Part shown: positions 1 through 64,000 of the stretch, in pieces
Position numbering within the stretch: position 1 is the first letter of the stretch
Layout of the letters: every line of letters starts with the position of its first letter
Source of the DNA: Daedaleopsis sinensis
Taxonomy: Eukaryota; Basidiomycota; Agaricomycetes; Polyporales; Polyporaceae
Direction of reading: 5' to 3'
DNA length: 64,000 nucleotides
Assembly: GCA_033807695.1 (NCBI GenBank)
Contig: CM066304.1
Span: 992,001 to 1,056,000, forward strand
Notes under the pieces: model-generated
What the model was told of the DNA's origin: nothing
What the model saw: the letters and a program-made list of their open reading frames with translations, nothing else
Databases searched by the model: none
Position numbers and translations under genes: made by a program

Positions 1-302
1 GTGGGGAACATCGCCCTTTGTCCGTCGTGTGCGCCGCCTCCTTGCAGCGGCGCGCAGCTACCAAATAGTAAATAGTGCCCATTGCGTGACTGTACCCGAC
101 CCGCATACAGTCAGGCTGGCGAGGGCGCGGTTACAGTTTGTTACAGCGCGTCGAATATGAAGCACATAGTCACGCCGGCGCGTATAGTCTCCCCGTCGCA
201 CGTATAGACTCGACCGCGCTCTCGCAATCCGACGGTCAGCAGCGGTCGCTGGACTCCATGTCACGGCTTCCGCAAGCTCAAGCCCTGGCCAGCCCCGACT
301 GG
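1..302. other. No gene recognised
   Basis: Short open frames only, with no recognisable protein, no intron-exon pattern and no RNA gene. It lies to the left of the TIR element that starts near 303. Confidence 0.5.
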
Positions 303-774
303 CACCGGGGGCATTGAATGATGTAACGAGTCGTTACATCGTGATAATAGCGTGCTTAAATTCCAAATATGGCTTTCCTGTGTCAATGTGTTCCATCCTG
401 GATACATCGTGGTTACACGCGACTTTTGAGATGTATCCAGGATGTAACACAGAAACACTAGAATATTTTGAATGTTTCTAGCATGTTACGCCACGACACA
501 TGAGAGATGCATGGGGATTTTGACCACGACAAGTGGCGCCATCGCTTTGCTCTGGCCTATGGGCAGTCAGGTCAAAGGCCAGTAGCAGAGCAATATAAGC
601 TGTTGACGGGCCACTGCCATGCTGATATGATTGCGCTGCTGGAGGCGATTGCAATGGCCTGAGCAGGGTGGCCGAGGGTCAAACAGATGCATGCAAAGTC
701 GCGACAACTGCTTAAAGATACGGTTTATGTGACCACGATGTAACCGCTCGTTATGTCGCTCAATGCCCCCGGTG
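303..774. mobile_element. Short non-autonomous TIR element
   Basis: The two ends are inverted repeats of about 40 bp. The left arm (303-343) starts CACCGGGGGCATTGA and continues to GTTACATCGTG. The reverse complement of the right arm (about 732-774) starts with the same 15 bases and also ends GTTACATCGTG. TGG flanks both sides and could be a 3-bp target-site duplication. A second, internal hairpin near 380-452 pairs copies of TCCTGGATACATC. There is no coding capacity. Class is unknown; a MITE-like element is the simplest reading. It sits just upstream of the truncated GH16 gene. Confidence 0.6.
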
Positions 775-991
775 TGGGACAGTGAGATTTAGTGACAGGT
801 GGTGACTTTTGCGACAACCCCCCACCCGTCTATACGAATTCCACCAGACGGTCAGGGCACGTCTCTCTCTCGCTCTCCCCTCTCGTTGCCATTTTGAGAC
901 GAGCCCTAGTCGGCTGAGTACGAGACTACCCCGTCCACAAATCCGCGATCGGCCATGTACAGTCCTGCTCACAGCCCTCTCCACTGTACAG

Positions 992-1935
992 CGAGTGGGA
1001 CTACTTCGACGGGAGCGACCCCACGCACGGGCTCGTCAACTTCCTCACGGGCGACGCCGCCTCCAAGCTCGCGTACGTCCAGCCGGACGGGACCGCGGTG
1101 ATCGCAGTCGACACCTCGGACAACGTCCCCGTCGGCGGCAAGCGCGACTCGATCCGCATCACCTCCAAGGACGCGTTCGAGCGCGGGCTCTTCATCGCGG
1201 ACATCTACTCCATGCCGCACGGCTGCAGCGTCTGGCCCGCGTACTGGTCCATCGGCGACGGCAAGACCTGGCCGCTCGCGGGCGAGATCGACATCATCGG
1301 TGCGCCACCCTCTCTTTCTTTCCCCTCCGCTGCTGCGTCCCTGCTAACAGCCGCGCACAGAGGGCGTGAACGACCAGACGCAGAACCAGATCACGCTGCA
1401 CAGCGGGCCGGACTGCCTGCTCGACAAGGCCGCGCACGCGGTCTCGCGCATCCTCGGGACGCAGTGCGCCTCCGCGAACGGCGACAACGCCGGCTGCGCG
1501 TTCCAGCAGTCCGGCAACGCGACGTACGGGCACGCGTTCAACATGCAGGCCGGGGGCGTCTACGCGCACACGCTCGAGGCGGACGGGATCTCCGTCTGGT
1601 TCTTCGACCGCAACGCGATCCCCGCGGACATCACCGCGCAGAAACCCGACCCCGCGAGCTGGGGGACGCCGACGGCGTTCTTCCCGAACACGCAGTGCGA
1701 CATCCTCGGGCACTTCCTCGCGCAGCGCCTGATTTTCGACATCACCGTGTGTGGCGACTGGGCGGGCCCTGCGTACGCCGGCTCCAGCTGCCCTGGGACG
1801 TGCGAGCAGGCGGTCGCAGACCCGAAGAACTTCGCAGGTGCGTCTTTCGCCCCGTCTGTGTTTCTGTTTCCTTGCTGATGGGTCCATGCTGCAGTCGCCC
1901 AGTGGAAGATCGCGTCCGTGCGCGTGTACCAGTGA
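992..1935 (+). CDS. GH16 family beta-glucanase-like protein, 5' end missing
   Basis: Three exons can be read: 992-1299, 1361-1837 and 1895-1935, with phases that fit (about 275 residues). The spliced protein carries the GH16 catalytic signature GEIDIIEG, in which the two outer glutamates of ExDxxE are nucleophile and acid/base; the last E is formed across the first intron. Upstream comes the usual ...WPAYWSIGDGKTWP... substrate-cleft segment. Family members act on beta-1,3(4)-glucans outside the cell or in the wall. The first visible exon begins at an acceptor (CTGTACAG) with the family sequence already in progress (EWDYFDG). I find no exon in 775-991 encoding a start codon, signal peptide and the first ~25 mature residues. 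The copy is therefore either truncated at its 5' end, perhaps linked to the TIR element next to it, or has a first exon I missed. Catalytic residues and the C-terminus are intact. Confidence 0.8.
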
Positions 1936-4605
1936 GCGGACGAGGCCTGAGTTTCAGTGCGCATACCCAGGATACGTACCGCATACCGCATAGACACCCA
2001 TACCTCGTACGTTACCCGCTATTCGTGTTTGTGTTTCTTTCCATAGGGCATTCTGGGGTCGGGGCGCTTGTAGTGCACGTTCCACGTCGACGTCGTACTC
2101 CGTTTCAGTTTGGGCTTCTCAGCTCGTGCACGCGGGGCGGCGCCCCGCTGGCTCTCGAAGAGCCGTGTTCCTGTCCCTTCCTTCCGTCATTCCCTTTCTC
2201 TCTCTCTCTCTCACACATTCTCTCAGTCTCGCTGTCGCTCGCATACGCATACGCATACACACATAGACCTACTACTACGTTACGCCGCACGCCCCATTGA
2301 CGCTTTCACACTGTAACATCGTTCATTCCCGTTCCTATTCCCCTGTACGCAATATATACACGCATCGTTCGCCGTTCTCCCCCGGCCGCGGGCCTTTTGT
2401 GTGCAGGGTGCGTCGTCAGTTGCGTCGAGACGACGGTCTACACTGTTGGCGAGAAGCGCAGCCCCCACGACCTCTAGCTTGAAGGCCGACAGCCTGCGTG
2501 CGTGCCAAGGTCGACTTCGATGGTCATGGAGACGGAGGCGACGCGCATGAAGTCTACATAGACGGGAAGGGGCCCGGGGTGCATGCCAGTGGGGAGAGGC
2601 GGACGGCTGAAGCTCCCCTCCCCTCCTCCTTTAAATACCTCCTCGCTGGACGCCCCACGGCGTCCGTCGGCGACTCGGCGGTTCTTGGTCGCAGCAGATG
2701 CCGCTGCGCCGCATCGACTTACGTGAGTCCTCATGGCAGTTCCCGGTTCTGAGTCGCGACGCTGTCGCGACTCCCGGGATTGCCACAGTCCTGTCGACGT
2801 TTCTTCTATCCTTGGACTCGGACACGATCATGATCATGATCGGGCTTGGACTTGGATATAAATACTTGAGTAGTTGTTGGACTTGGTCACAGTCACGATA
2901 GTTTTGGTGGACCGTGGCCCCGGTAATACCATGGCTTGAGATTGTGCCTTGCGCGCACTGCGCAGTCGTGATCAGGGACGGGTCGTATTCAAGGGAGTAC
3001 ATACTCATTTAAAGATTTGCCCATGATCAAGGGTTGCCTGGTACCGTATGTCAGGCAGAATACGAATAGACCTGAGTAATGGGACTCACGACGGCGATGC
3101 TGGGCCATGATTATGTAGAACGTTTACGCCGCCAATTTCATCTTGACGTTACACATGGTCAGCGGTGGTGGTGGGCGTAAGTACTGGCTACAGCGGTGAG
3201 AATCTGATTTCAATGGAATGTTTGCGAAGGAACGCAGCCTGTATACTATGATGATAGCCCAAGCTTCCGTGTCCCTGTGATGCTCAGATTACTTAGCTGC
3301 GCGTGACATGCTGGCGATACCCGCACAGACCAGTGTATGTAAAGCAACGATCCGGGGATAAGGAGCTGCCGGCAAGTACCAATGACCAACTTACTGATTC
3401 ACATTGCAGGTACCAGGTTAGTACGATGGCCTCTGTTAGCACATCCTGGCAACAATTGAGTTGCAGGCAACGGCGGCGAGTGCACATACCTTTCTTGCCA
3501 CTGGAACTCTGCAGGGGTTCGTTGCCGGGACCCCGTGCGCCGCGAGCTCACCGAAATGCTACAGCATGGCTCCCGCGTGTGCGGGCCCAAGCTCGTTCGA
3601 GAAATGTGAGATACCGGCAAGATCCTAGCAAAGAGATTCGAGATGACTGGCATGATACCTTACCGCACTTTAAGTTGGGCTACGAGTTGTACCTCTGAGA
3701 TATGCGCCGACGAGTAGCTGATCATGGGCGCCGAGTTCTGCATCGTTCCCGTAGTCATCAGTTCGAGCGCGGCTTGGGTAGGATCGACGAGGCCAGATCT
3801 AGAACACACAGCGGGACTGTCTCGAAGCACAAATCTTTACTCGTGTGTCAGTGGTTTAATAGTAACAAGTAGCATAGACTCATCTGCGTGCGGAACGAGA
3901 TGCGTCACTAGAGGACTCCGTAGAAGAAAAGGGACGGGCCTGGACGGCAACCTCCAAGGGGTTTGGTTACGCGAGGCGTCGATACAGACATGGCACAGGT
4001 CATGCAGCCTGAGGTGAGCAGTGGCCGAGCACCGGGCAGCAACGCGGAGAGGCATGTTGTGTATGACGTCCTCGTCGGAAGAAGTCTGTCGGGTCTGTAT
4101 GTCCATTCAGCGAGGTCGCCCTAGCTCAGGCTATAGGAAGTAGTCATATACATGTGCAGTGCGTGTCCTTGTACTAGTCGCTCAGCAGGGTAGCTTGAGC
4201 AGACCGGTTGAACAAGAGCGACGGGCTGGTTTACGATTCGCCTAGATGCCAATCAAGCGTTCGAGTTCAGCTGCAAGAGAGAGCAGCGATGGTGTAAGGA
4301 GAGACTTTTGTTTTTCTGGTGCTTAGACTAGAAACAGAAACAGATCGACCGTCGACGAGGAGAAGGAAGAGGAAGAGGAGAAGGAAGAGGAAGAGGAGAA
4401 GGAAGAGGAAGAAGAGGCGGGAGTGATTAGCTTGATTCAAGCGCGCAACCGGAAGTCCCGGCCCGGGAGAGTCTATCACCGATAGACGCTGGCATGACCT
4501 ATCCGAGTCCGAGTCTGACCCTTGTGCACTCTTTTCGCCTCTTCCCTCGTCTTCCCCTCACACGGGCCTTTGTTTTAACCCCGCAACAGGTGGAAGAAGC
4601 TACTT
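1936..4605. other. Gene-poor region
   Basis: About 2.7 kb between the GH16 gene and MMS19. It contains pyrimidine-rich low-complexity DNA (about 2190-2270) and a purine-rich tandem repeat at 4357-4417. I see no convincing coding exons, tRNA or transposon ends. Confidence 0.5.
4357..4417. repeat. Purine-rich tandem repeat
   Basis: About 3.4 copies of an 18-bp unit GAGGAGAAGGAAGAGGAA, all purine on the plus strand. It lies about 190 bp upstream of the MMS19 start codon, so it may be in its promoter. Confidence 0.85.
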
Positions 4606-7600
4606 ATGGAACGAATAGACCGCCTCATCCGAACGTGGATCGCGTCTGAGCAGGAGAAAGAGGTCGCGGATACAGCGAAAGGTGTGTACTCGAGTTGTCT
4701 CTATCGTCCTCGTCTGACATTTTGTAGAGATTGAACAGGGGAATGCTACCCTTCTTCATGTTGTAAAATCTTTGGGGGAATACCTCACATCAGAGGAAGA
4801 CGATCTGCGTACCAAGGGTAACCATTCCTACAACCTACTCTCATCCATGTTTTATGTATCGCAATGTTAGGTGTTGAATTCCTCTCCCTTGTGCTCGCCC
4901 GATGTCCGCCTGAGAAGCTCAATCGCCAGTCGGGTGCGCATCTCTTGCGCTACTCGGGTGTGGCCCTCTTCTAATCCCCCTCGCAAGTCCGAACGCTGGT
5001 CGCATTCTACAGTGGCAAGCTCGAAGACACCGAGACCATCATACCGGCTCTCAAGGGGCTGGCGACCCTCACGAAACTGCCTTTGTTCACCTCGATTGAT
5101 GCCGTCGATGTTGTCAAGGCGTAGGTCTCGGTATATGCCCTACTTGCTACTCCATCTCACGCAAGGGTCAGGCTCTTCGCCCATGTCAAGATGAACGTGC
5201 TCATCCAGTCCCAGCGCTTCACGGTATTCAGTATCATCGACAACCTTGTCGCTCACCAAAGAGATGGTCTGTATGCTAACTCGTCGCAAGAGTATTGTGC
5301 TGATGTCCCGATAGCACTGAAGAATATGGGCGAAGAATTTATAAGAGGATACGTCCGCCTAGCCGAGGGAGAGAAAGATCCTCGCAATTTGCTACTTGCA
5401 TTCGCCATTGACAGAGTTCTCCTCATCGAGTTCGATGTCGCCAAGCATATCGAAGTGAGCCATGGGGCACCGTTCCCTCAGCACCTTCGGAAACTCACTT
5501 CTTCTAGGACTTCTTCAATATCACCTTCTGCTACTTTCCAATCACCTTCCGGCCACCCCCAAATGACCCTTACGCTATCACAACCGAAGATCTGAAGAGC
5601 ATGTTACGGTAGTCGAGCATGGTGACCTCTCACCATGTAATATCTGACGTCCGTTCCTAACAGTTCATGCTTGCATGCAACCCCTGCCTTCGGGAAAATG
5701 GCAATACCTCTCTTTGTGGAAAAGCTGACCGCTGGGTCGCCTGTTACAAAGGTAGCTTACAGGTGGATCATTGGGAACGTGCTCTGCTGACTTATGAGCA
5801 GAAAGACACTCTTGACACGCTAGACGTCTGTCTTCCGGTATACGGGGCCGCTGTCGCAAGGGAGTTCGCACGCAAACTGTGGAACACTCTGAAGCTCGAG
5901 GTGATTTTCCTAGACAAAGCCTGCAGAAGCGTCTCCTAACGTCATCGGTGCTGTAGATATTCCAACCAACCGATAACGTGACAGAAGAAAAGGCCCTCAA
6001 GACGACCCAGGTGTTGATCACGACAATCTACTCCGCCAGTGATGCAGAGAAGGGTGACGAAGAAGAAATCGCCGGCCTGGCGAAGGACGCTTGCGAGGAA
6101 TGTATCCAGATCCTCCGTGAGCCAGAGAAGAGCCAGGCCAAGCATGCGATCAAGGTCCTCTGTGCCTTCATGTCCACCATTCGTACGTGCCCTCCTCTTC
6201 GGAGCCCATGATCAGCCCATCACGTGTCTTGCTGCAGCCTCGGTCGCACGATTCACCCTCGCACGGGCTGTCCCGCACTTCGTCAAAATGTTCCACGACC
6301 CCGACGAGGTCCTGAACCGCGCTCCGACACTGCGCCTGCTCGCAGACCTCATCGAGGCCGCGCGCGAGTCGACCACTTCCCAGGACCCGGAGGTGCTTCC
6401 AGACGAAGGCGATGTGCCCCTGTCTCCGTACAAGGACGAGGTGCTCGGGGTGCTCACGGTCGGCCTGAAGACTCCGGCGCCCGCGTACCCCGCGATAGAT
6501 GCGCTGAAAAGCATGGTTTGCACCCGTGGGCTGCTCACTGACGAGGAGCTCGGGTTCATCGTGCACAACGTGAACGAGGTCCTGCAGAAGGACGAGGAAG
6601 AGACGGACATCAGGTTCGCCTCTCTCCCTCCTCCTGTCATGTATGAAGCGTGAGTTAACTGACGATGATGGTGCAGCGACGTCTCCCTCGACCTCCTGTG
6701 CACGGTCTCTGCCGTCGCGCCCTCCCACGTAGCAGGCAACACCCTCCCGCTGCTCTTCACTTCTCTCCCCGACCGCGCGCCGGCGCGTGAGGCAGAGGCC
6801 GAGCGCCTGCAGTACTGGCGCACCCTGGCCTCCCTCAGAAAGCTCTGCACACAGCCCGACCTCTTCGAGACTCTCGTCGTCCGCCTTTCCACGAAGCTCG
6901 ACCTGCTCTGCGGTCCGTCCTCCCTGACCTCGCCCTCTCAGCCTGAGGAGGACCCCGAACCAGCTGCGGCGTACGCGCACTCGATCCTGAAGACGCTTGC
7001 GGACGTGCTCGCCGCTAAGATCGAGGCGGGCCACACGGACGTGGTCAAGTATATCGACCGGCTCGTCCCGCGCCTGTTCAACCTGTTCGTGTGGTCGGCA
7101 TTGGAGGCGGAAAGCAGCGCGCGACCGCTCGTGGCGACTGACCCCCGGCTGCTTGCGGTCGTTGCGCAGATCGTGACGCTGATCACGCAGACGTTGACTG
7201 CGACGTATGTGACTCCGAGTCTCTGACGGAATCATTCGCGCGCTGATGAGCTCGATTGTAGGAGGCAAGAGACGTTCGTCAAGGCTGTCTTTGCTGCATA
7301 TCTCGAGGGAGATACGTCACAGCTTGCGCAAGGCATACAGAAGATTCCTGCCGACAAGAAGTTTGCGCCTCTTGAGGTGGGCCCGCGCATGATCTTTTGG
7401 TGTGCTACGCTGATGTGTCGATCGAAATGGTGCAGCCTAGCGCGTCGGTAGCGCAAAAGAACCTCTTGGTGCTCTTCTCGGCAGCCGTCGTCGCACTTCA
7501 CAAGGAGGCATGTTCACCATCAGAAGAGTAACAGCGCGCACCCGACTGACTTTGTGATTGGAAGGTTCCATTGCCCGTGCCGGACGAGGTTGCCTTCCTC

Positions 7601-9000
7601 GACAGTCTTTTGCAATGGATCGTCGGTCATGCGGAGAACGCACTGCAGAGGGAGGCTCTGATGCACCTTATTGCTGCTGTCGTGAACCGACATGCTGATA
7701 GTGAGTCCGGAGACGCTTCCGCGACGTTAATGCGAATGCTCAATTCCGCCATAGAGCTGGATTCATTCCTCTCCGCTCATGTCGATGGCTTTTGGGAGAC
7801 CCAGATCGTCAAGTCGAGTTCTTCGACCGAGGCCCGTCAGAATGCGATTTCGACCTTCACTTGGGTGCGTTCGTAGTCTTTGACATCTGGCAAGGGACGC
7901 AGCACTGACGGCTCGATACCTATTTGCAGCTCACAAAGGCTCTCCTTGTTCGCGGGCACCCGAAGGCTATGCACAATGTGGACCGACTTTTCGAGCTGTT
8001 CGACGACGCGCACGTCAGCTGGGACGCCGCACGCGCTGTGGGCAGGATCCCCGGGACTGACAACGTACTGACGAAGAGGAACCATGCTATCATCAGGGTA
8101 TGCTCCCGACTGCTGCACGTACAGACTCCATCTTTGATCTCGTCCGAATGCTGCAGATTCTCTACGCACAGAAGTACTGCAACTCGGTCCTGCCGCGCAT
8201 TATCGAAGGCGCGAAGACCTCACTGCGTGCGTTCCCCCACCTGTGTCTTGCAGTGTTTTTTTTGACTCAGGTAGACGACAAACAGACTCGTCCCGGCAGA
8301 ACGCATACCTGGTCGCTCTCGCCGCCCTGATCAAGTCCGTCCCCAAGTCCACGTACGCCCACGAGATGAATGCGGTGAGCTTGACAACCATAGACCATGC
8401 GCCCGTACCCCGCTGCAGTCGTACTGAGCATACGACGGCCCCACGCAGCTGATGCCTCTGCTCCTGCGCGGCCTCGACCTGCCCGACAACGAGATCCGGG
8501 CAAGCGTGATCGACACGCTCCAGGCCGCCGCGACGTCCGGAGGGACGGACAACGCCGCGCTGGCGGCGCACGCGTCGAGCCTCGTCGCGACGATGCTCCG
8601 CAACAGCCTCGCGGCGCACATGCCCTCCGCGGTTAGTCCCAGCCCCTCCCGCTTTGCCTCCTTCAGCGCGCGCGATACTGATCTGGCCTACGGGGGTGTG
8701 CAGCGGGTGCGCATGGCGGCGCTGCGGTATCTGGCTACGCTGCCTGGGGTCGTCCGCTACGACGTGCTGCATCCGCAGAAGGCGGCTGTCATCCGCGAGC
8801 TTGCGAAGGCGCTGGATGACCCGAAGCGCGCTGTGAGGAGCGAAGCTGTAGAGGCCCGGTGCGCCCTTCGATGTTCTCGTATCGCTGCTCGTTCGTCTTT
8901 ACTCACGACTTTGTTGCAGGACGAATTGGTTTGTCTGTCAGAGATGGGCGACAGAGCTCTACTGACCACGTATGCGTACAGGTTCAAGTTTACAGGCTAA
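4606..9000 (+). CDS. MMS19: MMS19/Met18-like protein, cytosolic Fe-S assembly targeting factor
   Basis: HEAT-repeat protein of the CIA targeting complex, which hands Fe-S clusters to DNA-repair and replication enzymes such as XPD-type helicases and polymerases. The N-terminal MMS19 domain is clear: a start MERIDRLI, then VKSLGEYLTSEEDDLRTKG, ALKNMGEEFIRGYV, and DFFNITFCYFPITFRPPPND around residues 190-240. A C-terminal HEAT region follows, with LMPLLLRGLDLPD and the conserved ending RTNWFKFTG before the stop. I count 22 exons and roughly 1,000 residues, in frame throughout. Oddities: exon 21 is only 9 nt (8920-8928, coding the TNW part); the intron 7508-7564 starts with GC; and most introns are 50-70 nt. 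The start was chosen because the family N-terminus begins here and exon 1 (4606-4681) splices in phase. It is convergent with the next gene. Confidence 0.92.
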
Positions 9001-9370
9001 GCACAAGTGCGCCAAGGTTCGTATCGCGGGTATGTGTAGCGATTGCAGTGATCATCTATGTAGAACAATTCCGGCGTGAGACTACAGGGCGATGTGTTGA
9101 TATAAAGTAGTAGTAGTACTGGCAGCGACTCGACAATGTGGTAGCGAAAGATGTACTAGATACTCGGGCGCATGCGTGGATCGTAACGGCAGCCGTTCTG
9201 CCTCAACCCCACCACACTCTTTGATGTGACCTCCACTCTAACATGGCTACCGCGCCTCTCTAGTCCGAAACTTCCTCCTCCAATAGCGATGGGAAACCAA
9301 GCAAAGAGCAACATAACAATAGGGGTCTAAGCCCGAAAGCACGCACACCGCGCAGAGACAGCCGTTGTGC
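9001..9370. other. Intergenic region between convergent genes
   Basis: 370 bp between the stop codons of MMS19 and the minus-strand gene that follows. It presumably holds both 3' UTRs. No feature was recognised. Confidence 0.6.
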
Positions 9371-10792
9371 TCATGAGACGGCGGCGATGATCGCCTGTGT
9401 CTTCGTATTTGCCTCCATGAGGGCCTTCTCGAACGCCTGCATATGCTCCTGCACGAGCTTCCTCCCGTCCACTCTCCGCTGCGCGCGCGGCGGCGACGCA
9501 GGCCCCGCGGGGGTCGCGTCGCCGTCGACAATGCCCGCCTCCCACCGCTCTATGCGCACCCTGCTCCGCTCCGCGCTGTCCCACTCCGTCCGCCACCCGC
9601 CGAGCTTGTTCTTCAGCGCGCGGATCTTGCGCCCGGCCTCGGTCGTCGCCGCCGCGTTCACCTGCGTGTGCTCCGATATCGTCGCGAGCGACGTCGCGGT
9701 CGCGGCCGTGAACGTGCGCAGGTGCGCGAGGTGCGGGATCGCGGTCGCCGCGGTCGCCGGGCCGCTCGGGGGCAGCGGCGTCGGGAACTCGGTCTTCACT
9801 GGGGTCGGGCCCGGGGAGTACCCCAGGTTGTACTCGTCCTCCTCGTCCTCCTCGTCGCCCAGCCGCGCCCGGTCGAGGTCGCCCTCCCAGTCGGTGGACG
9901 CGTCCTCCGGGCCTACCTCCACCTCCGCCACGTGTGCTGCGCGGGCGACGGACGGCCCGGGGGCCGCGGGCACGTCGTCCTTGATCATGTCCTCGAGCTC
10001 GGGGAGGGCGCCGAGGGCGTCCGTGCCGCCGACCTCGCCCGCGATCTTGCGGAACTCGCGCTCGCACTCGAGCAGCTCGCGCAGCTGGGTCTCGCGGTCC
10101 CGCGCCGCGTCGTTGATGTGCCGGATCATGTCCGACGCGAGCCGCTCGAGCGTCGGGGTCGAGTGCGCGGGCTCGCCCGCGTCGAGGTGGCGCAGCTGGG
10201 AGAGGAACTTCTCCGTGTACTCGAGGTCCGCGGCGAGGATCGCCATCGGATCTTGCTCGGGCTGCCGCCGCGGGTGCCTCGTCGGCGACGAGACCGGGCT
10301 GCGGAAGTCGGGGTCGAAGTCTGGCGGGGCGTCTTGTGGCGGATGTGCGGGGTGGAGTGGGGAGCGGGGATGTGGGTGGGCAGCGGCCCCGTTCAGTTGT
10401 GCGGCGAGAGAGTCCGCACCGCCCATGCCCATGCCCATGCCCATGGATGCGTCCTCCTCCTGGAATTGTGGGGCAGATTCGTCGTACGTGCCTGACGGGA
10501 CACCGTCTATCCCTTCCGCGCCTTCATCGTACTCGATCCCGAACTCCTCAGCAAGCAGCTTCGAGCTCGCACTCGGTTCTGGAAGAAGGGCGGCCGCGAG
10601 TTCGTGTGCAAGAGAATGTCTCCCGTTCACGTCGTCTCCTAAAGCATCGGCGAGGGACGAGGAGCCGCGTAGAGAGGTGGATGACTTGCGGCCATTCAGA
10701 CTGAGACTCGATGCCGACTTGCGTGGGCCGCCGGACGTCGGGGCGAGGTAGCGCGAGCCAAAGACGTCGTCGTCGTTGTCGATAGATGGCAT
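9371..10792 (-). CDS. Conserved-looking hypothetical protein with coiled-coil C-terminus
   Basis: A single uninterrupted 473-codon frame, unusual here because nearly every neighbour is split by introns. I do not recognise the family. The N-terminus (1-110) is Ser-rich and acidic (MPSIDNDDD, SSTSLRGSSSLADALGDD, LLAEEFGIEYDEGAEG). The middle has a Pro/His-rich low-complexity stretch and a repeat of Met-Gly pairs (MGMGMGMGG) near residue 118. Residues about 190-290 form a charged helical segment (EKFLSQLRHL, RETQLRELLECEREFRKI). The C-terminal 120 residues are helical and basic (GRKIRALKNKLGGWRTEWDS, KLVQEHMQAFEKALMEA). No signal peptide or membrane span is visible, so a cytosolic or nuclear scaffold role is likely but inferred. 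A decayed partial copy of its 5' end lies at 16291-16480, which supports this start codon. Confidence 0.75.
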   Translation of the reverse strand: MPSIDNDDDVFGSRYLAPTSGGPRKSASSLSLNGRKSSTSLRGSSSLADALGDDVNGRHSLAHELAAALLPEPSASSKLLAEEFGIEYDEGAEGIDGVPSGTYDESAPQFQEEDASMGMGMGMGGADSLAAQLNGAAAHPHPRSPLHPAHPPQDAPPDFDPDFRSPVSSPTRHPRRQPEQDPMAILAADLEYTEKFLSQLRHLDAGEPAHSTPTLERLASDMIRHINDAARDRETQLRELLECEREFRKIAGEVGGTDALGALPELEDMIKDDVPAAPGPSVARAAHVAEVEVGPEDASTDWEGDLDRARLGDEEDEEDEYNLGYSPGPTPVKTEFPTPLPPSGPATAATAIPHLAHLRTFTAATATSLATISEHTQVNAAATTEAGRKIRALKNKLGGWRTEWDSAERSRVRIERWEAGIVDGDATPAGPASPPRAQRRVDGRKLVQEHMQAFEKALMEANTKTQAIIAAVS

Positions 10793-11068
10793 GCTGGAAC
10801 AGACGGCGAGGAAGGGGTAGAAAGGAGAGGAGAAAGGGAGGGGATGGTGGTGGCTCGGTGCAGGTTACTTGACAACGCCCAATTAGTCAAACGCGTATAG
10901 TCGGGTAAGTGTTCGATTACAAACTCTAATCGTAACCGTCTATAGAGGATCTACACAACCAGTTCTATCTAGACTAAGAATAGCGGGAAGGGGTATACCA
11001 TGTCTATGTACGTGTCCTCTATACGTGTCTGAGTCTATCTAAGCAGGTCCTTCTAAGTCTATCTAAGT

Positions 11069-12709
11069 CTACTGAGTATTAACCACGGCCACAAACCGTT
11101 CGGTAAGCTCTGTGCTTGGTGAGTCTAGTGTGCGCAAAGACGGGAACATATGCAAGAGGGCATCTACCGCAGCGGCCACATCTATAGTCTCTGCCGGACT
11201 GTCCACAGCACCCTCTGCAGGCGTGTCCTCCTGCGCCGGGGAGGTCGTCACACTCCCGACCATCAGGGCGCGGAGTGTCGTCTGCTGAGCCTGCTCGGGA
11301 TCGACGTCCACAGGCGGTCTCGCGGGGAGCCCGAGCCTCTCGAGCTTCGCGAACGCCTTCGCCGCCACCCCGAACGCCGCGGGGGTCATCTGCGCCTTCC
11401 ACTTCGGCACGAAGTGCTCGGGGTCAAACGCGCCCAGGTCGAGGTGCCGCAGCCCTGGCCACCACTTCGCCAGCGCAGCCAGGTCGCCGTCGCGCAGGTC
11501 CGGGTCGCGCATCACGAACCGCCGCAGCTCCTTCATGCGCGCAAGGGGCGCGAGGAGGTCGAGGCTGTACCAGCGCGGGGTGCCTGGGGGCGGCGGGTAC
11601 CGCTCGAGGTCGTCCGTTTCCGTTGAGTCTTCGATCGTGAGCTCGCGCAGGCTCGCGGACGCCTTCTCTGCGAGGAGCTCGAAGATGGGCTTCATGTACG
11701 ACGGGCCGCCGATGGACCTGGCCATGTCGACGTGTAGCTTTGAGAGAGTGCTGGGTGGCAGACGTGCTAGTATGGCGGTGAGGAGGGGGCCGGCCGTCCT
11801 GATCGTGAGCTCCTGCAACGCAGGGAAGGAGCGGGTCGTAGCAGGGAGGGAGTCTTCGAACGCGCCCGCCTCGATGTGGCTCGTGTGTACCTCGAGTTTC
11901 CGGAGGTGAGGGAAAGTCGCGATCGCTGCGAGCGTCGAGGGCGCGAGATAGCAGCTGGCCTGGATGGTGAGTCTGCGCAGATTTGTGAGAGCGGCGACAG
12001 ACTCGTTCAGCGCGGTTGACATACGCCCCCGGATCTGCAGCGTATGGAGATCCGGAGCACTACGGCCAGCTTCTCGCAGGAAACTCGCCGCGGCATTGCT
12101 CCTCTCGACTATTGCGTTGTTCGAAAGAGAGAACCCGACCTTGATGGAAACGGTCTTGAGCCGAGTTGACGTCGTCCACTTCCGCGGAACCATGCACCCG
12201 TGGAAAGATAGGGAAACGTGTTCCAGTCTGGGGAGGACGGGTGAGAGGTCGCGGAATATGACTGCGCTCAAATTGTCCTTGGAGTGCGTGATTTGGCGGA
12301 CGCGAGTTGCATTGGCCACGAAACGGTCCCCACAAGAACTCTGTGACCCAACAATGTGAGTACTGAGCAACACTAGCCTGCGCATGCCTTCTTCTGAAGA
12401 GTACTCGGCACGGGTCACGTACGTCTCCAGTGTTCACTATTTCATGAGCACATGTAACATGCACCCCGCCAACTAACCCGAACGCATCGAAAAGCGAACA
12501 TAGACAGCAGTACTCACATTCTTCGAAACTAAATTGAGCAACGGTTCTACTCCGTTCAACCTCGCCCACAGCCTATCCAGCGCAGGATCCTGCCACGCCC
12601 GACAGCATCGCGCGAGTTGCGCGAACGTCCATTGCGGCTCGGTCTCGGAATGTTCACAAAAGTCGAAGACCAACCGCAGGATTTCGTCTATGAGGAGGGC
12701 AGCATGCAT
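11069..12709 (-). CDS. F-box/leucine-rich-repeat-like protein
   Basis: Two exons: 12518-12709 (64 codons) and about 11069-12424 (452 codons), giving roughly 515 residues. Exon 1 encodes an F-box-like N-terminus (MHAALLIDEILRLVFDFC, then FAQLARCCRAWQDPALDRLW), as in basidiomycete F-box proteins that recruit Skp1. Exon 2 holds a series of LRR-like strands (LRRLTIQASC, LRKLEVHTSH, LQELTIRTAG, LRELTIEDST, LRHLDLGAFD), the usual substrate-recognition part. The role would be substrate choice in an SCF ubiquitin ligase; the substrate is unknown. Large families of such proteins are typical of this group of fungi. The intron acceptor needed to keep frame is GAG rather than YAG, so the exact 5' end of exon 2 is uncertain; in-frame stops lie just upstream of it. 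Confidence 0.75.
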
Positions 12710-13092
12710 GGCGCTGCCGGTCGAGGAGCGAGGGGATGAAGGTCGGAGAGGAATGTGTTGGCAGCTGGCAGTGGATGCATGTTCACGTAGACTTTTCAGC
12801 GGAGGCGCAGAAATCACGCTCGGTTGCTGCCCACTTTTTTTTTGGTTCCGCGCACTCCGATTGGCTGCAGCAACCCCGGACGCTCGGGTAGATGAACAGA
12901 ACAGAGATGCATCACAGTGCACACGTCGTCGGAGGCCTCGCGGAATCGTCGCGCTGATGACACGGCAACAGGCGAGGTACTCTGGCAGCAGTCATATATC
13001 ATTGCGCGTTCGAGGATGATACAAGCTCGTCATATGCATACAGCGTGGTACATGGGCGGAAGCACAGAACGACATACAGCTCGCGCAAGAGC
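12710..13092. other. Intergenic region
   Basis: 383 bp between the start of the F-box gene and the stop of the ubiquitin-eS31 gene, both on the minus strand. It should contain the F-box promoter and the eS31 3' UTR. A run of nine T's lies near 12834. No gene is seen. Confidence 0.5.
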
Positions 13093-14139
<1,047 letters not shown>

Positions 14140-15545
14140 ATGGACAGCGACGAAGAAATGCGCGTGGATGACAACGAGCCCATAAACTGGCCCACAGGAG
14201 GCAAGGGCAAAGGGAAAGCCACAAACGATCGGCACGACATGGAGAACCTACCATGGTGCGTCCGCTGAGTAAGTCTTCGGCCGCAGTCGCAGCGCATGAC
14301 AAAGGAACAGGGTGGAGAAGTACCGGCCAGAGAGCTTGGACGACGTTGTGTCGCATCAGGACATCACGAGCACGAGTGAGTGCCCTCCCGAACCGCGTCG
14401 ATGACGGTTTGACCAATCTGGTCTAGTCGAGAAATTCATCGAGAAGAACAGGCTTCCACATCTGCTCTTCTACGGACCGCCTGGGACGGGCAAGACGTCC
14501 ACGATCCTCGCCGTGGCTCGTCGAATATATGGCAAGACGGACTACCGCAAGCAGATCCTGGAGGTAAGGCGTTACCCCACATGTCGTACCACTCATCGCC
14601 GAGGACCCACGGTCTCTGTTTCCAGCTCAACGCGTCGGACGACCGTGGCATCGACGTAGTGCGCGAACAGATCAAGAACTTCGCCGAGACACGCACGCTG
14701 TTCTCGAAGGGCTACAAGCTCATCATCCTCGACGAGGCGGACATGATGACCACCGCCGCGCAGTCCGCCCTGCGTCGCGTCATCGAGCAGTATACCAAGA
14801 ATGTCCGCTTCTGCATCATCTGCAACTACGTCAACAAGATCATCCCTGCGATCCAGAGTCGCTGTACACGGTTTCGGTTCTCGCCTCTGCCGATCAAGGA
14901 GGTGGAGAAGCGCGTAGACACCGTCATTGCGGCAGAAGGGTGGGTACTCTGTGGTTCGCGCACGGTCCTGGAGCTTATGCAGACGCCTCTACAGTGTGAA
15001 ACTGACGGCAGATGGCAAGCAGGCGCTGTTGAAACTTTCCAAGGGGGACATGCGTCGCGCGCTCAACGTCCTACAAGCCTGCCATGCCGCCTACGACCTA
15101 ACCGGCGAGGCCGAGATATACAACTGTACGGGCAATCCGCAGCCGGCCGACATCGAGACTATCGTCAATTCGATGCTGCAGGACGACTTCACGACGTCGT
15201 ACAACAGTACGTTCTGTGTACCGGCCTTTCCATTCAGAACTCACAGCAGTTTCCTTAGTGATTTCCGCGCTGAAGACTGACCGTGGACTTGCGCTTCCCG
15301 ACCTCATCAATGGTGCGTACGAGTACATCGAGACCATCAATTTCAAGCCGCACGCGCGCATATACCTGCTCGACTTCCTGGCGACCACGGAGTAAGTCGT
15401 CCTCCGCACTCACCTTTCATCTTACTTTATGCTCACTCGTGTTCTCAGGCATCGTCTTTCGGCTGGTGGGAGTGAGAAGGTTCAGTTCACGGCCTTGCTG
15501 GGGGCGTTCAAGCAGGCAGTCGAGCTGTCGGCGAAGTCCGTTTGA
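14140..15545 (+). CDS. RFC3: Replication factor C small subunit 3 (human RFC5-like)
   Basis: Seven exons (14140-14255, 14311-14375, 14427-14563, 14626-14939, 14995-15206, 15259-15391, 15449-15545), 1,074 nt, 357 residues, all phases consistent. It is an AAA+ clamp-loader subunit that helps open and load PCNA at primer-template junctions in the nucleus. Visible motifs: PWVEKYRPESLDDVV, Walker A LLFYGPPGTGKTS, the RFC-family LNASDDRGIDVVR, Walker B LIILDEAD, and the arginine-finger box SRCTRFRF. The C-terminal helical collar domain runs to ELSAKSV. Length and the SRC-containing boxes fit yeast Rfc3 / human RFC5 better than Rfc2 or Rfc4. The start is the first ATG, just before an acidic 38-residue N-terminal extension. 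Confidence 0.95.
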
Positions 15546-16290
15546 GTTGATGGTCGTGCCATTCAGCGCCATCTCTTGTCTAGTTGACTTGTACGCGTGG
15601 TTGTTGACTTGTTTTGCAGCGTGAGATACCATACCACGAGATTGGGGTGCAATTGCGAGCGAACCGAAGAGATTGTCGAACGGTATGTGTCGGTCCTACA
15701 TTGCAGGAGCTCACCGCTAGCGTTGGCCATTCTCCTAAACCTGTCGGCATCCTCCCTTTGATCATATAAAGGTATGACACTTCCTGCCTCGTCACCCTCT
15801 TCGACGTGCTTCCCCTCTCTATAGAGTCTTCAACAGGCTCCATCTGTCTACGCTTGTCTGCACCTGACAACGCTGCTCATCAAGATGTCCGAACGTTTAC
15901 ACTGGCATGTGGTTAGCACGAGAAGGCTATTTACGACACGATCAGTGATTCAATATAGATGGCGAACCCGTCTCGGAAGTTAGAAGCCTGCGCGCAGATG
16001 ACCTGCCTCCTATCCCACCTAATCCATATGGCCATCGTTCGCGTCTGTGTGAGTCCATCGTGATCCTAGCTGGCGTAGAATGCTGCAGATAACGACCGAC
16101 TGGAGAAGACTGGACGAAAACACTCTGTGCGGCTGGAACGAGCCGTCAGTCTGTGTGCATGGATGCACTCCTCATGAGTCGTTGGACTGTCAATTGCACG
16201 ATTGCCCGCAGCGGTTGGTTGCACCAATAGACATAACATGCATATGGAGATCAAACTCAGGGCGTCTCCGAGTTTTCTGCGCCGTGTTTG
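15546..16290. other. Intergenic with possible gene remnants
   Basis: Holds the 3' end of RFC3 and, near 15768, a TATA-like ATATAAA followed about 115 bp later by an ATG (15884, MSERLHW). A possible downstream exon at about 15958-16047 can be read as DGEPVSEVRSLRADDLPPIP. The pieces do not continue into a full gene and I cannot assign a family, so this may be a fragment of a lost gene. Confidence 0.3.
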
Positions 16291-16480
16291 CCAGCATGGG
16301 GCCGTCTATCGACGACGACAACGTCGACGTCTGACTCTGTAACCCGACACCCTCCCCCAATGTTGGGAACGAAAGTCGCCAAGGCGAACAACGTCCATGG
16401 CGGCGACTTGTCCTCTACGTCTCTACGCGACCCCTCTTCTCTCGCGGATGCTCTCAGGGATGACGCGAAAGCTGCAATGA
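16291..16480 (+). pseudogene. Decayed 5' fragment of the coiled-coil protein gene at 9371-10792
   Basis: A plus-strand frame starting MGPSIDDDNVDV matches the start MPSIDNDDDVF of the gene at 9371-10792. After a stop codon and indels, SSTSLRDPSSLADALRDD matches SSTSLRGSSSLADALGDD at the right spacing. Similarity ends soon afterwards. It therefore looks like a partial, inverted, old duplication about 5.5 kb from its source, with no capacity to encode a protein. Confidence 0.8.
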
Positions 16481-16648
16481 TCTTTACAGCACATGCTAGA
16501 CTCGGAGTTCTCTGGACACCTAGCTATAGTTGCCGATTGGCGGCCAGTATAACGATTCACGATGCGGCGGACGGCAGTCCAAACCGATATCGACTTCGAA
16601 TTCAACCCTAGGTAAGTACAACCTCGTTCGTAGTCCTCTGAACTCGGC

Positions 16649-17782
16649 ATGTCTTCTCAGCACGCACTTCTGATCGTTCTCGCTACTAGTGCAGGGCGCG
16701 CCCTCGCCGGCGTGTCCGTCGGCGGACAGTGCTCGACTGCCAACGATGGCCTCGACGCGGACACGGGCCGATTGTCGAGCGACTGCGACCCGACGAGCTT
16801 CTGCTCCGGGGCGGTGAACGGGACGTGCGAAGCAAGACGCTGCCGGCGCGACGAGTTCCCCTTCGAGTTCCACGACACGACGCCGAAACCCCCTCTCTGC
16901 GAGGACGGGACGTACTGTCCGGACGAGGGCGGCGGGTGCAGGCCGCTCGCGGGCGTCGGCCAGGCGTGTCAGGTGGACCGGGACGAGCAATGCGCGCCGT
17001 CGCCGGACGCAGACGCTCTTGCGAACGCGTGGAACCACGGGGGCGCGCTGTGCTTGCAGGGCACTTGCGTGTACGTGTCGTCACGCCGCATCGCAATTGT
17101 ACGGATAGGGAGGCTCTACTGACACGTTATGCACACTAGGTATGCGAACGTGACGCTCGGGCAGGCGTGCATCCTCGACGTCCGCACGTACACGGAGGGG
17201 CCGTACAAGAACACGATCACGAGGCACAACTGCCAGACTCCTCTGTTTTTCTGCCGTCCAGACATGCATGCGTGCGTCCCGACAATGACCTTTGGGTCAC
17301 CGTGCAATGCTGACCAGGAGTGTCGCTCGGTGGGTTGCTCCTCGATGTCTTGCTAGATGGTGCTGACAGGAAATGTCTCTAGTACAATTGTGGGGCACGG
17401 GGCGTCTGCATGGACCCCGCTGGTACCCCAGCGCCCGTCAAGACATGGCAAGTGACCTTGACTGGATTGAGTGTGATCGCTGGTGAGTCACTCTCGATAT
17501 ATTCTTGTTCATGGCTGACTTCCGGCGCGATTCAGCAGTGGCAGCCATCGTGGTTATGCTCACTCTTTTCCACAAGAGGCACCGGCTGCAACGCTCCCGT
17601 GAGATTCGAGAGTATTATGAAGAACAGATAGGGTATGGAGTCACCTGGGCCTCTCACGGACCGCCCGCGTCTGCAGCGAGTGCTCACAGCAGTGTTACTT
17701 TCTCAGCTTGCGGAGATCGCTTGCAGCCCTGCATGCGGCGGCGGCAGACCGATATGCAAAGGATAAGTTGTATGACCAATAA
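16649..17782 (+). CDS. Cys-rich single-pass membrane protein, function unknown
   Basis: Five exons (16649-17070, 17140-17329, 17383-17482, 17536-17632, 17707-17782), 885 nt, 294 residues, phases consistent. A signal peptide covers about residues 1-21 (ALLIVLATSAGRALAG). The ectodomain to about residue 230 carries many cysteines in EGF/dickkopf-like spacing (GGQCSTANDG, CDPTSFCSG, GTYCPDEGGGCRPL, GSPCNADQECRSYNCG, RGVCMDP). One membrane span follows (LTGLSVIAAVAAIVVMLTLF), then a short basic cytoplasmic tail (KRHRLQRSREIREYYEEQIG) ending KDKLYDQ. It is probably at the cell surface or in the secretory pathway. I know of uncharacterised basidiomycete proteins of this layout but cannot name a function. 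An intron-like GTAAGT...TTCTCAG at 16612-16660 just overlaps the chosen start, so an alternative 5' end is possible. Its 3' half is duplicated at 21239-21880. Confidence 0.8.
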
Positions 17783-18052
17783 CGTTTCTGCTAGCCTTCG
17801 TAGACGTCGTTTGCCCTTGCTTGGATCAGAAGGGTTCGCTGGCTGCTTTTGGAGAACGGCCGTTGCGACCAACCTCGCCCAATCATAAATTATGTACTTC
17901 TGCCAAGTGTCGTCCCCCATGGAACGGTCCAACCGGCTCACGTCCCGGCGTAACAAATCAAACGTTGCTATCATCGCACAACGGTTCTTGACAATCGCTA
18001 CAAACAATGCGTCTCACTGCGGCTTGATAATGTTCGAATATGCGTCATTCGA
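17383..18052 (+). repeat. Source copy of a partial segmental duplication
   Basis: Exon 3 of the Cys-rich gene through about 270 bp past its stop codon recurs at 21239-21880 in the same orientation. Shared markers include CACGGGGCGTCTGCATGGAC, GTCGTCCCCCATGGAACGGT and CTCACTGCGGCTTGATAATG. The DUF6533 gene at 18142-19930 lies between the two copies. Confidence 0.85.
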
Positions 18053-18141
18053 GCTCCAACTTGGCAAGTTGTACCAGTGTCTATCATACTGTCTATATCT
18101 TTCGTCCGCATACCATCTCCCTGGCTGCAATACACTCTGTA

Positions 18142-19930
18142 CTACGCAAGCTCAGCACGGCTAGGAGCATCCACGTCGTGTTCCCTATCACGATCATAAT
18201 GCTCGATGAAGTCAACTTCAACACTTTGATCCAAGCTAGGTATCCCGACGGACGTGAAGGCAACCGACTCTGAGTGCAGCGTATTCTCCGAGGTGGTGCC
18301 TTGTAGCTGGGGAACCTTTTGGAGATGGAGGATAAACCGATTCATGAGCACTGCTGTGCATCTGCGGGAACCCATGTCAATTCCTATGACTATGGTGGTA
18401 GTCGAGTCTTCTTACGGCTCCAGGAAGGTTGTGAAGTAGCTCCCTCCAACCTCAGCAGTACCAAAACTCTGTGACGAACGTTGTGTTAACTGAGGAATGG
18501 GCACTGCTTGGCACAATATGTTAGGCACTCACGTCCTGGAGGGTAAGTATGAGATGGAGCGTGTTGAAGATGGAAAGGACACTGCGGACGATTATTTCGT
18601 TGAATGACCTGCGAGTCTCTCGGACATCATAGAACAAGTCACAACGCACATGAAGTACATAGAGCCTGGGGGTACACAGATCGGCGTGAGATTCAAGGTA
18701 GTTTGGCACCCGATAGAGAAAACCACTTCACACACCATCTCGTATCAGCACGTCCAGCAGTGAACGAGGTTCGACAATGTGCGACAACACATTATCTCTC
18801 CCAGTACTCCACAACTTGAATGTGATGCCGATTACGATCACGTCAGCCAGAATCAGGCTTCCTCTTGAGATGATCGTGCCTGTGAACATCGTGACAATAT
18901 GTCAGAGACAATGCTGAACGTTCAGCCTTATTCTGCATTCGATTATACAGTACCGCTGCAGAACTTCATTAGTTATATATTCATATAGCTTGGCTTGATC
19001 CTGCACAATGAAGTTCCGGACGTACCTCAAATATTCGATCCGGGTGAGGGGGTGCTGCATAGTCTGCACACAGCCATCACCTGGTACAATCATACCCCCA
19101 CGGTCTTCAATCACAAAATCGATGAACTGCCAGTGTGCTCGTCGTCAGCGATTTCTCTTCGCTGCGGCCTGACGATCCCGGATACGCACCACATTGACAC
19201 CCACGGGGGCCAGGGAAAGAAAGAGTACAAGGGCAGTCCACATTCGAGATCGGCTTAGTGCATTTACACGGAGTGCGGAGAATGCTACGAAAAGTATTGG
19301 GTTAATTCAGTATATCAGTAGACGGTATCGCGGTGAGACTTTTGACATGGAAAACTGACCTGCCCAAGGAATATACTGTATGAGCAGCATAACGTCCAGT
19401 ACTAGATTTGTTGTTGCACAGCTATAGCGGGCATCAGCGTAAATGTGAAGTCGGACTACTACGGAAACAAACCTCTAAAGGACACAGCAATCTTTAGAAG
19501 TAAGTTCTGTTCGTACGGATACATTGACAACCGTCATCATGGGTGGACATACGTACAGTGTCAGTGAATATGGGGAGATAGAGGGCCACCTCAATGACAC
19601 TCTTGGTGAGGGGTATATACTTGTTGAGTAAGAACAGGATGGATGCACCCGTGATCCTGCGCCTCCAGAAATACTCTACTTCACTCCCTAGAAGGAGTAT
19701 AGATTCATATATGACGATGACTACAAGCGTCCATGAACAACTGAGTTGAGATCGCGCTCAATTAGGCACACCTGCTGCTGCGATTACACAACAGTTGGTG
19801 ACCATTCTGCCGAAATTATATTATTGAAGTCAGCTTCTGGTACGTCTAGAGAGCGAAGATGCATTACTCACTCGCCATCCAAGTCAGCAATCAAGTCAGC
19901 AAGACTAGCATCGGAGATGGACTCAGACAT
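18142..19930 (-). CDS. DUF6533-type seven-helix membrane protein,paralog 1
   Basis: I read 13 exons with consistent phases and no internal stop. The DUF6533 core is in exon 3: VIYESILLLGSEVEYFWRRR, then a helix ILFLLNKYIPL and PIFTDT. Next come SC...IPWA, the helix AFSALRVNAL...LSLAPVGVNV, a loop with GDGCVQ, TIISRGSLILADVIVIGITF, RDG, LSIFNTLHLIL, YFTTFLEP, and a C-terminal tail starting CTAVLMNRFILHLQ. This is the basidiomycete receptor-like family annotated as DUF6533; ligand and partners are unknown, with plasma membrane location inferred from the helices. Two exons are only 2 nt: AG at 19473-19474 and CG at 18954-18955. Without them the frame breaks; with them the protein aligns with five other copies in this window. 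It looks intact. Confidence 0.82.
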
Positions 19931-20137
19931 CCTGGAGTATGTCAAGCAAGCTCAGTAGAAGAGTGGGATTCGATGCTGGAGGGTTGCCACACCCCGCTCT
20001 GTATTTATCCCGCTCACCACCATCGGCGCCCCCAGATGCTTCCAGAGTGACTTGTTCGATGAGGGATGTTCTTGCAGATTGTCGTCTTGGTAGTACGACG
20101 CCAGCAGCCTCACCTGAGTCTCATCCAACGGAGACCG

Positions 20138-20268
20138 CAACTTATCAGTCCCACATTGTGGTCTCTGCGCTGTGATATTGATGTCCGCGTGTCGGGGCGA
20201 GCTGCATCAGCGCATGGTCAATGGATAGAAATCTCTAAATGATATCACCATGATGTTGTCTGAACATT
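20138..20268 (+). repeat. Direct repeat, copy 1 (copy 2 at 21053-21190)
   Basis: Both copies share the order TATCAGTCCCACATTGTGGT, GATGTC[CT]GCGTGT, ATGGTCAATGGATAG and GATATCACCATG, with small indels. Copy 2 ends about 50 bp upstream of the duplicated Cys-rich gene fragment, so this repeat may be part of the same duplication history. Confidence 0.8.
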
Positions 20269-20501
20269 GGTGCTTTGAACATTCGGGAGCAGTTTCCTTT
20301 GATTGTGGCTTCGATGGTTGCGCGATGCGACGATAGACCGAGCCCATGACATGGATACTTCGCACCATTTGTGTTGTGAGCTACAGAAGAGCTAGAAAGA
20401 GTGGTCTGTATACCGCCGCTGCTAATGATGTGCAAGTCGGACCGTTCCGACGTTGAGGTTAACATGGCGCGCGTGAAGTGTCGTTTTAAGCGGAGCCAAA
20501 T

Positions 20502-20683
20502 TGTCGGAAAACCCCGGTGAACCCTATGAGATAGAAGAAACATTATAGCCCTTTTAAGGCCCTTATAAAAATTCTTGTAGGTCACAAGAATGCCCTACAA
20601 GCCCTTATAAGGGTCTTATAAGGGTCTTAGAAGGGCCATAATGTTTCTTGTTTCCTAACAAGTGTCACCGGAGTTTTCCGACA
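20502..20683. mobile_element. Short foldback/MITE-like element
   Basis: The ends are inverted repeats beginning TGTCGGAAAAC[CT]CCGGTGA; inner arms pair GAAACATTATAGCCC with GGGCCATAATGTTTC and continue into AT-rich arms with CCTTATAA steps, so almost the whole 182 bp folds back. Similar blocks AAGCGGAG and AAGCGGGG lie just outside each end and may be remnants of a duplicated target. No coding capacity. Confidence 0.7.
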
Positions 20684-21238
20684 TAATTAAAGCGGGGTTT
20701 AACTTTACTATCGTGATCACTCTGCTGTGATAGTGTATTTACTAAAGACCGCTTCACGTTCGACCTGACAACCATAATGTGCAATATTGTGTCTCATGGC
20801 CACGAGCTATTTGATTACAAGGTCGGCTCATCATTGTGTCTTTTTCTTACAAGATGCCTGATTGTCGATGATGTTCGTCTCTGCCTCTAACTGAGCCGCC
20901 CACAATGCAGCTCCGACAGCATTCGTGAAGCTGAGCAACAGCCCGACGAGCGGTATGCAGTTGAACAACAGCGTCGCCATCCCGAACCTGGATGCAATCA
21001 AGTCAGTTGAGCTCCGGGCCTACCACGTTTGCACCATCAAGATACAGTACGATTATCAGTCCCACATTGTGGTCTGTGGCATGTGCCACACGGCCGTGAT
21101 ACTGATGTCTGCGTGTTGGGCCTCGCGAGTGCATCGCCGTATGGTCAATGGATAGGAATCTCTAATTGATATCACCATGTTGTTCTCCAGCTCCAATATG
21201 GTCGGGCATCGTATCCTGTTGTTACTACTTGTGGATGG

Positions 21239-21880
21239 AACCTTGTGGGACACGGGGCGTCTGCATGGACCCCGCTGGCAGTCGTACCCCACTGGCAGCG
21301 CCAGTCAAGATGGCATCATGACAAACAGCCTTGGCTGGATTGAGCGTAATCGCCGCCGGTGAGCTGCTCACGCTGTCGATACATCAAGAGGCACCGGCTG
21401 CAACGCGCCAGTGAGATTCGAGAGTATCATTATGAACTTGAAGAACAGATGGGGTATGTCACCTGAGACTTCTCATGGACCGTCCGCGTTCGCAGAGAGT
21501 GCTCACAGAATCTTCACTGTTTCAGCTTGCGAAGATCGCTTGCAGCGTTGCATGCGGCGGCGGCAGACCGATATGCAAGGACAAGTTGTACGACCAATGA
21601 CGTCACTTCAAGCCCTCGTATGCGTTATTTGGTCTTGTTAGGATCAGAAGGTTTCGCTCGCTGCTTTTGGAGAATGGCTGCTGCAATCAACTTCGCCCAA
21701 CCACAGTACTTCTACCAAGTGTCGTCCCCCATGGAACGGTCCAATCGGCTCACGACCCGCTGTAAAAAATATTACCGCATCGCGCGAACTGTGCTATCAT
21801 CGCACAACAGTGCTTCACAATCGCAACATACAGTACGTCTCACTGCGGCTTGATAATGTTCGGATATGCGTCGGTCGAGC
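21239..21880 (+). pseudogene. Duplicated 3' fragment of the Cys-rich membrane protein gene
   Basis: Same orientation as 17383-18052. Exon 3 sequence is present but interrupted by an insertion, the exon 4 stretch coding the membrane span is missing, and the last exon has a 1-base deletion relative to the source (frame moves from ...RYAKDKLYDQ to ...RYARTSCTTN). With no 5' half and these lesions it cannot make the protein. Confidence 0.85.
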
Positions 21881-22511
21881 TACTATTCTTATCCGTATGT
21901 CTAACGACAACCGCTTACTTGACATGAACCATGTGCCTACAGACATGACATTGAAGAAGTGCAAGCTATCTTTAGCTGAATGTGTGCAATGCCTTCTGGC
22001 CCAGCAAGGCCGACGCAACTTACCAAACAGGTGAAAAACGAGACTCGTCGATTCATCCGTTCCTATTTCACCGCACCCGCCGCTGGGGCCCCGCATCGCC
22101 TGCAGAGACGACTTCGGTACACGTTCGGGATGTGCGGTTCTACGTCGGCAGCTGGTTTATCGCCCACCCCACTTCAAAGAGTCCGCATCCTTCGGCCTCG
22201 CTTCCTGCATCGTCATCTGCCGCAAGGTGATAGGCTGGCTTCGTCCTGGGGGTCTCAACACACTCGAGGCGAGGCGTGTGCGAGGTATGACGTTCCCCGG
22301 ATCGCTCGACGCTCCGTGCTCGGAGAAAGCTGACTCGGACAGTGCAGGTGCAACGGCTCGGCTAAATAGGCTCAAGTTAGGACTCGACGGCGACGTTGCC
22401 GGCAATGGGCGGCAGCGATGGTCTTCTGCCGACATTTCCGTAATGTGCGTATGTTGTAGTTTCTCGAGCAAAGACGTCCACATGCCCGTTCTCGGAGATG
22501 GAGGTTTGGGG
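21881..22511. other. Intergenic, upstream of the LPMO gene
   Basis: No coding exon recognised. It should contain the upstream control region of the AA9 gene. Confidence 0.5.
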
Positions 22512-22517
22512 TATATA
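22512..22517 (+). promoter_or_regulatory. TATA box of the AA9 LPMO gene
   Basis: TATATA centred about 58 bp upstream of the ATG at 22573, a normal TATA-to-start distance for a secreted-enzyme gene in filamentous fungi. Confidence 0.6.
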
Positions 22518-22572
22518 ACATGGGCATGTTCGAGCCAGGACTGCATCGCTCCAGATCCCCAGGTACTTCACA

Positions 22573-23581
22573 ATGTTCAAGGCCATCGTCGCTCTCTCGG
22601 CCCTCGTCGCCACCGCAGCTGCGCACTGTAAGCCCCGATTCCACCCACCACTCCATCTCACCCACTGACCACCTACACCGCACTCCCACAGACACCTTCC
22701 CCTCCCTCGTCGTCGGGGGCGCGACCACCCCCGCGTGGGTGAACGTCCGGAAGACGAACAACTTCAACACGCAGTCACCCGTGACGGACGTGACGTCGCC
22801 CGACTTCCGCTGCTACGACTCGCAGACGAACCCGACCGCGCAGACCGCGACCGTCTCCGCGGGCTCGCAGCTCGGCATCATGTCCGACGGCACGATCTAC
22901 CACCCGGGCGTCGTGAACGTGTACATGGCGAAGGCGCCCGGGGACGTCTCGAGCTTCGCGGGCGACGGGCCCGTGTGGTTCAAGGTGTACGAGATCTCCG
23001 CGGTCACGAACGGGGGGCAGTCGATCTCGTTCCCCGCCGAGGGCGTCTCGGGGGTGACGTTCACGCTCCCGAAGAACCTGCCCTCGGGCCAGTACCTCGT
23101 CCGCATGGAGGCCATCGCGCTGCACGTCGCGCAGAGCTACGGCGGCGCGCAGTTCTACGTGAGTGCCCTGAGTGCCCGTGATTGTGCGCAGTCGCACTTA
23201 CCGCCGCGCGCGGACGGTAGATCTCTTGCGGCCAAGTCAACGTCGTCAACGGCGGCAGCGGTACCCCCGGTCCCCTCGTCGCCATCCCCGGCGTGTACAC
23301 CGGCTACGTGCGTTGTCCCTCTCGCGCTCAAGCTGCATTCAGATGACTGACATGGACTGTCACGATGCACAGGAGCCCGGCATCCTCATCAACATCAACG
23401 TGAGTGCATTCGCTTGCTATGCCAGTCCACGACTGACGACTCTGTGTCGATGTGCAGTACCCCGTCCCCAAGAACTACACCCAGCCTGGCCCCGTGAGTA
23501 CAGCTCGATGTGTCTGTGTCGCCGCTGAACGCACCGCTAATACCGCTTCCGTGCTCTGCTCAGGCCGTCTGGTCCGGGTGA
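22573..23581 (+). CDS. AA9 lytic polysaccharide monooxygenase
   Basis: Six exons (22573-22627, 22692-23158, 23221-23307, 23373-23399, 23458-23493, 23564-23581), 690 nt, 229 residues, phases consistent. It is a secreted copper enzyme that oxidatively cleaves cellulose or related glucans. The signal peptide (MFKAIVALSALVATAAA) ends exactly before His18, which becomes the N-terminal His brace residue. The second copper histidine is in TIYHPGVVNVYMAKAPGDV, and the axial tyrosine in the conserved block EAIALHVAQSYGGAQFYISC. The cysteine pair FRCYD / YISCG would form the core disulfide. There is no C-terminal cellulose-binding module; the protein ends after PGPAVWSG. A TATA box lies upstream. The next gene is convergent. 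Confidence 0.96.
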
Positions 23582-23963
23582 AAAGTCTCGCTGTACTAGT
23601 CGTTCTGTTTTGTCGCGTGTACCGAGCGAGTGTCGGAATCAATCTCAACAGTATTCACCCTTACATCGAACACGCGTGAATACTACCGACCCTCTGTTCA
23701 GAATGGCTGAACGGCGCATACTGCACAAGGCCAGCGAGGAGCTAGAAGTCAGCGGCATGCATGTCCTGGACGATACTAGTCGAAGCAAGCCTCCCCTGGT
23801 CAGTCGATCAAGAGGCATCATGGGGAACCCTCTGGTATCTCCCGCACAACCACAGCGCAAGCGAAATCTGGTGACAACCCGATGACATTCCAACCCTAGC
23901 ATAGCGATACTATGTGCGATGATACATCCCAGAGACGACCAAACCCAGAAGACAGCGCGCGAA
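23582..23963. other. Intergenic region between convergent genes
   Basis: 382 bp between the LPMO stop and the stop of the small secreted protein. No feature recognised. Confidence 0.55.
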
Positions 23964-24553
23964 TCACGCAGTACCGTAAGTGACGAGCGTGTCTCCCTTG
24001 GCAGCACCCCCCGCAAAGCGCGCGGTGAAGGGGATGTTCTGCCCGCACACGGCGAACGCGGCCTTGATGCCCTCTGCAGAAGCGTCCGTCAGCACCTCGC
24101 TCCACCCCGCACGAGAGAGAAAGGCGGTAGTCGGTGAAAGGGGTGGGGATAGAGAGAGAAAATGAGAGAGAGAGAAGAGAACGGCACGCACGCTCCCAAC
24201 GACCCTTGGAGATGTTGAGCGTATCGCCCGCGACGACGGGCTTGATCGTGAACTTGACGTTCCCGGACTGGCCGACGGTCGAGGTCGGCGCGCCCTGGCA
24301 CTTCTGGATCGTGCCCGCGATGCCGCCGCAGATCTGCAGCAGCGCGACGTTTGACGTGTGGAAGTCCAAAGCCCTGCGGATACGGATCCACGCGTGTCAG
24401 TGTGCGTCCGCGCGCGTGGGTTCTGGACAGAGGGACGTACTTGGTGCTTGTGCACTTGACGTCGGTGACCTGTTCCTGGCGGACCTCGAGCGGCGCGGCG
24501 AACGCGCAGACGAAGAGCATCGCGAGAGCGTAGAAGATGGTCGCGAACTGCAT
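23964..24553 (-). CDS. Small secreted protein, function unknown
   Basis: Three exons (24441-24553, 24192-24373, 23964-24073), 405 nt, 134 residues, phases consistent. Signal peptide about residues 1-20 (MQFATIFYALAMLFVCAFAA), followed by a short possible propeptide PLEVRQ. The mature part has four cysteines (DVKCTST, LLQICGG, IQKCQGA, FAVCGQN) and a beta-rich look (NVKFTIKPVVAGDTLNIS), ending KGDTLVTYGTA. Secreted and small, as are many basidiomycete effector-like or wall proteins, but I do not recognise the family and do not infer a role. A TATA-like GATAAAAGG lies near 24795 on this strand. Confidence 0.8.
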
Positions 24554-25376
24554 CTTGCCTATGATGACGATGTGGTTGGTAGTGTGTGGGTGATGAGGAC
24601 GGGCGGGCGACACCGGAAAAAGTATGCAAGGAGGGGCAAGGGAGGGATTCCAAAGACCGTCGCAGACGGCAAAAGCAGCAACTCAATCGAAGAGAAAGAG
24701 AAAGAAGGTTAGCACTGCTTGAGCGAAGGCTGAACCGGTCAGAGGAATGAGGGTCGAGGAGACTTTGTGGGATGCACCCACGCGCACTCGGCCTTTTATC
24801 CATGCGCGCGCGAGCTCTCGAGGAATTCCAGAAGGGTACCTGATCGCTTGTCGCTAGGGTGATGCACCTTGCGGCTTGCCGCTATCCGCCGGCTGCCTCC
24901 GCGCCGGCTATGCTAGGACACACCGAGTTTCTGGACGTTGGACTTAAGGTTGAAGGTGTCTGTGTGGTCTATGTCCAATGAGGACATCTATGCAAGTGCT
25001 TATGAAACCCCTCTGAAAACGTTGCCTACCACACGGACCAGTTCATCGCGATACTGACATTGCGACTTTCATGGTATGGCCGTGGGACCTGACCTGGATT
25101 TGACATCAGATGTGAAAACGGCTCTTCCGGCGTCCGCCCGGCACGCGGAGGGCAAGGTTCGGTTGCAACGGAAGCTTCATTGGGCATATGTAGATCACCT
25201 GCGTGCTACAGCATTGGGCTACCGGTCAGTCGAGAATCTAGCACACAACATCAGTAGGCATTGAACGAGCACAAGGCAGAGCATAAGGCAGAAGAGACCA
25301 CCAGGGAGCAACTACTCACCGGTCACCCTCAAGCACGCTGTCGGTCGTTCCAAGAGGCGAACCAGGCGGGCCCGGC
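24554..25376. other. Intergenic region
   Basis: Holds the upstream region of the small secreted protein gene and the 3' flank of the methyltransferase gene. No gene seen. Confidence 0.5.
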
Positions 25377-27066
25377 TCAGAACAAAAACTTCACATTCTT
25401 GTACGTATCCAACAGGGGGTTCTCCCCGCTCCTCAGCCGCGTCCGCTGCACGTCCGCATACGTCTCCATGAACTCCGCGTGCGTGTACACCTGCGACTTG
25501 CGCTCCCCGACCGGCAGCCCGCTGCTCGACGTCACGCCGTCGACGGGCGGCCGCCGCGTCTTCGGGTGGTAGGACGAGAAGAAGCTGTTCCCCTCCTGCA
25601 GGGGCGACGCGGCCATGTGCAGCGGCGTGAACCGCGGTGTGTGCTGCTCAGCGTCCGCGAGGGGGAGCGGCTGCGCGAGGACGTGCTCGTACATGTCCCG
25701 CAGGTTCTCGAAGTGCGTCGGGAAGAAGATGTCGAAGTACCCTTGCTGGACGAGCAGCGTCTCGCAGGGCACCATCGTGTTCTGGTACCGGGTTTGGACG
25801 ACGGGCGCGTTGATGCCCGGGATCGCGTTCGGCAAGGAGGAGAAGTCAGAGAGGAGGAGGCGGTGTCGGGGGAAGTGTCGACGGAGCGTGCGCAAGAGCG
25901 TGAGGAGGCGCGTAGGGATGTATTCGGGTGGCGAGAGATTAGGTGCGAACGGTAAGTTTGTGTAGAACGTGCGGAACGTGGACGACATCTTGAGAAGGCG
26001 TGATATTGGTGGTGAGTGGTTGAGATAGCGTCGGAGAGCAAGAAATGAGCTGATGAGAGGGTCCGTGATCTTGGTGTAATATGTGCTGAAATCGCCGCTC
26101 TTGTCAACGGTGACGATTCCTTGGTAGGGCTCGAGTGTGCGGAGGTCGTAACGTATTAGGTCGTGGGCAAAGTTGTCCTGAAGAGCGATTCAATCATGCG
26201 GACGAAAGAACGAAAGATAGAGACTCACTATAACTTCCATCGCGAGGAAGAAGCACGGTGCAGGCTCACGCGTGTTCCACCGGAAGATGCTCTTGTTATG
26301 CACAGTCACACAAGGATGGGACGTGCAGAGCTTCTCCCTCTGCAAGCCGGCGAGGTTTTCACTAATTTCGATGATGTTGTACCGCGTACGCTCGTACACA
26401 TCTGGGTAGTCTTCTCGGAGATAGTCGAGGATGTCGAGAGCCAGAGTGCCGTTCCCCGCCCCAATCTCGTAAATGACGAAGTCCTCATAGGGAAAGTACT
26501 TGAGGAGGTACTCGGACACGAGGCATTGAGCTATCGCTCTGCCGTACCACGGCTTCCAACCTGGACCATCAACAGACATTCTTTCCTCAACACGGCGAGT
26601 CACTAACCTTGAAAAGTTCTGTCGGTGTATGCCACAGCTGCTTGCCCGGCCCCTCCCCGTCCTCCCCGTACGCCGCATACCTCTTCGTCACCTCCGCCTC
26701 AAACTGCGTGCTATTCCTCACAGCAGAGAAGTCAATAGGTTCCAGTGCAGAGAAGATGGTCGCCTGCTTCGAGAAGTAGCCGTAGTTGGGGTTGTACAGA
26801 GCGTCCTCGATGTAGTCGCGCACGAGCATCTTCACGCGACGCGGAGGCTCCCGCTCCCGTTCAAGGTCGTTCGCCGTAACGCGCCGATAGTTGACATGAT
26901 CGGCGTCGGGGATGTCTGAGAAAGAGTACTTGTCATTGTAATTGATCCTCTCGTCTGCTGCTCTCTTGCTGCGAGGAACGGACGTCGAGAAAGACGCGGT
27001 AGCCGACGAATGTCTGAGGCGGAATATATACGGTCGCGCAGAGAGTCGAGCTGCACGAGAGAGCAT
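25377..27066 (-). CDS. NDUFAF7: NDUFAF7/MidA-like protein arginine methyltransferase, mitochondrial
   Basis: Three exons (26608-27066, 26229-26552, 25377-26177), 1,584 nt, 527 residues, phases consistent. The family methylates an arginine of a complex I core subunit during assembly of mitochondrial NADH dehydrogenase. The N-terminus is basic and Ser/Arg-rich (MLSRAARLSARPYIFRLR), as in a mitochondrial targeting sequence. The conserved parts are MLVRDYIEDALYNPNYGYFS, the LWHTPTELFKPWYGRAIA block, the SAM-binding motif VIYEIGAGNGTLALDIL and EISENLAGLQ; the C-terminal family half follows (DNFAHDLIRYDL, then QQGYFDIFFPTHF). To keep FKPWYG in frame, intron 1 must end in AAG rather than YAG. No truncation is visible. 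Confidence 0.9.
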
Positions 27067-27389
27067 GTAGCTCTGAGGGGGAGGTAGATGTTTGCCCTGG
27101 GTCTGCCAAGGAGAAGGAGGAGGTCGAGGAGGTCGAGGAGGCCTCTGCCAATATTGGCTAGCTGGTGCGCCCAAATCCGGCGAGCGTCATTGGCTTTCGA
27201 TCCTAATATACGCAAACAACGCCTAGTACTTAGTACTTACTAATAGTAGTACTAAGGCTACTAATATGATTATGGTACCAGTTACCAGTACTAGTGACCA
27301 GTGTACATAATATACAGAGTACAGTACACCTGAGTCAAACTGAAGGCCCGATTCCGAAGTGGCACAATACTTGTATCCGGCCACCACTA
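27067..27389. other. Intergenic region
   Basis: 323 bp with AT-rich runs of GTACTA/TAGTAC type repeats around 27225-27300. No gene. Confidence 0.5.
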
Positions 27390-29062
27390 CTACTCTTGAA
27401 TCCGAGCCTCCTCTATGATGCAATCGTGGTCACGCACATCATGGTCACGATGCGCAATAGACCCGACAACCCTGACGAAACTCGGAATCCCAACAGACAT
27501 CGAGCCAGACGACTCTAGATGCAAAGGATGTTCCGTCTCTATCCGTAAGGTTCGGCTTCTCGATTCTTGGAGGTGGAGAAGGAAGCGGTTGATGAGGACC
27601 GATGTACATCTGCGGAAACACCTCAATCTCAGGAGGCGGTTGACTGTACCATAACGTATGTGCTCTTACGGTTCTGCGAAGAGGCTGACGTAGCTCTGAG
27701 AGCCATCGCCAAAGATCTAGGTTTCATTATGTCAGTTTGGCAATCCAGTATCGTAAACAGAATTCGAAGCCTACCGAGAGTAAGGTGAATATTAGCTGAA
27801 GCACGTTCAGCGTAAGCAGGACGCTGTGGGGCTGTTTCTTCAATATGTGTATGGCAGCGGAGCTAGGAAAGACGCACATGAAGTATATAGTGCCTAGACA
27901 TGTGCGAATGATCAAAAGCTTGTTTAGCAGCGAGTGATATAAACGACTCTCACATACCATCTCGTATCAACAGGTCTTGCAATGAGCGTGGCTTCAGAAT
28001 ATGTGATAGATAGTTGAATTTCGTGGGAATACTCCACAGAGTGATGCCGATGAGGAAGATATCAGCGAGGATGAGGCTTCCTCTCGAGATGATGACGTCT
28101 TGAAACGCGCCATGTTAGAGATGTTGTGACACAAGTATATGCAGAACTATAGCCGGCGAATGATGCGTACCTCTGCAGAAGCATCAGTACCCTGTCTGAA
28201 CATGCAAGATTGTCAGAGCGCGCCTCGCAAAATCGTGGATAGTGATCGTGATCGTCTCTGAACAGCCAAAAACGGGGTCGTTGATGCCGCCGATCGCGTC
28301 CAGAAAGAAGTGACTCTGATACTATCAGAATCGTGTCCGCCTCATGTATACCCGAACGCACCAAATTGACACCCAGAGGAACGACCGACAGTGCGAATAC
28401 GAGGGCTCCCCACGCCCAAGATCTACTGAGTGAATACGCGCGGAGCGCGGAGAATGCTGCGAGTGCAGAATTGGTCGCATCGGTAAATGAATCTCATGAC
28501 TGTCATGGAGGAGTCTACGAGGCTCACCTGCCCATGGAAAAAGCTGTGATATCTGTACAGCAGACAGAGCTCGCTGTGTCGATGCGCAGCTTCAGGTGCC
28601 ATAAGCATGAGCAGCCCGGTCTCGAGACCTAGGAGAACGTACCTCTGCGATAAGCGAGGATTGGGATTGTCAGTGATACGACTACGCACAGTATCGTGCA
28701 GGACTGACTTACGTTGTCCGTGAATATCGGTAAATATATAGCCAAGCAAAGGAGGTAGTTGGAGAGGGAGAGATATTTGCTCAGAAAGAATAGGATGGAT
28801 GCACCCGTGAGCTTCCGTCTCCAGAAGTATTCCACCTCGTCCCCGAGGATAATGACGGACTCGTATATGTAGAATACTGTGCATGATCTTGAGTTTCAGC
28901 CACAAGTCGATATGTCGCATCACTATGCGCACCTGCTGCTGCGAGCGTACAACATGTACCGACGAATCTCCAACTCTATATGAGCTCGACTATGACAAGA
29001 GCCAGTCGGTGGTGAGTAAATAGTACTCACAGGCTCTCTTGGTCAGCGATAGGATCTGACAT
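27390..29062 (-). CDS. DUF6533-type seven-helix membrane protein, paralog 2
   Basis: Same 13-exon plan as its neighbours. Start MSDPIADQESL; DUF6533 core VFYIYESVIILGDEVEYFWR and SILFFLSKYLSLSNYL, PIFTDN; then SCASTQRALS...FPWA, AFSALRAYSLSRSW...VVPLGVNLV, GINDPVFGC, VIISRGSLILADIFLIGITL, RDG, VLLTLNVLQLIFTL, YVSLFAEP, and the tail CTSVLINRFLLHLQ. The 2-nt exons are AG at 28643-28644 and AG at 28171-28172. The intron before the second one appears to start with GC (28223), the only odd donor I saw in this family. It seems intact but is a little less certain than the others. Role as for paralog 1: receptor-like, unknown ligand. Confidence 0.75.
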
Positions 29063-30953
29063 GGCTTCGGTAGGGAGAAAGTGGAGAGTCGAGACGGGCA
29101 GTGTTGACCCACGTACACGTCGCAGAGCCGTTTTATGAGGTTGAGCGCACTGCTAATGTGGATTTGAATTGAGACCCGGCGATGAGAGGGCTGCCGACAT
29201 GTGGCATAGAGACGGAACATTACATGTCTATTGCTCCCAAAGCGAAGAACCGCCGGCTCGTGGTTCAGACTGATCGTGAGACCGCGGTATTCTGAATCTT
29301 TGTAGCTGAGTCCTCCAATCACTTAGGCGTTGGAATTTCAAAAGTCGTATCGCGCGCCCAACAGTTGTGAGCGATCCGCGGACTAGTCCCATTTGATAGC
29401 ATCGAGGCCGTGTGTCCCAAAATTGGAAAGTTCTGTCTAAATGTAGAAAGCTATCAAGAGATGCAACGAACCGCGAGAGCCATGCAATTGCAACATACCA
29501 CGGTAACACCCTCGAGTATCCGAACGTCAGTCGATCATGCCTACTAACCGGTGACGGTGAGACGCCAGAATCAGTGCAAGAACTTTGAGTTATGCGAAGA
29601 TAGAGGGTGTTCTTGTTGGAACAGAAGACAGCGTGATACTGAGCGTGCACATGGCGTACCACGTACAGTCCAGTGGGATCATGGAGATTGACTCGGATGC
29701 AAAGACATCTACGGAGAGCACCTAATGGATATCTCTGGTCTCGTACCCAGACGTAGAGTAGAACGCCCGCACCCCACCACCGCGGTAGACTCAGAGACCA
29801 GATATCTCTAAAACACACAAGCTGTGAAAGTGACCTGTAGAAGTCCATTCACATATGCACGTCATAATTCACCACGTACATAGCGTGACACTGACCTCAA
29901 GCAACTGCAAATTGAACTGCTTGCCCGCCGCCCGGCTCTGAGTCCCCCATCCATCCTAGGAACGCCAGCCTCTCGTTCTGCGTCAAGAGAACCCTGAAAT
30001 ATCCCCAAGAGGCCGACGAAAAGTCTGGACAGTGCATAACTCACTTTGTCGTGACCTCTGTCTCGGTCTTCGTACAGATCCATACGGCAGAAGGAGCAAT
30101 GGGCTCCTATACGAGAAGATAGTTGCCTGCTCTAGGTCGAAGGCGTAGTGGAAGTCGTGCAAACGGCGAGAATTTTCACGCGATATGGCTCTTCGTCATG
30201 TCTGAAGTCGTTTGCGGTGACAGGCCGGCAGGTTGGACGTAGTTGTCCTTGGGAGTATCATAGGAGTGCCTGTCCGTGTGGTGAATTCTCTCCTCTGGGC
30301 AGCTCCGGGAACGACATGATGGTGAAGGCAAGTAAAGTCTGATACAATGAGAACACAGAAACATTGCAAGATAGAATCCTAGACAAGAGAAAGCTGAGTG
30401 AGTGAGGGACGTAAGGGTCCAGAGGGTCCAGGGATAGAGCCTCGGAGTCGCAGAGTCGGTCCGAGCCGTCTGCTAGCGCCACAAGCGTTATGTAAACATT
30501 CCAAATTGAGGAGCGTCAATGCTGATGGCTTTTAATCCTAACATGCGCAAACAACGTCTACGTGACGCACGGCCCGTTCGAAGTTGCGATCACTAACTTT
30601 GCCCAGAGTTGGCATGATACCCTGCTATTTGAAAATTCAGTGTATGAGTTGTTGATGTGGGTAGATAGACTAAATAGAAGTGGACGTACAGCCTTCGATG
30701 TATGGTACTACTACTAGTAAATATAAGTATCATCATGATATAATCGAAAGTACAAGGACCCGGCGTTGCGTACTAGTCGGGGTACCAGGTAGACTACTAC
30801 ATCATCTCGGTGAGTGCTGGAGCCAGAAACTATACTACTAACTACTAGTAATAAGGGCTAGAATCTCTGACACAACTTCGGACGGGAGGACAGTGACTGA
30901 TTCTGAGGAGATCCTTTCGTATCTACATGCAATGTACAGTAAGCGATGTAGCC
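29063..30953. other. Intergenic, possible decayed gene
   Basis: About 1.9 kb. On the minus strand an open stretch at 29228-29848 includes RDIWSLSLPRWWGAGVLLYV and YPLGALRRCLCI, weakly like the second helix of receptor-like basidiomycete proteins, and an isolated MSFPELPRGENSPHG start lies near 30315. I cannot build a gene, so these may be remnants of a further paralog or chance. The stretch 30640-30900 is AT-rich with many TACTAGTA steps. Confidence 0.3.
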
Positions 30954-32477
30954 TCAAGAGATTTGGGGTGTGACGAAGCTCGGGATATCATTCGAAGAGC
31001 CGACCGAAAGATGGAGAGGGTCATCTGAGGCAACCCTCAGTGTACCACTTGCAGACTCTTGTAGATGTAGCATGAAGCGGGAGACGAGAATTGCGGTGCA
31101 GCTATGTTTCCGAGGTATGTCCCTGTTAACCGAGTAGAAAAGCAATGGAAGGGTGTTCACGTACGGTCCCGTGAATATACTGACGTAGCTCCCGAGTCCG
31201 TTTCCGAAGACCTGTGAAGGGATGTAAGTACTCGGGATGTAGTCAGGACAGTGCTGGACTCACAGAGGTTAAACTGAAGGTGAGATGCATCACGTTCAGA
31301 ATGACTAGTATGCTGAAGCGAGGATCACGGATCAACTTGAGCCGGTGCATAGGTATACTGTACATATAAAGCTTACCTGAAGAACACAGTACCGTCTCGA
31401 AGAAGGGTGCTTTGAATTGAGGATGGCTGGGATAGAATGTCTTGCTTCGGGATAGTGCATAGAGTGATTGCAATGAGGAGCACATCGGCCACTATCAGAC
31501 ATCCCCTGGAGATGGTGACAACTGCCGGCAGTATTAATGGTGTACTCAGAAACCCAGGTGCACGTGAACGACATACGCCTACACAAAGGGTGTCAGTGCA
31601 CGAGCGTTACAAAGATGCCTTGGTTTACTGACTCTACAACCTCATCCACGGTAAACTCAGGATCGGTTGTGCATCCAAACACGGGATCGACTTCACCATT
31701 GACCCCAATGGTGAAGTACTGGGTCTGGCGCACAAACGGGTTAGCTGCGGGCGTTGGAGCTCAAACGAACACACTTACGATGTTGATTCCAAATGGCACC
31801 ACGGATAACAGGAACACGACTATCGACAATAGCCTAGCTCTCCTCAGTGCGAAGGCACGAAGAGATGAGAAGGCTGTACCCGGATCGATGAGCCAACAAA
31901 CGAGCGAGAGAGTGTCATGAACGCACCGGCCCAAGGCACAAATTGCAGACTCTGAAAGACGAGAAGTGCATTCTGAATGTTGGAGCAACTACACGCATAT
32001 AGTTAGGCCCCATCCCTGCGGTATCACTAGATGTAGATGACATACCTCTGAGCGATGGTTAATAGACGGTCATAGCTTCTGTCAAAGACATATCGATACT
32101 CACTTTGTTTGTTAATACTGGTAGGAATGTTGTTATACTCAAGAACGCCACAGCAAGAGCCAGATACTTATTCAATAGATACAGCACGGAAGAGCCGGTG
32201 AGTTTGCCCTTCCAGAAGTATTTTAGCTCGCTGCCGGATGAGATGACCCATTCGTAAACCATGAGCACTGTGAGCTACCTCTTCAGATACGGCATTTCAC
32301 GTGACGGAGGCGAAGAATGTCCAAACCTGAGGCAGCAATCGTACAGCAAGTGTCGACAGACCTGAGAAAATGGCCGGAGTGAGCTTCTCCACTGCGAGGT
32401 ATAAGGCTTAAGGCTTACAGGCTATCGTAGGCTGCAATGAGCTCAGCGGCGGCATCTGAGTCTGGTGAGAGTGACAT
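30954..32477 (-). CDS. DUF6533-type seven-helix membrane protein, paralog 3
   Basis: Thirteen exons, no stops. Start MSLSPDSDAAAELIAAYDSL; core VLMVYEWVISSGSELKYFWK, SVLYLLNKYLAL, PVLTNK; SCSNIQNALLV...FVPWA; AFSSLRAFALRRARLLS...VVPFGINIV; the loop QYFTIGVNGEVDPVFGCTT; LVTISRGCLIVADVLLIAIT; RDG; ILVILNVMHLTFSL; YVSIFTGP; tail CTAILVSRFMLHLQESASGT. The 2-nt exons are AG at 32046-32047 and GC at 31577-31578. The GC joins GA and TT into Glu-Leu; skipping it destroys the frame of ISRGC. Function unknown, membrane receptor-like. Confidence 0.8.
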
Positions 32478-33136
32478 AATGTGCAAGCGTTTTCTCGAAG
32501 GGAGAGGGAGCGGGGGGATTGGACGTACCCCTCAGAGCACACGCTGAATATATATGCCCTGCATCCAAAAAGCAGCGCAAGTGTTGACCATCTCCCGATA
32601 GTCACTGCACATGTACGCCGTCTTTGCGCAGCGCACGCCGCGTCGAGGAAGACGGTGACGCACGTGGCTACAACCAGTTCGTCAAGAAAGTAAGACATAT
32701 AGAAGCTCAGGCAGTAGAACACCAAGTGACGGTCACCGGAGTACCAGATGGTAGTGGTGCATATCCGGAGATCCCAGCATGAGAAGCGGTTCGTAGTCAA
32801 ACTCTATTACTGCGCATGCCAAAAAGAAGGTTAATCAGTCGGTGCCGCAGGAGAAAGCTAAAGTTGAGCACGCAGCGGTGAGGCAATTTTAGCTAGCCTT
32901 TGCTGCCACAAAGGTCTACCGTTTGCATAGAGTAGGGAGGATGATAATTAATAATAAGTACTGTCGATTTGTGGTGCTGGCGTCGAAGCTATTGCCTTCT
33001 GATCCTATCAACTTTCAAGGACAAACAGCCAATGGCCCGGCACGCTAAGCGCCAAGTTGTGTATTGTGCATAGATCTAGAGTAAGCTGCGACGCACAAAA
33101 GGTTCTGAGACAAATGCAGTCAGTACGGCTCCCCCA
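32478..33136. other. Intergenic region
   Basis: 659 bp between paralog 3 and paralog 4; no coding exons recognised. A TATA-like AATATATA on the minus strand near 32545 may belong to paralog 3. Confidence 0.45.
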
Positions 33137-34806
33137 TCAGCTACCGAGTTCTTTCGACGCAGTATCAGGGAAAACGAAGCCGTCTACACCGGATGGGCCT
33201 GCGAGGCCTCTTGCAAAGCTCGGTCTTCCATTCTCATCAGAGCTTGAGAAGTGGAGCACATGATCCGAGCCGAGCTTCATGGGGCGCTGGCTGAGTTCTT
33301 GCAAGTCGAGTAGGAAGCGCGCCACGAGCATCGATGTCACTCTGCATGGTCATCGTCAGTCCTGTACACACCCCTCTGTAGCAGTCGCAGTCGCACGAGC
33401 AGCGACTGCGCATGACTGACGACGTACGGCTCTGTGAACACGGTGATGTAGCTGCCGCCCATGTCTCCGAAGATCTGCGAGATAGTGTGAGCGCCGTCGC
33501 AATCCATAGCGTCCCGGAAGACCCACCGATTTCACAGAGAAAGCAAGGTGGAGGACGTTCATGACAAGCAAGATGCTGGGGGAGCATGAGCACACACGCG
33601 GCGTCCATATGCGAACCACACACATGAAGTAGATGGCACCTATGATGTCAATGGGCACTTCGTCAAACCTGCACTGTGAATGGGGACACAAGAGATAGAC
33701 TAACCGTCTCGCAGCAAGATTCCTTTGAGAGAAAGTCGCTTCGGTAATGACGAGCCGTCCCGCCAAAGGATAGACCATGTTATGATGACGAGCGCGCTGT
33801 CAGCGACGATATTGCCTGTCCGCGATGTCACTACGACTGCAAACGGGATGATTCATGCCGATTTATCGTGAGTTTCCTTGAGGATGTACCACAACGTGGA
33901 CGTACATCTGCTGAACCGGTCAGTGAGCCTGAAATGTAAGCACGGGCGAGAGTACTGACATCAGAGCGAGCTGTGGGGTGACATCATCTAGAGCGAGGCA
34001 CCCGATGCCGGGAATGTTCACCCCAGTCACATTGTAGGCGAAACCACCCTGTGACCCATCCGTCAGCCTGTGTAGGATATGCGGAGAAAGCGAAAGCGAG
34101 CTAACCAGGTTAACTGCGACAGGGATCATAGCAAGACACAGGACCACCACAGTCAAAATCCACGACCGAGTCATTGCGTGGGCTCGCAGTGCCGCGAACG
34201 CTGTGATCATCAAGCCCTTCTCAGTGAGCGGAGGAAGCTTTGGTAACGTGCACGGAGCTCACCAGAACAAGGAACTATGCCCAGTATTTGTAATGCCAAC
34301 AGGGTTCTTGAGAACACGCCGCAACTAATGTCGGCCAAGTCAGTATCAATCCGTTCGATCCCGTGCTAGTAGAAGGACAGACCTCTGTGCAACATCGACT
34401 CCTTGAATGTGAGATATCACAGTCTACGATTGATGATACACACCTCGTCAGAAGGGAAGGTCAAGCCTGTGTATGTCGCCAGGACTAGGAAGCACTTCAC
34501 CAACGCGATATACTTGGTCGCGAAGAATAGTGCCGACGCGCGGCTTAAGCCACGCTTCCAGAAGACGGCCTCTTCACGAGATAGGGTGACGAGAGAGTCG
34601 TATATGAAAAAGACTATAGTTGTGTATTGAACCGAGCGCATGAGAGTAGCATAAGAACTCGGTACCTGAGGCTGCAACCTCGCAGTAGTTACCAATGACA
34701 CTGAGAAGGGATGGTGAGCTCGGCGAAAGAGAGATAAATAGATCACGCACAGGCTGTCAAAGTAAGCTATAGTCGAGGCGATTTTTTGGTCTGCTTCTGT
34801 AGACAT
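33137..34806 (-). CDS. DUF6533-type seven-helix membrane protein, paralog 4
   Basis: The most divergent member of the cluster but with the same exon plan. Start MSTEADQKIASTIAYFDSL; core VFFIYDSLVTLSREEAVFWK, SALFFATKYIALVKCFLVLA; SCGVFSRTLLALQ; AFAALRAHAMTRSW...MIPVAVNLV; loop GFAYNVTGVNIPGIGC; FVVTSRTGNIVADSALVIIT; RDG; LLVMNVLHLAFSVKS; GSYITVFTEP; tail TSMLVARFLLDLQELSQRP. The 2-nt exons are AG at 34383-34384 and AT at 33906-33907. The AT unit lies between CAG and GTACGT and is needed to read LIFVVTSR. Because the paralog is divergent, retention of both micro-exons argues they are real. Confidence 0.78.
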
Positions 34807-35681
34807 TGGAGAAGTGTCGACGAGATAGAGTATTGCTGAACGAGGATGAGTTCGCCATGGGAGTCGCTGGAGGGTTATATGTCGCATCACGCAAGCTTAG
34901 GCCGGCTGCGCGCTTCTGCGTAAGAACACCGCTAGAAACGACATTAGTGTGCTCTCAAGTCAGGAATAGACAACGGGTTTCCTATGATCGTCCTAGGGAA
35001 AATGTTCAGTTCAAAGCGATGTTCCTGCATATCTCAGAGGTCGGCACAGGTAGCGGCAAACAAGTGTGGGTATGTAACGGATGCTTATGGGCTCACTTGA
35101 ACTTTTTCACATCGATTTTCGGCTTCTGTGTCGTCTGCGGAGGTACAGCACGCCGCCCAATGTACGCGCGCAGGTATTCTTGATAGATACGAGGTGCGTT
35201 TACTATGACCTTGTGAGAACAGGGATGAATCGCTCTGAGGATTGCGGTGCGATGTTGGTGATTTGGACGTCTCTAACAAGTGATGAACACTTGACGTAGT
35301 CTTCTTCACTTCCTGAACACCGGCTGTGTCAATCCGGTTATGTAGCAGAGACGACAATCTGTGACGGTCAACAAATAAGGAGGATTATCCTGTGGGCCGC
35401 ATTGCCTCCATTTTTATAGCGTAGGCATACGGCGTAGCAGACACAGCTTGGTGCGCTGATTCTAAATGAATGCAAGAACACGAGTTTATTGATTGCGAGA
35501 AGAGATAACATCGCGGGTGGGTACATACCTTCGCCAGAGCAGCAACCCCTCAATGAGAAGCAGTCGGACTCACAACGTGCTCGAGCGGGTATCGGAGGAG
35601 AGCGAAGGCACAGTTCCTATATCCAAGCAAGTACAATTCAAGTACAACGATCTCAATCCTTACATGATGTGCGTCGACACT
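34807..35681. other. Intergenic region
   Basis: 875 bp. No gene recognised. Holds the upstream flank of paralog 4 and the 3' flank of the TMEM14-like gene. Confidence 0.45.
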
Positions 35682-36122
35682 TCAAGACCGCACGGCGGCG
35701 ACAATCTTGCCATAATAAAGTGCCGAAACAGCAGAGGTAGCGGTGAGGATGGCGGGCACTGGGCCCTTGGCAGCGCGGGGAGCGGATGAGAGCAGGAGAA
35801 GAGCAGACGCGCCTGGTTGATTGAAGGGTATTTGAATTCGATGGTGTGCATACGAGCCAGGCTGGACGAGACTCACCGAGAGCAGCCTCGAGACCGTTCG
35901 GAGTGCCCTTGCGGATGGCGTCCGCGCTCCAGAGGTACAGTGCGCCGACACTGGCGGCGACAAACACACCAGAGAGTGCTGGTGAGTATAGAAGGATTGT
36001 ACACGTAGTCGTGCGACTCACCCGACACCTGCCACTAGGGAGGGGATACTACGCGTCCTCGCGAAGCCGGTGATCCCACCGACGATGCAGAGGGTGCCCA
36101 TGACATATGCGGGGTATGCAGA
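35682..36122 (-). CDS. TMEM14-family small membrane protein, 5' end uncertain
   Basis: Three exons are clear: 36029-36122, 35877-35978 and 35682-35812 (327 nt, 108 residues plus stop). They read SAYPAYVMGTLCIVGGITGF, then SIPSLVAALSGVFVAASVGA, LYLWSADAIRKGTPNGLE, and SALLLLSSAPRAAKGPVPAI ending YYGKIVAAVRS. This is the TMEM14/UPF0136 pattern of four short hydrophobic helices; relatives sit in mitochondrial or other internal membranes, with roles suggested in heme or lipid handling. The start codon is not settled. The family N-terminus is only a few residues longer than what I see, so a short 5' exon is likely. An alternative is an upstream exon starting near 36279 (MRGLGARPSLARA) that splices in phase, but its sequence is low complexity. 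Confidence 0.8.
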
Positions 36123-36455
36123 CTGTCCAAATCATCAGCAACGTCTATCACAAGCCAGGGTACAACAACCCGCTTGCCATTGTGAGTGTTCAGGACCTGG
36201 GACGGGTGGTGGTGGTCGGTGGGAGAGGGCGTGTGCAGTCGGTGCCGGGGTGTGTGCGCACGCGCAAGGCTGGGACGAGCGCCCAGACCCCGCATTGCCG
36301 CAGGCGCCGGCTCGGAGATCCGGCTAGATCCTGAATGGGATCGTGCGCGCGTGATTTCTCCTCCTCCTCTCATCACTAGTGACTAGTCTCAGGCTTCAGC
36401 AATTGCTCAGCATATTACCAAACACATCAGAACGCAAGTAGTTTCGAAGTAGAGA
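36123..36455. other. Intergenic region between divergent genes
   Basis: 333 bp between the TMEM14-like gene and the methyltransferase gene, which point away from each other. It contains GT-rich DNA (36205-36265) and possibly the missing first exon of the TMEM14-like gene. Confidence 0.4.
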
Positions 36456-37551
36456 ATGGCCGACGTACTACCCAAGAGCAACGAAGAATATGGTACAAAG
36501 CAATACTGGTGAGAACGCACCAGGATGGTCGAATTCGGCAACTCAACACGGAAGTTTGGCTCTACTAGGGACCAACGATACACTCAGTACGTGGCAACTG
36601 TTGTTCCACAGTTATGAGACTGTCTAAACCAATTCAGGGAGTCTGAGGACTCGTCGTTTGACTGGTTCAAGTCGTACAGCGACGTAGCTGAGATCATACG
36701 CGAGATCATCCCGGATAAATCCTCGAGAATCCTTATGTTGGGATGCGGGAATTCAACGCTATCGCAGGATGTATGTGCTATGAGGAAGCCTATCGTGCTT
36801 CCGTGCTAACAATTTACTGCGTTTAGATGTATGACGATAGTTACAAGAACATCGTGAATACCGACGTCAGTATTCCCAACCGCTGACGGATATTGGCTGG
36901 CAACTGAAGGGAAAATTTTACGAAGTATTCTGCCGTCCTCATAGACAAGATGCGCCACAAACACGAGCAAGTCGCACCAGAGATGGAGTGTGAGAGGTCA
37001 CCCTATCACGGCTATCGACTTCATCTCCGACATGCAATCCTCACTTGCAGGGTACGAAATGGACATCCGTGATCTCAAGTTCGACGACGATTCCTTTGAT
37101 GTCGCCATAGACAAAGGTCTTCCATCAAATCATCGTTGATCGCTTATTAGCACCCGCTCATTGAGATTGACAGGAACCATGGACGCGATGATGACCGCCA
37201 AAGCTGATGTCTGGGTGTGCCTGTCCCCTGCTCCTTTCAGACAGGATGTTCATACGCATTCTATCATGTAGGACCCGCCTGATGAAGTCGTGCAGAACTG
37301 CAACCGCGAAGTGGATGAAGTCTTACGGTGCGTGTGCTTCCCCTCATGTCCTCGGAGGCTTCCACCAAATCTTCGGCACACTATGGCTCATATACATTTG
37401 CAGGGTTTTACGAAAAGGCGGCGTATTTGTATACCTCACCTTTGGCCAACCACACTTTCGTCGCAGGTACCTCGACCGCCCGGGAACAACCCTAGAGATC
37501 CGCAAGCTAGGAGAGGCGTTCCACTACTATCTATACATCGTCCGTACATGA
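36456..37551 (+). CDS. EEF1A lysine methyltransferase-like protein (METTL13/EEF1AKMT4 group)
   Basis: Nine exons (36456-36508, 36569-36586, 36638-36770, 36827-36865, 36926-36989, 37051-37116, 37174-37214, 37272-37327, 37404-37551), 618 nt, 205 residues, phases consistent. It is a class I SAM-dependent methyltransferase. Motifs: start MADVLPKSNEEYGTKQYWDQ, then DSSFDWFKSY, SAM-binding RILMLGCGNSTLSQDMY, VNTDYSAVLIDKM, the acidic motif FDVAIDKGTMDAMM, and VLRKGGVFVYLTFGQPHFRR. The size and the YWDxRY/FDWF start match the EEF1AKMT4 group, which methylates elongation factor 1A; that substrate is inferred. The intron 36866-36925 ends in AAG. Exon 2 is only 18 nt. Confidence 0.9.
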
Positions 37552-37988
37552 CAGCAGGTCTAGTAGAGCCTGGGGGAGAGCCGACCCAGTCGACAAGCCA
37601 TTCCCTATATAGATTCTGTTCGTAGTAGTATGTACTGATTCCTGGCCAGAATATTGAGTTGTATCAGGCTGTAGCACAGTGATAGACGTTCAAAAAGACT
37701 CGGAGTCAATCGTGACCACTGGCACTTACCTAGACTTACTTGGACGCCCGTGAGATCTTTCCGATATTCTCGGACTTGCACCTTTCACCATCTCCGCCTC
37801 CGCTCCTCTTCGACTGCTCGCCTTTACCTGCAGCTATCTGGCTCTACTTGCTATCTGGCCGCAGGGATATCTCTTATCTACCACGGGGACTCAGCTAACA
37901 CACCCTAAGTAACTGGTGGCAGGAGAAGAGAAGTTGTCATAGTCTGTTTCCGTTCCACTCTGGGTTGGACAAGTTGTTTGGTGTATAG
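37552..37988. other. Intergenic region
   Basis: 437 bp upstream of the CLC gene. No feature recognised. Confidence 0.5.
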
Positions 37989-40900
37989 ATGTGGTAAGAA
38001 TATGATCTTCATATTCTCACTGTCTACTGAACTATTTGTAGGAACAGCTCCAGCTCACATCTTCCATGGTACAAAGGAGAAGCACGCCAAGAAGACCTTC
38101 GGGATGCAGAAACATACGAATTCGTCGACAGCGAGACCGGTCCTCTCCTGTCTTCGCGCTCGCTGGAGAAGCAGGTCGCCTACGACGAGGGCAGCACGAT
38201 AAACTGGCAGCGAGAAGAGGCCGCCGAACGTGAAAGGAAGCGCGTCTTGCGCTCACAGCGCGGACTACATGGCCTCCTCACGCTTGTGTCCGAGTCGGCG
38301 GGGATGTGGCTGGTGATCATCCTAACGGGTGTTGGTATCGGGGTGCTCGGTGCTTGGCTAGACGTGCTCGTCAAATGGTACGTCGTGCTCCTTCTCGACT
38401 TGCCTATGGGTACACATGCTCTCAGCCAGGCTGGCCGACTTGCGGGAAGGAAGGTGCACGTACGGCTTCTTCTACAACCAAGTCGCGTGCTGCAGTGGCC
38501 TTGATCGTGAGTACTTCTTTGTGATAACACATCTCTCTCCGCCGAATGTCGTGCGTTTTGTAGCCGGGGAGATATGCAACGAATGGCAGAGCTGGAGCGC
38601 ATATTTCCACGTCAGCAGTATATTTGGGCAGTCCATCCTGCAAGCTACCATCTACATTGCTCTCGCGGTAAGAGAAACCAACAGAGCTACGTGCGGCGAC
38701 TGGACTCAAACGTCCACTGCTAGATATGCTTCGCTGGAAGCTCGGCTCTCCTGGTCCTGACATACGCTCCATAGTGAGCCGCTCCCACAATGCGACCGAG
38801 ACCTCGTATTAACGCGTGCTCGGCAGTGCATTCCACACAGGAAGTGCGTATTATTTTGATTCCTTGCCCGCTGCTTCTGAATATCGTGCGCAGTTCCAGA
38901 AATCAAGGCTGTGAGTGTCATTCCCGCAGCGAGCAGAATTTCTTCTCACATTACACAGATTCTCAGCGGATACGTGCTAGACGAGTTCCTCGGCCCATGG
39001 GTACTGCTCATCAAGGCCGTCGGTGTCGTGCTCGCCGTCGCTTCGGGACTATCTCTAGGGAAGGAGGGTCCGCTCGTGCACGTTTCGTGCTGCTGGGCGT
39101 CCCTTCTCTCTCGTGTCCTGAAGCATTACCAGCAGAACGAGGGTATGACCACCGTTATACAATGGCTTAGACTACACTCTCAACAATTTGGATGTAGCAC
39201 GTAAACGCAAGCTCCTCGCGGCAGCTGCAGCAGCGGGCGTGTCCGTCGCCTTCGGAAGCCCGTTGGGGGGCGTGCTCTTCGCGCTCGAGGAGCTCGACGC
39301 GTTCTCGAACGATAGCGATGTGATGTGGCGCGGCTTCGTCACCTCGGTCATCGCAGCGGTGTCGTTGCAGTATGTAGACCCGTTCGGAACGTCGAAGCTC
39401 GTGCTGTTCCAGGTATCAGAGTCTGGCTCGGTATGGCGTGCGTTCGAGCTGGTGCGTCTTACGCAAGCTGCCTGGCTCAGGGGGTTGAATCTTACATCTT
39501 TCGATACAGATTCCTTGGGTGTTCCTGTCTGTCACTGGGGTGCGTTCTTTCGTGGGCCATGTGGGCTGTATCGCTAATTGCGGTGATGTTGCTAGGGTCT
39601 ATTAGGGTCCCTGTTGATCAAACTCAATGCGGCCGTGGCCGTGTATAGAAGGCATAGCCTCCTGCACGAGTACCCTATTATTGAGGTAGTCGGCTTCACG
39701 GCCGTCACCGGGGCGGTCAGCTATCTGGTACACCCACATCGTCTCCATCTTCTAGGCCATCTTCATTCTGACTCGTGTTGCAGGTCGTCTTCCTGCGCGT
39801 GCAGTCCTCAGAGCTTGTGGCCAATCTGTTCCAAGAATGCGACGCCACGAAGACTGATTATCACGGACTTTGCAAGTGCGTTTGCATCCCGTATTCACAG
39901 GAGGGGCGATGATCATTAATGCATGTGGCAGCCCGACTGCGATATGGGCGAACGTGTTCCTGCTCATCCTGACCGCCGTGGTCAAGATCGGGTTCACGTC
40001 GTGGACGTTCGGCATGATGGTACACCCTCTGAATCCGAGCGAATGCCCCGCCCAGTTCACTGACGGCAGCATCTAGGTGCCTGCGGGCATGTTCTTGCCC
40101 ACGATCGCTATCGGTGCTTCGCTCGGCCGCGCGGTTGGATTGATCACGTACGTGAGCGAAGCTACTGTGTGGTATTCTAACTGACCACAATCATGCGCCT
40201 TCTATTGGATCGCAGCCAAGGGCTGCACCGAGCATATCCAGATGCGTGGGTATTTTCATCATGCCCACCGGATCCTACCGTGCGGTGTGTATCGCCAGGT
40301 TTCTACGCTGTTGTGGGTGCATCTGCCATGCTCGGCGGAGTCACACGAATGACGAGTGAGCGGACCCCTTGCTGATCTCACCCGACGCGCGTGCTCATTC
40401 CATCCGAACGCGTCTGCAGTCTCGATTGTCGTCATAGTCTTCGAGGTGCGCTCACCCGCTCGTTCGCGATCCTGTCCGTAGTACTGACCGTTTCGTCGCA
40501 GCTCACCGGGGCGCTCTCGCACGTCCTGCCGATCATGATCTCCGTCATGGTCTCCAAGTGGGTCGCGGACGCGTTCGGCAAGGACGGCATATACTCGGTC
40601 TGGATTGCGATGCGCCAGTATCCGTGGCTGCCCGCGCGCGAGTTCCGCGACCAGGGCCAGACGGCGGTGGCGGTAATGAAGCCCGCGGGCGACCTCGTTG
40701 TCGTCCACGACTCGGGCGAGGACGGGGAGGGCTGCACAGTGAACGAGCTCGAGGAGCTCGTGAAGACGCACGCGTTCCGGGGCTTCCCGGTCGTCAGGGG
40801 AGAGATGCTGTTGGGGATCGTCATGAGGGACAAGCTGCGAGCGTGTCTCGGTGCGTCTCATGGCGCACGAAACCGGCGGACACTTACCAAGTAGGAGATA

Positions 40901-41259
40901 CAGATGATCTGCTCGCGGAAGACCGTTCGAGGGAGCGGCGGTGCACGTTCCTCCCGCCGAGCCGAGCCGATCGGGACGACAGCAGCATGGTGAACCTGTC
41001 GCACCTACTCGAGGAAGCCACGCTGCAACTGCGGAAGGATGTGCCGCTCGAGCTGGTCGTGGATATGTTCCGACAGCTGGTGAGCGTCGCTACGAACTTG
41101 TTCATCCCCTGGGGTCTTCTGACGGCGAGTCTGCGACAGAACCTACGGCATATACTGTTCTCGCAAGAAGGGAAGCTGATGGGCATGGTGACGAAGACGG
41201 ACATCGTGTGGCTGCTCACCGCGCAGTCATCGCATGCCGGTGCCCTTGCCGCTCGTTGA
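37989..41259 (+). CDS. CLC family voltage-gated chloride channel / antiporter
   Basis: Nineteen exons with all phases consistent: 2,268 nt, 755 residues. Exon ends were checked through 38042-38377, 38430-38506, 38564-38667, 38724-38773, 38827-38843, 38894-38910, 38959-39142, 39198-39451 and onward to 41140-41259. CLC hallmarks: SESAGMWLVIILTG (helix B), YAPYAFHTGIPEIKAILSGY in place of the usual GSGIPE, LSLGKEGPLVHV with the gating glutamate, AFGSPLGGVLFALEE, FGMMVPAGMFLPTIAIGA, and GFYAVVGASAMLGGVTRMT. The C-terminus has two CBS-like segments (FRGFPVVRGEMLLGIVMRDK; HILFSQEGKLMGMVTKTDIV). Fungal members (yeast Gef1-like) acidify or balance charge in Golgi, vacuole or endosome. Oddities: the only in-frame ATG I find is in a 5-nt coding exon (37989-37993), so the start is tentative; two consecutive exons are 17 nt each. 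Confidence 0.9.
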
Positions 41260-42143
41260 CATACATCCTGCCACGCCATTATCCCGCTACTGACTACGTT
41301 CACCCTTACCCGCCCGTATGGCCGTATTATCGCATAATGCCTCCTACGACTCACCTCTGCAGCAGCCAAGGACGTCCGAGCTTGTGACAGATGTGGAAGC
41401 GGATGTTTGTCACTGTTATGATTAAGGAAGGTGATCCCTTCGACCCCCATATATCATGGCTTGTGACATATCACCTGTCTTCCGCATCTAGTTCCTGTTC
41501 ATCGATAGGTTGGAACACTCATCGTCTGCGCCCCTTCATGGTGAAGATGTCTCATCACGGAGGATCGCATGAACATGCGCGTCTCGCTTAGAGTTCATGC
41601 TGGGGTGGACCGCAGCTTACCGACCGTCAAACAGCCAGACTGCCTTCTATCTGTTCGCGAGCGTTGGATTCTATGCTCTTGGAGGAGCTCACGACTGCTA
41701 CCGCACGAAGAGATGCTTTGCGACCGCGCGCCATCAGAAGTTACCCGGTCATCTCAAAGGCTTAAACAAGCGCACTCCTCTATGCACGAGAGTCAGTGCC
41801 AATACTCATCTGCTTGACTATTTTAGACATAGCCTTCGCCTAGTCACTCACAGCAAACGAAGACCTCAACATGCTGCGGCTTTAACAGAAACACCCTCAT
41901 CACTCCGGACAGAGGACCTTACGGAGATGATAGAACAGTTTCTGAGAAACCATCCGCACGCGTTGACGGTGTCCTGCCTGAGAGCGATTCGATCCGAGAG
42001 AACATTGTTTGACCTACTGGCAGTGTGCAGTGTGCCTCGTGGAACTGATAGACTCTTTCGCTGAGCAGGATGAAAAGGAGCAGGGCATAATGGCCCGTGC
42101 GCATACACACACAGGCATCCTCCTCTTTCAACCTAGCACGTCC
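41260..42143. other. Intergenic region
   Basis: 884 bp with no recognisable coding exons. It holds the 3' flank of CLC and the promoter side of paralog 5. Confidence 0.45.
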
Positions 42144-43829
42144 ATGTCGTCTTCCGATGATCCTGGCTTTGACGATCTCATTGCTGAGTACAACGTTATG
42201 TGAGTACTACATGCTACCTCTATCGGCGCGTAGAAACTGACTTACACCATTCTGGAGATACGTCAATTCTATCTGCAGTGCCGCAGCAGCAGGTGAGCTA
42301 AGTAGTGCGTAAATCTCAGAGACCACAGCGAATGCTCATAACCCTTCATAGCGTTTTTCATATACGAATCTTCGATCAACTTCGGGAGTGAGGTGGAATA
42401 TTTCTGGAAACGCAGGATTACTGGCGCATCCATCCTATTCTTATTGAGCAAGTATATCTCCCTTACCTATAACCTCCTGTCATCCGTCATCTATCTGCCA
42501 ATATTCTCCGACAACGTACGCAGATTCTCTTGGCAGTACCGATGTGCGTAATAACTTACCGATGACCGCCCTACTATGTAGAGGTTCGGCTCCGTACTCC
42601 TGCGACCGCATCTTTGACGCTAACGGCACGTATAGCTGTGTGGCGACACAACAAGCAATGGCTGCTATACAACTATCGCAGTATGTCCCCTGGGCAGGTC
42701 AGCGTGTTCCGTCGCGTCCAGGCCCATTCTGCTGAATGGACACCGATCTCCTGACAGCATTTTCCGCACTCCGTGTATATGCACTCACTGGTCATTCTCG
42801 GATATGGATGGCTATCGTGCTCGTTCTATCGTTGGCCCCTATCGGCGTGAACACGGTACGTCAGTATTTCGAGTTGTGAATGCAACACTGACGAAGGCAC
42901 ACCAGGCCGTGTTCGTCCTGAATGGGCTCGCCGGCGTGAATGATCCCGTTTATGGTTGTTTGGCAACTATGTTCCCCATCGACCCGAGCGAATCTGCGAG
43001 GTACATATTCTATTTGTGTTGTTTCTCAGCCTGAATAGCAGTGTGACTAGTGGTGTTTTACAGAGGTACGGTGTTAGACACTGAACCCTCAACTTCACAA
43101 TCTCTGATATAGTATGATCAATTTAACCTCAGGTGTGATCATCTCAAGAGGATGCCTTATTATCTCCGACGTCATCCTGATCGGTACAACACTGTGGAGC
43201 ATCCGGATCAGTCGGAAAGATGTTGTCCTACGGCACGTTATCAAACCTTTCTCACTGCAAGGTGTACTGATGCGAGATGGTATGTATGTCGACTCTCTTA
43301 CACTACTCAGCACCAATTAACAAGCTCACCGTTTGCACATCTACAGGCACCATCTACTTCATGTGCGTGTTGTGTAGAGCCGCGGGTGATCCCGGTTATC
43401 ATTAACACAAGAACCTGAATTGCACAGAGTCCTGCTGGCACTCAATGTGCTCCACCTCACATTGAGCTTGAAAGAGGTGAGTCTTGAACTTGGCGTAAAC
43501 AGCGCTCGTCTCTGAGCCACTGGTGATGCATTTCTTTGCGAACAGGTTTTTAGCGACGGTTTTGAGAGCTACATCGTCCGCTTCACGGAGCCGTAAGATG
43601 ACTCTCTCCAATATCTCTCTCTGTATCGCTAACATCTTGCCGCAGATGTACAGCGGTCCTCGTCAACCGTTTCCTCATACACCTTCAGGAAATAAGTAGC
43701 AGAACTCTACGGGTAGAGACGGAGCACACCCTGCATTTGAGGTCGCGGGACGGCTCTATGCCTAGCTTCATTCAGGTTAGGGTGGTTGGCTCTATCGCTC
43801 ACCGTGATTATCGAGAGACGGAGTACTAG
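42144..43829 (+). CDS. DUF6533-type seven-helix membrane protein, paralog 5
   Basis: Thirteen exons, no stops. Start MSSSDDPGFDDLIAEYNV; core FFIYESSINFGSEVEYFWKR, SILFLLSKYISLTYNL, PIFSDN; SCVATQQAMAAIQ...YVPWA; AFSALRVYALTGHSRIWMAI, APIGVNT; loop GLAGVNDPVYGCLAT; GVIISRGCLIISDVILIGTT; RDG; TIYFI; VLLALNVLHLTLSLKE; YIVRFTEP; tail CTAVLVNRFLIHLQ and VGSIAHRDYRETEY. The 2-nt exons are AG at 42582-42583 (introns 66 and 52 nt) and AG at 43064-43065 (introns 63 and 67 nt). Closest in sequence to paralog 6, which follows in the same orientation, so the two probably arose by tandem duplication. Confidence 0.82.
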
Positions 43830-44517
43830 AGGCCACTAACGTCTGTGGAGTAATTTACTTGCATAACTATCAGTACTAGTACAACTCCTCACCAGCATCT
43901 GAACTAGTACCCGGTGTCCAGTTTTCCACTCCATCTCTCGAATGTACAATCATGTGACACTACTACGATACATCCAGGGAGAATATACTGAATTTGGCGC
44001 ATACCAATTCAAAGTACTGACCGGGGGAGACCCGTCCTCTCTCTCATAATGGTGCGCAAACCCCTCCCACTGCCGCCCAGACTGGCATCCGATCGTCACT
44101 GTTATGTGCCCAAATTAGAAATCGTATCGCCGGCAACTCCCGTCTCAACTCACAAGATGCGACCACGTTCGAGCCTCGGCTCTGATGCCACTCATCTTCT
44201 GAATCTTTATGAGACCCGCACTGGTGGCCTAGGTTTATCAGATCCATCATCGACCCTGGTGGGTCTCAAGCCACATCTCGCTACTCATGTCAATCGCCGT
44301 GGCCCCAATATCATCCCCGTAGTAACCATCCGCCGCGCGCGATCGATAGGATCCTTTTGTTGGCGGTCTATAACTCCGAGGACATCTCTCCGAGGCCAGC
44401 TACGATCTCTTCTTCTGTTTGGAAGCATTCGAGCTCACATGGTTGCCTTTTTTGAGTAAAGTAGATAAGGAGCGGCCGCGCCCACTGTGGCAACACGAAG
44501 CAGAACTCAACGTGCCA
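43830..44517. other. Intergenic region
   Basis: 688 bp between the tandem paralogs 5 and 6. No gene recognised. Confidence 0.45.
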
Positions 44518-46259
44518 ATGTCCTCCCTCCCGGATCCTAGCGAAGTCATCGAGCTGGTTGCTGTCTATGATAGCGTGTGAGTAGAATACATACTAGCTTT
44601 ACTGACTTCGCGTTTGGAGCTAACCACCATAATCGTGGAGATGGATTGGGAGCTGTTTTTCGCTCGCAGCATCAGGTGGGTTCACTTGAAGTACGCGATG
44701 TTGAAAGCCCATATCTGAGTTGCGTCCATAGTGTTCTTCATATACGAGTCTACTATCATCTTGGGGAGTGAGGTGAAATATGTTTGGAGACGCAAAATCA
44801 CGGGCGCATCCATCCTGTTCTTACTCAGCAAGTATCTCTCTCTCACCCAAAGTCTCATCAATGTGGCTACCGTACTACCCATTTTCACCGACAACGTACG
44901 TATATGCTCTCACTCCTGTGTGCTTAGAAGTACTGACCATCGCTAATTCCTGCAGAGGTTCGTTCTTTTAGTTTTAAGACATGCCTTGACTGACGGTTGA
45001 TGCTGATGATACGCCCCATAGCTGCTCAACAACGCAGCGAGTAGATAGTGCTGTACAGTTTCTGCAGTACCTTCCCTGGGCAAGTAAGCTCCAGTCTCTT
45101 CTCAACTTCTACAGATGTCCCGTTTTGACCCAATATCCTTGTAGCATTCTCCGCACTCCGTGTCTATGCATTGAGTCGATCTCGGATATGGATGACCATC
45201 GTATTCATTTTATCGTTGAGTCCTGTCGGCGTCAATGCGGTACGTTCATATCTCTAAACGACACGAATGCAACATTGACGATGACACACTAGGCCTCGTT
45301 CCTCATGCATGGAGTTGTGGGCGTGAACGATCCCATTGATGGTTGTTTGGAGACCACCAACTCTGACCCAAGTCTAAGCGAAACTGTTAGGTAGGGCTGG
45401 GGGATAGTTTTGCAGCCTGACCGCTGGATGACCAGCGATATTTTACAGAGGTACTGTGTCGCACACTGAGCCCTATTGGAGACCGTCACTTACTGTCACT
45501 ATGTCTTCAGGCTTAATTATCTCAAGAGGATGCCTTATCATCGCTGAAGTAATCCTGATCTGTAGAACGTTGTGGACTATCCGAATTACTAGCAACGGTG
45601 CCCTACGGAACATCCTCAAACCTTCCTCACTGCAAGGCGTACTTATACGGGATGGTGCGTCGACTCCGCTTACGCCATCCATTAGCAGGCAACCTCACTG
45701 TCTGCACATACACAGGCACCATCTACTTTATGTCACGGTACGTCTCGGGGATCTCAGGTGTGTTCACTAACTCAGTACACTATATTGCACAGAGTCCTGC
45801 TAGTATTGAATGTGCTCCATCTCGCATTTAGTCTGAATGAAGTGAGTCTGAAGTGACTAGTGTAGTCAGTTCACGTATCTCAGTTGACTTGGTTTATTTC
45901 TTTGCGCACAGGTCCTCGACGATGATTCAAGGAGCTATATCGCCTACTTCACGGAGCCGTAAGAGCCTGTATCTATAAGATCTATCTCTTAGCTGCTAAC
46001 AACGTATTGTTACAGGTTCACAGCAGTTCTAGTCAATCGTTTCATTCTGCACCTCCAAAGGGCAGGCAGTAGAACACTACGGGTAGATACGGAGGACCCC
46101 CTGCATCTAGTAGGGTCGCGCGAGTCTACACCCAGCTTCGTAGATCGCAGAGTCATCGGCTCCATCGGGCACCGCGATCACCATGTTCACAGCGACAGTG
46201 ATGTGATGGGGAAGCTGAAGCTGAGGCCGAGTGATTTGGAGGGTAGTGGGGACTGGTGA
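44518..46259 (+). CDS. DUF6533-type seven-helix membrane protein, paralog 6
   Basis: Thirteen exons, no stops. Start MSSLPDPSEVIELVAVYDSV; core VFFIYESTIILGSEVKYVWR, SILFLLSKYLSLTQSL, PIFTDN; SCSTTQRVDSAVQ...YLPWA; TFSALRVYALSRSRIWMTIV, LSPVGVNA; loop GVVGVNDPIDGC; GLIISRGCLIIAEVILICRT; RDG; VLLVLNVLHLAFSLNE; YIAYFTEP; tail FTAVLVNRFILHLQ, ending DLEGSGDW. The 2-nt exons are AG at 44956-44957 (introns 60 and 64 nt) and AG at 45449-45450 (introns 58 and 60 nt). The conserved C-terminal GSIGHRDHH motif recurs in paralogs 2 and 5 (GSIAHRD). Membrane receptor-like; ligand unknown. Confidence 0.82.
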
Positions 46260-49200
46260 CTTGGAACGGCATGGCGTTCTCTTCCGCTACTAGATAGTAG
46301 GCGGCCGGCCGGCGGGACCTCACGGTACTTGGACTTGGAGATCGGCATATATTTATTAGACTCGAAGGCCCTGATTTCTTGTTATATACTGGCGTTCCCA
46401 TGTTCACCACTAGCACACTGGTATTCATTGTAGGAGCCGATTTCGACTAATGTATACACTGACTCGGAGGCCTTGGTGTGCAGGTCTTCGGCATGAGCAG
46501 CGTCACGGTGGCCCGTACATAAGTGAGGCACGTCGGAACTTAAAGCAGATGATCATAGCTCCGACGCTCACTAAAACTGGCAGCTGGTCGCCCTCCGAGT
46601 CCGCCATGACCAACCCAAGAGAGTGCGGCACTGAAGCTCGAACGAGCCATGTTCAGTATCAGCATCCTTACGCGACACCTCCAGACATTCAAAAACCAGC
46701 CCCACGTTGACCACCGGGACAAAATTAAACATTCAGTCCACCGTGTTCGTCCTAAATCAAAGGTTTACCTCGGGCTCAGCGGACGGGTCAGCGCTGATCA
46801 CGAGTAATGAGGATCCCGAGTTCGCTACATAGACAGCATGGCCAGGCTGAGAGAACGTACAGGCTGTCTCGCCGCACGTCTCAGATTTGGGCTTGTGTCC
46901 ACCTCAAACCTCTCGGACGCACATAGTTGCAACACGAGAGTGTCCCGGGTGTCGACGGCATATGCATATTGAAAGTCGATGACCATTGACGTGCGGTGTT
47001 GCACGGAACACGGAGCCGAGGAAAACAGCGTGCATCTTCTCCCGCTCGGTCGACGGTTTGTCTTAGTCCATAGTGGCGGCGCGACCCAGATAATGTTGAT
47101 GTCTGGCGTGGATGCGATGCGAGAGCAGGGCAGCTCCGGACGAATGGTCTCGTGCAGGTCACTACTCAGAACATCGACGGTCCGAGCTAGTTTGCAGTCG
47201 TCGAGAGGGCCTTGCGGTGCCAATGCTGAGCCACTCATGGACGTTCGTCGGCGTGTGGTGAGACTCCCGAGGGCGCGTCCGAGTGACTTGGAAGTAGCTC
47301 GAAGGACCGGTGGCGTAAGCAAAGACGAGCATAGTCTCGTTTTCTGAGACAACCGACTTGTAAGCCGTGCGGCCGACGTTGCGAGCTTTTGACGAGGTCG
47401 GCAGAGCAGAAAGGCAAGTGTGAATGAGAGGCGGAGAACGGGTCGTGCCGGGGATTATTGGGGCGGGCGTAGCCAGCATAGTCCGCACCCGTGCAGGGCG
47501 TTAGCACCCATCCTCCTTGTCCGTTCGAATTTTGACCGGCCGTATGCGTGAATGACCTGCGAGACGTGTACACTAGGTGGTGAGTACACGCCGTTATAGA
47601 GACATAAGGGTGCTTACTCGTACAGATAGGAGAGATGATTGCACGGGAAGCCCTTCTGCAGATACACGGTTATGATGTTTATCTCCGTCAAGGCTGGCAC
47701 CGAAGCAAGTGAGATGGGTGCAGAGAGCCTGGGGATTTTGAGCGCAGAGAGAGCTAGTTAGCTAGTAGCAGCGAGCGATAGATATCACGGAAGGAGGACA
47801 GTGACCCTAGGCCTAGGAGGTACTAGGCTGAACATGACTCGAGAAAGGCGGCCCTGCGGCGACAGTGAACGTTTGAACGTTCAACGTTCAAGTTCAGTTC
47901 CAACTCAGTTCAATTTGAATTTCGATTCAATTGGATCCGGATCAAATTTAAAGCGAGCAGGCGTCTCCTCGGGAACCACGCGACTCCGTCGAGTGACTAA
48001 CCCTCCTTTCTTGACGGAGTCCTTCCAACACATTCACTCGGCCTATTTCCAACGTAAATTCGTCGACTCTTGCAACTCTTATCCTCGGTCAACGAGCCGA
48101 AGGCGTATTCCCAAGTGCCATCAAAGCCACGTCGCAAATTGGAGAATGACCAATGTGCCTTCGGAGATCACACTATCACATTTTGTGATTCGATAATCGA
48201 TTCGCTCGACCACTCGGAGTTTTAGACTCGTAAGGGTAAGCTTGCGAAGCTACTCATGCTGTATATAGTATACTGATTCTGCTGATACTTGTCATGACGG
48301 AAACTCATGCACAATTTGCTGTCACTTGTCATCATCTTTTGACCAGCGGCACGGGGGATCTCACTGCCAGTGAGCGTTACTTCATGCTTTACACCGGACC
48401 ATGTGAGACTTGCAATTCAGTCCGTATCTGAATACTGAACAAATTTGAGATTTTCTTTGCAGTGTGCGATACTCCGATTTTAAAATGCATGGCACCGTCC
48501 TAGCACTCAACGCAGATCATGATGCGACGTAGCGCCAGCCTGAGAGTATTACACCAGCACTGTCGGTCGTTTAGCCCTCGCCGTTCTCCCACGTTGATGC
48601 CTGGATTTGCACGGCTCTGCATATGTGTTCTCATAGAACTTTCAATGTCACTAACTCTGCTCATGCTCCAAAGGTCCGCGACACCTCACATAGCTGGCAG
48701 ACGTCGACGATCAAGGAAGAGCCGATATAGCGCATACATCGACGCGATGCTTGCATTTAATAAGCTATCTTGATCATGCACCTACAGCTCGTTACCATGT
48801 AGGACAAGGGCGGCTCAATGCTTACCTTGCGTAAGTACCGCTCTGGGAGCAGTGAGTCGATAGAATTTCGGACGGATCTACCTAACCACCTCTCACGGAA
48901 TTTCTCTGAACGTTTCTAGCGGCCAGGCTGGGCGGTACCCGTCATACAAATATCCTCGACACCTCTGGTCGGCTTGCCCGGCCAAGTACATGGCAGGGCC
49001 TGACCGGCTGTGTGCTGTACTAGTTGCTGCGGAACATTCGCTAGAGAACACGACGGAGGACTGGTACCGCTGGGCGCCGTGAATGTGTCGTGAGTAACCT
49101 GCAGGTTTCGTTGCATCAAGATGCTATCTGTATAAACTGCTCATATGAAATGTTCAGTACACGATGTTCCCAACGGATACTAGAGAAGCCGTAGCCGCGG

Positions 49201-49391
49201 AGTCAGCAGGGCCCCGCCTCCAGGCTCAGTTCGATCATCAGCACCTGGCAGTAGTCAAGGCCTCCTACGCCCTGGGTCTAGGATACTCGGATACATTATG
49301 AAGGTCGCTTCCTATTGGCTACACCTGTCGACCGTTGACCTGTGGACAGCATGGTGTCCGCATGTAGAGCGCCATAACCGGCGAGGGTTTG
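46260..49391. other. Long region without recognised genes
   Basis: About 3.1 kb. Notable contents are a cluster of small palindromes at 47868-47955 and a 45-codon frame at about 49159-49302 (MFPTDTREAVAAESAG...) that faintly recalls the N-terminus of fungal SAM-dependent methyltransferases and could be a remnant. Elsewhere I see no exon series, tRNA or transposon ends. Confidence 0.4.
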
Positions 49392-49400
49392 TATATATAA
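49392..49400 (+). promoter_or_regulatory. TATA box of the O-fucosyltransferase-like gene
   Basis: TATATATAA about 45-53 bp upstream of the ATG at 49445. Confidence 0.6.
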
Positions 49401-49444
49401 GCATTCAAAGCGTCCGATGAGACCCCTTCCACTGCGCCAGAGCC

Positions 49445-51219
49445 ATGCTTCTTCCAAAATTCGTGAAGTACTCTAAACCCCTGGTCGTGGACAGATTTTA
49501 TTGGGCCAAGACCCGCTACGCATTCTACTCAGCCGGTCTCATCGTTCTCATCGCCCTTTTCCACTTCTACGGGCGCCGCCACGCCGAGCCGACTCTAGCC
49601 CACGTCGAGTCTCACTGGCAGGAGTATCCTCCTCCTCCTGTTCCAGAAGTGCCTCCCCCGCCGCTCTTCAGCGAGTTCCACGACGCGGAACTTCGACTAC
49701 CCCAACAAGATTGGAGCAAGACCAAACCATCGGAGAACGAGAGATTTTTTCTTGCAGCAAGTCATGCATACGGTATGTCGCTGTCACGTTTCAGAAGAGG
49801 TAGCTAGATCTCACGCAGATAGCGTAGGGCAGGGTTGGGGGAACGCATTGCAGGAGCATATACTCAACGCTTACCTAGCATATCGCTCGGGACGATCGTG
49901 AGCAACCTTTGCATCTCTCATCCTCCCTTCAAATGGCTGCTTAGTACACTCACATATCGCAGATTCGTAATGAACAACTTCACGTGGAACCCCGACGGAT
50001 CCCTGTACACGAAATTCAACTCGGTCAAAGACATACCCTCGCAGATACCTTACTCTGCTCTTCTTCGAGGTATCCGCAGCCCCTGTCTCATCGTTATGCT
50101 AATCCGTTGACGAGAACATGACAAGGTCCTATTACTGGCGAGCCGTTCCCGAGCGGAGACCGCGCACCTCTAGCTGTCAGCGAAGTCTACTACGACCATA
50201 TCTGCCCTACAAAACACGAAATCAATCGCGTCGAGGTGATTGAGAAATTATCGACTCAAGATCAAAACACGGCCTCAGGCCTCACGGATACGTTCTCGCG
50301 CTTGCTCATTGAGTCGGAACACCCGTGCGTGGAGATCTCGAAGTACACGGGGGCTATCTACGGTCACAGTCAGTACGTCTCTCTTTCAGATACACCAAAC
50401 GAGGCCACACTATCTGTCCTTCCTTAGAACGTTCGGCGCGCGCGGGGCTATGGACAAGATCTGGCCAGAGTTCGCCGCCTCGCCGATCATGACCCACTTC
50501 GGATGGTCCACGCTCATCGAGGTCGCCTTCGACATGAACCGCGATCTCTTCATGCCCAAAGATCCTCTCGCCCCCTTCCTCTCCACCACGCCTTTCACGA
50601 CCAGCGCGGAGCGATACACCGTGATCCCCGGGCTGATGGTCGTCCACGTCCGGCGCGGAGACTACGAGATCCATTGCACGTCGCTCGCACACTGGGCGGA
50701 GGACTTCATCAGCATCCTCACGCTTCCAGGTGTGCTCGACCAGTTCACCCCTGCTCCCCGCAAGGACCTCCCGAACACGACGGCCGAGAACATCGAGTAC
50801 TACCGTAGACGCTGCTACCCCACGGTCGAGGAGATCGTGCGCAAGATCGCAGACGTCCGGCGCACCCCCGCGGCGCAGGGTGTGCGGAGGCTCCACATCA
50901 TGACGAACGGCCGTCCGCCGTTCATCAGCGACCTGAAGCGCGCACTGTACCACGGGCTCGACTGGGACAGCGTCTCCAGCAGCCGTGATCTGACTCTCAA
51001 CTGGGAGCAGAAGTACGTGGCGCAGGCCGTCGACCAGCTCATCGGGCAGCGAGCGCAGGTATTCATTGGAAACGGAGTGCGTGCATTTCACTTGGCTCGG
51101 AGCGTTGTATCGGCTGGGCTGACTTTCGGTCTCTGTGGCAGTTCTCGACTCTCACTTCCACTACGGTCACGATGCGCATGGCTAATAAACTTCCCATGGA
51201 CAGTACACGGTTCTGGTGA
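49445..51219 (+). CDS. O-fucosyltransferase-like type II membrane protein
   Basis: Six exons (49445-49772, 49828-49897, 49963-50069, 50126-50372, 50428-51076, 51142-51219), 1,479 nt, 492 residues, phases consistent. A short cytoplasmic N-terminus is followed by one membrane anchor (AFYSAGLIVLIALFHFYG) and a proline-rich stem (YPPPPVPEVPPPPL), the usual layout of Golgi glycosyltransferases. The lumenal domain has the GQGWGNALQEHILNAYLAYR start of the fungal GDP-fucose O-fucosyltransferase-like family, the nucleotide-binding VVHVRRGDYEIHC, and the C-terminal box IGNGFSTLTSTTVTMRM. Acceptor substrate is unknown. Catalytic-region motifs look complete. It lies about 0.4 kb outside the Plavaka element. 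Confidence 0.85.
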
Positions 51220-51624
51220 CATAGTCTAGTAATTATTGGGACAATGGTGGATCTTACGCAATATTTCGCACTGACTGGGTATCATTGAGCACATAATACT
51301 ATTACCGCGGTCCTTTACCTCGAGATCAGCTCACCGTTTCAAATTTTGTGATAAGTCGTTGCTTGTCCGTCGGGAGGCTGCAGCGGCGGCCGGCGGGCAA
51401 CCAGAATTTGACGCGGCGTGCCGCGGCGAGCCGCGACGTGCAGTGTCCGCGTCACTTCGCGGCACACCGCGTCGCAGTGTGTTTGAGCAAAAATTTGAAA
51501 TAGAAGTATTTAGTATACTCGTCTATGAGATACGAAAATAGAGCGACATTGTATAGGCGAGCTGTGCGAGGGGGAGGAAGAGCATGTTTGACTCAGTTGC
51601 CACCGGATGGTGGGAGTTCTACCA
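51220..51624. other. Intergenic region with a GC-rich hairpin
   Basis: Between the O-fucosyltransferase-like gene and the left end of the Plavaka element. It holds the GC-rich inverted repeat 51410-51473 and nothing else recognisable. Confidence 0.5.
51410..51473. repeat. GC-rich inverted repeat (hairpin)
   Basis: Arms 51410-51425 (GACGCGGCGTGCCGCG) and 51458-51473 pair over 15 of 16 bases around a 32-bp loop that is itself GCG-rich. AATTTGA-type sequence flanks both sides. CpG sites in the arms are intact, so no strong mutation bias against CpG is apparent. Confidence 0.75.
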
Positions 51625-51848
51625 CGCATCAGGAAAATGACACATACCTGAAGTGACCTGAACCTGAGATATATGACCTGGGCCTGGGCCGGCCGGCCTA
51701 CAAGGCCTACAGTAACCTGGGCTGTAAGAAGGTGTCCTGGGGAATAAAGGAGGAACCTACGTGAACTGGAGCTACACTGACAGATGTGTGAGCCAGTACT
51801 ACTAGCAGTCCTCAAATATGTACATACACGACATATAGAATGGGATAA

Positions 51849-54800
51849 CTAAGATGCAATTTCGTGGGCGTGATGATCTGCATACTTGTTTACATAGAAA
51901 GATTGAAAGGCGTCTAGTGTATCGGTATGACGAAGCTGGTGAGGAACTGGTCCATCAGCTACGCCAATCAGATGCGCAGCGCGCAACATACAGTCCAAAT
52001 GTATAACAGAGAGAACTAGACGACCGTGATCATCAGCCAACGGCTCGACGATCCACATTCCAGTGTCCTCGCACGGCGTCTGTCCAGTCGGCTCGAACCA
52101 CGACACGAGCGCGCACGGATATACCACCCCATTAGTATACTTGAAAGAGAATAGAAGATGTACTCGTACGACACTCAGACCACGAAAGCCCGGCAGGGTC
52201 TCATCGTCGACGACGTACGCGCAGTCGTGACGGGGCGGGCCGCCGCGCCACGACGGGACTGCGCGTATTCGTTCCTTCGTCATGCCTTTGACCCCGCATA
52301 TGTCGCTCGGAGCGCGGAACACGGCTACTGCCGAGGGGAATACGTCGATCCGGGGAGGCGGTAGAGGGCAGAGGTCGAGAGGCACATCCTCCCCGACTAT
52401 GTTCTCGCCGTCATCGCGGATCTGCACGAGGAGGAACCGCCGAATCAACTCGGGGAGTTGGGGGACGTTAATAGCGGTGGCGAGGTCGTCAAGGAGTTTC
52501 GGATAGCCACGCGCTGTGACGGAGGATACGTCAGTAGGCAAGCTAAAGGGAGTTGAGAGGACAGCGCCGTACATTTGCGCTTGGCGAGGTAGACGCTGGC
52601 GAGTGGCTCGTCGTCCACAGGTCCTCCATCTTCGTCTTCCGCGATAGCAGCCTGACGCTCTGCTAGGTCGTCCTGCGCGGCCATGTTGTCGTCGTCGTTG
52701 TCGTCGAGGCCGAGGCCGTCCCAGATGTCGCCTTCGGGGATCGCAGGGAGGCGCGCGCAGGGACCGCGCAACATACCGCGGGCTGTGAAGTCAACTCGCG
52801 CAGCGGCGAGTTTGTCGAGCCGCTGGTTGGTCAGGAGCATCTGGCCAAGGGCGTTGAACTTATTTGAGCGCCGCCAGGGTTCTTTAACCGCTTTGATATG
52901 CTTGGATTCGGTTATGGAAGAGCACAGCCCATTCGGCGCACCGAACATCTGGATCAGGGCCGGATAGTGCTTGAGCGAGTGTTGTCGAGGGAGCGAGAAG
53001 CCGACACGGACGCCGACCTCTTCGAATATTGCCCGTTCTTGGTGAAACCGTGCCAAAGCGTGTTCGATGGCGTGCAGCGTGGTCGTGGTGATGACGTCGC
53101 GCCGAACTAGGTAACAGAATTCGAGGAACGCAGAGATCGCGTGCATCATCTGCGTGGGTACATATCCGGCGATCGCACCAAGGTAGACCTGTTTGGGTTG
53201 GGGTACATTAGCTGCGAGTCCAAAGCGATGATGATAGTAGTACATACCTTCATAAGCGCCTTCGAATCGTCTCCTGTCCACTGCTTGAACCCTCGACCCT
53301 CGGGGAAACGACGTAGCCCCGGGAAATGCGGTACTGCGGCAATCCTGTGAAGAGAGACAACAAGGTATGAGGTTTGCAAGTTGCAACATTGAGATGTTAA
53401 TGAGTCATTGACACTCACCGACGATCAATGTCGGCAAGGATCTCATCGGCGGCGGCCTGCCCTTGTGTATTGACGAGGTATTGTTCGACCCAAGATACTA
53501 AATGGTCCTTGAAGGTACCTTTTATTATCTGATGTAAGAGGTCGGGCGAGAGCATTTCGTGTATGTCGGCTCTCGGAAAATGAAGGGTAAAGGGCTGGAG
53601 ACGAAGAACATCGTTAGTCCTGCGGTCATACTAGTAGCAGTGGCAGGCAGTAGAGATTGTGAACACTGACCAATAGATCCCCGACTATGCCATAGTCGTC
53701 CCACAGGGCGTCGAGGGAGAGAGCGCCTAGCAGCTCTGCTGTGTGTCGATGCGTTCGGCGTGGGCAATCCGGTCCATCAAGATCTCGCCGATCGGCACAG
53801 CATCTGTCGATGCTGTGGTTAGAATGTACAGTATTACGCGCACGAAGATCAGCGGCGTACTTTGGGCACCAGCCTTGGACAATACACGCGAGCAATGCTT
53901 GCTCGGGATAGTCCGCGATGTAGGGCCCGAGGCCGTATATGGTGCGTCGGTAGTGACCATCTGCATAGCGAACGACCTCGGGCGTGCTCATCCCTGTTTT
54001 GAGAGATTGAAGGATGCGGTGCAGGGATGTATGGAACAACTGTCGACGGAATTTGCGGAAGTCGGCGTCGTTCTGGTGATCCTTGGCAGCTGCGCAAGTA
54101 TATCAGCTAGTTCGTCCCGGTAATGTCACGGTAATGATAGTAGATAGATGAGACTCACTTTTCGGGATCGCCAGGAAGGCCACGACGGACACTGCATTCC
54201 GGTGGGCACGTCGCGTGGTGTTGTGGACCAGTCCGTTCGAGAGGTACAGGGGGTAGTAATCATTTTGCCCCGTGGCTACCGAGACGGTGGTCTTGTCGCT
54301 ACCCAATATGACCGGGCAGAACGTCGCACCGTGCGTACCAGGGTCTTCCGCTATTTTGTCCTGACTACACAGTTAGAAAGAAGCGGCATGCGAGGTAGTG
54401 TGTTTTCTTACCGCCTGCTGCCATGCCCAATCGCCGGTCATGAAGTCCGAAAGCACACGTTCTTCACCGTGGTATACCTTTTTGGGTGTCATGTCCATCT
54501 CCCCGTCGAAGCTTCGGTTGCCTAGTTGATTGTGCAGCACCTCCCGGGGACATCTGAACCAGACGGTGTACTCTTGCTCCATCCACGAAGGCACGTCGCC
54601 TGCCGGACGCGGCCCCACGTACGTTACCACAAACGCCTGCCAGAGTACATCCCCGAGTGCGATGAGGTCGTTAGTCTCGTACATGTGGCCGTGGTTCGCA
54701 AAAGGAGGGGCCTGACCAGGCTCTCCATATGCGGACCATAGCTGCATGAGGGTATCAATATTCCCGCCAGACATCTTCACTTCACGGAACAAGAAGTCCG

Positions 54801-55297
54801 CGAGCTCAAATTGGGCACGCGAATCGTAAGGATGATAATTTCGCGGATGCCGCGGCGGCATCGGCGGAGGTAGGGCACCGTCCGGAAGGTCGTTCCCATT
54901 GAGGTCGCACGGGCGGCCTACAAGTTTGCGAAGGACGGGATGTACACAGCTTGGTTTGAGCAAAGTGCTGGACTATGAGAACACGCAGGGACGACGTACC
55001 CGTAAGAAACGGGTGGGATTCGACATGAACTGGGCCCTCGCGGGGCCTCGGGGCCGCGGGCGGCCCGTCTGCTTGTGGCTCCGGAGGCCCGCCAAGGTCG
55101 TTCGCATCATCGCCATCCTCCCCATGTATACTGTTCGGCGGAGATGGCAGCGGATCCTCAGCCGCTGCTGCTGCAGGTACGTGACCGTGCACGGTTGTGA
55201 TGTGCGCTTTGCGGCCACGATATGTCTGGAAAAGACGTGTGCACTCGGGCCACATGCACGGGATGTCTCGAGGATGGAAGATGCGTGTTTTTTTCAT
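51849..55297 (-). CDS. Plavaka-type transposase
   Basis: Multi-exon gene, roughly 1,000 residues. Near the start (ATG at 55297) is a zinc finger with C-X4-C-X12-H-X4-H spacing (CMWPECTRLFQTYRGRKAH). Then come the Plavaka-family blocks: HPYDSRAQFELADFLFREVK, MSGGNIDTLMQLW, GDVLWQAFVVTYVGPRP, EYTVWFRCPREVLHNQLGN, DFMTGDWAWQQA, VILGSDKTTVSVATGQNDYY, PLYLSNGLVHNTTRRAHRNA, a DLDGP box, FPRADIHEMLSPDLLHQIIK, and RFHQERAIFEEVGVRVGFSL. The RNase H-like catalytic acidic residues should be in the D-containing blocks. Introns splice in phase where I checked (for example at the HPFLTGRPCDLNG and AKRKSRGYPKLL joins), and I saw no stop or frameshift, so the copy may be functional. Confidence 0.88.
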
Positions 55298-56068
55298 GGT
55301 CTTTGCATAACAGTGACATATAATCGGGTGAAAAGTCTTGGTCGATTTGGGGACATACGTAAATGTTTAACGAGACTCACAGATCGATGAGGCGGGGTGG
55401 TCTGGTATGCGTATAGACGTATCGTTCAGTTGTAGCGGTGCAGAGAGATGTCGGGATGAGCGCCGGTCTACTAGTATTGGAATGAGGGCAAGAGTAAAGT
55501 TGAGACTCGATGAGGTATGTGTAATTAAGTATCTGGAGACGCACCAGATCCACCCGTGCGCATCCGTGTTTTTGGCGATTTGTAGAACCTTCGCCTGCCG
55601 GAAGACGTGACGTACTAGTAATCCCGGGCAAGTTGAGAGGAGCCGCTCATGGAACTGGCAGAAGGCGGGTACGAACATTGTGATGAGGGGGCAATCGGCG
55701 AGTGCGACTGTATCCAACAGCTTCGAGGACTTGGGTGGCAGTAGGAGGAGCAAAGCCGGAGTGGATGAGCCTAAGGAAGATTGTGTGTCAGCGAGATCGT
55801 CCTGGCCATTCGCAAAGTGCGAGATCCGGTGCCGCCGCACATGCGGGAACAGTGCATATGCGAATGTGATGTGACCTATTGGGCAGGTCGCAAGCAGGAC
55901 AGCCCCAGGTATGTGGCTGAACACTTAGCGCACTATGACGGGGCGCGCAAGCCCGTAGGTGCCAGTGGCGACACCTGAAACCGGCCATCCCGACTTGCAC
56001 CACGTCGCAAGTCCTTCCACCTTTTTTTTCCTCCCACCACTCCCACCCGTCTCGACCAAGCATCTCAA
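55298..56068. other. Region between the two divergent transposon genes
   Basis: 771 bp between start codons of the transposase (minus) and second gene (plus). It is expected to hold both promoters. No other feature recognised. Confidence 0.5.
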
Positions 56069-58793
56069 ATGCCTCCCAAAGGTAAAAAGGCCAGCCAAAC
56101 CGCTGCGAGTGGTAAGCGGGGGCGTCGCGAGCCCAAGGGGGAGGTCCCAGCTCCTATGGTACCGGCAGCTCCAGCGGCCCCGTCCGCACCTCCCGACGAA
56201 GGGGCCCCAGCTCATCCGATGGAGACCAGAGACACTACCAAAAACTCACACCCCGGGGCCAGAGACCTCCCTCACTTTGACCCCGACCGTCCCTCGCGCG
56301 TCCCCACGCCTCCAGCTGAGCGACGTAAGGCTCGCGCAGCTGCGGAGCGAGCCGCGAGAGTGGCCAAAGAACGCGATATGGCAGTCAAATTGGCAGCCCT
56401 CGAGAAGGCTGCCTCCATCGAGCGCGAGAACAACGTCGAGGACGCTATCGCGGCCGAGTCACGTCGCAAGCCGCCCGCCCCCCGGGCTGTCAACAAAAAA
56501 TCGCAAGGCCTCGGCCGCCAGCCGCCCGCAGCGAACAGTACGAGATCCTGTTACCAACGTCAAGTAAACCCATGCTTACCTGTTACTATTATGCATGACA
56601 GTGTCTGAACCCATTCTGGGGTCCTCCAAGGGCAAGACCATTGCCGAACAGTTGGACGAGGACGAGAAGGAGCTCGAGACAAGCGAATCCGAAGCTATGT
56701 CCATTGGGGGTCAGTACCCGAGAACTTAATCTTATATTTCAGTCTTTGGTATGACTTACATGACCGCATATCCACAGATCCGGCAACACTCCCAACCTCT
56801 GCGTGGGGCACGGTCGACGACGAGGTGGATGGGGCGATGATCCCGGGCCTGGAGTCCGATGCTTCAGGATCTGAGTTCGAACCCCCTGCTGATGGGGACG
56901 ACGACGCTGAGGACGAGGACGAGGACGAAGGCGACGAAGACGAGGGCGAGGAGGAGGTGAGCAACGAGGAGAGTGACACAGGCGCAGTCCCGAACCGCGG
57001 ACGTGCGAAGGGCAAGCAAGGGCTCAGGCGCGCAGACGTTGTTGCGACCCGTGGCAAAGAGGCGCCTAATGCCCTGAAGCGGAAAGACGCCGACCCACAC
57101 AAGTACGTCTTCCCGTTCCCTCTCATAATCCCATCCCATTCTAACTCGCACTATACGCTCAACAGGATAACCACCAAAAAGAACAAGACCAAGCCCCAAG
57201 TCGTTGGCCTCAGCGCAGTTTGGAGCACGTTCCTCACCAACGGCGGGAAGGGCGACCGCCCCTCAACAGACACAACCACGACTGCGGCTGCCGTGTCAGT
57301 CAGTGCGACCCCCCGACGCAAGGTACTCGGTACTTCGAAGCCCGCCAAACCGAAGGCACGTACAGCTGCTTCTGCGTCCACAGCATCTCTTCCAGTCGCG
57401 CCTGAGGAGCCCCAGCCGGGCGTGCACGAGAACGCTGGCATCAGCGACGCCGAGGAAGCTCAAGGCCAAGAGCGGTCGACATTGAGCGACCCCGCCGCCG
57501 CCGCCCGTTCTGGATTACGTTGGCTGAAGGATCTCGACGACCAGCTTGTCGAGGGCGCCCCGAACGAGTTGATCAAGGTGCCTCGCAAGGTAAGTTGGCC
57601 CGTGTTCTACCTCCCATCCCCCCACGTTCACCTCCATGCCTGGCGGTGTACAGGAAGATGTGTTCATCAAGACGAAGAACATGTCTGCTGCCAAGGCCGC
57701 TGGCGTCGTTGACGACAAGCCTGAGCGGTCAAAATGGACCAACAACCATGTCCCCGCCAAGATGCTCCATCAATTTATCCGTGTCGTCGTCGCCCTCTCC
57801 CGGGTCCATGCCAGCATCGCCGAGCCATGGGTATACCCCAATCAACAAGAGCGTCAGCAAATCTTCAAAATCGCGTACCCGTGGTCCGCTCATATCGTCG
57901 CCCAGGGCGATGTATTCTACGATCTCGTACGCCCTTACCCCCTCCTTCTCCAGCTCCATATTCCTTGTATAGTACTGACCACTCGTTCGCTACCGACATA
58001 TTATAGATGACTACTCGCATTCAAGATTTCTATTCTAAACTCGGTAACAGCGGCGTCAAGGCCGTCGACAAGGCCATCACCGAGAATCCCCAACTCAAGA
58101 CTCCGGAGGCGATCGTTGATTGGGTGGAGGCCCAACTTGGTGGGGGTTCTATGAATGGCATTGGCAAGCTCGCTGCGCCGTTCTTGTGGCGCAGCTGGAA
58201 ACACGAAGACAACCGTCATGTCAATGAGTCCATTACTATATCCCTCGTCTTCTTACCAAGCTCACACGGATGCCCACAGGGAATGTTTGAAGGCCGTCTG
58301 ATCTTAGAAACCCTCGGGGATGCGTACATCCCAGTCATCGACGCCATACCCGATGACCTTCGCCCCGACGACGAACAAGCCGATAACTTCCGACCCGTTG
58401 GCGCCCTTGTCCTTGCTGCTGTCGCCGTACGTCCCCGAAATCAGCTCACCTTTTCCACCCACTCACAGCCTCACGGCATAGGTCGAGCGTGCCCTCCGCA
58501 TGTGGCTCAGCGGCCAGAAAATTAGGATCATGACGGCCGCTGGCCACTTTTCCGAGGACAATTGGGCAGACAAGCGCCAAACGGAGAACGGGGTCACAAT
58601 ACGCGTCCGTCGCATCGAGAGACTCGTGAAGGCGGTTCGTCGTCTCCCCAACGACCGCTGGGAGGCCATCCTGCGGGGCTCTCGCGGAGCATACGACCAG
58701 ACTAGAGAGAACGCCACCATACTAGTCGTCGACGACGACTCGGACGACTCCGAGCAGCTTCAATCTGCCGGAGAAGAGTCCGAGGAGGTGTGA
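56069..58793 (+). CDS. Second gene of the Plavaka-type element, function unknown
   Basis: Start MPPKGKKASQTAASGKRGRR at 56069 and stop at 58791-58793; about eight exons, though some internal joins (such as 56549-56606) are uncertain. The N-terminal third is basic, Pro/Ala-rich and probably disordered, with a helical run (ERRKARAAAERAARVAKERD). An acidic block follows (DGDDDAEDEDEDEGDEDEGE). The C-terminal half looks folded (MLHQFIRVVVALSRVHASIA, LILETLGDAYIPVIDAIPDD, GALVLAAVAVERALRMWLSG) and ends in an acidic DDDSDDSEQ tail. I do not recognise a domain. Because it lies inside the element between the two ends, divergent from the transposase, I infer an accessory transposition or regulatory role; it could also be a captured host gene. 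Confidence 0.65.
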
Positions 58794-59656
58794 CCGCGGC
58801 CCCAATGTCGCAGGTAAGTCCTACATCGTCGTTCTGCCTTCCGTCCTCACCCAGACTACTCTTTCTACTAGGATCATTGATCAAAATCGAAACACTGGCG
58901 CGTCGACGAGGTACCGAATCCCAAAATGGAAATGTGAGTGTGCTTGGGCTCTACGACAAGTAGCCAGCGACCTAACTCGAGCGCACACAGGCGCGGCGCT
59001 GCAAACTTGGCCCCATCTTCTTTGTATTTAACGCTCCGGCTCTCGCCCATCCGACACTGCCCCTTTCTCATCATCATGCTGCTCAACCAGTGATGCATCA
59101 CTCTCGCTTTCATATTGACGGTTCGCTGCCGACGTATACGTCACTCACATTCCTTTGCCTGTGTATTTCACGCTTTCGCTGCCCGTCATCATCAACTGGC
59201 GCTGAAGTTGTTCTGTATGCTCCATAACTGATAGTACTTGCCCGCACTTTGTATAGTTAGTGTTCATAGCTGCTGTCCAAATACATCCGCGTCCACTACT
59301 ATCTCCACTTTGTGTGCTTCGCTAGGTTGTGATCCAGGCTCAAGCTCAGGCTGCATATAAGGCTATCGGTCTCGAGACCTGGCTCATGTCCTGAACTGAT
59401 CCTCTCGACGACCTGAACGAACTGTTCAGGTATCCTTGAACCTACCAGGCAAACCCACTGTGCCTACCAGGTCCGCGACCTGTACAGCCTGGGAGGCCTG
59501 GAATACCTGGCCAGGTAGGCCAGGTCACCATGACATATTGCTGATGCGGGCGCCAGCCCCTCATTTAGAGTTCACACACCTCTTACTCACGCCCTCGCCT
59601 ACGACCGATGCTCATTTGTATCTAGGGTAAGTGCATGAGCTGATGTTGTGTAGATA
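58794..59656. other. Right end of the Plavaka element and flank
   Basis: Holds the right subterminal CCTG/CAGG array (59375-59530), the candidate terminus (59531-59548), and about 100 bp of flanking DNA up to the next TIR element. No gene seen. Confidence 0.5.
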
Positions 59657-60507
59657 CAGCTGTTTCTGAAATGATTGTCATTTGAACTTCGACGCCACAA
59701 GCGACTGCAGATTCGACACGAGAAAAATCAGGAAAATCATTTAATTGCTACAGAGTCCGGCAATCCTTGTAGCGACTTGAAACTTGGCACATGCGTAGCA
59801 TACGTACTGAGGAGCATGTACAGCGAGTTTGAGGCAGAACAGTTGAGAAATGAGAGTGCAGTAGGATATCGGTGTACATGTCCAAATCCATAAGGGGCAC
59901 TCCAGTCTGAAGTGCTTGACATCCTTTTGATGCCACCGGCGTGCGCTGCATTCTTCCTAAGCTGTTCAATGTATAGCACACTCAAAAGCCTCTGCTTAAA
60001 GAACCTGCGGACATCCGCTCAATGTGAATTGTGGCCTGAGGGTACTATGGCGAGACATCTTGCGACTTGTGGGCCAATGCTTGGCCCCACTGGACACACC
60101 AAGGGCATATGCTACGAGCTCACAGACTGTCCTTAAACCCGATACAAGTACGGCTACCCTTTCATATCATTGCCAGTCTTCCAATTGAGCATAGGAGGTT
60201 GGAAGGAGAAGGTGAGCGAAGAGGAAGGACACACTCCGGTAGAACCCTCGTTGAACAAATAAACATGGAAAGGCGCCGACACATCTGTCCATGTGTCACT
60301 CGCAGCACTCTCATTTCTCAACCGTTCTGCCTCAAACTTGCTGTACAGGCTCCTCAATACGTATTCTACGCATGTGCCAAGTTTCAAGTCGCTACAAGGA
60401 TTGCCGGACTCTGTAGCAATTAAATGATTTCTCTGATTTTTCTCGTGTCGAATCTGCAGTCGCTTGTGGCGTCGGAGTTCAAATGACAATCATTTCAGAA
60501 ACAGCTG
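59657..60507. mobile_element. 851-bp non-autonomous TIR element with TA duplication
   Basis: Two 203-bp terminal inverted repeats, 59657-59859 and 60305-60507, are about 96% identical by eye. Each starts CAGCTGTTTCTGAAATG. TA flanks both ends (59655-59656 and 60508-60509), the target duplication of Tc1/mariner-type elements. The 445-bp interior has no recognisable coding sequence. The high arm identity suggests recent insertion. Confidence 0.85.
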
Positions 60508-62536
60508 TAACTTGTTACTGATTGACCTGTTCAAGGGTCCGAGTCCTACAACTGTCAGTCTACTTCGCAGGCGACAGTTCTGTGGCATGACATGTAACTC
60601 TGCACCTGGCATGCCATTTTGTATATGTTGTATCAGCTCGACAGCGAAAAGTACGCCTCCCCGCTCGTTGTTTGAGCACGTAATGCAGCTGTACTACATC
60701 ACTTCACAAGCTAAGATTGTAAGTTCGCCTTGCTTAGGCTAGTCCACAACTTCCCACTAAACCTCCGAATTCAGTCAGCTCTTGATTCGTGCGCAGTTCC
60801 TCAATCATCACTCCGAACTTCGGGGCTGAGTCCCGGTGAAAAACCGCCCTGTGATGTACAGCTCTGGCACGGCAATTTCAGCGGCTCCTTAAGGAGCCGT
60901 GTCACAACAGTACAATGCAGCTTTCTTGCGACAGGGAAGCAGGACCTTCTGGCACGGTCTGCCCTGTGCCGCTGTGCACTGTCCTCTGACCTGTCACTAC
61001 ATGCTACTGCAGGGTACACGAAATATAGATCCATTGCCAAATTTGGAAATACATTAGGTACAGGTACATGCAGATATTGCCAGATCGTATGCGAGTCAGT
61101 GCGACAGCAGCGCCTCGCGCGCCCACCTCATTGCCTCCGTGCGTGACCACTCGCCGCCTTGCGCGACGACCTCGTTCTGCTCAGTCATCAGTGCCTTACA
61201 CACCGGGTAGGCTCCCATTTGCGAACACCGTCTGAGCTCCATCCCGCGACTCCCGCTATGATGAGTGTGGGGCTCACGTGCGCACACGCCAAAGTGGCCG
61301 GCTCCGGGGGAGAACATGTCGACATCGTCGCGGCGCGCAGACTAGCATCCGCGCTCGGAACGTGGCCAACATGCATAGAGTACGAGGACTCACCATATTG
61401 GGATACCGGCACGACAGTGGATACACCCAAGGTGGAGTACACGACCTGCGAGCAATATGCCGGGCGGCGTGACTCTGTGTGGGTACTGAGATTGACTGTC
61501 GGATGCGGAGAGAGAGGTACGTACGGTGCTGAAGAGCCGGTGAGCTTCGCGGCGAGCTGATTGGGTCAGAAGACCGAGTAGCTCTGCGTATGTACATGGC
61601 CTGCGTGAGATGAACTCACTCACCGGATGATTGGCACCGTGTAGTGACTCCCTGTGTGCTCTTGTCAGTGGATACACGATGAAAGCGAGGAGTGTTGGTG
61701 GAGACTCACCTGGCTGAAGTGCCAGTGCACTGCACAGCACGCTCATGTACCTGGCGGGATAGTCGGATGTTAGCTAATGTTTTGCGGCTTAGGTTGGTAC
61801 GTGTGAGACGCACCTGTACCTGTACCACTTCGACAGATACTCAAACTGCTTGGTTATGGTGGTGAGGTGAGAACACCAGGGACATCAGTGGGGGCTGCCG
61901 CGGCTGGTGGGAGGAGGAAAGACTGTGGACAGACGAACATGTCGAAAATTGAAAAGCAAAATCGAACGAAAGTACCGGAGATAGCCGGTGTACTTAGGGC
62001 AGGCAAGCCCGCCACTTTGCAGACAATAGGCGCCGTCAGACATATTGACAAACTTTGCCAGATATGGAGTCGATCAACAACTTTGTCGTCGAGGAGCCAG
62101 TACTCTTGTCTAGTTGTCGTGGTAAAAGATAAAATCAGACGCCCTCGCAGGAGGTGACAGACCGTGGCAGAACACTTTGACGCGGTGCAGACCATGACTG
62201 AAAGGACCAGAATCCCCCATGTCGGTTTTTCACCGGGGCTGAGTGTCTATAGTCCATATATATATTGTGTCCATTCTTTGCTAATGACCTTCGTAGTAAC
62301 AAGTCTTATTATCCTGGTCATCTGCCGCCTATTCATCGTGGCAGGCGACGTCTCAAACCCAGGCACATCCTTTGTGTAGACTGCAGCTCCCTCGCTCACG
62401 ATCACTAGACAGTCATAGGCACTCTCACTGCACCAACCACGACACACGCCGGAGTTGTCACTGTACTACACGGCTCAGTCGCTGCACGGCACAGCTCAGT
62501 CGCTGCACGACACGGTACAGTGGGAGCCGTCTACAC
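60508..62536. other. Region without recognised gene
   Basis: About 2 kb. Minus-strand open stretches at 61096-61600 (for example RTEAMRWAREALLSH before a stop) look like possible exons but I cannot place them in a family or complete a gene. Confidence 0.3.
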
Positions 62537-63377
62537 CAAGGCATGTTTGCCTTTGGTTTAAAAACCTCGCAGACTTATTGCCCCCCCTCCCATCACCGCC
62601 CATGCCCTCCGCATCACGCGGACCATCCGCCACATTAATTCCGGCGCCTGTGTCTGCGTGCCGCAGTGCGTGCCGTTCCCGCCCACATCCCCAAGACCGC
62701 CCGCCCGCCATCCCCGCCGTCCCCGCCGATGCCCACGTATGACATACCAAACGCCTCGTCGACCGACCGCCCGCCCGCTCTGTCCTAAGGACGGAGCAGG
62801 CGAACGGGACAGCGGGGAGGGCGTGTCGGATATCCTGTGACGGGCCCTGGGGGTGCGGGCGGGCGGGGGCGCAGTCGACGATACGCAGTGGTGAGCGGGC
62901 CGCCCGTCGGTTGCCTCTCCTCGATGTATCGTCGGCGACGCCCATCGGCTGGACGCCCGTTGGCAGCGTCGTCGGGCAGCCTGAGCGACGGGCAGAGCAG
63001 ACTCACCCCGCCGTCCCGCTCACCCGTCGTGCATGCGGCGGGCGGGTGAGCAGGACGGCGGGAAGTCGAGGAGGCTTCGCCGGACGCGTCCGCCGGTACT
63101 ATCCCATGGAACCATCCGAGTCGGTGCGAGGACGTGTTGGACGCGTCGGGTATGGCGCGAAGGGAGGACATTGGTGGGGGCACCACGAAACGGTTGGCGG
63201 GCGGTAGGACCCGGCGGGCATGTCGTACAAGGGCGGGCGGGCGGGGGCGGCACGCACAGCACGCAGATGGCTCAGGCGCCGTGGCGGATGATCCGCGTGA
63301 TGCGGAGGGCATGGGCGGTGATGGGAAGGGGAGGAAAAGGTCTGCACGGTTCTTTAACCAAAGGCAAACATGCCTTG
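62537..63377. mobile_element. GC-rich non-autonomous TIR element
   Basis: The ends are inverted repeats beginning CAAGGCATGTTTGCCTTTGG. About 110 bp of each arm match well, including CCATCACCGCCCATGCCCTC and GCATCACGCGGA, and weaker matching continues inward for perhaps another 90 bp. Similar GTACAG-containing sequence lies 20-35 bp outside each end, so the true ends may be further out. Interior strongly GC-rich with CCCGCC runs and no believable gene. Confidence 0.75.
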
Positions 63378-63869
63378 TTATAGAATCTACACAGTGGCTG
63401 TACATTGTGGCACCGAGTCCGCGTCACTCTGAAGTTTCAGTTTGAGACACGCGCTGGTTCTACGCCTGCTCACATCACTAGGTCTTGCATGAACGGGACA
63501 TAAATTCGGCCCTGCGCGTGGGGGATATATCCTTGCTGACCGAACAAAATTCCATGATACATCAGGAAACCGGTGTTTCTCTCCCTGGAGACAAATCTCC
63601 TATGGATCCGGGAGGGCATCGGAGGAGGAGACTGACTCTGTCACATATCATCAGGAGCAAATCACTCTTATCCGAGTCAGCGGACTCATTTCTCACGCTG
63701 GAAGAGACACCGTCTCCTTGAGGAGATCAGATCTCCTACCGGGTGAGTGAGGAGCCGAGAGTATCTGCCAGTAACCTGTAGGTTATCCAATCTCTTAGTA
63801 CTTCTAGCAGTCGTTCGCGGCAATGATATACTAGTCTGGGCGAGCACTAGTATTTGAACTCATAGTTTT
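63378..63869. other. Intergenic, no gene recognised
   Basis: Contains short palindromes such as GGAGATCAGATCTCC near 63720. No coding exon identified. Confidence 0.4.
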
Positions 63870-64000
63870 GCAAGTGCCTCATCCGAGTCTTCATCAGATG
63901 AATCCGAGCCCATGGCGTCCGAGTCTGGCAGTGTGATGTTGCTCCGGGAAACAGCTCGATTGCCAGACCTAAGAGACAGTGATGTGTCGGTGTGAGAGAT
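63870..64000 (-). CDS. Partial: possible C-terminus of a gene leaving the window
   Basis: An open minus-strand frame enters from the right edge and ends at a TGA (63870-63872). It reads a Ser/Asp-rich tail, RSNITLPDSDAMGSDSSDED then SDEALAKL. Such acidic Ser-rich C-termini are common, but no family can be named from 42 codons and it could be chance. Confidence 0.3.

Follow-up and report, generated by a model that had tools for sequence, protein, structure and literature searches.

Six genes in the window, by which we mean the whole 64,000-nucleotide stretch of Daedaleopsis sinensis DNA analyzed here, raise the question of whether an exon of only two nucleotides can be a regular part of a protein-coding gene. 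Exon definition copes poorly with very small exons, and 2 nt is close to the minimum spliceable size and easily overlooked in genome annotation. By profile match all six genes belong to the Pfam family DUF6533 (PF20151), with every locus above the curated cut-off (the exon of paralog 4, for instance, scored 32.5 bits against 24.1). Judged from their sequence, these are very probably membrane-protein genes with about 12 short introns and two internal exons of 2 nt each. We refer to the upstream, first dinucleotide exon as J1 and to the second, between the loop exon and the transmembrane exon that starts before the motif IISRG, as J2.

An earlier note had proposed J2 in all six genes, and we found the dinucleotides CG, AG, GC, AT, AG and AG at the positions it gave, each with an acceptor on one side and a donor on the other, with intron lengths as claimed and phases 2 and then 1. 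On the minus strand, the CG of paralog 1 (18954..18955; CTGCAG-CG-GTACTG; flanking introns 70/74 nt) separates a 101-nt loop exon ending in phase 2 (19026..19126) from a 144-nt transmembrane exon (18736..18879). The AG of paralog 2 (28171..28172; CTGCAG-AG-GTACGC; 51/72 nt) lies between exons of 92 nt (28224..28315) and 141 nt (27958..28098), and the donor preceding it is the non-canonical GC (GAG-GCGCGC) rather than GT. Paralog 3 carries GC (31577..31578; GTGTAG-GC-GTATGT; 54/55 nt) between a 92-nt loop exon (31633..31724) and a 145-nt transmembrane exon (31377..31521), and paralog 4 carries AT (33906..33907; CAGCAG-AT-GTACGT; 52/69 nt) between exons of 89 nt (33960..34048) and 132 nt (33705..33836). 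On the plus strand, AG occupies J2 both in paralog 5 (43064..43065; TTACAG-AG-GTACGG; 63/67 nt), flanked by a loop exon of 95 nt (42906..43000) and a transmembrane exon of 147 nt (43133..43279), and in paralog 6 (45449..45450; TTACAG-AG-GTACTG; 58/60 nt), where these exons measure 98 nt (45293..45390) and 144 nt (45511..45654). J1 reads AG in the spliced-profile models of all six genes, at 19473..19474, 28643..28644, 32046..32047 and 34383..34384 on the minus strand (paralogs 1-4) and at 42582..42583 and 44956..44957 on the plus strand (paralogs 5 and 6). Two 2-nt exons per gene were thus recovered where they had been predicted in 6/6 genes, and the codons expected across the junctions (Ser-Gly, Glu-Leu, Ile-Phe and Arg-Gly) all appeared in the gene models.

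The alignment that produced these models had no micro-exon rule built in and was scored with 24 other-species proteins, which themselves came from a search with a hand-spliced paralog-5 query already containing the micro-exon residues. We extended it to the genome, where 116 of 143 DUF6533 matches were aligned (the 6 window genes and 110 other loci) and 27 were left out. With J1 and J2 labels assigned automatically (within 5 model columns), a 2-nt exon was called at J1 in 87/116 loci and at J2 in 83/116, the latter including L024 and L046, which have other phases. Among the 85 of 116 loci scoring >270 bits, the well-modelled subset used for the shuffles and for the two-intron length, splice-site and skipping figures, the calls numbered 72 at J1 and 75 at J2. 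The 75 J2 calls comprised ten different dinucleotides (AT 34, AC 9, AG 8, GT 6, CG 4, GC 4, TT 4, CT 4, AA 1 and CC 1), in keeping with the original observation that length and phase are constant while the bases vary; the two bases therefore do not belong to a longer splice motif. The J2 acceptor was CAG or TAG in 72/75 calls and AAG in 3, and the donor after the dinucleotide was GT in 57/75 and GC in 18/75.

The bare motif AG-NN-GT is frequent, with 258 and 267 occurrences on the two strands of the 64 kb, and because it arises so often by chance a single gene is little proof; we therefore dropped the motif alone as evidence of a micro-exon. As a control, we shuffled the interval interiors of loci with >270 bits and a 2-nt call, keeping dinucleotide composition (seeds not fixed). 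The real score was matched in 45/1125 shuffles at J2 and 30/1080 at J1, and a 2-nt call of any kind arose in 124/1125 (11%) and 76/1080 (7%), respectively. For window paralogs 1-6, the number of J2 shuffles reaching the real score was 1, 0, 0, 0, 0 and 0 (15 shuffles each). Masking the J2 acceptor cost 10.2, 11.4, 18.5, 1.2, 7.2 and 8.0 bits in the same order. The set of dinucleotide exons is beyond chance, and the weight of any single gene, as the masking costs show, is modest.

These masking experiments bear directly on whether a single intron, with a shifted donor or acceptor, joins the loop exon to the transmembrane exon in frame. Paralog 2 would allow this reading: as a 2-nt exon its junction gives ARDVIISRG, whereas one intron that begins two bases further downstream, at a GC donor, yields ARHVIISRG, which is also what the Daedaleopsis nitida model P0006, 84% identical to paralog 2, reads. 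The ease with which AG-NN-GT arises points the same way. Nevertheless, the best alternatives with the J2 acceptor masked lose 7-18 bits in 5/6 genes, and a single intron results only in paralogs 2 and 3; the rest switch to exons of 40, 5, 2 or 15 nt, the runner-up in paralog 5 being another 2-nt exon. The flanking exons moreover lie about two ordinary intron lengths apart, with median intervals of 120 nt (J1) and 122 nt (J2) that split into introns with medians of 59/57 and 60/59 nt; the corresponding figure for 301 other introns (loci >400 bits) is 61 nt. Conservation was likewise maximal at the micro-exon in one hand-picked clade (16 rows at J1, 17 at J2), where acceptor-NN-donor scored 0.94 and 0.97 versus 0.77 and 0.81 for intron interiors, and none of the interior windows (0/87 and 0/83) equalled it. 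A general single-intron arrangement is accordingly quite unlikely. It is more improbable still that tandem acceptors give many of the genes a true exon of some other 2-modulo-3 length (5, 8 or 11 nt): such lengths were modelled in few loci, and in paralog 4 the tandem CAGCAG leaves exons of 2 and 5 nt only 1.2 bits apart, but 2 nt was the call in 87/96 two-intron loci at J1 and 83/91 at J2. The proposal of a 2-nt J2 exon in six genes thus holds overall and reaches well beyond them, with the caveats that the exon of paralog 4 may be 5 nt and that paralog 2 may have one intron.

Further evidence for separate introns came from paralogs that have just one of them. At J1, seven loci (L085, L093, L108, L071, L042, L011 and L046) have the phase-0 intron only, followed by an exon of exactly 64 = 2+62 nt, and six (L064, L097, L096, L055, L070 and L075) have the phase-2 intron only, with a 62-nt exon next, although 11 of these 13 models score only 171-251 bits. 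The two bases are fused to the neighboring exon in each case, and the occurrence of one or the other intron suggests that the two are separate, with 2 nt between them. We left out L051, L078 and L106, whose single "introns" of 132, 95 and 110 nt may conceal a micro-exon, and L008 and L101, with other downstream lengths (162 and 53 nt). At J2, ten loci carried the label of a single phase-1 intron and only two, L018 and L103, had the expected loop-exon length (94 and 97 nt); L006, L086 and L088 resemble missed 2-nt exons, L025 has a profile-dependent loop exon (97 vs 75 nt), and in L023, L053, L094 and L108 the exon lengths differ. No clear case of a phase-2 intron alone at J2 was seen among the 116 loci.

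We then considered what omission of the dinucleotide would do. Skipping led to a stop codon in 72/72 loci at J1 and 68/75 at J2, at a median distance of 40.5 and 45.5 codons, respectively, so that in most loci the reading frame depends on the two bases. Such an outcome would also suit a regulated switch in which skipping silences the gene through a frameshift, and a regulated fungal micro-exon, that of Trichoderma Xlr2, is reported in excerpts of PMC11121469; however, two such exons per gene, retained in most paralogs, would be better suited to constitutive use, and a switch seems unlikely. The frame argument would be void if the genes were decaying copies, as the GC donor in paralog 2 and the many tandem copies might hint, but spliced-profile alignment gave open multi-exon models with nearly constant exon sizes in 6/6 window genes, and no stops occurred in the models built for the other 110 loci, albeit under a method that penalises them. 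Decay is extremely improbable. With size and phase kept among homologs, here the paralogs of one genome, and with the 2-nt state found on either side of the midpoint root of the tree while single-intron states are scattered, J1 and J2 of the DUF6533 genes look like real, old dinucleotide exons, probably in constitutive use. Position, phase, splice sites, recurrence and the one-intron paralogs at J1 together argue, with high probability, for two frame-required 2-nt exons per DUF6533 gene whose introns would be removed sequentially. It is likely, if somewhat less so, that throughout the family each gene relies on a pair of obligatory 2-nt exons, with length and phase rather than bases kept since before the paralogs split, which would amount to about 150 such exons in the genome.

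Of the two bases at J2, the first would finish the codon that the loop exon leaves incomplete, and the second would open a codon completed by the transmembrane exon; lacking them, the helix would be read in the wrong frame. Both exons would be constitutive and older than most paralogs. Splicing would proceed by intron definition, each intron of ~55-65 nt being recognized across itself, with splice sites set mainly from the intron side because the exon offers U1 only two bases. The two flanking introns would most likely be removed in turn, intron by intron, since a 3' and a 5' splice site with two bases between them should leave no room for both sets of factors at the same time. Which dinucleotide is present would reflect the demands of the protein rather than those of the splice signal.

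Recursive splicing through a zero-length exon likewise removes introns sequentially at adjoining 3' and 5' splice sites but leaves no base, whereas the DUF6533 genes keep two. A recursive site, with AG directly before GT, was rejected, as two bases intervene in 6/6 genes and it also fails on frame. Fungal stwintrons (spliceosomal twin introns) are described in excerpts of PMC9024468 as two short introns with an obligatory order of removal; in the [D1,2] stwintron the split donor is part of the external intron and is removed, whereas loss of the two DUF6533 bases would break the frame. This type was also rejected, given that the frame needs both bases and CG, AG, GC, AT, AG and AG do not reconstitute a split donor.

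The exons would fall instead among ultra-small micro-exons, internal exons of ≤15 nt between an acceptor and a donor. CYP621A of Fusarium (PMC12940212) has a single-nucleotide exon deduced from phase and from a 139-nt interval, over double the usual intron length, and confirmed by RNA reads; like the DUF6533 exons it is fungal, ultra-small, rebuilds a protein motif and was overlooked by gene models. It differs in being 1 nt, with the same candidate in all genes and one site per gene, whereas the DUF6533 exons are 2 nt, variable in base, predicted from sequence at two sites per gene in most examined paralogs. The single-nucleotide exon of Arabidopsis APC11, assayed in vivo with GFP fusion constructs in the excerpted text of PMC4674806, is similarly well under the size thought workable for exon definition and is constitutive, but it concerns one plant gene and is experimentally shown. 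Plant micro-exons of 1-15 nt, in the passages available from PMC8831610, also conserve size and phase within gene families, are often misannotated and in some genes come in twos; '2-nt' and 'fungi' each occur 0 times in its main text. Nuclear 1-nt exons are thus already published in two gene families (PMC12940212 and PMC4674806, as excerpted), and paired, family-wide 2-nt exons would be a new form of such exons. If the reading is true, a fungal spliceosome routinely copes with 3' and 5' splice sites two bases apart, with signals on the intron side making up for the missing exon. Dozens of genes with two dinucleotide exons, together with paralogs lacking one of the introns, would be natural replicates for studying in what order introns are removed, and how U1 makes contact, when an exon is near its minimum size.

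These exons may also explain why models of this expanded basidiomycete family frequently break at two fixed points, such that protein databases would hold wrong sequence there. In other species' gene models, indels were found at J1 in 46/55 and at J2 in 36/55, compared with 2/52, 1/55 and 2/56 at three ordinary junctions and 6/56 at the end of the 16-nt exon. Across 155 other windows the indel background had a median of 0.02, a mean of 0.18 and a maximum of 1.0, and the indels may in part reflect natural change in loop length. Two "lgn" proteins from short contigs that are possibly assembled transcripts, P0025 and P0042, were set aside as RNA proof because their identity to the nearest paralog is just 39% and 35%. 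A separate table of junction pairs sorts by exon length and includes at least one non-J1 pair (L052, exons 172/2), so that its counts are approximate; in the other-species proteins P0001 and P0007, the spacing is exact at both J1 and J2.

The earlier note had placed a 2-nt exon (J2) between the loop exon and the transmembrane exon of each of the six DUF6533 paralogs in the window. Reading along each gene strand, we found these dinucleotides at 18954-18955, 28171-28172, 31577-31578 and 33906-33907 (paralogs 1-4, minus strand) and at 43064-43065 and 45449-45450 (paralogs 5 and 6, plus strand), each with an acceptor before it and a donor after it. A branch motif, CTRAY-like, lies a short way upstream in paralogs 1-4. 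The proposed frame also held, with the loop exon ending in phase 2 and the transmembrane exon wanting one base ahead of its first two, as in paralog 5, which reads GCG AG/A G/GT GTG ATC (A-R-G-V-I-I-S-R-G). A spliced-profile alignment permitting any intron phase and any exon length recovered both J2 and the upstream 2-nt exon (J1) in 6/6 window genes when the profile included paralog 5. To lessen circularity we scored again with 24 other-species proteins only, and 2-nt exons were returned at J1 and J2 in 6/6 genes, with the residual circularity that paralog 5 was still in the alignment behind this profile and was the query that found those proteins. This second profile gave an exon series of about 56-59, 35, 164, 2, 62, 95, 89-101, 2, 132-147, 16, 49 and 47 nt plus a last part, from which certain sizes deviate by a few codons between window paralogs, and five of the six predicted proteins have a methionine start. 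Sizes 62, 95 and 49 are nearly fixed across window paralogs and other loci; the 16-nt exon following the transmembrane exon is common to most paralogs, absent in paralog 3 and 22 nt in paralog 6.

With the J2 acceptor masked, the score fell by 10.2, 11.4, 18.5, 1.2, 7.2 and 8.0 bits for paralogs 1 to 6, respectively. Taken singly, paralogs 2 and 4 may be spliced otherwise: paralog 2 has a GC donor at J2 and can be read with a single intron and no dinucleotide exon, giving ARHVIISRG as in its Daedaleopsis nitida relative (model P0006), and paralog 4 has a tandem acceptor that could make the exon 5 nt instead of 2 nt.

The same procedure, with 110 further loci of this genome (51.6 Mb in 24 contigs; window at C5:992001-1056000) added, called a 2-nt exon at J1 in 87/116 loci and at J2 in 83/116, and in 72 and 75, respectively, of the 85 loci scoring >270 bits. 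When interval interiors were dinucleotide-shuffled, the real score was matched in 30/1080 (J1) and 45/1125 (J2) shuffles and a 2-nt exon arose in 76/1080 and 124/1125, an approximate comparison with the 116 loci since only loci already carrying a 2-nt call were shuffled. Median intervals of 120 nt (J1) and 122 nt (J2) are double the 61 nt of 301 other introns, and both halves are of ordinary intron length. Across the 16-17 related paralogs of one clade, picked by hand, the acceptor-NN-donor motif (eleven columns) reached a conservation of 0.94 (J1) and 0.97 (J2), equaled by 0/87 and 0/83 interior windows; the score is independent of protein frame, although its rows were picked from alignment calls. 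Among loci >270 bits, AT is the commonest J2 dinucleotide (34/75) and J1 is chiefly AG (27/72) or GG (25/72), and the splice-site contexts, as printed, vary between genes except within close clades. We judge the dinucleotides to be a real feature, and probably constitutive exons. Four related loci (L037, L048, L066 and L098) have an 8-nt J1 exon and an upstream exon of 152-155 nt, 6-9 nt under the usual 161, as if the first J1 intron had slid upstream, and models of the divergent paralogs L041, L097 and L101 have a J2 micro-exon of 8 or 11 nt, lengths that leave the phase as it is with 2 nt.

Thirteen loci retain one J1 intron: seven the phase-0 intron alone, each with a 64-nt exon (2+62), and six the phase-2 intron alone, each with a 62-nt exon, suggesting that J1 has two distinct introns with 2 nt between them. 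L064 (402 bits) and L085 (337) score highest among them, the remaining 11 at 171-251 bits. At J2 the clear single-intron cases are only L018 and L103, each with the phase-1 intron alone. In a FastTree tree of 111 models, midpoint-rooted only and with many weak forks (35/107 drawn open), the 2-nt state falls on either side of the root, single-intron states are scattered inside, and the three J1 states together take 8 changes, a pattern consistent with an early origin of the dinucleotide exon followed by losses. The predicted proteins of L089 and L090 (contig C11, ~1.767 and ~1.776 Mb) are identical, probably through recent duplication.

All six window paralogs belong to Pfam PF20151 (DUF6533), described in PMC10949477 as a basidiomycete-specific region in integral membrane proteins. 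Most top protein matches outside the genome were polypores, including Daedaleopsis nitida proteins matching L018 (91% identity over 250 residues) and, separately, paralog 2 (84%), so that this fungus is probably a near relative of Daedaleopsis. Gene models of other fungi carried indels at J1 in 46/55 proteins and at J2 in 36/55 (33/55 at its second boundary), compared with 2/52, 1/55 and 2/56 at three ordinary junctions, 6/56 at the end of the 16-nt exon, and a median fraction of 0.02 (mean 0.18, maximum 1.0) in 155 other windows. Among pairs of at least 42% identity, spacing was exact in approximately 26/44 (J1), 24/37 (J2) and 97/100 (ordinary). Our reading is that automatic annotation of those fungi would stumble at these small exons too, and a share of these indels may be true loop variation. 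Among the matches listed from openly licensed literature, none described paired, family-wide 2-nt exons in fungi, and each of the two papers naming DUF6533 did so in a single mention unrelated to exons.

Given the preference of short introns for intron definition and the proposed steric interference across micro-exons (PMC8378409), sequential removal would be the simplest way to splice out two introns whose sites lie two bases from each other. In the donor that follows the J2 dinucleotide, consensus matches at +3 to +6 averaged 3.37 (n=63) where the exon ended in a base other than G versus 2.33 (n=12) where it ended in G, or 3.13 (n=45) versus 2.33 (n=12) for GT donors only; other introns gave 3.14 (n=183) versus 3.07 (n=230). 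This is a hint of intron-side compensation, and only a hint because related genes are non-independent. The intron following the J2 dinucleotide has a GC donor in 18/75 paralogs, mostly from one clade (L026, L032, L035, L038, L044, L047, L049, L057, L062, L063, L072, L074, L076, L077, L081, L087, L095 and L100), versus 8/413 other family introns, and 17 of the 18 are GCAAGT following AT or AC.
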